DNA from: Floccularia luteovirens
Lineage: Eukaryota > Basidiomycota > Agaricomycetes > Agaricales > Squamanitaceae
Reading direction: 5' to 3'
Length of the DNA stretch: 64,000 bases
Assembly: GCA_009739215.1 (NCBI GenBank)
Contig: VSJF01000011.1
Location: forward strand, 1,178,001 to 1,242,000
The notes below the pieces were generated by a model. That model did not search any database. It was given only the letters and a program-made list of their open reading frames with translations, and had not been told where the DNA came from. The position numbers and the translations under genes are program-made. This document shows positions 1 through 64,000 of this stretch, one piece after another (the first letter of the stretch is position 1; every line of letters starts with the position of its first letter).

Positions 1-1758
1 ATTTCTATTCCACAAAGCCCCATAATTCCAAAACAAGTGAAATGCGGAACCTTCCGAAAGCTCCAGCGCCTCTCATTGATTCTGACACGATTTCCTCCAC
101 AGATTTGGCGCCTCATGTATTATCAGCATACATGCGTATTGTCTTTTGTGGCCGTAACGGGCTGTCAGTGACATTCTTACCCCACCAACAAACACCTAGT
201 ACTACACCACCTTGCCCACACGTGCATCTACACACCACGAATGCGCATGAAGAAGTTCGTCTACTAGATTTCACATCTCCATAATAAGTAATCTCCGGTT
301 GTACACGTTGGATAGGTATACTTACTTTATAATACATATTCGGCTACGCAGCGGATGGTCTCGTCTCTTGTGTTTCAGCTGGTGCATACCATGATAAACT
401 TCCATAGTTTCGTGACTACGGTATTATGTATGTTTCCCACTTTGGATATAGTTAGAAAACGCCCAAAGTGGGATGTACTGTGATGGTGTAACGAATGCAT
501 ACATCGACATGGTTTTCAAACGTGAATATGTAAACAAACAACCAGTGATCAAATACCTGTTTCACTCTGTGAACCCAGTGACTTAGCTGTGGTATGACTC
601 CACAATATGTCAGTGACTGCGGTGGCATAGTGACGCAGTTTCAGGGCTATAAATTAGGTTTCCATCCACTCTTCAAAGACGACGTAATACCAACGTTCAC
701 TGTGACTCGTGAAAGAATACTCTAACATCGTCACTGGTGAAAGAATAATCACAATTTCAAATTAGATCCACCGTTAACTTCCTGAAGAAAAAATACAAAG
801 AGCAATTAGTGGGCGCTGGTTGCCTCGAGCCAAGTCAAACATAACGACACAAAAAGGCAATCCAAAGGAGCAACCTAGCAATGATGCGGACCATTGGCAA
901 GTTCTGTGAGAAACAGGTCCAAGTCATATCATGACCGCTCCGGCCCTCTGTCAATATACATCGCGGGGAGCTGCGGAAGGCGTCACCGTCAATTATGTAG
1001 CCTTTCCGGCGCTCCAGTTGAAAGAAATGGAGTAGTGACGTGGGACTCCCGGGACAGCTGACATTGTCAACTCAAGTCAGCCACTTACTATTATAGATTG
1101 ATACAACGGCCCTGTAAGTCTAGGCTTTACCTCGATTCGACCATTCCAAGAGTACCCGCCGTCTTATACAGGCAGTAAAATAACAATTAATGACTGCGAT
1201 AAAAAAACCCGGATAGCAGGACATTCCGGGCCACTCGGAAGGACAGCTTTTTGCCCGATATTTATCATATCCTTCAAGGTCAAACATAGCCAAGCAAGCG
1301 CCCGATTCAATTCGATCAATCGATCAATTTTACCGTAAGCGATGATATTTCCGGACCTGATACACGGTACTCTGCAAGCTAATGATAATGGAACAATGTC
1401 ATCTAGAATATGAGACGGGGAAAAGACTATTAGTTTGAGCCTGTATTGCACAGGTGGTATACTAGCTTATTCGCTATCATTTTTAAATAGCACTTTGTTA
1501 GGGTTTGGGTTTACGTATGACTACTTCGATCACGAGGGCGTTATAAATAGTCAATGCTATTTCTGAGAAACAACGATAGTTCCAGGCGGAGTAACCGTTT
1601 GTTTAGATATGATGATGGCAGTTATAATGGGGTAGCGGTGGGATCTAAAGAGCAATAGCTGATAGAGGAATGACACGAAAGTCACAAAAAATGATGTAGG
1701 TGTAGTTGTGACAGAAGTATAGTTACGAGGTGTGATAAATATCATGATCCAATTGACA
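1..1758. other. Intergenic, no gene supported
   Basis: No reading frame here has a recognisable product or a convincing exon chain. Short open frames overlap on opposite strands and look random. The only local structure noted is a short hairpin at 435-473. The right part is presumably the 3' flank of the kinase gene, which ends at 1759. Confidence 0.6.
435..473. repeat. Short inverted repeat (hairpin)
   Basis: TCCCACTTTGG at 435-445 is matched by its reverse complement CCAAAGTGGGA at 463-473, leaving a 17-base loop. The arms are perfect over 11 bases. It could be a remnant of a small inverted-repeat element or chance; no target-site duplication was recognised. Confidence 0.4.
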
Positions 1759-4700
1759 TCAAAGAGCAAGCCGTTGATGCTGTTCCACAAGTGGGGTATT
1801 TGGTATGGCAGGGCTAAAGCATGGGTAAGCGGATGGATCATCACTGTACAGCTCCTTCGTCTTCTTCCACACGGTCTTGAATGTAGACAAAGATCCCTTT
1901 TCGTACACGACTGCTACGGCACATAGACACCCGGGAGGAAACTCCCCATTGAAGAGAGGGTTCGGGCTCTGCGAGCTTTTACTCATCAGCATGTTGGGTC
2001 GTCCTCGATAGTTCAGTCCTGGATTAGGGGCAGTAAATTTATCTACATTTGTAGATAAATGAGAAATTCCATTCGGAGAAACCAGTGGGTGATTTGGTCC
2101 AGATCCTGTACCGGAAGAAAACTCAAATCGGAAGCGTGATGGTTTCATATTCACAACAATTGATGTATCACTATTAGACTGTTGGTCCACGCGGCACTTG
2201 AATATATGCATCAAGTCCGAGGAGTGCTCAGCGGAATCGGGGGTCGATCCTTCCACAGCCACTCCAAGGGTCTCCAGCATAGCACCGACATCTGCAACTG
2301 TTTTCGGAAGGTCATAAATCGAGTAGACGATACCACCATGCCCATGACTTTTCCAATTGAACAAATTAGAAAACCATCCTTTAAACTCGCCGACTACAGG
2401 AGAAACCAAAAGTCGACTGGAGTTTGGGGCGGTGTGGTGCACAGGCGATGTCAAGTTAATAGGTGACCCGAGAACAGAAAGAGTAGACCGTTTCCGGTTC
2501 AATGGAGGTAAATCCAATGGCGGTGCTAACATAATGGAAGTTAACAGCAGATATGGAATAATATTTAGGGACTCACGTTTGCTTTTTCTCATCTTGTCTT
2601 TCTTCCCTTTAGAAGGCGGGTTGGAATTCATAACATTACCAATGTCGCGACCCACACCTAAACCAACGCCAGTAGATCGCTCACTATCGATCCCAATGTA
2701 GCTCCAACCTTCTTCACAAAAGCTTTTATTCTCTTTATCATCGTTGGCAGTCAGATGAGTGTCTTTATTTTCGTGTGTCGAATTTTGGGAATTATTGCTA
2801 TTGGAAACACCTTCTCTTTGTCCAGTAGTGGTCCTCGTTTCGGAAGAATGAGGGTTGTTCACAAGATCCATAGGGGTATCAAATTTCTCGGTGATATGGG
2901 CCATTACAATATCTTGTTCACTGATCGCATCTTTGGATAGGGCCAACAGCGGTGTCTTCTCATCCATTTGACCATTCATTGTAGATTCGGGGTGATTCAT
3001 TGCAGGACGAACAGGAGGGTTGGTTGGAACTACTGTACGAGTACGAGCAACCACCTGAGGCAACGAAAACTGGGACATCGAAGGGACACGTGAATTAAAC
3101 ATGTCTTTCTTTTCTTTTTCTCCAAAAGAGGCTGGTAGACCCACAGAAGATTTCGGCCGTCTTTGCCCTTGTCCGAACGGCACCTTGCCCTGAAGTTGTT
3201 GTAAATTTCGAGAGAATCCCATCCCAGAGAGAGGGAATGACACTTCATTTTCATAGTTTTTAACTTGAGTGGCAGTATATGTATACCCTCTCCGAGGGAT
3301 TGGTCGAGGACCACCTCTGCCTGCATTTAAAAACGAAAATGGGCGTAATTGCAGGGCAGTTTGATCAAATAGGTCGCCCACATATGGTTGTGTTTGGGAT
3401 TGCCAAGTATCCTTTCTTACACTGGGAGGTCGGGGACCGATCGGTGAGGTAGGTTTCTCTCTCAATGGAAGATTTCCTTCTGTGACAGTTCTTCCTCTAA
3501 TCATGAGAGGAGGAAGCATCGAAGACCTCTGAGATTGAAAGACGGGAAGACATGGGGGAACACAGGGTGAAAAGTGGCATGGTGTCTTCGCCCCATAAAG
3601 CCTGGTTCCATTATGGTCGAGTTCCCAACCAAGGTTGAACCTATCAACACTCATACTCGAGTCGGTTTTCGGGTGTATCCCTTCCTCAATCCTGTTGCGC
3701 AACGAATCCTCGCGGTACTTTCCAAGGAGAAAATAGAAAGCTTTCGCGTGAACGCCTTGACCTGCAGGGGAACATAAGTCGCGTTTGATAGACTCGCCGT
3801 TAGGATCCGTATGCCGACCCCAGATTATCCGCAAAGAGGATAACAGTTCAGGATCAATAAGATCGGGAGACAATATTGGACGAGCAAGAGTACTTGGAGA
3901 AGGCGGAAGGGAGGGCGAAGACGGGGACGGAGCTGCTTGGTTAATTCGGGCTGTCGGATTCAAAGACTGTAAGGATACCGTAGGAGGATTTATGAGCCAT
4001 GGGTGTGATAGAATCTCAGGAATCTAGAGTTACGTTTGAGTAAGGACCAGTGCATACATAAAATATTTTTGCTTACGGTTATACGTTTCCTGAAATCAAC
4101 CACCAGCATCTTTGACAACAAATCTTTTGCCAATGGGTCTATCCAAGCAGGCATTTCGTACTTGCCACTTTTGACCTTTGATAACAGAGTTCGAACATTC
4201 TTGTCATCGAATGGCAGCCGTCCAGTCAGAAGCGCAAATAGAATAACACCGCAACTCCAAATGTCTGTGGCATTTCCTTCATATTTTTCACCGTTAACAA
4301 TTTCAGGGCTAGCGTAATGTGGAGAACCACAGCTTGTTTCTAGCTGTAAGGAAGGAGGTGCAAATGCAGCCATACCCCAGTCCGCGATCTTGATCAAAGG
4401 AGGAGATAGAGAAGCGATTAAAATGTTTTCTGGTTTCAAGTCTCGGTGGATAATAGAAAATGTATGAGCGTAATTAAGACCATAAACAATTTGTTTGAAG
4501 TATTGAAGCGCCTCTTGAGGAGGTAATCGACCGCGATTAACTAAAAAGTCAAATAATTCACCACCTTCAATGTACTCTAGTACCAAATATAGTTCCTTAT
4601 CCCCTTCGTAGACGTCATAAATGCGCATTATATTTGGATGATTCATGAGTTTCATCATTGTAATTTCCCTATCTATTCCTAGGCGTTGCTTGTCAGACTT

Positions 4701-4991
4701 GGCTTGTTGAGTAGCGAGTGAGGCTCGGGAATTGACCAGCGCCGCGACAGGAAGAATCTTGACCGCTGCGAGCTGCCCGGTTCGGCGATGCCTTGCAATC
4801 TTAACCCGCCCAGAGGCACCTTTTCCAACACACTCTCCTAGTATCCATGGACCGAGAGTCTTCGGATCTGTAGGCAAATTGAAGGCACTAGCACCTCCTG
4901 CGGCTGCCTTCTCTTTATCCCATCGGGTGCCCAATGGGGCGGTATATTTTATTGGCGGTGCGCGTGGAGGGCTGCTACTAACCAGAGACAT
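1759..4991 (-). CDS. Hsl1/Gin4/Cdr2-type protein kinase (Nim1-related, CAMK group)
   Basis: Predicted 1,059-residue Ser/Thr kinase in two exons (4991-4077 and 4023-1759) joined by a 53-base intron; the join KRIT-IPEIL restores the end of the kinase domain. Kinase domain at about residues 46-315: glycine loop GKGASG, AVKI lysine, catalytic HRDLKPEN, then ADWGMA where most kinases have DFG, and SPHYASPE before the C-lobe. A UBA-like stretch follows (HPWLINPP, later LLGKYREDSLRNRIEEG), then a long low-complexity region. Near the C-terminus, around IFKCRVD and STFKTVW, it resembles a KA1-type membrane-binding domain. Relatives act at the septin collar or cortex and restrain Wee1 to time mitosis. 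The start is the ATG of MSLVSSSPPR; an upstream in-frame ATG would add an unlikely 40-residue Asn/Tyr-rich leader. No frame breaks. Confidence 0.88.
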
Positions 4992-5205
4992 ATTATAGAT
5001 ATAGTTATTATAGTTATTATAGGAGATAATGTAGATGCTCGGCCAGCGTGCTGAAATATAGGATGATGGTGTGTGTTCAAGTAAGTACATGAGGTGAGCG
5101 AATCTTAGCAAACGTCAGTCACACTTGTGACACTCTCCCAAAAGGAAATACCGATTTCGAAAAAGTTTCTGTTGTACATGTCAATCTTTGCAGGCCGACA
5201 CCTGC
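4992..5205. promoter_or_regulatory. Shared divergent promoter region
   Basis: These 214 bases separate the start codons of the kinase (-) and the PPR-type gene (+), so the promoters of both must lie here or overlap the genes. The sequence is AT-rich near the kinase start, with alternating TA/TAT near 5000-5030. No specific factor site was recognised. Confidence 0.5.
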
Positions 5206-8178
5206 ATGCTGTCTTCGCCACGGGCCTTAGCGCACTCTTCATGGCTGACTGCGACATGTTCTCAGCCAAGCCAACGGGTCCTGGCTGGTCTTAAACGTCG
5301 TCCAACAGCCAGGTATATCTCAACGTCGTCGTCCACACATTTCGCTGGACGTTTGTCAATAAGCACTATACACCACACAGCATTCGAGAGAACGGTAGAG
5401 AACTCGCTAAGGACCGAAGGCCCCTCTAATAATCCAGTCCGGACCGGCAGACTATCGGCGTATGGCCTTGTAGATTTGGTAAAAGCGGAGAAATACCAAG
5501 ACGCGGATATAGTCCTTTCCCAGCTATTAGAGCAGGGTACTAATATACCACCAGACCAAGTTTTTGACCATGCCATAAAGGACGTCATTCTACGACCTCA
5601 TCCCGAGAACCATGTCACCACCTTCACGAATTGGTTGACCCTATTGCCGGACAAGAACAGTGCAAACCCTGATGAATACCAACAGTACATCGACCTTCTC
5701 TCGGTATCACCTCAACAGAAGGTGCCTTTAATGTTGAGATTTGGCGAAATCTCATCGACGAAAGGTTACATGGACATCATCGAGAAGCAAATTGTTCCTT
5801 TGGTGGCTCGAACAGTCGATCCTGCCACGCTTGCTCGATTCACGAGTTACATTTATAAGGCAGATAGACAATACAAGGAAACTGCACGTATCTGTGGTGA
5901 AGAAGACAAAACATTTCTAGAGGACATGCCAGATGACTATACCACAGTAATGGCAGATTTCACCGCACCGTCACCCCCAGTAGTCGAACAAGTTCAGCAA
6001 AACCTTCCAAAACTTCTACCCGAACCAGTAGATGGAACGGCAATTTTTGAGGAACCAGACGATGACTACATCGATCATCTAATTACATCTCCCGATCTCC
6101 GCGCTCATAGTACCTCTGCTGATATGCTGGAGTATCTTACGAGAAGTGGGAAACACGAGCACGCATACCAACTACTTCTGGAACTCAGATCTTTGCATCT
6201 TGAGATACCTTTCTCCAACATATACTGGAAAGCTGCACAAGAAACTTTTCAAAGTGGATTGTCTTCCGGACCGTCCTTGACCGTCCAAGAACGAGCTGAT
6301 CGTTTTGCTGCATGGGTGTCCCTTACTTGCCCAGCCCATCTCATCGGAAGCCAGTCGGAAGTGGAACGAACTTTAGGCTTACTCATTAGGGCTCCAGTGA
6401 CCAACATGCTCATGATATCACGATTTGCGGTGATACTCGCTTCGAAAGGCTATTCGGATATTGTTAGCATTCGGGCATTTCCTGCTATCATGCGTTTCGC
6501 TGAAAAAGATGTCAGGAAACAATTTTTGGCAGACTTCCAGCAAGCCATCATGTCATATTGGATGAGCCGTGGCTCCGCTAATGCATTACTCAAGGCAAAT
6601 CGGGCACAATCAAATAGTTGGGGCATAGCGATACGTTATCTTACATTTTCTAAGCGTCTGGAGGAAGCCATAGGATATCTACGCCAAACCAAGGACAAGG
6701 GATTTAAATTGACACCATATACTTATGGTGTCGTTCTTCGTGGCCTACGTGAGGAGAGGAACCCTGCCCTTATGGGACACATGGCTTTTGTGAGGTCGCT
6801 TTACATCGAAGAACCGCCATGGGACCCTAGTATATCCCTGTACCCAGATCTCTTGAACACAATGACGACAAACGCACATATGAGGTCTCAGCTGGGAACT
6901 GCTGCCCCAGTGGTTTTCAATGACGACCTAACCAAGGCATTGCGACACTTGAAACGCGCTCTCACCTCAAACAGACTTCCTCATCCATTAACTGTAACCC
7001 GATTTATCACTGCTTACACGGCCCTGAATAGAAATACAGCACTTATATTATTATTGAAAAAAGCTCTCCGGAATAGCTACAAAAGCACCTCGATCTTTTT
7101 GACCGCAGAAATGCTGCACTACAAGCAACAGGGCCAGCATGATCTAGTTTTTCAAACTTTTGTTGAACACTTTTATTTATCCGGAGTTCCTAGAGATGAT
7201 TTGCTGGCACGATATCGTAGCAATCAGAGGGATAGATATGCTCGGCCTGGGGACCAGTTCAGAGGAGATAATGAACCTGGTAGTATTCCCCAAAGATGCA
7301 TTCCCGATATAGAATCAATCAACTTTCCACGGGGTAAACTTTGGCCAGAACCAGTCCACTGTAGCATCGTGTGGCAATCCCTCGCTGCTGTCACGTCAAC
7401 TCCTGAAGCCATAGAACGTCTCTATCGAAAACTAGTCCGAATTGCTAACGAAGGTGCAAACCGCCCCGAAGTCGCAGAATACGATTCAGATCCTTTACTC
7501 CCACCCCCATCATGGAAAGAAAAAGTTGGGTCTGGTGCATTCATGCCGTTCATGAGGCGACTCATTCGAGGTTTCGACGCCAGTCGTGGAGCAGCTGTGT
7601 TGTCTGACATGGTTAAAGCAGGTATTCAACCAACTGTGTATCATTTCACGGAGCTGGCTGGTCAGTACGCGACCATGGGCGACGTACCACGGGCTTTATT
7701 GATTCTCGATAAAATGGAAGCTAACCTTGCCAAGGATTCATCAATCGGTAAGTATTTGTGAGTCGACGCAACTAGTAGGCTAATGTACCTCTCACAGGAA
7801 TGCTTGAGGATAAATCTGCGCAATCATTTTCTCGTGGGCAAGGCGTTGATAATCTTATAGATTCCAAAAATCACCCAAGTAGTCCAGAAAGCATACAAAG
7901 CAGTCTGCCTGAGGGTGCTTCTCCCCTTACTTTCCCTCGGCCTGATATTGTCATGTACATTTCTCTGCTACGTGGCTTTATTTTGTCAAAAAGCCTCCAA
8001 GGCGCTGAGGAAGTGGAAAAACGACTCCGCAAAGTCCATAACTACGTCCCGGGAGACAACGAGTATCTGGATACTGTATACCAAGACTTGGAAACTCTGA
8101 AAAGTGAACTAAAGGTAGGGCTGTCATACAATCACGAATACCTTCTACCTCCTTACTCTTTTTTTCTAGTACAAATAG
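5206..8178 (+). CDS. PPR-type mitochondrial protein
   Basis: Predicted 955-residue protein in three exons (5206-7747, 7798-8114, 8170-8178). The introns (7748-7797 and 8115-8169) rejoin in frame, the last exon coding only Tyr-Lys-stop. The N-terminus MLSSPRALAHSSW is rich in Ser, Arg and Ala without acids, typical of a mitochondrial presequence. The body is helical with PPR-like patterns such as LTPYTYGVVLRGLREE (about residue 505) and IQPTVYHFTELAGQYATMGD (about 800-820), ending in a charged C-terminal helix. PPR proteins bind organelle RNA and support processing, stability or translation, so a mitochondrial RNA role is inferred. The first in-frame ATG is used; an ATG a little upstream is out of frame. 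No frame breaks over 2.9 kb of coding sequence. Confidence 0.75.
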
Positions 8179-10190
8179 TAGGACCGTGGTATGTTGTTGT
8201 GCCTGGTATGTTTCTATAGTTTCACTTCCGTTGTCTGTGCACTGAATTGTAATCTCCAGCTGTTACTATCCGAGGACGTCCCGGTTCTATGAAGGTGGTA
8301 GTCAAGGCCGTCGCCACGACTATGAGTCGCAACCTGCTGGTTAAGGAACTAATTATATAGTAGTGTTAGTGACGTCCAACTGGCCTGCTCGAGAACACTC
8401 ACCGAGCTTGGAATGTCCACGTTCCGAATATAGTTTACTCATCCTTATATTAGTGTGTACGCTTTGGATATGTATCGTTTCTGGTATATTTTGCGATCAT
8501 TTTTTTTGTTTCTTCTGTCAGGAATAGTCCTATGGAGGTCATCACATGCTAGTGTCGGCATTTAACTTTTGCTGATAGTGAGCCTGTTTTGGTAACTTAA
8601 AAATTCATTGGGTAGTACTGTGACCACCCCATCAATCGGAGTGCACAACATTTACTTGACAATGCGTTGAAGTGAGACATGGATGAGAGGAAGCCCTGAG
8701 TGGTTTGGACGAATCCGAAGAAGTTTGTTTTGAAAGTGTTGTCGCATTGATACTATGGCCGTGCTTTGTGCACGACAGAGCCCACTATAGTGGGTCGCTT
8801 ACCATGTAAAAACACTGATGCGAGGTCCACTGGGGCATGATTTTAGCACCTATTTACAAAGTTCGGTTAGTGGGCCGGTTATAGCACTAAAAACTAGGCT
8901 TTTGGTTTATCCTCAAATAGCTCAAATTTCCGGATAAAAAGGCTAATATCACCATCGACAATATCTATTAGGATGTCATGTAGTTTAAATGGTTTAGACA
9001 TTTTTTGGAATTCAATAGAATCCACAACGTCCTAAATATGCGTTTCTGGATGAGTAGTGTTAACGAGAGTCAGAATAGAATGTCTGGAATTTGTCAAATA
9101 AAGAGGTACAAAAATTTATCTGCATTGCGAACAAAGAAAAAGAATGCAGCAAGCATGATGTGACAAATAGAAAGGACGGTTATCGATACAATCATTTTAC
9201 ATGCATTGAATTAAATCCGAAATCTGACTGGTGGCGGGAATTAAAATTCGCAGCGTCGTGACAAGTTCCTCTTTTTGCACCATTCTCAAAAATGAAGCTG
9301 AATCTTGCTCATTGAGGCTCTTATGGTAAATGTGTATCAATTATAATTACCGAAGTGATAGAGGGTTGGGATATTTGAACAAATCGATCTAATTCTGTGA
9401 CACTGCACTGTTTATTTGATGGATTAGGTCATTACATAATTAACGGTTTTAGTATTTCAAAGTCCCGTTTTACTCTAATTGGCAATGACATGCAAACTGT
9501 GACAGTGTTGCAAAGTCGTATATTTCTCTCACGTCATTCCACACGTTGGCACATTAATGCTCAGGATATATACCCAAACATCATAGTTCTCTATTAGTGT
9601 AACAATCACAATATTTGACTATCAACTTCTTTTGCTATTACCTAAACTTTGGTAACTTTTCACACTAATGAGCTCAGTGTGAGGCTCATTTTGAGCTTCT
9701 TGCTCCAAGATTTCAGTAGTATATTCAATAGCCATATCTCATGCTATATGCTGTAATTTTAGCAAGTTAGTAGAGTGTATATTGAGAAATTGAGGTTGCA
9801 CCTTTTATGAGTTCCTCTGACGCTTCAAACTCCGCCCAGAAAATGAACAAAGTTTCTGTCTTGTCGGCATTGGCGGAGATAAAACGGCACAGTAATAGTA
9901 CGTGACTCGGGTTTTGCATTTTCGAGTGGTGCCGCCGGAAGTACTCCGATACTAACTGTACTACATTCTACTTAACGAGATGCTGAGGCCTACAAGACAA
10001 GATGCCGGGGCATCTGGCTATAAAATTTTCAAAAAAATGGGTGGAACCTGGGAGGATTTGTTAAGAATTTTACAGCCTCTTTCCGCTGTTAAAATTTTGT
10101 GCATGGGAAAAAACGGTTGCGGTGATGTTGAGCATGCCGAAAGCCTCAGTTCCAGTCAGGTGCAGGCATGCCTTCAATCTACTTCCGTCT
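8179..10190. other. Long intergenic region
   Basis: About 2 kb of AT-rich sequence without a supportable gene. Open frames are short (under 85 codons) and resemble no family. A perfect 14-base palindrome, CCCACTATAGTGGG, lies at 8781-8794. The right end must contain the promoter of the glycosyltransferase-like gene. Confidence 0.55.
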
Positions 10191-11432
10191 ATGGCTCGCT
10201 CTATACGGCGGGCAATTATCTTCCTTAGCGTACTTGCCACAATAGCCCTACTCTTCGTATGCACAGCAGGGTACCACACATACTACGACACCATCGTATC
10301 CCAAACAATCTTGAATGATGACTCGAGCTCTTTTCTCCAAAACCATCCCTCAGTCCAAACCGCGGGCAACGGAAGCCGCATTCTTCTTGTCTCAGCATTC
10401 TTTCCCCTTGCAAAATCAAAACACTCGAAAGAAGACTATGCGTACTGGTTATCATGCTTCCTCAGACCAATCACAACGGAAATTTACTTTTATACAACTC
10501 CTGAATTTGAAACCACAGTTCGAGATGCGCGTGGTATTGGCCTCCCCATTATCATCAATACGATATATACATCCCCATTCGGCGTACCTCCCTTGAAGGG
10601 GTTAGAAGACAAATATGCTACGATGCACAAAATCGATAGGGAGAAATACCGTCATTCTCCAGAATTATACGCAATTTGGAATGCCAAACCTTTCTTGCTG
10701 AACGAAGCTGTGCAGTCCCTGATAGCAAATGGGAGTAATTACGATTATGTGTTTTGGAGCGATGCAGGTAGTTTTCGAGGCGGTCACCAGTATACAGTAT
10801 GGCCTGATGTTGCAAGAGTCGAGCAAGTTTGGAAACAAGGGAGTTCTCTGACGGGAACCAACCCAGAGGATTTAATATTCTTCCCGATCTTCAATCCGCC
10901 ACGACCTAGTAGGCGTTATTGGGACAAAAGTATGGGTCCGGTGGATGATGAATTTAGCGAAGGTGAGTTCCGATGAAACTCATCATCTCTTGAAACATGC
11001 CCTTATCCAAACATAGGGTCCTTCTTTGGTGGTTCTCCAACAGCAGTTTCCTGGTGGTCGAATACCTTCTACACCTATCATGATCATTACCTTTCCCTGG
11101 GTTTCTTCGTTGGTAAAGATCAAACATTGATCAACGCCTTGTTTTTTATATTTCCGGAACGTATTATATCTGTATGGCCAAAGGATCCTCAAGCTCCTGC
11201 TCATGTTGGCCTCATCCCTTATATCGATTACGGATATCTCGGATCGTGTGGGGACGAATGGTACTACTACCAATTTTGGTTAGCAAATGAGAGAGACAGA
11301 GAAGCGATGAAAAGTCAGTGGCAAAATGACATCATGTTCAACCGATGGGTGTGGTGGAGAAACAGACAAGCGTGCCGTCTCACTGAAGTGATGTTGATAA
11401 AGAAGATGTTGCAGAAACTGTTTGGAAAATAA
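10191..11432 (+). CDS. Type II membrane protein, glycosyltransferase-like (possibly HtrL/YibB-like)
   Basis: Predicted 395 residues in two exons (10191-10962, 11017-11432); the 54-base intron joins as EFSEG-SFFGG. The N-terminus MARSIRRAIIFLSVLATIAL is a short basic tail followed by one membrane segment, the layout of Golgi type II glycosyltransferases. The lumenal part carries FYTTPEF, WNAKPFLLNEA, VFWSDAG, a Trp/Tyr-rich GDEWYYYQFW and basic ends. The lysine-rich 'pay attention to neighbours' motif plus a W-x-D-x-G element recalls the HtrL/YibB group, but this rests on memory of the family pattern. An upstream in-frame ATG at 10125 would put 22 residues ahead of the membrane anchor, so 10191 is preferred. 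No frame breaks. Substrate unknown. Confidence 0.6.
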
Positions 11433-11516
11433 AGAAAAATTGTTTTGATTGTCGTATAATATCTCCTTTTGAAAGTCCATTAGATTGGATGACTAAATGT
11501 ATACATAAAATATATA

Positions 11517-11654
11517 GGGCCTTTCAAAGTTGTCCATTAATTATCCCATTAATTGTTCCATTATCGAAATGGCGGGAAAAATGACTTAATGGAACAAATA
11601 ATGGGATAATTAATGTCAGCTTTGAAAGACCCTAATGACAACTTTGAAAGACCC
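11517..11654. mobile_element. MITE with nested right ends
   Basis: The left arm starts GGGCCTTTCAAAGTTGTC at 11517 and runs through ATTAATTATCCCATTAATTG. Its inverted copy ends GCTTTGAAAGACCC at 11632. The arms are about 47 bases with an AT-rich centre of about 23 bases. A second right end, GACAACTTTGAAAGACCC, follows at 11637-11654 and matches the left end even better (17 of 18). TA flanks the inner element on both sides, as in Tc1/mariner-type MITEs. There is no coding capacity. It lies about 85 bases after the stop of the glycosyltransferase-like gene, so it may be part of that 3' UTR. Confidence 0.75.
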
Positions 11655-11730
11655 TGATAATATCTAAGCCACAGTAGAAAGGCCATAGGAAATCTATTAG
11701 CCCAACGCCTTGCGAAATACCCTTCGTAGG

Positions 11731-13679
11731 TTACGAGCGTGCTTGGAAGATTTCGAAGAACGTAGTATATTCGTCTGGCGTCATCAAATCGTGGTCCTCC
11801 TCCGTTACTTGTGAATATGGCTTGGGTGTACCATTCACTAGTGAGGCAAAATTTATTTTGCTAGGCAAAGCAGTATAGCAGAAGAAATACACACCATATA
11901 CGGTGGGGTCATCTTCTGGAGGAGGTACAACTTCTCCGATCATTACAGCATCCCCATCCACTTCAATACCACCTTCCTGTGTGTATCCATTTATCTTCGT
12001 CAACTCAGTTCCATGACCATACATATTCGTATCGCCAACTTTCGCCGCTTTCTGTTTCGCAGGTCCTTCATCTTCCTTTGATCGAGACCGTTTTCGATAT
12101 TGGTTCAGTGAGTCTAGATATTCAACGGATGGTTTCGTATCCTCATCTTCCTCTACACCAAAATCACCAAATTCGGAGCTCCCCGGGGCACTGAGACCTG
12201 TCGGGGTAGCTTGTGCAGAGTTGACCGCTGACGCAGCGAGAGATGCGTAATATTGGTCGTAGTCTAGTCATAAAAATAAATACGGTGAAGCACATTAATG
12301 TAATAATACACTTACAGTCAAGATCCGAATTCACTGCAGGTTTCACTTCTTCGACTACATTCAATATTGGCAACTCTTGTCGTGGTCCTGCAACTCCTAA
12401 TCCTTTCAAAATATCATCGTTGGAACTTGGGGGTGCTGGCCCATTCGTATTCTCCGTTCTTGCATGCTCTTTTACACCCAACGCAGTCAGGTCACCAGTA
12501 ATGGTACTTTTCAAATGCCAAGCTGGTAGTGCGTTTTGTTGTCTCTTCGCTTCTGCCTCTCTATCTCTCTCCTGCTTCCTAGTACTTTCATCCTTGTCCA
12601 TGACCATCATCACTCCGATACCTTCATCTTGCTTTTTGTTGGGATCTGAGCCGGCAACCTTTAGTCCTGAGCCTGATTGTGTTCCTTTTTGCTTGTCCGA
12701 ATCTCCTGGATTGTTTTTAACCCAAGCCGCAACATCAAAACTATAATATAATAGGAACATGAGTATGATATCATCTGCAAGTCATAACAACACTCACGCA
12801 GGAAGAACCATGGATTCGCTCTTCTGCAAACCTTCACGGATAAATCGCATTTGGTGGTTGAACCTTTGCATCCGGTCTTTACTCCCTTGCAAACTCTCCG
12901 CATTCTCGTTATCAACAACTTCTGCATGACATATTTCACATATCAATGCCCCCCGTGCAAAATCCATCAATTTATCAACTTCCAACGGTGAATATGACTG
13001 CTTGCATTGCGGACAGATGTAGCCCTTGTTGTCAAGTTCCTACAAATGTTCATTGTTTAGAATAACATGTCTCGAGGGGGGGAGATAGAAAAGAAAGAAA
13101 ATTTCGTTCACATTTCTCAGAGAAGAATCGATTATATGTCTCATCTTTGCGATTCTCCACTTGACTACATTGCAGAAATGTTCGTAGTCGATGTAGTAGT
13201 ACTGTCTTCCAACAGACCGCTGGGCGCCTTCTTTGAGCTCATTCTGACGATAGCTATATGAACCAGGACCCAAAGTAAGCTAACATATAATAGACACAGC
13301 AAAGAGGGGGGGGAGGAGTGGCACAGACACTTTGACCAAGCAATCATTTGACAGCACAGCTATGACTTTGTTCAATTCTTTGGGTTGGAGCCCCATCCTT
13401 CCCGCCAAGTCGTCGTCTTTGAGGCTATTCAGCGCAACAAAAAATTAATTATCCGATTTCATCGAAGACACAGATACACAAAGGAAGGATTAAGAAAGGC
13501 ATTAAAAAAACTGAAAGCCTTTTTGAACTGCGAAAACGGATATCACTTCTAGCCAAATATACTTACATGGGATGGCGAGCAAGCTGGTCCATGATGATCG
13601 TGTATTTGGACTCGTAAAATGCCCGGGAGACGTGCTGAACAAGGAGACGCAATGTCTCTTGATCCTCCTTGGTCGCCAT
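11731..13679 (-). CDS. tfa1: Transcription initiation factor IIE subunit alpha
   Basis: Predicted 516-residue TFIIE large subunit in six exons (13679-13567, 13424-13329, 13253-13112, 13039-12798, 12740-12316, 12263-11731), all junctions in frame. Residues 1-117 form the TFE-type winged-helix domain (DDDLAGRMGLQPKEL, then QNELKEGAQ and RQYYYIDYEHF). The zinc ribbon uses Cys126, Cys129, Cys151 and Cys154. After it come the conserved RFNHQMRFIREGLQKS helix and an acidic, disordered C-terminal half with a KRSRSK basic patch. TFIIE recruits TFIIH to the RNA polymerase II preinitiation complex. One splice donor (after LVKV) is the weak GTCTGT but gives the family sequence exactly. The 142-base first intron is longer than its neighbours. 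No frame breaks. Confidence 0.93.
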
Positions 13680-13882
13680 CAAGGTCTCCAAGGAGTGACA
13701 AACACTGTCTTTTCATCACTCAATGCATGTCGGGACTTGAAATATCATTACATAACACTCCCACTCACAAACACCGAATGTCCGCTTTCTCTTGTACACT
13801 ATCGAGTCATGAAACCAGTTCAGAGTATAGAATAATCAATAATTGGGTTAAATATCTAAGTTAGAGTCATAAGCACCATATA

Positions 13883-16800
13883 TTACCCGCGTCGTGCACG
13901 ATTTCGTCTCCTTTGTGGTGTTTCCGGACTTGGTGCATGACGCATCCTCCTACAGACAGAAACATATCAATTTTAACCCAACCAGAACCATATTTGTCAA
14001 AAACACACTTTGCACCCTTCTTTTTGGTGTGGCGATAACAGGAACAGCAAATTCAGCTTCGGGGGTTGAGGCGTTTGAAGTATCACTTGACTCGGATTCT
14101 TCCTCTTCCTCTTCCTCTTCTTGCGATCTAAGCATACATGTCAAAAACAGTTTCTACGTTCCAGAGAATGGAACCAACTCAAGTTGAGGAGTATTTTTCG
14201 ACTTCGACCGTTGTTGTCGACTGGGTTGCTTTGCGCCTCGAGTATTACTTTTTCGCGTTCTTGGTTTCTCGGTCACTGGCGGAGTCGGGGAGCTAGCATA
14301 TATTTTCAGTCTGAGAAGCTCTATAATAAGGGTCAACACACCTTGGTCGGCTTTCATCACTAGAGAGTCCACTAGGATCGTCCTCACTACAGATGAGCAA
14401 TGAACATTAACCGATATCCAACCGCAAGAAACATCATCCTAACCTAGCTTGTTCATGGTCTGTCACATCTTTGACAGGTGAAGACGACACAACCCGTGCG
14501 TCAACGCCATCTTCTGGGATATCAACTGCAATACGGTTATATATTAACTGGATTTCTTCGTCTTGATACAGATGTTCATCTAGATTTTGCAACTCTTGCT
14601 CGAATTGTTTGAAGAAACGTGTTTTGATCCGTTCAAATATTTTGCTGATAGCTGAGTTCTCGAAAGGGCGTTGCTATCGACGAGACAAAAAGTAAACGCA
14701 AGGACTACAGCTACAATGGTTAGAATGATGACATACATCCTCATGGTGGCTTAGCAGAATACTAAGCTTATGGATAGACTGGCGGTCGAGGTCACCAGGG
14801 ATCTGGATCTGTCCAAGGAACTGGCAGAGCATTTTCTGATTATCATCTGCTCGCAGTCCGCAGGTAAGATGTGCCATAATTTTTAAAACGTAGCCATAAC
14901 TTACCAGAACGATCGGAATCATAAAGAGCGACGAGGATCTCAATAGCGACATCGACTTGCGATTGTTTAGATCGCTTCGCATTGTCGTTATTTCTGAATC
15001 TGGGTTGTGAAAATCAAAGAGCAAGATAAATTCTGGAGGTCATACATTGCAACCAGTTGAGAAGGATCAATCCAACTGATCATTAACGACCCGAATTGAT
15101 ATGGTAGAATCATTTCTTGGTCTTCATCCCGTTCTTCATACATCTTTGTCATCAAATCAAAGGTAGGCATGAAGATCTATTGATAAGTGAGTTACATCAA
15201 TCATGCCAGGGACGAACGAAGAAAGAAACTAACAGATTGCATCCGGCTTTGATTGTCCGAAGATGAATAGCAATATGCTGGGAAAAAGTACGATAGACAT
15301 TGTCTCAACTCATGGTTATCCGATGTTACTGGCGAGATGTACGTCAAAGACAAGGCGGAAAGGACCTATGATAACAGGGTAAATGCGATGGATAAGAGGT
15401 ATAGTAAAATATTACCCTGGGATCTGTGATTACTCCTGATAGAAGCAATTTTGATAAGCCGGTACATATAACGGCTTGAGCAGAAACAGATTCTTCGGTT
15501 TCAAGGGTTTGCAATAAAAAGTCAATTATCCTTTTTGACTAAGGAGGTTTAGGAGTGTGCTCTGTGGCAAACAATAAATATAACGCACTATTTCCTCTGA
15601 ACGTCCAAGAAATTCTTGAACATATACAAGTAAGATATCGAAGATAATTTGTAGCACATCAACTTTCAACTCCTCAGGTGCAGTTTGCACTTGACTGAGG
15701 AATAACTGGAAGGAGTTCAAGGCCATATTCTAGGGCACACTGAGATGATCCATTTTGACAATTTAAAAAGCTATTCACCTTAGCAATAAGGCAACATAAG
15801 CCAAGGGACAGAAGTGATTTTTGTCGTATCCCAAGTTCTTTTCGTTTCACAGAGGGAATGATGAGGTCAGCGAGAACCCCTTGCAAAGTCGAGTTATCTT
15901 CAAAGTCCTATAAAGAAAAAAATTAAAAATTCAAAAAACCCAATACAAAATAACATACTCCATTGACACGCTTCAACATTGCGATACATAGCATTAAACA
16001 TCTGATGTCTATCAGGTCTGCTTCCATACGCTCTTCCTTTGTCATCATTTCGCGCTGTTTCTGGCGAAGAACTGAAGATTCTTTTATTGTAGCCTGTGTG
16101 ACATCGGATTGGGTGTCATAATTCTGTAAATTTCTTTAGCCAATCGACCATGTCATCTAAGTTGTATGTCGTTACCGGCGCAATGCCACCTTGGTTGTCT
16201 TCACCATCTCTCAGTTCAATGATTATCTCCACGACTACACGGACAAGGTCACGCTCTGATGGCATGATTTCTTTAAGAATGTCAAGGCATCTCTCGATGA
16301 GTCCTGGGGGCAACTGTGGATGTCCAAGCATATTTCCTGAGAAGGGACCAATAGTCACAACGTTAATCCTGCAAAATGAGGTCACTTACTGACGACAGAA
16401 AATATCTTTCGTCTTCCTATTTCATCCATATAATCCAGTTTCGTAGCTATACGTAACATTTCTCCGACTATGGCTTCCTTTCTCGCTAGTTCCTCTTCAA
16501 GTTCTTCAGGATCATCTGCGCCATCTTGATAATTAGTATGTCTTGCATTTTCATATTGCTGCAAGACGTCCAGTAAGGACGTTGTAAGCCTCTTGAACAT
16601 AGAATGCGAAAGCCGTCACCACAGGCAGTGACGCAGCTTCTAACACAGCCTGGTGATCCTTGTTGATACAGTCCTCGATAAAAACTGCGAGCAAGGACCA
16701 CTGATTCCGGAAGATAAGTTCTTCCAATAATCGTCTTGGGAAGCTGGATCAACATGCATAATCCAACCTGCAGGAAATCCACCCACCAGAAAAGGTGAAT

Positions 16801-18094
16801 ACGTCTCGTAAATCAGATCTTGTGACAAATACCGACAAGTACCTGCATCGACTGCCACCTGATTCTCCAGGTCCCACCACGTCGAACAAGACCAGAAAAT
16901 CGTATGAAATGCATACATAAGGCCCCCGTCATCACCTATCCATCCAAGCTCCTCTTCTCCCGCAGGTTCTGCTAAAATCATATCGAACCAACTAGTAACA
17001 AGCTTCCCAGCAGCCATTCTTACCGCAGGCTCTCTATCACCAAGGCCAGTCCCTGATAATCTTTTCTCTCTGAAAAATGGATAGTTGTCTAGGATGAATC
17101 TTATTGGCTAGGATGACGCTAGAATATACTAGTTTGCGCAGTAAAGGATCAGCATCACGCGTGCGGCTTAATACATGATCTAAAGTTGACGCAACAAGGG
17201 GTATGTTGAGTAATGCGCTGCGTCGTACCTCTCTGCGCAGTGTAAAGTCAGGTCCAATTGGGATAAGAATCTCCACTCACGCAGCAGGGTCATAGCAAAG
17301 GACATCAAGGCAGGACCTCCAAAATTGATTGTTCTCCTGTGCTGACGTCGTCTGGGTCTTCACTCCCAATGAGTTTTGATAGAGCAATAACGGCGAGCGC
17401 CCTGATGAAGGGTTCTTTGTCACAAATTCGTTCTAACAAGCTTTCGCGAAGAACCTCGTAGGTGTCTTCGCTGTTCTCGGTAAGTACTAAGATAATGAAT
17501 CTGACCTAATTTAGCACTTGCTCAAGTTCACCAAGATATGACATCATCTCGGATATTATATGTACGCATCGATATCTTGTTATCTTGTTCTTGGCAAGAA
17601 AGCCCTTGCAACAACCATCGCAGCAGTCGTGAAGTGAATCTTGAGACGAACGTTTCTTCTTCCTCATCAATGTTATCAGACTTGGCTTTCTCAGCTGCGT
17701 CTAGAGAACATGTGAGAATCGGACAACATTCCAGCATGGCCAACGCAGCACAATTAATAATGCCTCATGCGGACTGCGGACATTATAGTGAACTGCGCAC
17801 CTTTCTCATTGCAGAATTTGACATATGATCCAATGAACCTTACGATACGATCTGCAGCTACAACTCCTTTCTTCACAACGAGAACCCGGTTAACCATGTC
17901 AATACACACATTCCCAAACTCCTGCTCTCCGGATAAAACCTACTCCAGATTTCTTGGGTCTTGTGAGACACGCTACTTTGGAATGTAACTTGTACAGTGC
18001 GACACAAGTTTTTCTTGTGATTCGCCAAGGAAAACTGAGCTTGTTCGAATATGGCACCGATGTTTTCTCGAAGGGTATCCGTAGTTGGGGCCAT
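13883..18094 (-). CDS. cnd3: Condensin subunit 3 (CAP-G/Ycg1/Cnd3), many +1 breaks in the 5' half
   Basis: HEAT-repeat condensin subunit, which binds DNA with CAP-H for mitotic chromosome compaction. Recognisable order: N-terminal NHKKN..ALYKLHSKVA, VLVVKKGVVAADRIVRFIGS, RRSALLNIPL, DADPLLRKLVYSSVI, MAAGKLVTSWFD, FDVVGPGES, AVLEAASLPVVTAFAFYVQE, SPVTSDNHELRQCLSYFFPA, then an acidic, Ser-rich tail with TPKRR. The 3' exons (about 13.95-16.1 kb) join cleanly at short introns. In the 5' half the conserved protein can be followed only by skipping single extra bases near 16118, 16574, 16680, 16711, 16831, 16842, 16858, 16896, 16907, 17048, 17309, 17572, 17930 and 18004. One more may lie at the last splice junction. 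The stop at 13883 assumes the last exon reads RMRHAPSPETPQ. As written the gene would not make full-length protein. Family assignment is firm; exact structure is not. Confidence 0.85.
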
Positions 18095-18692
18095 AATTAC
18101 AAGATAGACGATGTACAGCTGTGGAATAGGAGTTCAACTTGTTGATCGAGATTGTTGACAGTTGTAATTTATTGTGGACGCGTTATTTACTCAAATCTTA
18201 TCTTATCTTATCAGGACCGAATATATTTAAATAACAGATAGAGTTGGCTTGACTACATACGTAAAAGCTAGATATCTGCAGGTATAGATATTTCCATAAC
18301 GCAAAAAATAAGATATCTGCTCGATATGTATTAGATACTTGGATGAATTTCTGTAGAGATGAGAAATGCATGCTAGAAGGATTGTTCCATGGATGGAGAG
18401 GAACACATATAATCAACGTAAACACTGTCCCTCTTTCAAAACCTGATGGTATACTGACATCTAAACGTTCCGTGGATGCTCCATCGTGAGGGTATTGCGC
18501 ACTACTAGTGACGCTTTGGTAGAGAGTTGCATAGTGCATAGAGATAGATAGGGATAGAAAGTCATGGTTGGTGATGCCTGCCATAAATCATAGATACCAC
18601 GCGCTTAAATACGCTAATCAGGCGCTTCAGTTCTTGGTCCTTGGTCTGAGTCAGCACGGGAAACGGGGTAGTCTATGACTGTGGGAGACCAA
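18095..18692. other. Intergenic, no gene supported
   Basis: AT-rich spacer upstream of the condensin gene. A minus-strand open frame at 18198-18584 resembles no family and is not called. The repeated TCTTATCTTATC stretch near 18195-18210 is simple sequence. Confidence 0.5.
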
Positions 18693-19200
18693 TCAAAAGT
18701 CAATGGCATTGAGAGCGCACGGGCCCTGGTATTTCTCCCCCTGCTGGGAGAGGCAGAACGACGTCTCTTTGGGACGTGGAATCACAACCACTGTCCCAGT
18801 CGTCGTTTCAGAGTTCACGACATTCTCTCTCCACCGCTCAACAGAGTTGACAAAAGTTTCGATAGGTGGAAGCAATGAAAGTGACAAGGAATCAACACGG
18901 GGAATTGGCTGATCATATTGATCGGTGGATGCTACGGGAATGGAGTCAAAACTCCCCTTGCCCGTTCCTTCAGTGAAAGAATCCATGTCTCGCATTAGTG
19001 GTGCACCGGGTGCTTGTATTGCATCCCGGTTGTCATCGTTGTATTGATTGGAAGGACTATACAATATAATGAGGAAAAAAATGCAACTGGAATACACAAC
19101 ATACTGTATTGTTGGTTCTGGGTTAAAAACAACGAAGACAGCATGACCTGGGTCGGGAGTTGGTAGCGAAGCGGTCCCAGAGGTGGGGGTTTGGTCTCTG
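18693..19200 (-). CDS. Hypothetical Ser/Pro-rich protein, 5' end unresolved
   Basis: A minus-strand segment with two likely exons around an intron at about 19050-19105 (GTATGTTGTG..TTGTATAG). The upstream exon codes for TPTSGTASLPTPDPGHAVF and an acceptor TTTGCCCAG precedes it. The downstream part codes for APLMRDMDSFTEGTGKGSF, PIPRVDSLSLSLLPPIETF and a C-terminus ending ALNAIDF. Composition (Ser/Pro/Thr-rich, disordered) looks protein-like, but no domain or family is recognised. The first exon could lie anywhere up to about 19.65 kb. It may be a genuine small gene or a fragment. Confidence 0.35.
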
Positions 19201-19205
19201 GGCAA

Positions 19206-19905
19206 ATATTAATTATGAAGCACAAAGTAGTGAGAACAGAGAAGCACATTTCTAGGAAGCCTTTGAGCGACAACTCGTCAAGGCCAGTCTAATATCTCCT
19301 GGCTAGTGGGGGATGCTATGGGACCCATCTGGCTGTGTCGTAGGCAGGGATTGAGTAGTTGAGGTGGAATTGATTAATCCAGTTCGTGAGAGACTCTAAT
19401 GAGGTAGAGAGGGAACACGAGGTAATAATGGAGAGAAAAGACGATGTAGAAAGCAAGAGGAACAACAACGGAGTGGAAGGAGAAAGGGTATATGAGGATG
19501 ACCCCGTTGAATAGGAAAGCCAAATGACTGCGATGAATCAGTGACGAAAGTAGTGGAAGGAAGTAAGAAGGGCAGATGTGAACTCCGACTAGACTTTGTA
19601 CCGGTATCATCGCCGTAGCACTGCCACCCTGCATTCACACGCTGGGTCAATCTTTCTCTTATATCCAGCCTGACACGTCGGCTGAGTTACAGAAATACCT
19701 GGAATTATCTAGAATCTATATACCATATGTATCCATAGTATTCCATCTTCAATCCAAATCTAATTACAATGATTAATAATTTACTGCCACTAAGTAGTTA
19801 TCAGCCACACCTCTTTATTTGGTCTTTTATTTGGATCATACGTGGCTGAGGCCCAAAGTCATCTTGTCTTTTTTGTCAAGTCACTCAACGCTAAGTACTT
19901 TCACC
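19206..19905. other. Intergenic or 5' exon region of the hypothetical gene
   Basis: Holds the unresolved 5' part of the upstream minus-strand hypothetical gene and the promoter of sec23. A minus-strand open frame at 19374-19634 is hydrophobic but lacks a convincing splice link. Nothing else is recognised. Confidence 0.4.
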
Positions 19906-22641
<2,736 letters not shown>

Positions 22642-24247
22642 GTCGTCTATCTTATCCTATAGAGTGTCTTGAGCTTGGTGTTCTACGTTCTGGTAGAATT
22701 TTATAATTACGTATAGTGTCTTGTTATCTTAAGAGTCGTCTTTCCTGCCCTTCTGCCCTATTCTTTTGGGCCCAAAACAGCGCATTATCTGCCTGACAAT
22801 GCAATTGAGTCTTATATAAAATAACCGCAAATAAAGGTCACAGTTGCCAAATTCTCTCACTGACTTGCAGGCTCCTAAAACCAGCCGCTCACTGCGTTCT
22901 ATGCTTACTAATGAAGTTCGGTTTCATCCGAACGCCAAATAAACAAATCTAGTTTGAAAACGAATGCAGTGAGCTTCGTTTGAACACAAGATTTGTTTGT
23001 TTGGTTCACGGGTACTTTAAGGCCGAACTTCATAGCAATTATAGAACGCAGTGAGAGGGCTGGTTTTAGGAACCTGACTGACTTGCAGCCTTACATAAAT
23101 AAACTTGTAAACTGTACGGATCCAGATGAGGCATTTAGGATTGAGGCATTTAACAAGACAGTTTGTATCAATGTCAAGACACATCAAACCGGGATCCATA
23201 ATTAAAACATCCGTTGATTCTCTGAACGAGGCGTCAACCCAAAAATATTCGAGCGCCTTTCAGACCCAACTTGGTCGGGAGTTATGGTTGTTATCTTTAG
23301 GCGTTGTGGCGCATATGCAAGTCCAAATGTCGTGATAACACCTCCCTCGCGGTGCGGCCCCTACTGTGTATTACAAACAATATAAAAAGCTTACGCAAGT
23401 TAACTCCCTTTATGCTTTTCTACTTTTTTTTTGCGTCAAGGATTATCCTCGGATCTTCAAATTTCAACAAATATGGACGACACTCCATCTTATCATTGAA
23501 GAGATGCAAATATCCCCGTCTTTCATTTCGGTAGCGAGAGATGAGAGACTTGTGGTAAGTCAGTACATATGTTAGTGTAAACCTTCTCTCTGCATTGGTG
23601 AATGTTCTAATTATCCCAGATTGATCCGATCTTCCGAGTTTACACACATTCTGAAATCTGAAGAGGTGGGATTGTTATGTTTCACTTGAAGTGTTTGAAT
23701 GTAGGTCCGGCCAATCAATGAAAGTTTAATTTATATATACACTCATGCTAACATCCGGCGATAGGAAGACACAATTCTGGCCAGATATCATGGAACTACA
23801 GGTAATGTGATCCAAATTTAGAGTTTCGCTTCAGAATGAGAGTGACCTTATCTAGTCTCTTGGCCCACACTGTTCTTGGCTATGTTATTTTCACATGTAG
23901 ATGCTCTGGATTCATTACCCGCAAGCGAATACTATGTATAGAAGACAAGCTTCCTTTAAACTGGAGGTTAACAACGTATATCTTACTTCGTGCCTAAATG
24001 CTTGTCAACGTACCTCAGATACGCAAGAGTATAAATATCATCCCATAAACCAGCACCACGGGATGTCAGATTACCCCTCACACGATTGCGACAGATATCG
24101 CAATCGTTTCTATTCCAGCGATTGGGAAGAAGACTTGCATACCGCATGATCCCTCCTCATTCAGTTTTCGAAGATGCTTTAAATACTAACCTGGTGTCCT
24201 CCTTACCTCCCTGCACAGACACTGGATAGTGCTGTTCACCCCTCAAG
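22642..24247. other. Intergenic region carrying a MITE
   Basis: 1.6 kb between sec23 and the first OPT gene. It contains the inverted-repeat element at 22868-23076. Open frames at 23.1-24.15 kb are short and match no family. The right end, with TTTAAATA near 24178, probably holds the OPT promoter. Confidence 0.5.
22868..23076. mobile_element. MITE, 209 bases, with 9-base target-site duplication
   Basis: The left end CAGGCTCCTAAAACCAGCC at 22868 and the right end, whose reverse complement reads CAGGTTCCTAAAACCAGCC, form terminal inverted repeats. The arms stay similar for about 90 bases inward (both contain CTCACTGCGTTCTAT, GAAGTTCGG and AACAAATCT), so most of the element can fold on itself. 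ACTGACTTG abuts both ends (22859-22867 and 23077-23085), a 9-base duplication typical of Mutator-like elements; 8 of these bases with CAGG ends would also suit hAT. No transposase is encoded. Confidence 0.85.
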
Positions 24248-27200
24248 ATGACCTCACAGGAGAAGGATGAATCCTATGCAACTGGGCTCTCGAGTATCCA
24301 ATATGATAATGGGTCCCAAGACGAAAAGGCTCTGGACCGAAAGTCAGATAGCGTCGATATCGTGGACGAAAAGGGTCTCTCGGACACCTCTTCGGATCTC
24401 GATGGGGTGGTTATGCTTAATGGCGAGCCAGTCGTCACTACCGGAAAGGACGTTTCTCGCTTCGTCGTTGATGTCAGAGACGATGGAGATTTCGCCCTAA
24501 CGTTTAGGTCTATCACTCTTGGGACTGTCTTTGCCGGTCTAGGAGCGGCTTTATGTCAAGTTGGTATTCCCGATAACAACTATCACACATTTCCTAATTG
24601 TTATGCGTTTAGATCTACCTTTTTAAACCAGTCCAGATGACTGTCTCGACAGTTTTTCTGCTCCTTTTGATTTTTTCAGCCGGTAATGCCTGGGCAGCAT
24701 TCTTCCCTCGACGTACATGGGCTAAGGGTGTGCTCTCGTTCCTCGGGCCTGTCTTCCATTTCATCAATCCTGGGCCATTCACTATCAAGGAGGTAAATTA
24801 TTCCATTGTCGATGTCGAGAACTTCTTTTTCACATTGTTTCTAGCATGCGGTGGCTTCCCTCGTTGCTTCTACAGCAGCCGGTGGTAGTTCTGCGGTCCA
24901 AAATTTCGCGGTACAACGGGTAAGTCTTCTTGGTCACCCCCACCGTCACATTGGTTCGACCGATAATTTCTACAGCTCTATTATGATACACATGTCGGCG
25001 CTACGACTGCCATTCTTGCAACCTTCTCAACAGCCTGCTTTGGGTGAGTAAGTAATTTTTATGGTTGCTCCATTATTTATCACCTATCGTCAGTTATGGT
25101 CTCGTTGGGCTGTTACGTCCTTTGACCGTTTACCCTTCTGAAATGGTGTACTGGAGTGTAAGTGGCGTTTTCTTTAAGTGGTAATCATCCATCTAATTCG
25201 ACATACAGAACTTGCCCACCGTGTCCGTTTTCCAAGGTAGGGATCCTCTGGCAACCACACGTCTTATTCTTTGCTGACACATGCTACTTATAGCTCTTCA
25301 CTTTGACACGACAGCAAACCATAAGCGTGTCAAATTGTTCTGGTCGGCTTTTGTGGGGATGTTCTGCTACGAAGTCATCCCTGCTTATATTTTCCCACTT
25401 CTTAATGGTGTGAATATATTTTGCTTGGCATCGCAAAAGGCATCGCAGAACACCATCGATATTTTCACGAATCTGTTTGGAGGAACGGACGGAAACGAAG
25501 GTCTTGGTTTGTTGAGTATATCCTTTGATTGGCAATACATCGGCTCTACGTGGGTCACCAATTATTTATAGCTTATCACCCACGTGCTCAAATAATGTGC
25601 TCCACAGTTTTATGAGTTTACCTCTTATTCAACAAGGTACTTACATATATCTGATAACCTAGTAAAGTTTCGCCACTAACTATATACATTTTGACAGCGA
25701 ACTCATGGATAGGATACACCTTATGTTATGTCTCCATAATGGCGATATACTATTCCAACACATGGGGTGTATGTTCTCATATTCACTCATGAAGTTAATC
25801 AATACTAACTGCTATCCGTTCGGTCTAGTCTCTTGCATTCCCCATGCTTTCGACTTCATTGTTCTCTGCAAATGGGTCGATTTACCACCAGTCCGCTGTA
25901 TTTGGAACCACATTCACACTCAACCAAACCGCACTCGACGAAGTTGGACTTCCAGCTTTGACAGGTTCGAATGCTTGGTCTAATTTGACCGCTAACCTTG
26001 CAGTAAGGTTTGCCATGCTATCTTTTCTCTGTTAGATGCTCAATGCCTTGCAACCTAGATTGGCGGTTTAGTTGCACATGTGCTCTTGTTCTGGGGGCCA
26101 TACGCTCGAGATTCTTTCAAGCTCGCGTATAACAGGACACAACCTGATCCCCATTACCAAGTTAGTCGATCTTACCTATGTAATGAAGGTGTTCCTGATT
26201 ATGCTTCATGATAGGCGATGAAGAAATACAAAGAAGCACCTTGGTGGTGGTATGTTATACTACTGGTATTGTCATTCTTTGCCGGTGAGTAGTGCATCGC
26301 TAGGCAAAAATCTAAGAATTCACAATGACTTTCTTTACAGGCTTGATTGTGGTTTTCAAGGGTCAAACCACACTTCCCTGGTGGTCATATATCGTCGCCT
26401 TGTTGGTCGGTGCTTTCATCACGGTAAGTGGCTCTCTTAAACCGAATGTCATATATGAAGCACCAGGACTGACGACGCAATACTAGCCATTCTCAACTCT
26501 TTTGTTTGCTCGAATGGGTAACGGAATCGCGACCAACCAACTGATGAAAATGGTAGCAGGCGCGATTAACCCAGGAAAACCCGTTGCTAACCTTTATGTA
26601 TTGCAAAATCCACATTTCTTCGGGACTTACAACTAATTTACCTGTGCGCAGTTCTCCATGTGGAGCCATGATGTTGTTTCGACATCTAATTAACTTGGCA
26701 GGGGATCTTAAGATGGGGCAATATTTAAAGATACCTCCCCGTGTGATGTTTCTTACACAAGTATGGGGGACTATTCTCGGTAAGGAAACCCTCGTTCTGT
26801 TTGCGTCCGAGATCTAATATTGGTGATCGAAGGTGCGATTATCAATTACGGTGAGTTTAGATAGTACACGGATGTACTTCGCAGCAGTTTGATTGACTGC
26901 GGATTAGTTGTGATGATCTCGGTCGTGGATTCTCAACGGGATATACTGCTTAGTCCGACGGGTACTAATGTATGGAGTGGACAAGTGCCTCAAAGTTTGA
27001 ACAGCGCAGCTGTAACCTGGTCCCTGGCAAAGGAACTTTACGGGAAAAGTGGTCCATACTTCATCATTCCGTTGAGTTTGTTTATTGGAATGGTACCCAC
27101 ATTCTTCCAGTGGTTGATATGGAAGGTACCGTGACGCTTTTTACTCGTCACTAAACATAGCATTTATAGTATTTTTCTAGCGTTGGCCAGTAATTGGGCC

Positions 27201-27635
27201 GGTCCATGTTGACACGATTATGTTGCCAATAATCTATATGGTTAGTCCTTGGCGATTGTATTCGGACCAAACCCCATTAAAAAGTGCTTTTTAGTATTCC
27301 GCATGGATGTCCGTCGGTGTAAACTCGACGATCACGTCCAGCATTATTGTTGGTCTTATTTCTCAACTCTGGTTGAGGAAAGTACCACCCTGGATGGTAC
27401 AAGAAATATAATTATATTCTCGGTGGCGCCCTCGACGGCGGTGCCCAGGTCATGATATTCGTATTGTCTTTCGCAGTATTTGGTGCTTCCGGTGTCGAGA
27501 GACCTTTCCCCACCGTAAGCTCCATATCCTACTTATCAATTCGTTTGACATACTAATTGTTCTCTTGAAAAGTGGGCAGGAAACCCTGGCAAAGGAAACG
27601 TCGACTATTGTAATGGAAATGGAGCTCTGGATTAA
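24248..27635 (+). CDS. Oligopeptide transporter, OPT family (copy 1), with two +1 breaks
   Basis: Many-exon gene for an OPT-family proton-coupled oligopeptide transporter of the plasma membrane. An acidic cytoplasmic N-terminus (about 100 residues, DVSRFVVDVRDDGDFALTFR) precedes repeated membrane helices. OPT hallmarks: FFPRRTWA, NPGPFTIKEHA, STAAGGSSAVQNFAVQRLYY, LLRPLTVYPSEMVYW, GMFCYEVIPAYIFPLLNG, TNLFGGTDGNEGLGLLSISF, ALNQ-type loop, KYKEAPWWWYV, LKMGQYLKIPPRVMFLTQVW, NSAAVTWSLAKELYG, and the C-terminal NPGKGNVDYCNGNGALD. At least a dozen short introns join in frame. One extra base at 26688-26689 (after VVSTS) and one at 27382 (after LRK) break the frame; the tandem copy, intact at both places, shows the expected reading. 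No in-frame stop otherwise. Confidence 0.9.
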
Positions 27636-29358
27636 GTATTTTCTCAACAATCCTCCCCACTGTATATCGTTTTATGGATTTATTTTTGTGTATTTTGAAG
27701 ATTTCGGAATAAATAATGAATTAAAGGAAACTGCTTCCGCATTCAATGATGAGAAACTGAAACCCAACTGTTGCATGCTGCCCTCGTTAAATCAGTGCTG
27801 GATAGCTCGTTACCTCGAGCAACTGCATAGCGATACTATTTTTACATGGTAAACAAGTGCATCCTGCTTAACCGCTAAGAAGCACGACCTTAGGGGTAGA
27901 GGTGTAAACATGGTTTTATGTCAAACAACTTCAGTTCCAACAGTTTCAAATTCAACGTGCAGCCTTTGTCAATTGATTGAAAGGATTTGTCCTTGCATTA
28001 AATATCTCCTCTGAACTTGCATTGAATCACATCAGGACAAGCTACAATCAGCTGGCTGTATATTGGAACGAATGGTACCCTTTTAGTATCGTAGGTAGCG
28101 TTGGAGTTTTGACTCACATTCACTTGCCAGACTTCCAATGGTATACAGTAGCCAAGAGTTGTACAAGTACATCATATATACAAACAACAAGCCAAAATTC
28201 CATTTCCGACTCTTCACTTCAGATTTGTTTATGTTGTTTCTTGGAGACGGTTTACCTGGCTCATCACTGTCTTATACAACGTCCAAGTATGTTCTCTCAT
28301 TTACTCGAAGCTCGATGGTGTCTTGACTCGAGAACATACACAGCAGTAGCCCAATTCGAGATTGCTCCGGGCGCTGCGGATGTATTTATATACGAGTATG
28401 GGGACGCGAAAATAGTTCGTGATTCGTGATTATTAGTTGTGCGCTCGCATTGTTCAGTCCTCATGAGATTTTTTGACTCGTAAGCCAGACACATTCAGGG
28501 GTAATTGGTCGAACATCTCTGTTGTATTGAAAAATTCTCACCCAGGAGCCTTTATGAACACCTAATTTGAAAGATAAGATTTCTCTTTTGGATCTGCGCA
28601 ACACGCCATCGCGGAGCGATAGTACGTAATTGATAATAATAAAAAAGATACCCACCACGCTGCAGCGCAGTTGCTAGGTCACAAGCATCCATTCCATTAA
28701 TGGCTACAAACTTTATTGTAGGGGAATGTCATCGAGCAACTGGACTTATGGAAGTGGAGAAATTCTCAAAAGTTCAAAACGAGTTGTCTGGTTAAGCGTG
28801 ACTCACGAGCCTTTTTCGGTGATAAGACGACAGAACCTCGGGTTAGATAGGGCCAGATGTACCAGTTTATTTGCTTCGTTGTCTATTTATGGCCCGTTTT
28901 CGGTCTCTACTTTTTATAGTCTTATCTTGTCCTTCGTGCGACGACACCGACACAACTTGTTATAGGTGGTGGAAGACACGATGTCAAACCACAAGGCCTC
29001 TCTGCTCCTCCTGGAGTATTTCGGATGGTTCGTACGGTGCTGTACCTGGTCCAGAGTCGAAATACTGAAACCACGATGATTTGTACGGGCTTAAACAGTT
29101 TATTCCATAAACACTGATGCAACTCCTCTAATAGATTCAAAATATTCGGTCCTCTGTATTCGTGTGCCTCATCTGATTTGGCCATTAGTAACGTCGAGAA
29201 GTCACCAAGACTTTTTTTAAATCAGTCCTGCAATAGCCTGGCAAGGACGCACATGGGTTACTTAGAGGGTTTGGAATCGGACGGAAGGGGTGGGGGTGGG
29301 CCTTTAAATACGAGCTTGATTGTTTCCGATTCCTTGGGCTTTACCTCCGTCTGGTAAG
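27636..29358. other. Intergenic between the two OPT copies
   Basis: 1.7 kb with several short open frames, the longest a plus-strand frame at 27977-28429 of mixed hydrophobic composition that matches no family. No exon chain could be supported. The sequence may include decayed material from the duplication. GGGGTGGGGGTGGG near 29290 is simple sequence just upstream of copy 2. Confidence 0.45.
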
Positions 29359-32300
29359 ATGGCCTCCTGAGACCTGGCAGAATCTCCTATTAAGGATTCA
29401 AAAGCTGACTTTGATGTTTCCAGCGATGAAAAAGTTCTCCATCACTCGGACAGCATCGAGATTGCGGATGAAAAAGGACTCTCTGACACCTCTTCAGACC
29501 TCGATGATGTGGTCATGCTCAATGGCGAACCCATTGTTACTACTGGAAAAGATGTATCACGTTTCGTGGTTGACATCAGAGACGATGAAGATGCTGCATT
29601 AACATTCAGGTCTATCACTCTTGGAACCGTCTTTGCTGGGCTAGGGGCAACCTCATTCCAGGTTGGTATTAAACTTAATTGAACGGAATGTATCTCTGAT
29701 TATTTGTCTTCAGATCTACAATTTTAAGCCTATCCAAATGAGCGTCTCGACTGTCTTCCTGTTGCTCCTGATCTTCACAGCCGGAAATGTCTGGGCAGCT
29801 GTGGTTCCCAGGCGTTCTTGGGCTATTGGGAGGCTCTCCTTCCTCGGACCTTGCTTCCACTTCCTCAATCCCGGACCGTTTACTATCAAGGAGGTAAGAT
29901 TTATCCATTTCAATGTCACCTTCTATCAATAGCTCAACGACGATTATAGCATGCAGTAGCTTCTCTTGTTGCATCCACAGCAGCTGGAGGAAGTTCTGCA
30001 GTCCAAAACTTCGCGGTACAACGGGTATGTCAACCGCCTACTGTCATACTATGAGTATATTTAAGGTAAAGTTCAAAAGCTCTACTATGACACTCATGTC
30101 GGGGCTATCACTTCTGTACTGGCAACTTTCTCAAAGGCTTGCTTTGGGTAAGCCGAGGGCCTATATTACCTTTTCTTCCCTTGCTCATTTGACCCTAGGT
30201 ATGGTCTTGTCGGACTGCTACGTCCCTTGACTGTTTACCCCTCTGAGATGGTGTATTGGGGTGTAAGTGCTGTGCACCTGGATGTTGTGACTCTTCGTCT
30301 TAATCTCTTCGTATAGAATTTACCTACTGTATCGGTCTTCCAAGGTGGGCAGTTCCCGATAACGCATATATTCCACTCCAATTTCAGCCCTCCATTTCGA
30401 CAATGCAGCAAACCACAAACGTGTCAAGCTGTTTTGGTATTCGTTCGTGGGGATGTTCTGTTACGAAATCATCCCTGCATACATTTTCCCACTTCTTAAC
30501 GGTATCAACATATTCTGTTTGGCGTCACAAAAGGCATCGCAGAATACCATCGATATTTTCACCAACCTTTTCGGTGGCACGGACGGAAATGAAGGTCTTG
30601 GTTTGTTCAGTATATCCTTTGATTGGTAATATATCGGTTCTACGTAAGTGTGATGTATTTATCTATAACATCTGCTGTACACTCACACACCAAATCACCG
30701 GAAAGTTATATGAGTTTGCCTTTGGTTCAACAAGGTATTTAAATAATTCAATCGTTACTTCATTGCTCAAACATTGCATTTCCACAGCTAACACATGGAT
30801 CGGAATTTTTGTCTGTTACATTGCCATCATGGGAATATACTATTCCAACGTCTGGAACGTGCGTCTTTAGGTATAAGTTCTGATATCAATCTGATGGACT
30901 TCTTTTTAATGCGATAGTCTCTTGCATTCCCAATGCTTTCGACCTCCCTATTCTCTCAGAACGGTTCTATATTTGATCAATCTGCTGTTTTTGGTTCAAC
31001 GTTTGCTCTCAATCAAACCGCATTGAACGAAGTAGGACTTCCCGCTCTAACGGGTTCAAACGCCTGGAACAACTTGACAGCAAATCTTGCAGTAGGCTTT
31101 ACATACTCCTCGTGTTATTCATTGCTAAGCATCACGCCACCTAGATTGGCGGTTTGATTGCACATGTATTCTTATTTTGGGGACCATATGCCAAAGAGTC
31201 TTTCAAGCTCGCGTACAATGGAACGCAACCTGACCCTCATTACCGGGTCTGTTACCTCCTCATATGCAATGAGTAGGGCGCTGACTTTGAGTATCGTAAT
31301 AGGCAATGAAGAAATACAAGAAAGCGCCATGGTGGTGGTATGTGATACTTCTCGTTTTGTCCTTCATTGCTGGTGAGTATGCAGTTGAGACTGTTTGAAT
31401 ATAGACTTACTGAATTACAAACAGGTTTGATTGTGGTATTGAAGGGCCAAACAACTCTCCCCTGGTGGTCATACCTCGTCGCTTTGATATTGGGTGGTTT
31501 CGTCACAGTATGTTGATTTATAAAATTTTATTGAAAAGCTTTAATTAAATCATAACTCACCAGCCATTCTCAACTCTTCTATTCGCATGAATGGGTAGCG
31601 GAGTCGATACATCCCAGATAATGAAAATGGTCGCAGGTGCGATTAACCCAGGACGACCGGTGGCTAATCTTTATGTAAAGAGACATCATGTCGTAGGTAC
31701 ATATCTGAGCTGACAGACATGTGTATAGTTCTCCATGTGGAGCCACGACGTTGTCTCGACATCTATCAACCTAGCTGGTGACCTGAAAATGGGACAATAC
31801 CTAAAGATCCCGCCTCGTGTGATGTTCCTTACACAGGTGTGGGGTACCATTCTTGGTATGGAAATCTTGATCCCTTTTGCGACCGAGATCTAATATTGGT
31901 ACATTGGTATTTGTAGGTGCTGTTATTAACTACGGTGCGTGAAAATAGCCTCCAGATCCATATCAACAGCAATTTGACTGACTGCGGATTAGTTGTTATG
32001 ATTTCTGTTGTGGATGCTCAGCGGGACGTACTGCTTAGCCCAACCGGTACCAATGTATGGAGTGGACAAGTGCCTCAAGGTTTGAACAGCGCAGCCGTAA
32101 CCTGGTCCTTGGCAAAACAACTTTATGGACCTAACGGCCCATACTTCATGATCCCGATGAGTCTAATTGTTGGAATGGTCCCGACTTTCTTCCAGTGGCT
32201 AATTTGGAAGGTGAAGGGTTTTACCATTTCATTGTTGTAAAGCCCAGCTCATTTTGAGTTCACTTATAGCGTTGGCCGAAGATTGGACCTGTCGAAGTAG

Positions 32301-32717
32301 ATAGTATCTTGTTACCAATTATTTATTCGGTTAGTATCTCGAATCGTATCAGTGATGACTTGGTCATAAAAGTGCTATAGTACTCTGCATGGATGTCCGT
32401 TGGTGTCAACTCAACGATCACGTCCAGCATTATTGTTGGTCTTATTTCCCAACTCTGGTTGCGGAAATATCACCCCGGATGGTACAAGAAATATAATTAT
32501 ATTCTTGGCGGTGCCCTCGACGGTGGTGCTCAGGTCATGATTTTCCTTTTGTCCTTTGCTGTCTTTGGTGCATCTGGTGTTGAAAGGGACTTCCCAACTG
32601 TAAGTCCTTCTTTTACCTCTGTACTCAATAGGATGGGTTAATAATTTCTAATAGTGGGCAGGGAACCCGGGTGTAGGAAATGTCGACTACTGTAATGGGA
32701 ATGGTGCCTTGGATTGA
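29359..32717 (+). pseudogene. Oligopeptide transporter, OPT family (copy 2), three in-frame stops
   Basis: Tandem paralogue of the upstream OPT gene with the same exon-intron layout and about 80 percent similar protein. All hallmarks are present (NPGPFTIKE, AAGGSSAVQNFAVQR, IIPAYIFPLLNG, KMGQYLKIPPRV, NPGVGNVDYCNGNGALD). Unlike copy 1 it has no one-base frame break. It has three stop codons in the reading frame: TGA at codon 4 (29368-29370), TAA at 30627-30629 where copy 1 has CAA (Gln), and TGA at 31588-31590 where copy 1 has CGA (Arg). The last two fit C-to-T change. Probably a recent pseudogene; the frame is otherwise preserved and splice sites remain intact, so selection has only lately relaxed, or stop readthrough or consensus error is involved. 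Confidence 0.8.
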
Positions 32718-32870
32718 GCCTTTCATCTTTTCTTCTTTTCTATAAGCGCGTTTTTTGTCTGAAATCTGTGATGTATTATTTCATGAATACCGGGATGAAT
32801 AAGCTGTAGATGAATCGATTTATGTTTGGAGCGTATGCATTCATGTCTGTCACGTGTTGCCTCTTAAATA

Positions 32871-34059
32871 ATGCCTAATTTGAATGTAATCACTTCAAAT
32901 ACATCTCAAATGCCTGCTACACAATCAACTCATCGCACACCCCTGAAGCGCGTGTCGCAAGGCTCCTTGTTTGCTCTCTCCCGCTCTGGTGCATATCCAG
33001 ATGCCCCACATGGCCTCGGATTCCTGGAGCCCGCAATGTCCGAGCTCCTTGACGAAACGGATGCATTACAGTCAAATGTGGAAGGCATGAAGAAACTCAG
33101 CGATTCACTGACAACTTTCAATGAATCATTCGCGAGTTGGCTTTATATCATGAACATGAACGCGCTTACAACGGATTGGCCGGAGGTACGTCCCGTAAAA
33201 TTAGATCAGGGGAGTAATGAATGAAAGGTTCCACCATAATCTTTCTTAGGCACCTACGAGCGCGTCTTTCCATCTAGCGAAACGAAGGGCAGGTTGCTAT
33301 CCAGTTGCTATCTCGCAATATCACTCTTTTCCTGACTTCTCTTTGATCGTCAGAGCAAGACGCAATAGCTGCGACTGAAGCTCTCAAGGCCCGTAATATT
33401 GCTGCACGCGAGGCTGAAATTGCCGCATCGATTGCTGATAGAACAGCAATGACAGAGGCTACTGATGTAGACTCAACATTCGCTGGTAACACAACCACGA
33501 ATATATCGGCACAGTCGAGCAATAAGCCAGCAACAGCTTCTAAAAAGAAGAAAGGTAAAACAAAGTTGAGCGCAAAGGAGAAAAAAGAACGAAATGTAAG
33601 TTCATTTATCACATGATGAGATTATCTTATTCCAGTGGTCAGGTTGAGTTGGAAAAGATTATATCATGTTTGCCCCTCGAATTCCGAGGCAGTGATCCGG
33701 TAACGTTTACTTTGTCTAATTGTAACTTCAAGCTAAGTAACATGTCAGAACTTTGCGACGCAACATGGAATCTGTTATCGAGGGAATCATGGATGCTCCA
33801 AATCAAAGTGTCAAGCGTCAGTCTTGTTTAATTTTACTATACATCACAACTTAATTTTCATGGCAACAGTGACAGATCTCATTGCACCACCCGAATTAAA
33901 CCAAGCCAGGGTTAATAAATGCCTGATCGCGTTGGTGAACAGGAAAGTCGTCCGAAAAAACAACACTACCGTATGTAGAAATCCTGTTTCTCTGCCTTCT
34001 TATCCCTCCTCACTCTTCTACAGGGAACAGTCCTATATCAATGGCAAGGCGTCCTATAG
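32871..34059 (+). CDS. dam1: DASH complex subunit Dam1 with C-terminal extension
   Basis: Kinetochore protein of the DASH ring, coupling kinetochores to microtubules. The Dam1 core lies at about residues 20-125: TPLKRVSQGSLFALSRS, LEPAMSELLDETDAL, KLSDSLTTFNESFASWLY, MNMNALTTDWPEAPTS, LAKRRA. After an Ala-rich coiled coil and a KKKKGKTKLSAKEKKER basic stretch, further exons add KIISCLPLEFRGSDP, NMESVIEGIMDAPNQS, LTDLIAPPELNQARVNKCLI and a terminal LYQWQGVL, which reads like a small winged-helix-type module. Exons are joined by short introns; the junction at 33749-33750 needs one base dropped to keep TLRRNMES in frame. Upstream ATG at 32871 is used. Assignment of the core is firm; the extension is described from sequence only. 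Confidence 0.8.
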
Positions 34060-34426
34060 AAATAGACCAAGATTGAGTGCACGCAACTTATGATGTCTAT
34101 AGTCCATCCACTGTATCCTTGTTTTTATAATAACTTAATTTGTATTCTTCCAGCCATTCAATGACGTTTGTGGTATACTGATATACTGTTTCGTGTCTGA
34201 TTAGTCAAATACCTGAAGGTAAATCAGTCATTTATTGCCTCTTTGAGACAGAATCTTCAGGCTTTCTAACATCAATCGGAAGGGGAAGTCTACAGCTTGT
34301 GGGTCAGAGAGTATGATGATATATGGGATTTACACTGACATAGCCCGACAGACCAGACTGCACTCCTGATAATACAGTGAGAAGCAAGTCAGATAAAAAT
34401 ATATCACAATATTGACTTACCGCATA

Positions 34427-35020
34427 TAACTTCGCGGCGGAGCTTTCTGCGTTATATAGAGATATGTGTACAGAACACGAGAGGAAGAGGCTTCTCTGGC
34501 TATTAGTCCTATAACAAGAAACGTTACTGGGATAATAAGCAACTCACTAGAAACCAGACAGAACATTTAAAGTCCGGTCGTCCATTCCAGCATAGTTGCC
34601 CAAGATAATGGCAACAGACCAAAGTGTGAAACTTTCTAAGCCATTCTTTGAAAGTATCAGTAACACACCAAATAAATAATGTTGGGAACCAACAAAGTGA
34701 GCGCCTTCCATTCTTGCAACGTGCGCTGCTACGTCTGGTTTGACGCGCTTGTCTTCGCGCATTCGGGCAACGTTGGTTCGGGGATTGACACTTCATATAT
34801 ATTTTGATTCATACATGATGTATATATGAGATGAGTCAACTCACTTATCATAACCGATTGACCTGATGATAGTGTATGACTAGAATGCAAATGTCGATAA
34901 TCGTCAATAACATGCATTGAGAAAATAACACACCTTCAATGCCAGTGGATAATATGCCAATAACCACAGTGCTGGAATTGAATACAGGGACAATGGACTT
35001 GTAAGTGACAGTTGCTGCAT
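34427..35020 (-). CDS. MAPEG-like membrane protein A
   Basis: Small membrane protein of the MAPEG type (microsomal glutathione transferase/eicosanoid group), paralogous to the gene just upstream. Order: SPLSLYSIPALWLLAYYPLA (first membrane segment), NPRTNVARM, DVAAHVARMEGAHF, WSVAIILGNYAGMDDRTLN, and SRVLYTYLYIT near the C-terminus, the expected R-x-L-Y-x-x-x-Y-I motif. Start ATG at 35020, stop at 34427. Four introns are inferred; one uses a weak donor after GAHFV. The last junction (34489-34490) needs one base dropped to match the paralogue. Catalytic activity cannot be judged from sequence. Confidence 0.6.
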
Positions 35021-35492
35021 TTTCACCAGTAGTCGAAAGGATGGGAGCAGGTTCGGAGATGAAATGCACTATTTAATGTGAAATATACCTTTTATAAATG
35101 TTTGCATCTGTGTCAATCAGTAGAAGATGTTGATCTTTCATGCGTAAAAACACGTTGAATGTGATTGGAGGCAATAGGCGACGGAAATGCGAAAATTCCC
35201 AACAACTTGCATCAATCATTCACATATCTGCACTATTTGACATTTCATATCAAATTCATTCTAATAGAGACGAGTTTTGGGCTTTAATATCTTGTATTCC
35301 CGTGTATACAAATCTGTATCCAGAAGAGCCTCTTAGCGCTGTGCCAATTTATTCGCGGATTTTATGAGCAGAGTCAAGGGCATCGCTATGTCAAGATGTT
35401 ATTGATGACGTTTCTACATGGCGAAACAAAAAACACATACACAAAGAAGTGAAGAATATGACTGATCTGATCAACAATCTCTAGGTTAGCTA

Positions 35493-36135
35493 CTAATCCT
35501 TCCCAGATAGGGATGGCCATACCTGAGCCAACCCTTAGCGACAGTTCCGTGATTGATGTATACATGATTATACAGCAACCTAGTGAAAATGCTATAAACG
35601 ATCAGGAATTAGTATCAGAAAAGACCAAGTCAGTGGGCAATACAAACTAGGCAGCAGAGACTTTGTTAAGAAGACGATTGTCCAATCCTGCAAAATTGCC
35701 TGCGATCTACAGATGTAGCCAATTTAGACTGTTGAGGTCCACGAAAACAATCGGTAAGAAATCTGACGCACAATAGCGGCGAACCAAAGTGGAAGAGCCT
35801 CGTTTCCATTCAAATGGGCGCCTTCCATTCTTTCTACACGGTCTGCCAGGGAGGCTGGAATACCTTTGTTATTTGCAAACTTTCTTGTATTGGAACGCGG
35901 TTGCATACTTTAAATAGCATATAAACACCAGTTTTGACTTTTGGATAAAGAAATGAGCTCTGACGCACTTATTATATCCAGCCGTTTTGTCGATGGTCAG
36001 GAACTGCAAGTAGTTTAGTCTAAGTCATTAGCAAAAGACATGAGATCGTACCTTCATTGTCATAGGGTAGAAACTGGTAAACCATACCACGGGGATGGAG
36101 TACAGGGACAGTGGGCTATCGAAGGTGTGGGGCAT
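35493..36135 (-). CDS. MAPEG-like membrane protein B
   Basis: Paralogue of protein A with a clean frame. Exons give SPLSLYSIPVVWFTSFYPMT (membrane segment), FLTIDKTAGYNN, MQPRSNTRKF, RVERMEGAHLNGNEALPLW, IAGNFAGLDNRLLNKVSAAY and IFTRLLYNHVYINHGTVAKG. The ERMEGAH, N-x-x-LPLW and R-x-L-Y-N patterns are typical of MAPEG-type proteins, which act in membranes in glutathione-linked detoxification or lipid-mediator chemistry. Introns are short; the donor before the last exon is TA-GTTTGT. The tandem arrangement with A, same strand and same structure, indicates local duplication. Substrate unknown. Confidence 0.65.
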
Positions 36136-36833
36136 GTTGGGTGAAGGATAATACAGTCTGGGTGAATACGAAATTCCTCATTATATTCGGGAAGCAGCCG
36201 GCTTCATTGCATGCGAACCGTTACTTTCAATAGTATGAAAATCCAAAAATAGTTGTTGGCTACCATCCATGTGAATGCGAATCTAGATGTGAGAAATTCA
36301 AGACTCACGACAGGTCACAGGAAGTTTGGGGTCCCGTTTACTGGAATCTAGTTATTGTCCTTTCAAATACAACAGAAGTTTGTATGTCTGTAGGTCAAGT
36401 TCCTAGCTCAGCTGTGAGATCAGCGTACTCCTCCGTTATCGGTTCTTTTTAGTAAAGGGCGAAGGGCACTAAGTCACTTGATTCAGTGGCTGAAACTGTT
36501 AACGTCTTGAGAAAGAGTTGTTCAGCGTCAAATATTACACTGACAGGGTCCATAATTCAATTATCAACTGGCAACTGCTTGATTATCAATCAAAATCTAT
36601 TGCCTGCAAATTGTTGTCAACTGCACATTGAACTATACAGTCTAGACTTAAAGCTTAGAACCAATAACTAAGCAGAGTGTTTAATCAGCAGTGTTGTAGT
36701 GTGGTACCTTTCAATCGCCTCGATAGGCCTAGAAGCTTCTAATTTATATATACTCGACCAACCATATACACAACAAACTTAGCATATAATGCATAAATAC
36801 CGGAGCTTGTAAAGCTAGCTTGAATTTATACCA
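36136..36833. other. Intergenic, no gene supported
   Basis: About 700 bases between divergent genes (MAPEG-like B on minus, double GFA on plus). It must hold both promoters. TTTATATATACTCG near 36740-36755 is a possible TATA element for the plus-strand gene. Nothing else recognised. Confidence 0.45.
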
Positions 36834-37940
36834 ATGAATACATACATCGAAGCAAGCTGCCATTGTCACCTCAACAATTTTAGGGTTGCATTTCTGACTT
36901 CAGAATTTCCAATTCCCACACAACTCTGCCACTGTAACTCATGTCGTCATACCACTGGTCTCCTTGTCGCACACCATGTTCGCATCCAAGGTCGTCCGAT
37001 CTCATTAACAGCCGATAAACCCGCATCTCTCGAAGGTTTGACTGCATACAAGTCATCTCCACAAGTGACGAGATATTTTTGTGAGGTTTGCGGAGCACAT
37101 ATTCTCTGGAGAAGCACGGGAATTGATCCCCAATGGCGTGTTGCAGTGGGCATCTTGGAGAAAACGGAAGGTATTATTAAAGTCAATGAACACATTCACA
37201 TTTGCGACACAGTAGATGGGGGGATCGCAGATCATCTTCGAGAGATTGGAGGCGTCAAGCTTCCAAGGTACAAACAAGGAAATGGCTCCCCAATACTGCC
37301 GTTACGTTGGAGGGGAGATAGTCCAGGAATTCCAAGAGGCACCGAGGAGATCGGTTTGCCTGCTTATTGCCATTGCAAAGCAATTAGCTTCCAAATTAGC
37401 AGACCATCACAAGAGTCCTCCGATCCCTACTCTCCATATCCAGATCTCCTTCTCCCATACGATATCACACATCTTTCGAAAATAAGGAATAGCGAAGACC
37501 GTAAATGGTGGCTGCGGCCAGCTGGAGCCGAATTTCCAACAAAATATTTGGCAGGCCACTGCGCTTGTGAATCTTGTCGGACAACTAGTGGATTTGAGAT
37601 CCAAAGTTGGGCATTCATTCCGCTGGTCAATATTATAGCCCCCAAAACCACGAGACAAATTGAATTGAAGTCCGGTGAATCGAGGCCAAAGCATTTGAAG
37701 CAATACATATCCAGCCCGGGCCGTTACCGGGAGTTTTGCGGGAATTGCGGGGCTACAGTGTTCTGGTGGGAAATGGGGCGACCAGACGTCATTGACGTGT
37801 CGGTTGGGCTAGTTGATGAAAGTATATGCGGTGCAAGAGCTGAAGGGTGGCTTGAATGGCACAAACATCGAGTTAGTTTTTCTGAAGAGGCACTTGACCA
37901 GAGGATGGTTAGTGGGTTGTTATCAGGTTTGAAAGAATAG
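36834..37940 (+). CDS. Double GFA/CENP-V-type zinc protein
   Basis: Intronless 368-residue protein with two GFA (glutathione-dependent formaldehyde-activating; CENP-V-type) domains. Domain 1 is about residues 5-125: ASCHCHLNNF, LCHCNSCRHTTG, YFCEVCGAHILW. Domain 2 is about 170-345: AYCHCKAISFQI, GHCACESCRTTSG, EFCGNCGATVFWW. Each set of Cys residues forms the zinc-binding pattern of the family. The family includes glutathione-linked formaldehyde detoxification proteins, but many members are of unknown function and the substrate cannot be inferred. Two domains in one chain, rather than the usual single domain of about 130-150 residues, account for the length. No frame breaks. Confidence 0.88.
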   Translation: MNTYIEASCHCHLNNFRVAFLTSEFPIPTQLCHCNSCRHTTGLLVAHHVRIQGRPISLTADKPASLEGLTAYKSSPQVTRYFCEVCGAHILWRSTGIDPQWRVAVGILEKTEGIIKVNEHIHICDTVDGGIADHLREIGGVKLPRYKQGNGSPILPLRWRGDSPGIPRGTEEIGLPAYCHCKAISFQISRPSQESSDPYSPYPDLLLPYDITHLSKIRNSEDRKWWLRPAGAEFPTKYLAGHCACESCRTTSGFEIQSWAFIPLVNIIAPKTTRQIELKSGESRPKHLKQYISSPGRYREFCGNCGATVFWWEMGRPDVIDVSVGLVDESICGARAEGWLEWHKHRVSFSEEALDQRMVSGLLSGLKE

Positions 37941-38206
37941 AGGGATTGTTTGGCACGGAGGATAATGGAAAACAAAGAAATTCCCAGGGTCGCCGGAAAT
38001 ACTGCTTATATTGATGATGTCAAGAAATTTGTGTTTTGTACAATATCCGTGATGATTTCGAACTCTTCACATATGTGCGGGTCAACATCTTTACAATCAC
38101 CTCTGCGGACTCTCGGAACCCAGCCACCGGACAAATAAAAGCAAAGGTCTGCAATGCTGTCGCTTCGTGTTTTGCGCATGTTCCTCTAAAGCAGCATCGT
38201 CTCTCA

Positions 38207-40982
38207 ATGACTTTCTCAATGTCGCCGCAAAGAGTTGCGGACGCAGCTAACATCTCTCCGTTCCCTCCTTACGCTAATTGGTCCTCCCAGACGTCCGGGA
38301 AATAGCAAATCTGACAATGCTGACAGGTCGCGTACCGGCCAGCATAGGGGGAGGAAGCAAAAAGGCAGAACGAGGCAAGAAAGAAGCGGCAGGCCGGAAG
38401 AAGACATAAGATTCACTTTTGCCCCCAAACCCATCCATAACATGATGAATGGTCGTCGTAGGCCCAGGCAGGGCCACCAGGACCGAGCAAACAATGATGG
38501 TATGTCAAGTTGATCAAGTCGTAGTGGGTATCACATTTGAATGCTGAAAAATTCGCTTCAGACGATCCCCCTCCTCTATACGAGGAAACGATATCGCTAC
38601 CTCCAGTTTCTGCGTGCCCAAGTACTACAGCTTTGCCAGACCAAGTAGCACCTCCAAGGGTGCTAAATGCTGTGTCGAATAACGTGACATCTCGGGATCC
38701 CCGATCCTCTACACCTCAAGAATCGGAGCACGATGATAATTATAGCGCTGGCTCTGGTGACTCTATAGATATAATTGGTGTCGACGAGCCACCTCTTTGC
38801 GGTTCCAGACTTGAAGAAGAAATAAGGAGGGATTGGCTACAGCGGCGTGGGATCGAATTTCCTACACCTTCGATAAGCGCAAAACACACCGCAAGCAAAG
38901 TTACTCCTTCAACTATAACTCGCGACAAGGATGGAGGCCGCGGCCTGGAGGTCAAGGTGCCCAGCAGCAAGGGAACCGTATCAGCACATTTTGAATCTTC
39001 CACCCCAACATCAGTAAAGAAAAAGCACCTATCTTTATCACCCCTGCGAACCCTTTTCCCTGCACGATCTTCCAATGCGCAGGACCGTGCAGTTTCAGCT
39101 GACCCTTCCCCTGTGTCTCCATACTCTTCTCGTTCCATAAGCTTCTTTCGGAGTTCCGCCTCACTGTCAACCTCTTCCATCCTCAAGTTTCCTTTATTAT
39201 CCACTTCAGTGTCGAATACTTCAGGTAGACGGGATAGTTTCATGTCGCGTAAACTCTTCTCCTTCAAAGGAAAAGATAGGGAATCGTTGGACTCCTGGGA
39301 ATGTCTAGATGCGGATGATCAGTCTCCTAGTCTTATGTCAGCTGTCGAAACCATAACGGACGCTTCATCCCCCACAACAGATAGTTCTCCGACATGTGCT
39401 TTTGGCTCTCAAAATTCAGAAACCTTGAGTACACGTACCAGTCCCACTCATAGCGCTCGTTCGAATGATAGCCACCAACCCCAAGGCGCTTTTCCAGCAG
39501 TTAATCCTACTCCTTTCATTGGCCGGCCTGTCAGACACCGTGTTACACCCATCCAAACTACTCAGACGAACGATAATGCTGACGCAGAACTACCCTCTCC
39601 TGATTCAGACTTCCAATTATGATTCACCCTTAACACCCGTACGCGCAAAAGTAGCGGATACTACCACTGGGTCTCCTTCGTCGATTAAGTCGAGAACTTC
39701 TCCTGGTTTGCCGTTGACAGCCATCACTTGGAAAACAGAGGCTGGCATGTCTAGTCGTTCAACAGCTATCCTCCAGCAAGCTTTAGATACGCCATTACCA
39801 CAGACCCCTGTGAAACAAACAGTGTTTGATTATGCATCTCTCAACCCAACTACTCCTACGACTTTACATGCACCATCGCCTTCAACGCCTACAGCAGGTC
39901 ATCATGCCCAAGTGTTCAGCGGAGTTCTAAACAACCTTCCAAATTTAGAAGCCTCGCGTTCGAATGTTATTAAAGACATACCAACTCAAGATTCAAGCGG
40001 TGCTGCTATGCATGTTCGCTCTTCCCAGTTCTTTGCCCCACAGAACAATGCCCCTTCACACTCTTCTCCAAATCCCATTATGTCAGATTCCTCACCATCA
40101 CGTCACCATTACCCCGGAAGACCCTTGCCACGCCCGCCAGGTGTTTCATCCGCTACCACGGTAGATTCAGCAGGCGGAACTTCTCATGATAATATTCATG
40201 TGGATAATTCGAGGCTTCCTGATGTTAGAATGTCGGACCCCCATTGCCCAGAAGGTCTGCTCATCGACTTAGATGATAACTTCTTAACAGGATATTCAAC
40301 CCCTGAAACATCGCTTCCCCACACAGGTGAAGGAACGCGATTTTTCGCACACCTTCCGACGGCTTTTTCGTCTGCAGACGAGTTTTTTGACTCAATAGCC
40401 AATGAGCCCGACCCATGCATTTCCCAACCTAGTCCTCCCAACCAGAGACTCCCCACTGAACCGCTACCATCTTCCACGGGTGGATCATCGGAAGTCACTG
40501 ATCTCGACCTTCTGGTTTCCCGTTTGGAACACGAACGTCAGAGTGTTCCAGACTATGAAGTGAGTTTTCAGCGGGTGGTGGGCCGAAACTTCAATTGATT
40601 ACACTACACGGTCAGACTCTGTCCCTCATTTCAGAGTTTCTTGGGCCCGCAAATCGAACAATATCTCAAATTAACAATCCGGGAAACTCGGCTAATTCAT
40701 TGTCGGAAGGGGTAGAAAAGACCAATATTACATTTATAGGGAGGGTTGAACTCGAGCGACGGCGGGTTATGAAGGATGGACGGGTGAAATTGAAGTTGTC
40801 TCTACTTGAAGTTCCTGTTGATCGGTGTGGCATATGTCTTTCGCAGTTTAAAGCTGGGGAATTAGCAGGATTGAAGTTCCGTCTGTCGACATTCATTTCA
40901 TGAGAATTGTCTGAGGAAATGGATCCTCAGGAATAAAACGTGTCCTATGTGTAGGATTTCTTTAGATGTGGACGATTCATAG
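38207..40982 (+). CDS. RING-H2 finger protein with long disordered N-terminus, three +1 breaks
   Basis: Large Ser/Pro/Thr-rich protein ending in a RING-H2 finger, so a candidate E3 ubiquitin ligase. N-terminus MTFSMSPQRVADAANISPFP, then SNADRSRTG-type basic low complexity, PPPLYEETISLPPVS, a long disordered middle, and LDLLVSRLEHERQSVPDYE joined across a 53-base intron to TLSLISEFLGPANRTI. The RING is CGIC..(14)..CRHSFHENC..(10)..CPMC, ending ISLDVDDS. Three single extra bases must be skipped: near 38297 (after QTSG), at 39617 (after SDFQ) and at 40880 (after GLKF); the last lies inside the RING, so the zinc ligands appear only in the corrected frame. Substrates unknown. Start choice is tentative because it depends on the first break. 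Confidence 0.75.
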
Positions 40983-41412
40983 CAGGTCTTGGGACGATTT
41001 CCATCTTCAGATTGTGGACTTATGGCCTTTTCATTTTTTTCCTGTACATGTAGCATACTTTCAATTGCGATAAAGCATCTTTTACGACCCCCTCATGGAT
41101 TATTCATGTACCGACATATCGTCACTCCCTGACTGTAACAATCCGAAATTATATAGGAGTAAAAACGAATTTACATATTTATGTACAATTCATATTTGTT
41201 GTGCGTTCCAAAAGATTCGGAGTGGTTGTACACAGTCTATCTTGTTTTGGATACAGCGGCACTGACATCTCCCGAGGTCATTGCCTTGTCCGACCCGCCA
41301 GTACCTCCTTCTCCTACGTAGAGAGGTTAAGAATCAACATATTCAACAATACTAGATTGGATAGTACGACATACGGTAAGGCGATTGTTTTCCTTCTTTT
41401 CCCTTGATATCT
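40983..41412. other. Intergenic, no gene supported
   Basis: Spacer between the 3' ends of two convergent genes. It is AT-rich, with a plus-strand open frame at 41201-41407 that shows no family features. Probably both 3' UTRs. Confidence 0.5.
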
Positions 41413-41583
41413 CTACCTAGTTACCCACATTGCCCCAAGCCCAAGTGTGATTGCAGCCGCACATGTAATTGCCTGTAGGACAAACCCAAATGTATGCTAT
41501 GCATTGCCACAAAAACCAATCTAGAAAAGATCTCTTACCATAGTTGTCCCTCTGGTTCCTACTTTTCCGCCTGCGTAAGACAT
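41413..41583 (-). CDS. Predicted 34-residue single-span membrane peptide
   Basis: Two tiny exons (41583-41539 and 41472-41413) separated by a 66-base intron with perfect GTAAGA and CTACAG ends. They join in phase to give MSYAGGKVGTRGTTMAITC and a hydrophobic AAAITLGLGAMWVTR end. The pattern, a short basic Gly/Thr-rich head followed by one membrane helix, resembles small mitochondrial or translocase accessory subunits, but no family is recognised. Support is only the intact frame, strong splice sites and composition. Confidence 0.4.
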
Positions 41584-41926
41584 TGGTAGACGTTGCAATT
41601 AAAGTTATATAGAGGATTTGTGGAAAAAAGTGTAAGAATGAGTTGCAAAAAGTGAGACCCCCTTCCAGCTAGTTCTCGTATATAAGGGTAGCGTATTGGT
41701 ATGATGTCATAGCTGGAATTGTCGTAGTTTGCTCCATCATAGCCCCCCCAAATTGTCAGTGCTCACATGTAGACTAGACCTTGGTGAGTACAGATGTACA
41801 TTGTAAACAGATACTGCTTGTACGTGGGTGGTCAGGCCTTCAGGATGTATCATACATATTCTTGGATGTTCAAATGTAGGAATTTGTTGTATTTCTGTAA
41901 GATGATAATATGATGGATTTCATGAA

Positions 41927-43258
41927 TTACATGGAAGCAGAGAACATGTTGATACTGCTTCGTGTAGTACCCGAGCTATCCACCAGCAGATTATCCTGAT
42001 TTTTTGGGTAAAAAAATTAGTTACGATAGTATCAGAGCTCTGAACAACATACCGAGCATCCAGAGCCCAGGTTAGCATTTCCAACCCAACCGGGTTCCCA
42101 GTATACAATTCCGAGACCATGGCCTCCTGACAAACCTTGAAGAACATTTCTAATGTCTGCGACCCACGTTGATTGTCCTGCCGCAGAGATAGCTACCGTA
42201 CGATCGCTCAAGGTAACTCCAGAGCACGAAACCGGCCAATCTGTTTCGACAACCATAACATTCTAAATGTGAACAGTAAGTATATTGCTTTTTCCTGGAG
42301 AAACCAATGTTGTGACATACTTTACCGAATTTGTTTATTATAGATTGCAAACTAGATTGTAAAGAGCTCAAAGTTGCCCTAGTATCGTAGAACGGGTAGA
42401 ATGAGAATCCCATAACATCCACATCAGCAGTCGACAGTTGACCAGGGATGAATATTTGATTATAGAATGAGCTGACACCAGCAGAGTCCCAACCATTAGC
42501 AAGATGGATCATTACTTTGACAGAAGAAGATGCATCGCGGACACCCCTGGCAGCTGAGTGGAGAAGTTGAGAAAGTGGTGAATAACCGTTTACTGAAATA
42601 CGTCCGACGGGCCAAAGCATGCCGTCATTGATCTCATTTCCAATCTGTTTCGAGATGAGTTGAATTCAAAAACCAACCATAAGGTGCGATTTTACCTCAA
42701 TGAACGTAATCGGTGTTCCTTGTTGCGCGAACGACTTGACAAGACTGTTCGTGTACCTGATTGAAATGATAGAATATGTAAACTACTTATAGATCTTAAG
42801 AACATCACTCACGTGTAGATCTGTGTATTCAAACCAGCCAAGTCCTTGGGCCAGGATGAGGGAATTGCTTGATGACCCGGGTCTGCCCCTGTGATAGATA
42901 ATTAGAAATATGTGATAATGGTGAAGTTTAGTGAAAGCTCACATGTATCGCTATAGTGAAGATCGACGTATATTCCCAAACCCGCTGCCTGTGCACGTTT
43001 TGCTAATGCTAGCCCATATGCTAAACTGTATTGGGAGGAGCTAGTACTGGTCCAGACACGAATACGCGCAAGATTGGCACCATGGTTGTGTATGATTGTT
43101 TCGAATTTGGCTCCTGCAGCAGAGGAAGAATCTTTGTAGACCAAACCGGAGTTTTCAAGATTTACAAGAGACGAGATATCGGCTCCACGATACGTGAGAG
43201 CCTGAACCAGGGCTACAAGCGGGGCCACAGAAAAGGCGACAGATGCAAAGAAACGCAT
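41927..43258 (-). CDS. Arabinogalactan endo-beta-1,4-galactanase, GH53
   Basis: Secreted glycoside hydrolase that cuts beta-1,4-galactan side chains of pectin, an extracellular plant-wall degrading role. The signal peptide MRFFASVAFSVAPLVALVQA is followed directly by LTYRGADISSLVNLENSG. The GH53 fold shows GANLARIRVWTS, LGIYVDLHYSDTWADPGHQ, the acid/base Glu in EIGNEINDGMLWP, DVMGFSFYPFY and the nucleophile Glu in VVETDWPVSCSG, then GIVYWEPGWVGN and a C-terminal INMFSASM. Six exons with short introns; all junctions are in frame. The start at 43258 is the ATG of the signal peptide rather than an upstream in-frame ATG. The gene is divergent from the LRR gene. No frame breaks. Confidence 0.93.
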
Positions 43259-43876
43259 TTTGTTTGGAGGAAGAAAGCAGTCGTGAGTAGCGACTTTATA
43301 AACGTCGAATGCAGTATTGTTGGATATTGGATCCGGACACAACGGTTCGTCGCGGGAAATAGGGGGCCGCCTGTTCATACATGTGACTCCTTAAGACGTG
43401 CATGTATACAGCTGAAGGAAGTAACGTCAGGACAGAGAACCACAGTAAACTTTGGACTATTTTTCCCTGACGTTCCGGACCCATAGAAGAACCGATACAA
43501 AGGAGGACTTTGCGCGTACACCAGGAAGCGTCATGCGCGCATACCGATGCCGAAGTTTTCCCATATTTCAGACCACGTAGAGCTCATTCCGCGCTGCCAC
43601 ATCGACACTATATGGTCCAACTTGGCAGTCTACATCCGGGACTGATTAGCAGGAGTTACGTTTACATTAAATTTACAGTGCCGTCATGTGATGTATGTTA
43701 ACTGCGTCATAATCTTAGTCATGCTTATATCGAATGTTGATACATTATTATTGCTGTCTTTCAGACTCCTAAGCGTATATCTTTGATAAGTGTATGGACT
43801 TGTGCGTTATCTGCCTTTCAAATTTACATTGATGCTTCCTAATAACCCCCCGTTCCAACTTTCAAGTGCGTCCACC
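43259..43876. promoter_or_regulatory. Divergent promoter region of GH53 and LRR genes
   Basis: About 620 bases between two start codons facing away from each other. It holds both promoters, and possibly the sites for plant-wall induction of the galactanase; no specific motif was recognised. Open frames inside are short and unsupported. Confidence 0.4.
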
Positions 43877-45305
43877 ATGAGACGTGCCCTTCCCTTCTCA
43901 AGCAAAGTCCAAGTCGACCGCCTTGATGCTGGGCTCAAATCTGTGCAAGGTATGACCTGACTTTTCCTCTTTCCACGCTCCTAATGCATTTATTTCGAAA
44001 GGTGCACAGGAGATCATTTCTATCATATCCTCTCGGCGCTTCGTCAACAAACTGGTGCTGGGCCACAATGAACTAGGTGACGATGGTTGCATAGCTCTTT
44101 TCAAGTTCCTAGGCTCTGTTGCCGCGAAGAGGCACCGCATAAACGAGATAAGCCTGAACTCAAATGGGATCGGGAACAAGGGTCTATTGGCTATCTCAGA
44201 ATATCTCTTCGGTAATGAGGCCCTCAAAGAGCTATTTCTTCAAAATGTAAGCACTTATAATGCTCATCCACGAGGGATAGATTAACTAAGTCTCCATAAT
44301 TAGAATAACTTCACAGGGGATCCCTCTGTTGTGACTAGCTTCACGAATGCAATCAACAGTTCTCGCCTTGAGCTCCTCTCTTTGACCACCAATCGACAAC
44401 TATCTGATGACTTCGCTGACATCTTCCTTCCTGCCCTCAATGCTCCACATCTACGGGAAATCCACATATCCGCGATGGGTTTTACCAAACGGTCTGCATC
44501 ACATATAGTTGACTATATATCATCACCCCAGCGCTGTCGCCTGCATACATTCAAGTGTAATGGTAACTCGCTAGGTTTTCATGCAATAAGATCGATAATC
44601 CGTGCCATTGAACGCAAGAACTACGCCCTACTAACAGTGGAGCTATATGCGAACCAAATCCTGGAAAGTCGCGACCTCAGTAGCACTGATAACGCAACTG
44701 AAGAAGACCAAGGGAGCACCAATGATAATGACGGTTTCGACTCTTCCCACATATGGAAGGTCTGCGAGAAAAGGCTTGGGCACTTATTACTACGCAATGC
44801 ACATCTCAAGCGGGAGGTCGAACCACAAGCCCTCACATTACTCCGCTATTCCCGTATATTTCTCTTATGCCCATCTCGAAAATCTGCTTTTCGAAGACTG
44901 TCAAATGAAAACCCCTCCTCTTCCTCTCCCAACTTATGTATGATATCAGACTTGCAAAACCAAATACCAGGGGCCAGGTCGTTTGCTAAACTTCCAACTG
45001 AACTCAAGCTTTATATACTTTCATTCCTAGTTCCATCTCTCTCCCCCGCCCAACGCATTCGAGTATACAATTATGCGTCAGATATAACAACCCTCCCTAG
45101 TCTTCTTCCCGACCTTTCAAACCCTGTAGATACAGGAAACTCAACGCTACTTTATGGTCCTTTCCCTCGGAGCAGGTCTCATGTATTTAACAAGGCTGGA
45201 CATGTCAATACCCTGAAAGGAAATGGTTCCACGGGTCTTGCTGATACTTTTACAAGCTGGAAGACGCGAGAAAGAGCAAAAGTGGCTAGATTATGTTGGT
45301 TGTAG
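43877..45305 (+). CDS. Leucine-rich repeat protein with F-box-like segment
   Basis: Predicted 439 residues in three exons (43877-43949, 44002-44246, 44304-45305), all joins in frame. RNI-type leucine-rich repeats dominate the N-terminal half: KLVLGHNELGDDGCIALFKF, INEISLNSNGIGNKGLLAIS, RLELLSLTTNRQLSDDFAD, TFKCNGNSLGFHAIRSIIRA. Later, AKLPTELKLYILSFLVPSLS (about residue 365-385) resembles an F-box, so a substrate-adaptor role in SCF ubiquitin ligases is possible though the F-box is C-terminal to the repeats, the reverse of the common order. Otherwise similar to many uncharacterised basidiomycete RNI-like proteins. No frame breaks. Confidence 0.7.
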
Positions 45306-45523
45306 CTCTTATGAACCAGAAGGAATGGAGACTACTCGCCCTGGGCTCCTCTTCTGTAGATAGTATATGGATTATGTCGAATACCTAATAATATGTGTAA
45401 TTATTGCAGAACAATAGCGTTAACGATGTGATTGTTCTTTGATCGCACAAGGCCCCATGTTTGTCTTTGCTTGACCTGGTGTAATTTTGGTCCAAACAAC
45501 TTTTCATCTACCACTCTAGTGCC

Positions 45524-48500
45524 ATGGGGCGTTTCCGCGCGTATGCAAGTGACGACAGTAACAGCAGCGACGACGACGACCGCATTTCTACAGGAAAGCC
45601 TGTCCCACAAACATCGAGTGCTCAAGCGTCGAAAGGAACAAGAAAACTCTATGATGATGTTGGCGACAGTGAACTCAGCGAGAACGATTCCGGTAGCTCT
45701 GGTTCATCTTCAGAAATGGATGAAGATGAGTTGATGTTACCCCCAACGCAACGCCAAAATGAAACGCGACATCGAGGTCGAATATCACTTGGTGAGGAAG
45801 ACAACATCACATACGCGAGTGATGTTCGTGTACATGTTTCTCCACCTTCTTCATCTGGGCTACCTTCTCCACCTCGAAATCGTGTTAATGGCGATCCTTC
45901 GATAATACCTTGGGCCCAACATATTGGCGTAGATGCACAGAAAATGCACGTCATGCAAACCTCCCTATTTCGTATGCCGGAAGAAGCGGCAGCTCTGAAA
46001 GCCTTGAACCAACCAACCAAGAAACCTGTCTTACCCAAGAATATCAACCTGCGCACTCCTCTTCACACCCTCAATCGAAAACATAGTCGCGAATCTGACG
46101 GCGATGTCAGACTTGACTTTCGGGAGGTTAGCATATAGGGACACTTGGTTATAATCCGTAGTTCTCATCGTGACTATTTCTATAGCGTGCCTCATTTGCG
46201 CATGACATTGATCCTCCTGTTTACCGCCCATCACGAAAATATGCACGCGTTGAAAACTCATCCTCTCTTATAAATGGTCATGAGGGCTCTTTGGTCGATG
46301 CGGGTCTGTCATTGGGTCGCTCATTTCGTGTGAGTTGGGGACCTGGCGGGACCTTAGCTCATCTAGGTAGCATATGTGGACCAGCTTCAGCGCCGTAAGT
46401 GTCCTCCTTCCCCTTCCAGACCGGATTTTCTTCTTCATTCTACTTAACTGATTGATTTTTATAGAAGTACTTCAGCAAATATGACCATTATACATATCAC
46501 TAATGTAATAACATCTCTTACATCGCACCCCAATTTCACATCATGGGCCTCCTCCTCAACGGCCCTTTCAATAGCTACGAAACTTTTGCAACATCACCTC
46601 AGTCATACACCTATATTGCCAGATGACCTGGGAATACCCTTTGCAGATCCCCCATCACCATACACCCTAGCCCAGGACGAAAACACCGATCTTCAATAGT
46701 TCAAAAGCTCTCAACTTTGCATCGTTTTCTGCATTATTCCCAACTGCGGATACTACACATCCAGCAATAATATTCCGTCTAGGAAGTGCTCTATTCGACC
46801 CGATTGACCTACACCTTGGAGGCCAGAAAAAAAATCAGAATGTTATCTCAATCACTCCCGAAATCCGCAATCGGGTGACGCTGTTGAGAAGAAAGACTGC
46901 ACTAGGAAAATGGTTAGAGGAGTCTGTGAAACCTAGTGTGGACAGTGATTTGAGATTGAAAGCCAGCGGTTTTCGTTCTGGTGAGTCCTAATTCTGTTCA
47001 TTCCTCCCTCAGGTATCGGCGAATACATATATGCGCTCTTCTAGTAAACGTCAGTCACTGAATACTTGTATAGGAACATATATTGCAGCTGATTCAGCTT
47101 TCACTCATCTTACTGGTCATCAAGTGGAGCAAGCTTGTGCATCAGCTGGAGACGGAGGATATACAAAGCTTGCAACATTGATTGCGCAGGCAGGAGGAGA
47201 TCTATTTTTCAAAGGAAGATATCAAGTCACAACTAAGAGTATGGAAATCCGAAAAAATTGACTACGACACTAAGATCAATGATCATGGGTTGATAGGCAG
47301 GGGGGTCTGGAAAGTTTATGCACTGCTAGGCGGGTTGCCTGACGAAGGTGAAATGGACTTAGTTGACGAGGAAGACCTTTATTCTGGTCTAGACTGGAAA
47401 CGCATCTTTGGTCTATGCTTATGGTATGGTGAAGGCGTGGATGCATCTATTACCGACGTTCTCAGGGTCTACGAAGGCTTAATGCGCAACTCAGTCCACG
47501 CAGGGAGCAAGAATATCGCAAAGCCGATACCTAGTTGGGTACCAGAATTACAAAAGAAGAAAGGAATCCCCGAGGTTTCGTTGTTGTCCTGGTCAAGTAC
47601 ACCGACAAGTTACAGTTCAAATCCGCAAGTTCCAGAAGATGCTCTCTATTCTCTCATTAGAATGCATGCAGATCCATCAATCTCTCTAAAACACACACTA
47701 AACCCATTATCATTTTCCGTATCTGGTATGGATTGGGGGGTTGGTTTGTGTTGGCACTTGTATATCATTTTATCTCGAGTAATGAGGGTGCGCGATTTTG
47801 CGGATCGCGGAGACCCCGTTACACGCAAACCCAAAATTAATGGGTTTACAAATGGTATTGCAACTTCAGGAGATCACAGTAGTGATGACGAAACCATAAC
47901 CGTGAAAAACTTGGAGAGGGAAGAAGGGACGGTAGAAGGACATAGTCCAACCGCTGACTTGCTGGCAAGCAGCTATGCATTCCAACTCGAAAGCTGGGGC
48001 TTGGTCCAGGAAGCAGCGTTCGTCCTGTTGCACTTGGAAGGGAGTACTGGGTGAGTTTATTCATCAGCAACCTTACCTGAGTTGTCATGTGAATTTTGAA
48101 AACTAGGCGAGAGAAAGCGATCAAGGATCTATTATCCCGATCGGCTCCAAGATTAGATGAGTGGATGACACGCGGGATTGTCGGAAGCTTAAAGTTGCCT
48201 ATGGCTTGGGTCAACGAGGCCAAGGTACTTTGTTCAATGACATAATCTGAGGACCTGATTTATTGACCATATGGTAGGCCCTGTACTCAATGAATCAAGG
48301 CGAGATATACTCTGCGTACGAATCATATCTTCTTGCGGGATTATATCACGCTGCGCATGACCTCGCTGTGCTCGAACTTGCACCGGATGCAATTATACGA
48401 AAAGATCTACAGCTTCTGCAATCCTTGTTCGAATGCTTCAATAGTGAAGGGAGAATTGAAAAAATTCCCGGATGGTTTGTTCGCGGTAAGGTAGGTTTCA

Positions 48501-48981
48501 ACATGTTTTCCTACAAGAAAAATCAGTTGATCATTTTTTTGTTCAGGTGTTCCTGGATTATGTTCACATTATGGATGTTCTATCCAAATACAAGGAACAA
48601 TGTGACATTGAAAAAGAAGAAGGTATACATGCAGTACCTGATGCTGCACAAGCTCAAGAGGTTGAAGAAACCGTTCGCCGAATTCCGAAACTCATCGGTA
48701 TTCTGCCCGATGTACTTTATAGGACACGCCAAAGTGACATTCGCCATGCGGCTGCATTGGAGGAAATGGTTAAAGAGTTGTTATTTATGATGGAGAAGGT
48801 CAAGCCGGTTGCACTCGTGAGTGAAATACCTTTCAGTCGCAGTCCGAGAAGTAACGATTTCTCCACTATGTATCAGTCACAAGTTCAACAACCCACTTTA
48901 AGTATGGTGGATGGAGCTATCAAATTGGACCTCGTGCGTGGCACCGGGTATGCGAGATTTCTATCAAGCATCAACACATGA
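45524..48981 (+). CDS. Nup96-type nucleoporin (Nup145C), two +1 breaks
   Basis: Scaffold nucleoporin of the Y (Nup84/Nup107) complex. A Ser/Asp/Glu-rich N-terminus is followed by SFRVSWGPGGTLAHLG, the conserved entry to the Nup96 helical domain, then PEIRNRVTLLRRKTALGKWL, HLTGHQVEQACASAGDGGYT, LATLIAQAGGDLFF, RAPRLDEWM-type helices, EAKALYSMNQGEIYSAYESY, HAAHDLAVLELAPDAII and GILPDVLYRT. It begins at the Nup96 portion with its own start, so it is separate from Nup98. Single extra bases at 46697 (CAA, T, AGT; skips an in-frame TAG) and at 47214-47215 (AAA, G, GAA) must be dropped to keep the family sequence. Several short introns. Fold assignment is firm. Confidence 0.82.
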
Positions 48982-49207
48982 GCCGATCCTTCTTAGTCTC
49001 CTAATTATGATGTCTATTTATTATGGATATCTACATTGGCATAGCTCGCGCATTTATGCTTTGTTTTCTTATGACTTTTTCACATGGCATGACATTCCCA
49101 AAGAAAACCGACATATATATAACTTATTCCAGTAAAAAGCCAAACTAAAACTAGTCATAACAACACAAAGACCCATATCGTGACGATCATGAATATCTTT
49201 ACTTAGA

Positions 49208-50811
49208 TTAACCGTAAACCTTGAGCCATTGGAAATCGAAGTAAGCATTTGCAAAAGCAGAAGGGTTGTTGTTGACAAAGTCTGACCAAATGACCCAAAG
49301 TAAGGAATGCGAAGTATAATTATAGGACAAAAAGTTTTTACCTACGCAGGTTGACGGACAACCAGAATCTCCGTAAACAGCACCTGCCCAATCGCCACCT
49401 AAATAACCCAGATATGGTAAGTATCGATGCTTAATTATCCATATGATCAGGCGTGGATCATAACGTACAGAAGGTTACTGCAAAAACCAGCATGAGCAAA
49501 AAAGGGTGTCTTTGCTAAAATTGAAAGGGAGTTTACATACAGTTGATTATAATATTATGGGGACCAAAATGACTTGGGATGTTGCAAGTACTTGTTGAAG
49601 GGAAGTATGCTTGCGGCGTTCCCTATCAGGAAAAAAAATTCGGGGGATGTCAAAACTGGTGATCTTTTTTGTGGAGAATCAAGACTTCGACTCTCACCCA
49701 ATTGTCAGTGTTGACTGTAGTTGCACCATTCATTACATCATCAGGGATTTCGCTATCTGCGGCGGCTTTGGACCAGAACCAAACTTTAATGAAAGCATCC
49801 GTCCTCTCAATTGCATACCTACTTGATGTAAGCCAAAAAATCTAGATTATTTTTTTTTGATTTTTGGGTGCTCACCATCCTCCACCATTGCTATTGAAGA
49901 TAGGTCCGTAGCTTCGTGTGTCGGTCATTCTTACGCCACAACCTTGATTGTTGTTGCCAGGCGAGTCGCAGATGTTTGAGGCGGGGATGCTAGAAGAGCA
50001 GTTTAAGAGAATATTTCTTAATATATAGTTAGAAAATTCGGTACCCTGTTTCCGAACGCGAACTTGGCATTGAACAAGCCTGCCAGGAAAAGAAGTTAAC
50101 TATACTCTAATAAGCCTCTTAGTTTGTTACTTACCAGAACCTGTATGCAAAGTTACTGAATCTGGTCCTTGGTCATTCACTCCTTCCAGGATATCTATCT
50201 CGCCCTAAAAAAAATTAACTTTAATATCAAATAAATATAAGTATTGACCAACATTATTAGGCCAGTTTGCACCAACTGTCCATACGGCAGGCCAAGTTCT
50301 AGAAGAGAATATTAGGTTTAAACTGCTGGGCTACTGTCAAGATCACAGAAACTAACCCGCATCCTTGAGGCATGTGGCGCATATTGAATCTATGTAGACA
50401 GTAAGAATCTTAACAAATGCGAAATTAGATCATACTTACACCATCACGGCATTGGTGTATTGTTTGTTGGACATCAATCTGACAGAGTTTCTGCCAGGTC
50501 CACTGGGTGACAACACATTCTTGAAGTCTGAACGGACAACGAAATGGTCTCCCGAAGCAAAGGTCAAGTTCTGGCTTGCCGCAGTTGCAGCATCAACATA
50601 ATTTCTAACAAAAATTATTATGAGACAAGTCAACAACAAATGGTCTGTAACAGCGAATCACTCACACCCGGCCATGAGTAGGATCTGAAATGGATTGAAC
50701 TGAGAACGATTGCAAGAAATCACTTCCGGTGTGGCTATCAGTTTGTGAATACGTTGCCGCCAAAGCAACAGTGGCTAATGACAGAACAGAGATGAATCTT
50801 GTGAACGACAT
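49208..50811 (-). CDS. Secreted GH16 beta-glucanase, one +1 break
   Basis: Glycoside hydrolase family 16, laminarinase/beta-1,3(4)-glucanase type, acting on fungal or plant beta-glucans. Signal peptide MSFTRFISVLSLATVALA, then TYSQTDSHTGSDFLQSFSVQ, NKQYTNAVMVFNMRHMPQGC, TWPAVWTVGANWPNNGEIDI and LEGVNDQGPDSVTLHTGSG; the catalytic E-x-D-x-x-E is EIDILE. Later come GCGVRMTDTRSYGPIFNSNG, FIKVWFWSKAAADSEIPDDV, a Cys-bearing FCGDWAGAVYGDSGCPSTC and C-terminal FDFQWLKVYG. About ten short introns. One extra base near 50076-50077 must be dropped for the family pattern CSMPSSRSETG. Start is the signal-peptide ATG. Confidence 0.88.
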
Positions 50812-52144
50812 ATCACAGGAAAGGTGATTATCTGTCCGGTCTGTCTCGAGCTACATTTATATGGTCGCTTTATGATGATCTCCAAATGGCTATAAACGGT
50901 TGTACAAGATGGGAATTGGGAGTGTGGATGACTTTGATGGGGTTTTACTGTTCTTCCCTTGAGCAAACATCTCACACGGACATATACACATGAGTCCCCC
51001 GGGGCTCGAGCAAACAACCCGAGAATATAAGCCCGAGAGTATCCCGTTTACTGCAATGGCAAGAACTTGATTATGCTTTGTATGACTATCTCGAGCGCTC
51101 CACTTGAAGTTTTTTCTGCGGAGCGATATAAACAGAACATCGGAAGCTGTGTTGGTGTGTTGGTGCGATCGATAGATACCACGCTGTTAATCAGTGAATA
51201 TATATATACATTTCAGGAGAAAATGGTGACCAAAAAAAACCAAAAAAGATTGAGAAAGTTACGAGATAGGGCCTGAAATTTGATGAACGGAGCGCGAGGT
51301 TTCACCATTAGGTATATGTGTAAGTCGCCTGAACAGAAGAATAGCAAACTTACCATAGGATATATGTACGTGATTCAGCGTCAGCACATGTTTCCCTGCC
51401 ATACTTGGCATCCAATATATAGCTGGGTCTGCTCCATAATGGCTGATGCGAGATTTTAGAAACGATGCCTTGTGCGACGAACGAAAGCTTATGTGGTTAA
51501 ATTAAGATGATTCCGAGGTTATCAAGAAACTGTGTGAACGTGGGTATGGTGTGAATTTCACATGATTTGACTAGACTTCTGAAATATGGAAATTCTATAT
51601 CATGAGGTACGAAGAAAATTGCAGAGATCAACAGATCCTAAGTACAACAGATGGTAACCATTGTCCTAGCCCGAAGACTGTTCGCAAGTTATAGAAATTT
51701 ATATGTGATGGACGTTCATCAATTGTTGAGATAGTTTACGCGTATTTATTCCATATAGATTGGACCAAATGTACACAAATAACGTAGTCATAATCATGTA
51801 AATTAAGTGCACACTAAGCAGCAAAATGAAGCCATCGGTGGAAATCACAACGAAGAGGTCTCTCTCTCTATATATATATTGGATGCATCTACAGTTAATA
51901 ATAATAATTTAATAAGACAAGCTATACATAATAAATAATGAGTCGATATTTAATACATCGGGGATATTGATCATGCAACGGCGGGATGGCAAGACAATGC
52001 GGATACAAAGGTGTGTAGATATACAAGCAGAACTCCTGGTGCAATAAGTTAGATAAGTAAAAGATAATGCAATGAATGTTTCTGAGGTGATGGTCCCAGA
52101 TGGGTACTGGGTGTTAAATAGGAAAAATGAACGACGGCTTTAAG
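50812..52144. other. Intergenic, no gene supported
   Basis: 1.3 kb AT-rich spacer. A run of TCTC.. then TATATATATA lies at 51858-51880 (microsatellite). A short plus-strand open frame at 51067-51276 has no family features. The left end, including TATAAACGG near 50890, likely holds the GH16 promoter. Confidence 0.5.
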
Positions 52145-52866
52145 CTAATCGATGTTACGGCCGCACTGCAAAAGAAAAGCTGCGGTGACGACAGAATCAA
52201 GTAAACCAAGTTTGACGGTATCTTGGGCGACCTCCAAGGTAATGCAACCTTTTCCTCGCAAAATCCTAGCCATCAGAACGGGTGCACTGGGACTGCCTCC
52301 GAATAACTGAAAATAATAATAATTAGGTCAACGCCCTGCAGGATGTTCCTTGAAAAAATCATACATTAATGGATCTCTCGTGGGGGGCCCATGTATACCG
52401 CTGGCCTCTAATGTCCATAGACCGCGAGCTGCAAAATATACAAATTAATCATTGAGAAAAAGAAATGAATCCTCAGGACATACCTCCGATCCGAGGACAG
52501 TTTAAGCCAGCTGATAATGTTTTGCTTAGCGAGAGTACCTCTTATTTCAAGGAGTGGGTGGGATTGCCACTCGATGAGAGATATGTTTTTTCCCTCTCCA
52601 TTTCGAATCACAGTGTAGCCTGGCATATGGTTGTCCGTAACAATATGATAGTAATTTTGGGCTTGTGGCCCTACGATCGTACAATTCATAATGTCGGGCT
52701 TGAAGGATGTGAAATAAAAAGTCAAGAGGTTGAGTAACGAAGGCCCAGATGGGTAGGGCAATGCACCGAAAACAGAAGGTGGAGGGGAGAGTTCATCACC
52801 CCATGCAGTACTTGAAGGTCCTTGACCAGCTTCGGCCCAGCCACTGAAAGGGTTATTGTAGTTCAT
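52145..52866 (-). CDS. DUF6593-type basidiomycete protein
   Basis: Small protein of the DUF6593 type, widespread in mushrooms, often many copies per genome, function unknown. Three exons: a Pro/Gly-rich start MNYNNPFSGWAEAGQGPSS, then MNCTIVGPQAQNYYHIVTDN, MPGYTVIRNGEGKNISLIEW, QSHPLLEIRG, then after an intron RSMDIRGQRYTWAPHERSI, then LFGGSPSAPVLMARILRGKG, CITLEVAQDTVKLGLLDSVV and the hallmark LLQCGRNID terminus. Introns at about 52435-52487 and 52318-52368 are short and in frame. Start is the ATG at 52866; the frame continues upstream only to a TTG. No frame breaks. Confidence 0.78.
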
Positions 52867-54500
52867 TTCCAAGGAGTTTGCTTTTGAATAAAAAAATCAG
52901 CTGGTGATCCGAATTGGATAAGAATAAATTAAAAAGATATTTGAAAAGCAGTAGAAGATAAGTAAACGAAGGAAGACGAAGATGAAGAATTGTTAGAATC
53001 TGCAAATTTCACGCCACTTCATATAGTAAACGTATGTCCATTGACGCTCGCTTCAAACACTTGAGGAGGGTAGCATAACGGGCTTCAGGGAGATGGGAGA
53101 GCTCTCCTGAGGATACTGTTTGAGCGCAGTAGCCGTGACCCTTTCCAAGAATTTGTTTTGAACATAGCAACCTGTAGTTTATGACGATTGTACTCCAGGA
53201 ACGCAAAACGCGCCGCAACGTGCTTAATTGATCCTATTGCAAGATCCCGAAACGGCCCCATCGCGATAGGGTACGATGAAAAGATTCGGTAAAGCCAACT
53301 CCCAATGGCTATGTTGTGTGGTCAACAGTTTCAGATTCTCGGAGCGAAACTCTTGCTGATCACAGAGATGTATTAACTAGGGCCGAAAGTATCGTGGGAG
53401 TGCTTGTTCATGAGGACCAGAATAATTTGCCTAGTACAGAATCTATCTTGATGATACGCGGATGTAATGGGATTGAAGAGGGTTGTCCAAGACACCGAGT
53501 CGCCACGGTATGGGTATAGCATTGGGTAGAGGTATTACAATGATGATTTGGGAGTGATGATGGATCAAAATTTAGTCGGTGCAAGTTGTTTGGACTCCTT
53601 CGATTCAAACATATGATCCAAGTACTAAAAGAATGTTTTTGTTACACACCAGCAATAGTTCTTGTATTTTAGATTCGAAAGCTTTGCTGATCATGTTCTT
53701 CTTGAGCGGTCTCTCGGGGGGTAGCTGCTAAGAACATTACCATATTATCATTAGCACAGATAGATCTCGAAATCTACGTTGCTATGTCCGACGCTAGGGT
53801 CCAAGTGTATTTTTTCAATCTGCATCTAAACAAAAATTCCAACAGAAGTCTCAGGAATTATTTCGAGTCGAACGCGTTGCAGCACTTGAGCCACCTCGAC
53901 ACTGCAATTTCGTACATTGCACTGCATGCGCAACTGAATGATATGTTATTCTGTTCGAAAAAGGATCATTATTTTTTCTATCATACCCTCGATCTTGACA
54001 AGATCTAAAGTAGAGGCGACTTGACTGAATCCCCGAAACTCGATTGTGTTGTACACTACGTTAGATCAGGTCACCATTTGGTTATTTTATTTATTGTAAG
54101 TTGCAGAAAACGGTCTTACAATTGATGCGGAACAGACCTCTTAACGACTAACAACCAAAAACGCACCGTTGACCGCACTTCATAGCCTCAACAGCTGGGA
54201 GGGAGGGAAAGCCATTGCAGGGATATATGCATTCATAAAAATTTTAGGTAATCGAGATGAAACGAGGCTCTGCAGAATGTTGACAACGTGTATATGTGTA
54301 CAGTTAGCCACCAAGATATGGATTACGCTTATATGTAATTTGTCTTCATAAGTTGTCCCAATGCAAAAGGGATGAATTACTAGAACAGCGAGAAAATTGA
54401 CGTGAACATGCTATGTATACAACACACTCCTGACCATCTACATTGGTGTAGCAACAGCCTCAGAATTTCTATGCATGCTGGACTACATTGCATATCTATT
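52867..54500. other. Intergenic, no gene supported
   Basis: 1.6 kb with only short overlapping open frames on both strands (for example 53316-53519, 53784-54008) that match no family and have no plausible exon partners. AT-rich throughout. Confidence 0.5.
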
Positions 54501-55164
<664 letters not shown>

Positions 55165-56408
55165 TTGGAAGTATGAAAATTAAAGTCGTAAAACTGGTTA
55201 CAAATCGCACGAGATCAGGAGAGTTCACGAGAGTGAATGTGCGATTTTGTAGCGATTTTGAAATAAGCACTAGTCATACAACATAGAGCTGATACTCACC
55301 AACTGGAGAGAAAACGCTGGCAGAGGTTGTCGGAGACTGATGGTGGTGGGGGATAAGAACTGCAGTGCAGCTGTTTGTGCTCTGTTTTGTAAGCTGTCGA
55401 CGCCACGCGAGGTGGCTTAGTCATCTCGTTCATCTCGGAGGTTCTCTTGACTTCGATCGGCCTAAACCGTGAACAAGAGCATTGAGCAAGTCATTCACTG
55501 TCATGCTCAAGTAAGGAATGTATAATTGCTGTATTAAAAATTACTGTTCAACTTCTTTACACAATTGTGTTCTATTAAATACGGCTTTAGGTAGCGAGGG
55601 TTTATCAGAGTCCTGATCTGCATCTATTACCCGCGGTGCCGCCACCCCGTTTGTGCCCCAGCTGCGGTAACATACGGTAACAACGTGTCGGACCCCTGTA
55701 TGTCTATATTCTTCGTGGCAATAATACACTGCAACGAGTAGCATCGATACACGAGCTCGCCGTTTTATGTCGTGAAAATACCACATCGAGAAGATCATCA
55801 ATTGTAATATTAATGTCATCTATCAGATACTTATTGTAGTAATTGTTCTCAATGCTTCCCATACATTCTCGCATCAACAACTACCATCATTTTTCGTTGT
55901 TCTTGATGTTGTCATTTCTACTTGTCAACTCAATTCATTTCGTTCGCATAAACATCTCTGTCCGTTTCATCAATATACATTCAAAAATCGCAGTCTAGTT
56001 CACATATACACACGTATGTAGCTATGCAACGCCGTTAAGAGTCAGCGTGCACAGTCAAACGTTCGTAAATATGAACAATAAAATAACCATCTCTTCCATC
56101 TCCCCGAGATAATCACTCGGTGAAACCCAATACTTACACATCAAAAATATACCAATATACCATATCCAAACCTTGTATGCCCAACTCCCAATTATAGCTA
56201 GTCCACATTGTGCCCCTACTAACATGAAAAAAAAAAAACTATCCACACTTTGGTTTCAAAGAATTTATAGAAGGGTGCTTACCTCAACCAACTGTGAAAC
56301 GTGGCATCCAAAGATAGTTGTACAGTGATATATGCTCCTAAACTTAGGTTTTCTTGCAAAGCTTAAAGGCTGCACAGAGAAGAACCAAATACCTGGAACA
56401 TCGCAATG
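55165..56408. other. Intergenic, no gene supported
   Basis: 1.2 kb upstream of ubc4 and downstream of the RNA-binding gene. A minus-strand open frame at 56055-56246 is hydrophobic and aromatic but follows an A-run and is not supported. Low-complexity A run near 56226. Confidence 0.45.
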
Positions 56409-59400
56409 TCACATGTCACCGGGCTCATCCTCGTCATCGCTGACGACAAGGACACATCTATCGTGCGAATTGACAGGCCACATAGGAGCTGGGCGTGTAC
56501 TAAGTTGTGGGGTTGGATTGTTCTGCTTCGAAGAACTTGAGGTAGTGGGGTTTAAGGACGGCGAGTTGTCTTGGGATGTGTCACGACTACTTTCTTCCAT
56601 AGACCTATTTTACAACCAAAGGGCATACACAAAGCCGAAAATGACTCAGTCGCATGACAGCATTATTTCCAGTAAGGTTAAACCAATGGTCACGTACCGT
56701 GTTCGCTCTCGCAAAATAGGCAAGAATCCTTTCCTTCTCCTCCTTTGTTCGAGCCTGTGTCAGCTGGGCCATAAGGGTCTTACTCTCAGCGATATGCTGT
56801 TCTAAACGCCTTTGTTTGGCTGCTAATTCCAGTTTGAGATTCGACTGGAATCGTGGACCTTGATGGTGGCGTCTGAATTTTCAAAACAGATGACGGAGAT
56901 GGTTGAGGCTTCAAAGTCTCAATGGTTTGTGTGATGAAAGAAACCGCGAGGTCATCCAATGAGAATTCATGTGTGGATACGGAAACAGATGTATTCGCTT
57001 CTGTTGGAGTTCTGGGAGTTGAGGCTGGCGATGCTGAAGAGACTAAAGAGGCAGATGGATCGTTTTTAGATTCGTCATTTTTGGAATGTGTAGCAGTGTT
57101 CGGTCCGTTCAGTAAGGAAGAGGTATCACCAATTTGATCTGGGGGTTTATTCCGTGCCCTCTGGCTGCGTAAAACGAGCTGCCGAAGACGATCCTCCATC
57201 GCTTGACTATCAGCACGGTCAACCCCGTTTCCGCTCATTGCTTGCGATGAAGACGGGATGGTGTTCATGATGCCTGCTTCAGTTTTACTTTCTGAACAAT
57301 TTCCATCATAATTTGATGGAGTACTTGATGGTCTCATCTCTCCAAGTTCCAGCTTTCTTTGATTAGCGTGGCGTTCTTGGAGCTCTTTCTTGCGTTTGGC
57401 AAAACTTGGTCCAGTAGGAGGATTTTTCATCGCCCGGGGTTCGGAAGGAACGGGAGGAGAGGCAGACTTTGACATGGGAGATAATGATTGTTTGAGGGGA
57501 GTAGAGCGAGGCAGAATCGAATCTTCGACAATGTTTGGAAATTCAAGTGGGGCTGTGGTTTTACGTGTATCAAATTGACTATGCATCAAACCTCCGGACA
57601 TTTGATTGGCAAGAACAGAAGGTTTACTGAATGATGATGTGTAGTCATTGTCGCTGATAGACGCAGAATCGGGACATTTGTTAGGAAGCTGGTATTCAAC
57701 GCTGTCTTCGCCAACTTCCATATCCTCGTAATCTTTGATATTGTCCTGGGGATCTATGACCTGAGCTACGAGTGGAGAACCAGAACGGGCTCTACTGGAG
57801 GATGCTATAGACTCTCGGTTATCCTCATAGTTGTATGTGTCATCCTGGTGTAAGGGGGGCCCATAATCTGAAACCACAAAACTCTCCCATGCGCCATTGC
57901 CGGTATACTGCTGGGAGGAAACGCCTGAGGAATGTGGAGTAATTCGACTGCCTTCATGCTCCAGGCCTTTCAATCCAGGTTCCAGTCCCTTCGCCGCATA
58001 CGCAGCTTTCTGAGCAAGTTCAAATTCAAGTTTCTTCTGCTGTCTTGCTTTCGCTAACCTCGCCTTTCTCTCCTTCTTAGTTTCCTTTGGAGGCGGGACG
58101 TCCAACTCTTTGTCTTCGACGTCACCTTCAATCTCACCCTCTTCGATCTCACCCACCCCAGCACCAGCACCGACACCATCTACTCTGTACCACCAGACCT
58201 TGATAAGGTCTTCCCTCGGCTTTCCTTTGAGTTGGTGCGGCTTCAACCCGGCGTAAGACGTCCCTAGTTTTGGACTACTCCAGGCTTTCCGTGCCAACTC
58301 GGCGGTGGCAAACTCAATCAGCGCCTTTCCTGAGGGGCCGTCGATGGATAATTGTACAGGATGCGCACCGCAGGAGTTCTTACACCATGAATTGACAAAG
58401 TCCACTGAACGATGTGTCTTCGGCAACTGTTCCATGACCAGAGTGCGGGCAGGGTTAGGAACGTAACGAGTCGACTTAGCAAATACACCATGCTTGCTCT
58501 TAGGGTCCGGATCAGGTTTCATACCAATTATTTGTGGTGGAGGCTTGGGAGGTAGATTATGTAGAGGGTTCCCTTTTGTAACCTCGTCATGACTTGGAAG
58601 GGGTGTATGTCCAAGCTTAGGGATAGAGGGTGGGAGAGGATTAGGAGAAATCCACGGAATTGATGGATGGTCTAGCCTGGAGTCATTCAATGTACTTTCC
58701 GCAGCCGAGACCATAGAGGACACCCAGGAGGAAGTAGAGGGTGTAGGAATTGAGTTTTCAAGCATGCCCCAATCCCGATAGCTATTGTAATTATTGCCCA
58801 AGCCGACGGCAGGTGTGTGAGCGTGAGCAGTCAACCTGGCCATTTCACCAGCTAAAGGAAGCTCTCGTGTGTAGTGCATAACACCTCCAGGAGACCAAGA
58901 ATATGCCTCATGCAATTCTGGAAATGAATCCATACTCATCACGAATGGTAATGGTCCTGCAGGCTGCTGGTGAATATGAGTATTACCCGCTTGTTGCTCT
59001 CGTTCCAAACGTCTTCGTTTCTTCTTTGCTCTTTTGCTTTCAGGTTGGGTTTGGGATATCCGCGTCTCCAAACTCTGTCTGCTAAAAGGAGAGGTACTAG
59101 AGCTCGACATGGAATCTTGGGCGTAATCAACATCGATACTCTCTGCTCTTTTACGTTTTTCATGCAGCTCGCCGTGTTCTACAGCTTATTGTCAATAGAC
59201 GAGCCATAAAAATTATTAATGACAGACCGTCTCCGATACTAGAAGGTCGACCGGGTAGGTGATGCTGCAGGTCGAGCTGGCTTGGCTGTGCAGAAATGCT
59301 ATCATCGTTGCATAGAACTATAGGTGGAGAGTCAAATGGTTGGTTGAGTAGGACTTGGACTTCATCTTCTGAGTCGTCGACAGCAATAGGGGAAGATCTG

Positions 59401-59414
59401 GAACCAGAACCCAT
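56409..59414 (-). CDS. RRM-like and coiled-coil protein, two +1 breaks near the end
   Basis: Large, mostly disordered protein. Exon 1 (59414-59228, MGSGSRSSPIAVDDSEDEVQ) joins across a 49-base intron to a basic EKRKRAESIDVDYAQDS, then a long exon. An RRM-like fold at about residues 240-320 shows ARTLVMEQLPKTHRSVDFVN, SGKALIEFATAELARKAW. Next are an acidic/Glu-Lys coiled region (ETKKERKARLAKARQQKKLE), disordered SP-rich stretches, and a conserved coiled coil NLKLELAAKQRRLEQHIAES, KEEKERILAYFARANT. It ends in DDEDEPGDM. Two single extra bases, at 56857 and at the junction near 56600, must be dropped for the coiled coil and tail to continue. An RNA-processing role is inferred from the RRM-like part only. 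Start ATG at 59414 sits 79 bases from the divergent GPI12 start. Confidence 0.68.
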
Positions 59415-59493
59415 TGGAGTTGTGAAGGATGGTTATGGTAGAAACCAAAAAAACACTGCGTGCCACCGTCTGTTCCTTATTTTATTGTAAACA
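59415..59493. promoter_or_regulatory. Very short divergent promoter
   Basis: Only 79 bases separate the start codons of the RRM-like gene (-) and GPI12 (+). Both transcription starts and any core elements must lie here or inside the 5' ends of the genes. A TTTATTGTA stretch sits just ahead of the GPI12 start. Confidence 0.45.
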
Positions 59494-60468
59494 ATGACAT
59501 TGACTCCACTCTATGTTCTTCTCTGTTCTCTCATTTTAATATTCCTTTATCGTCCAATAACATCTACAAATGTCTTTAATCCAACCTCTACAAAAGGTTT
59601 CGGAGCAGGTCCAGCCAGAATCCTTCTGCTAACAGCACACCCAGACGATGAATGCATGTTCTTCGCCCCAACTATTACAGCTCTCGTAGCCGAAACCAAC
59701 TTTATTGTTGGTGAACCAAAGAACGCCCAAGTCAGACCACCTATAGAACTATCCTTCCTATGTCTCTCAATAGGTGATGCAGACGGCCTCGGCGAAACTC
59801 GCAGACAGGAACTTAATTCCAGCTTGGACGTTCTGGGTATCCATCCTGATAGACGCTGGGTCTTAGACCATCCGTGAGTTCAATATATACTCAATCAGAT
59901 GTAGAAGTTATGCTAATGTTAAATCAGAGATTTGAAAGATAACTTTACTTCCCAGTGGGCACCTGAAGTAATATCGCATGTTATACAACCTTACATTCTG
60001 AAACATAAGATAAACACTGTATGTTCTCATTCTCTTATACTCAGATCTTAAATTAATTCTACTCAGGTTATCACTTTCGATTATGAGGGCATTTCATCTC
60101 ATCCGAACCACAAGTCTCTGCCTTATGGTGTCAAACATCTGCGCGAAAGTCAGGACCTACCACTGCGCCTTCTTGCTTTGATCACAGTCCCTGTTGTACA
60201 AAAGTACTCAAGCTTTTTAGCGCCAATATTGTCGAAATTCGACATATATGCATCACTTATACTGGAGCAGACCAAAAAAAGGTTCCAATTCCTTCCTACC
60301 AGTCTACCAATTAGAAATAATGAAGAGTTGGTGTTTGTGTCTGGGATCCCAGATTATGTGAATGCACTACGAGCCATGTGTAGTCACTGGAGCCAACTCC
60401 TATGGTTTCGTTGGCTTTATATATCGTTTTCAAGGTACATGTGGGTTAATGAATGGATAGAATTATGA
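59494..60468 (+). CDS. gpi12: GPI12/PIG-L, GlcNAc-PI de-N-acetylase
   Basis: Second enzyme of GPI-anchor synthesis: removes the acetyl group from GlcNAc-phosphatidylinositol on the ER membrane. Three exons (59494-59873, 59928-60018, 60067-60468) give 290 residues. An N-terminal membrane anchor (MTLTPLYVLLCSLILIFLYR) precedes ARILLLTAHPDDECMFFAPT, whose HPDDE (residues 49-53) binds the catalytic zinc. LCLSIGDADGLGETRRQEL, HPDRRWVLDHPDLKDNF, VITFDYEGISSHPNHKSL (second His-rich zinc motif) and a C-terminal helical part follow. Length and order match yeast and animal homologues. Introns of 54 and 48 bases are in frame. No frame breaks. Confidence 0.93.
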
Positions 60469-60478
60469 ATTATTATTA

Positions 60479-61068
60479 CTACCTAATATATTTCACCACT
60501 GAGCGTTGGATTATTTTTTCTCCTGATGAAGAAATTCCAAGTTTCTTGCCCCAATCCCGCAATTTTCCAGCACCCCATCCTTCCTTTGGTGGTAAATGAC
60601 TACGAACAAATTCACCGGTTTGGGAACCTAGCCGCATAAAGAAAGGGTTCAGGAAATAACTTGCAAGGGCCCTATTAAAAGTTTCAGAACGTTCAAACAT
60701 GCGTGTTAGTTTAGTGGAACGTACCAGAGAGCACCTTGTAGCAAAGGGCTGATTACTTGGTCACGGACAGTAATCCAGGCTACGCGTCTCCATTGTATAT
60801 GAACAACATCTTGCATTTGAGGATTATCTGGAGATTGTTGCCCCACATGAACGTATCCTGGTTCTTGTGAACTTTCATCGTCACTTCCAGATGAAGGCCG
60901 CGATAAATGACTCTTGGAAGAGTCTATTTTGATATACGGTCTGATACTGCGCAGATAGCTGTACTCGAAGCGCAGGTCCGGTATAATTGGCAATTTTGTA
61001 TGGTGCGAGTGCTGTTCTACATGTTCTTCTCTGGTTTTTGAGACTTTTGAGGGAGGATGTGAAGTCAT
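60479..61068 (-). CDS. Conserved-looking protein of unknown function, 178 residues
   Basis: Two exons (61068-60725, 60671-60479) with a 53-base intron giving 178 residues; joining restores LLQGALWALASYFLNPFF, a membrane-like stretch. Before it are TKLPIIPDLRFEYSYLRSIR and WRRVAWITVRDQVISPLLQG; after it, FVRSHLPPKEGWGAGKLRDW and KKLGISSSG. The mixture of one hydrophobic segment with a conserved-looking basic tail suggests a small organelle-membrane protein, but no family was recognised. It converges on gpi12 with 10 bases between stop codons. No frame breaks. Confidence 0.55.
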
Positions 61069-61829
61069 GACCGACTTCTATAACTTGAAGTGGTAACTTA
61101 AGTCAGGCGGGCTCTGGCTTGGCTCGGTTGCCACGGCACAGGCCGAAAATCCTTTGTCCTCTCCGTCATCACGTGGAAATCTCCCACCGGCTCCGGGCAC
61201 TCCAGAGTCGATTAACACTCATGATGTTGAACGATATCAGTTCTGCAATGCTCGCTAGGTATATGATGTCCCGTAATATTGGGCTGTGAGAATAAAAGTG
61301 GCTCTGATAACAAAAATTTAATACGCAAAACTCGGTAAATGACTCCAGAACTTTGAGCCACACCGGATGGCAATCAATCTAATCATGCTGTGTTTGTGGC
61401 TTGGCTCGGCTGATAGTCCTCCATAAATGAGGGGGTGAGCCGAGCCACGAACTCTGAGCCAGCAAAAACATTTTGTTTTCGGCAGATGCTGGAGGCCATA
61501 CCTTGATATAGGTTACAGCAAATATTCCGAATCTTATTGTTTAACCAAAAAGCACATCGCTGTGGCCTTTAGCTTGAGTGGCGTATAGTATTTTGGTTGG
61601 TTGGGCCAAAAGTGGGCCACTCTCAGGGTAACAACAGCTTCTAAACCAGTTCATTTCGGGGATTGGTCCAAATTTCACTCCTTTGTTGAGGGATAAAAGG
61701 GAGAAACCACCAACTGAAGCTCAAGCGCAACCGTGAGGCCCTGGCGGTGCTTTGACATGACAAGGAATATTTAAAAGGAAGGGAAATCGATAAACGGTTG
61801 CAATTTACAAGAACTTGGTTTACGCGCTA
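61069..61829. other. Intergenic with repeated GGCTTGGCTCGG motifs
   Basis: About 760 bases between the unknown protein and the HMG-box gene. The motif GGCTTGGCTCGG occurs near 61121 and 61394, with inverted copies of the core (GAGCCGAGCCAC) near 61437. The segment around 61390-61450 can fold back on itself. The right end is a T/C-rich promoter region with a CTCAAGCGCAACC stretch upstream of the HMG start. Confidence 0.45.
61115..61465. repeat. Inverted and direct repeats of a GGCTTGGCTCGG motif
   Basis: GGCTTGGCTCGG lies near 61121 and again near 61394; the inverted core AGCCGAGCCAC follows at about 61438, and TGAGCC/GAGCCAC pieces recur near 61349 and 61456. This reads like the ends of one or two small inverted-repeat elements, or their remnants. 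No target-site duplication was identified, so the call is tentative. Confidence 0.35.
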
Positions 61830-63419
61830 ATGTCAATGATCAACCTGATCGAATCAGGACAAACAACAAATATGGACCTACAACCGCCCACGCCTCCAAC
61901 CGAACCCAATTTTCCAGTCGTCCAGCAGCTCTCCTCTGTTCCCTCATCGACTCCCATTGCAGGCGACAGCCTTAACACATGTCAATCTTCATCTAAGTCT
62001 AAAGCAATGCCAGGAGCGACGCGTTCTTCCACTTTTGTACGCCCGCCCCGTCCGCCCAACGCATGGATACTTTATCGTTCAGACAAGCTCAGAGCTCTTC
62101 CTCCTGTTGGGCCAGGAGAGACACGTCGAGCCCAAGGAGATGCATCACAACTTATTGCTGAAATGTGGAAAAATGAAACAATCGAAACGCGTTTACTGTA
62201 TGAACAACGCGCAGAAGCTAAAAAAGCAGAACATATGGAAAAATTCCCTGACTATCGGTTCCAGCCCATGAAGAAGGAGGAGAAAGTCCGTATAAAAGAA
62301 GAAACTAAATTACAGAAAGAACGGGAGAAGCAAGCTAAGCGTAGTAGTCGAGGACGATCAGCCGCTGCTCAACCTACTATCACAACTGGAGTACCTCCAC
62401 CTTTGCCTTATCCTATACACCCGTATGTTTACCAGAGATATGGTGCTGCGGGCCCTTCTCCCCCCATGTCCGCCGCTGGATCACCCGTGAATCCAAGTGA
62501 TTCACCATCTACATCCGAAGAACAACGAACATCTCCACAACCAATAATTCACGCGCCAGCGCCTGTTCCTGGGATGCTACCACTAGCTAACCCTGTCGGA
62601 GCCAACCTCGGGTTCCCGATGTTCCCAATGGTACAACAAGATCCATGGCAAATGCAACAATTCCCCCAATTACAGCCAATTGAAACACCTACAACTACAA
62701 CATCGACGGATCCTGGTCAATTCTTCTGGCCAAAACTTGATCTCGAACAGCCCGTTACCGCTACCGGGTCCGGCAGTGGCACAGATGAAAATTCACCGGT
62801 ATGTTACCCCATCATTCATATTTACTAGCTTAAATAATTTTATTAATCGCTAAATATTCAGAAGAACAACGATACCCTTTCTTTCGAATTCCCAGAGTTC
62901 ATGCTACAAAATATGCAAAATTGGCTCACGAATGATCAGCCCTCCGGTGAAATACAAGAAACGTTCCAAGCTCTGCTGACAGGCACAGCAGATCCATCAA
63001 TTTTCCAACTTCATGACTTCGATGCCGACGCACTAACCGGGATCCCTCCTGGAGAAATCGAATTATCACTAGGAGATCTATCTTACATTCCAGAACCGAC
63101 ACCTACAGGAGTTAATTTTGATTTTTCAAATTTTATGCAATATCCCATGGACTCGACGAGTGGGAACGCTTCGTTCGAGGATCCAATCGCGTCATTATTC
63201 GAAAATCAGACCGGTTTAGGTTCACTCGAATTCGATAGTCAGGATTTTATCAATTTTGACGCGTCTCAAGATTCATCACTTTCCTCTGTTACCCCAACTT
63301 CTGTTGAAGAGCTGCCTTCAACACCAACGGTGACGGTAGATCAAACTAATCAATATACGCCACCTGCAGGCGCATCTAAATCAACTCGCCGCGTCGGTGG
63401 TACCTGGAAATTACCTTGA
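61830..63419 (+). CDS. HMG-box (MATA_HMG-like) transcription factor
   Basis: Two-exon gene (61830-62798, 62862-63419) for a 508-residue protein; the intron joins at ENSP-KNNDT in frame. The HMG box is at about residues 70-145: VRPPRPPNAWILYRSDKLRA, then SQLIAEMWKNETIETRLLYE, ending FPDYRFQP, close to the MAT/Ste11-type HMG group of fungi. A basic KRSSRGRSAAAQP follows, then Pro-rich and Gln-rich activation-like stretches and an acidic C-terminus. Such factors bind bent AT-rich DNA and govern mating, sexual development or stress genes. Start is the ATG at 61830 (an upstream TTG frame is ignored). No frame breaks. Whether it belongs to a mating-type locus cannot be told; no pheromone, receptor or homeodomain gene is seen nearby. 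Confidence 0.85.
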
Positions 63420-64000
63420 GAGTTGACAACTTGGCCTTTATTTACAGCCGATCCACTGGAAATTCCGCATTATCCTCCACCGAAATCGTTACTATTTTTT
63501 CATCGTCTTGGACGTCATCATGATCTTTTCGCATAAATATTTCCCGCTATCAATGCTTGTACTGTTGCTCTCAATTAATTTATTCCCCTCCCCCTTCTGT
63601 AAATCGCCCATACTCAGTGACTACCGATCCGATTTCACATCTCCTCCACGACACGCTTACGCTCTTCCTGCTCTCGTCTTGCGTCGAATTATCAAATTCA
63701 AATGTTATCCAAGTTTTTTTTATCCACTTCTTATTTGAATCTATCATCGCCTCCCCCTTGCGAGTCAGACGGTCCCAGAATATTGAATCCCCATCATCAC
63801 ATGACACTTAGTGAAATCACCTCGAGCATTCTTGACTCGTCTTTCACATCTTTATATCATGAGCTATATGCGTCGGATCACACTAGTAAAGTATTAGACA
63901 TTGGCTATGTATGTCTTTATCGCCCCCACGGAAGGGTTTTGGTTACCTAAGAATTTGGTGTAGAAACCAGTGCCCTCCCTTTATTCACACTTGTGTCCAT
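63420..64000. other. 3' flank, no gene supported
   Basis: Downstream of the HMG-box gene to the window edge. Open frames are short, overlap on both strands and match no family. Presumably 3' UTR and intergenic DNA; a gene could begin beyond the window. Confidence 0.5.

Follow-up and report, generated by a model that had tools for sequence, protein, structure and literature searches.

Why do so many conserved genes at this mushroom locus carry single extra bases that break their reading frames? In the 64-kb window, the whole stretch of DNA analysed here, an earlier note had described about 30 such one-base gains in ten genes and no loss. Our analysis indicates that the surplus bases are very probably an assembly artefact rather than a real biological feature. 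The core of that observation holds, and as a whole it was partly confirmed: 22 surplus bases in the window were backed by relatives or a paralogue (sec23, cnd3, OPT1, GH16, Nup96 and RING-H2), a count that leaves out MAPEG A and the second RRM site, and five further sites had weaker support, but the site at cnd3 16118 proved to be an intron. The genes concerned are listed below; the names OPT transporter copy 1, Dam1-like and RRM-like are those of the earlier note.

13600..18094, minus strand: cnd3 (condensin G subunit) copy A, with 13 surplus bases at 11 places, all within 16580-18007; 13600 is the limit of the aligned stretch, not a mapped gene end.
19906..22641, plus strand: sec23 (COPII coat), with 4 surplus bases, at 20089, 21264, 21295 and 22279.
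24248..27635, plus strand: OPT transporter copy 1, with 2 surplus bases relative to copy 2, at ~26687 and 27382.
29359..32717, plus strand: OPT transporter copy 2, with apparent in-frame stops by substitution, read directly.
32910..34060, plus strand: Dam1-like gene, with a candidate splice-junction gain near 33750, argued from intron phase only.
36819..37940, plus strand: GFA-family gene, a single open frame of 373 codons.
38018..40981, plus strand: RING-H2 gene, with a surplus base near 40880 that splits the RING finger and candidate sites near 38297 and 39617.
45485..48981, plus strand: Nup96 gene, with a surplus base near 47214 that splits the Nup96 profile match and a second site near 46697.
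49205..50811, minus strand: laminarinase-like GH16 gene, with 1 surplus base at 50077.
56608..59185, minus strand: RRM-like gene, with overlapping frames near 56857.

Proteins of relatives were aligned to the DNA with a frame- and intron-aware aligner. As a result, 25 homology-backed gains (the 22 of the window and three in a second cnd3 copy) stood against zero supported losses. One-base losses in comparable number in the same genes were looked for, and no supported loss was found. The aligner itself was about equally sensitive to both kinds of change: with artificial gains and losses introduced in 180 alignments each, 166 of the gains were called as gains, 2 as losses and 12 were missed, and 167 of the losses were called as losses, 1 as a double gain and 12 were missed. 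The claim that shifts are only ever +1 and never -1 stands at the homology-judged sites.

The sec23 gene gave the clearest case, with each of its four claimed gains called by 30/30 relatives' proteins and no loss called in any of the 30 alignments. It was the sole SEC23 found in the assembly, and its pieces were 93% identical to the best match. Nearly invariant columns of the protein deviated at 9 of 514 positions in sec23 and at 12 of 253 in cnd3 copy A, where 3 of the 12 fell within the gain cluster; neither gene showed an evident substitution excess in these columns.

For cnd3 copy A, 14-15 gains had been claimed and 13 were recovered, at nine single and two double places. Nine places were called by 40/40 proteins, and those at 16859 and 16843 by 36/40. 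In trial scoring the two bases of a double place were separated by a minimum of 6 bases at one and 14 at the other, so that the 13 count as separate gains. At 17934, one gain was called by 30 proteins and the frame-equivalent loss of two bases by 10. Near 16118, a 52-base intron (16124-16175) was placed by 36/40 alignments instead. Stray loss calls comprised one base at 15537 (1/40), one near 14030 (2/40) and a loss of two near 16136 (1/40). Outside 16580-18007, the remainder of the aligned stretch contained no supported surplus base.

A second, ancient cnd3 paralogue (copy B), located via candidates of an ab initio gene model, lies outside the window on the same contig, at a distance of ~125 kb. 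It carries three gains and no supported loss; the surplus bases thus reach beyond this window. The argument that essential genes cannot simply be lost applies to sec23 but is weaker for cnd3, since a second copy exists, although that copy itself carries the three gains. Placed on one reference, two of the three copy-B sites fell within one residue of copy-A sites; on another they were 6 to 12 residues apart, and by eye from the local sequences ~4 to 12. Shared site positions as a sign of function were rejected on this by-eye reading, as such spacing is what chance gives for dense sites.

Among the remaining genes, both gains claimed for OPT copy 1 were found against OPT2 (exon limits set by eye), and the one claimed for GH16 against 2cl2. 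In Nup96, profile positions 2-41 matched in one frame and 40-248 in the next around 47214, leaving no room for an intron at the junction. In RING-H2, the second half of the finger was matched by profile in the next frame at 40880, its first half being read by eye. Support was weaker, from frames or intron phase, for the other sites claimed in these and two further genes. At Nup96 46697 a direct frame switch outscored an intron (5.5 vs -7.7), and the site was backed by frames and by the ab initio model. Intron and direct switch scored nearly equally at RING 38297 and 39617 and at RRM 56857, and Dam1 ~33750 is suggested by intron phase as read by eye. All five are candidate sites, most of them fitting a surplus base and an intron alike.

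The sites were clustered, as had been noted; this and the following statements on clustering concern one contig, 200 kb around the window. All 11 places of cnd3 copy A fell inside 384 of 997 codons, which was equalled by 57 of 100,000 random placements. Two of four conserved genes prepared for comparison, alpha-COP and CLF1 (NMD3 and UGGT were left out), lie on the same contig outside the window and showed no gain in 1,260 codons. Genes of the flanks were sought by a Pfam scan of 30 of the 60 listed open frames, plus two more. The family tables of HSP70, actin and the EF-Tu-like GTPase were unused, as exon-by-exon matches left introns inseparable from frame jumps.

No sequence rule emerged at the sites. 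Of 16 single-gain sites, five are incompatible with a homopolymer run, four must fall in one and seven could be either. The kind of surplus base was fixed at six of the 16 (T 2, G 2, A 1 and C 1), so that, as expected of long-read errors, any base was affected without limitation to homopolymers, which differs from what slippage or homopolymer miscalls would give. The codon upstream of the site was of 12 kinds at 15 places; CAA-GGG was common to two sites. A stop followed within two codons at 3/15 sites overall (sec23 2/4, cnd3 1/11), against a random rate of 14-19%. The median distance to the stop was 3 codons in sec23 vs 15 for random positions, and 25 codons in cnd3 vs 11.

A crude scan made independently of homology returned nine overlapping coding-like frame pairs, four of +1 and five of -1 relation. 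An intron outscored the direct switch in 9/9, with a narrow lead at RING 39617, one of the nine. This scoring also favoured an intron at two homology-backed sites, Nup96 47214 and RING 40880, whose matches leave no gap that could hold one. It therefore cannot decide, and the nine pairs were discounted as evidence on gain or loss. The ab initio model was too weak for this genome as a detector and served as a candidate finder. At its strictest setting it recovered 2/25 listed sites, with gains/losses of 2/0 in the window and 3/0 in the flanks; these became 7/0 and 6/2 at -7, 11/4 and 10/11 at -6, and 13/6 and 19/19 at -5. At most 10/25 listed sites were recovered at any setting, and a gain was also called at 36954, inside the open GFA frame. 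As for non-coding DNA, where consensus errors should occur as well, a tRNA search of the window found none, an Rfam search of the window and two neighbouring pieces gave no match, and copies of the repeat at 22868-23076 were too divergent to judge surplus bases.

Taken together, we are highly confident that the surplus bases are errors of a long-read consensus, clustered and each inserting a single base. This reading is favoured because the homology-judged sites are gains only, clustered and free of a sequence rule, with clean genes on the same contig. Single-base insertions would have been left in the consensus of this agaricomycete mushroom, crowded into short stretches with weak consensus support. 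The organism itself would read its genes in one frame, and its true DNA would lack the surplus bases. Coverage would be thin at the sites, and the raw errors of the platform would be chiefly insertions, for which PacBio continuous long reads are probably the best fit. Raw PacBio errors show an insertion excess; zero losses are more one-sided than expected even of these, which counts against the reading. Also counted against error were that both cnd3 copies are affected, that stops come soon in sec23, that CAA-GGG recurs at two sites, that non-coding DNA yielded no demonstrable surplus base and that the homology-free scan was not one-sided. The interpretation in the earlier note is partly supported: insertion-type consensus error remains the best-backed reading, with the essentiality argument weakened for cnd3 and the effect extended past the window.

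Real mutation is improbable. Single bases would have been added to decaying genes in the genome itself, for instance to cnd3 copy A with copy B as a backup, in line with the two copies of cnd3 and with OPT copy 2, which appears truly decayed. Decay should, however, also leave losses, longer indels and substitution stops; no loss was supported, and few of the deviating cnd3 columns lay in the gain cluster. OPT copy 2 displays the reverse pattern, in-frame stops with no single-base gain seen in its exons against copy 1. Moreover, gains occur in both cnd3 copies and in the only sec23 found, itself well conserved. Slippage would prefer base runs, outside which five of the 16 single-gain sites lie.

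It is highly improbable that the bases are real and are passed over by +1 decoding with no fixed motif, or removed from nuclear messages, in some of its genes, among them SEC23 and the two copies of condensin G. Widespread ribosomal frameshifting, with one base skipped per site, merits still less credence. Such a system would likewise yield gains only, in conserved genes, and half of the sec23 sites are closely followed by a stop. Yet neither a conserved site nor a slippery sequence was found, given the varied upstream codons, the near-random stop rate and the four base kinds; site positions were not common to both cnd3 copies (partly by-eye reading), and relatives' proteins align over the sites as one chain. 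With thirteen shifts in ~400 codons, hardly any product would be expected at any usual efficiency. In the portions of the literature retrieved, no basidiomycete nuclear genes with ribosomal frameshifting were found. Deletion-type RNA editing that strips the surplus bases from nuclear transcripts also predicts gains only and could cluster in certain transcripts, but is scarcely credible with all four base kinds affected, and the literature extracts searched yielded no deletion editing of fungal nuclear transcripts.

If the bases are artefacts, annotations of these loci in the present assembly, for instance one that reports sec23 or cnd3 as 'lost', are untrustworthy, and conserved genes whose frame is broken by gains alone offer a cheap flag for insertion-type consensus error. 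If they were real, this fungus would read nuclear genes in a non-triplet manner, overturning the assumption of an uninterrupted triplet frame in fungal nuclear genes.

Among known systems, uridine deletion editing in kinetoplastids is mitochondrial and confined to uridine. It resembles the present case in that the DNA holds bases the mature message must lack; here, however, nuclear genes are concerned, and the surplus is not of T only. In Euplotes, an internal stop codon specifies the frameshift (PMC10235951). Many genes are affected there too and the frame is moved past extra bases, whereas here stops are overall no nearer than chance, unlike a Euplotes-type signal. That errors in long-read assemblies fragment genes is well documented (PMC12007338); in table rows given there for two Pseudomonas assemblies, whose platform was partly evident, deletions exceeded insertions. 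For PacBio, another study gives indels ~15 times as frequent as substitutions and not linked to homopolymers (PMC4719071). Residual errors of such long reads match the present sites in that single-base indels break conserved genes and homopolymers are not required, but differ in the zero supported losses and strong clustering seen here.

Related proteins were aligned to sec23, a COPII coat gene, and to the window's condensin G subunit gene (cnd3 copy A) with a custom protein-to-DNA aligner, in which introns and gains or losses of one or two bases were permitted and a single gain was penalized equally to a single loss. The four single-base gains claimed for sec23 in the earlier note were recovered identically, with no loss, in 30 of 30 proteins. 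For cnd3 copy A, the 40 proteins marked eleven gain places, of which nine hold a single and two a double gain. All 40 proteins agreed on nine of the places and 36/40 on the other two; at 17934, ten proteins gave "two lost", which is frame-equivalent to a gain. A double gain and a single loss are indistinguishable by frame arithmetic alone; since every call at both double places was a double gain, and by trial scoring the paired bases lie 6 or more positions from each other at one place and 14 or more at the other, they were counted as separate gains, 13 in total. The 14 to 15 gains previously proposed for this gene were largely retained, except for the site near 16118, where an ordinary intron was used in 36 of 40 alignments. 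When comparable losses were sought in the same genes, none was found in sec23, and one-base losses in cnd3 copy A were called by one of 40 proteins at 15537 and two of 40 near 14030, both in the weakly conserved C-terminal part. Control alignments showed the aligner to be unbiased between the two classes: artificial gains were recognized in 166 of 180 alignments (two called losses) and artificial losses in 167 of 180 (one called a double gain).

The window covers positions 1,178,001-1,242,000 of contig 3. The top match of sec23 was a metagenome cluster (93%), and the top named relative of the window cnd3 protein was from Crucibulum laeve (62%). In a tree of 120 of 356 homologues, copy A stood next to Crucibulum (P0121) and Cyathus (P0176), a weakly supported position (0.50), within a clade of 23 members supported at 0.998. 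The DNA is accordingly that of an agaricomycete mushroom. A search of the flanks, 100 kb on each side of the window, revealed a second condensin G gene:

About 143,170-147,500 in window coordinates (contig 3, ca 1,321,170-1,325,500; pieces L043:9172-10000 and L044:1-3500): cnd3 copy B

The two copies share 44% of residues, and in the same tree copy B grouped with proteins of Paxillus, Hydnomerulius, Leucogyrophana and Piloderma (support 0.997); by its sequence it is an ancient paralogue, not a recent copy. In Piloderma croceum there are two proteins of this kind: P0207, nearer copy A, and P0233, nearer copy B. A second CAP-G in Agaricomycetes is possible, and this putative protein deserves separate study. 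Copy B contained three gains, called by 40, 40 and 36 of 40 proteins; for the third of them, two more proteins called "two lost". Another gain, near 146,500, was called by 5/40, and losses by at most 2/40 at any one place. Read by eye, the gain sites of the two copies do not coincide, with one reference putting two within one residue. For sec23, the reasoning that an essential gene cannot simply disappear holds: the sole other Sec23-helical match in the assembly (26,995,015 bases, 22 contigs) looks, by its translation, like SEC24. The reasoning is weaker for cnd3 because two copies exist, though both carry gains.

At the DNA level, with exons delimited by eye, comparison of the two OPT transporter genes gave two single-base exon gains, both in copy 1 as claimed, and none in the exons of copy 2. 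The single gain expected in the laminarinase-like GH16 gene was placed at 50077 across 283 codons aligned to the laminarinase structure 2cl2. Nup96 profile positions 2-41 matched one frame and 40-248 the next; on the DNA these matches adjoin, leaving no room for an intron between them. The RING-H2 finger was likewise split, its second half lying in the next frame. Five further candidate sites were based on overlapping frames or intron phase: a direct switch was favoured at Nup96 46697 (5.5 versus -7.7 for the best intron), the two were nearly equal at RING 38297 (-14.7 versus -13.6), RING 39617 (46.5 versus 47.7) and RRM 56857 (153.2 versus 152.7), and the Dam1 site near 33750 was read by eye. 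A short inverted-repeat element at 22868-23076 (self match 74%) had 23 matches over eight contigs, two being the element itself, and is probably a MITE.

A scan of 264 kb for overlapping coding-like open frames yielded nine pairs, four of +1 and five of -1 relation, and an intron outscored a direct switch in all nine. The score also preferred an intron at the homology-backed sites Nup96 47214 and RING 40880, so the pairs give nothing firm on gains or losses, and the gains-only claim stands on the homology-backed sites. Overlaps of coding-like frames were seen at 11734-12781 and 1762-5114 (minus strand), the first of +1 relation and with a sub-threshold TFIIE-alpha C-terminal match (E 0.021), the second of -1 relation; good introns, of 52 and 53 bases, account for both better than a frame switch does. 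On contig 3, L029:1877-4229 (minus strand) holds two open frames with a 347-base overlap in +1 relation; the downstream frame has a Myb domain, an intron only slightly outscores a switch, and the pair may be a further site.

The clustering noticed earlier was borne out by uneven counts per gene and a narrow span within cnd3. Over five aligner-measured genes (GH16 left out) there were 20 gains per 4,086 codons. The count in cnd3 copy A was 13, against 4.9 expected at an even rate (P 0.0016), in sec23 4 against 3.7, and in copy B 3 against 5.3. Alpha-COP (669 codons versus 9qpq) and CLF1 (591 codons versus 8c6j, part also versus 9l5r), two of four prepared genes picked for long open frames, a choice favouring clean genes, had no gains or losses (3.3 and 2.9 gains expected; P 0.04 and 0.06). 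The eleven places in cnd3 copy A span 384 of 997 codons, equalled by random placements 57 times in 100,000.

Among 16 single-gain sites from sec23 and both cnd3 genes, five cannot lie in a one-base run, four must and seven could do either, with 44-47% of bases at these loci already in runs; the kind of surplus base was fixed at 6/16, and all four kinds occurred. With the frame left unshifted, a stop came no more than two codons later at 3 of the 15 places, close to the 14-19% seen for random positions (sec23 alone 2/4, median 3 codons versus 15 random; cnd3 1/11, median 25 versus 11). The upstream codon was of 12 kinds over the 15 places, with CAA-GGG common to two sites. Nearly invariant columns deviated at 9/514 in sec23 and 12/253 in cnd3, with no evident substitution excess; three of the 12 lay inside the cluster.

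Gains only, of any base kind, clustered and alongside ordinary genes, argue that insertion-type consensus error very probably accounts for the surplus bases. Mutational decay is improbable, as losses and stops would be expected. OPT copy 2 (29359-32717) seems to show such a state: near 30627 and 31588, sense codons of copy 1 are apparently replaced in it by in-frame stops through C-to-T substitution. It is probably a truly decayed copy. Programmed +1 ribosomal frameshifting and deletion-type RNA editing are each highly improbable, for either would need a site rule and none was found among the examined sites. For consensus error, PacBio continuous long reads would be the fitting platform. Such reads have more insertions than deletions. 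Their indels, at about 15 times the substitutions and independent of homopolymers (PMC4719071), fit the sites for both reasons. Circular consensus errors, 92% of which are homopolymer-bound (PMC12007338), and nanopore errors, which are deletion-rich (PMC4719071), are a poorer fit to these sites.
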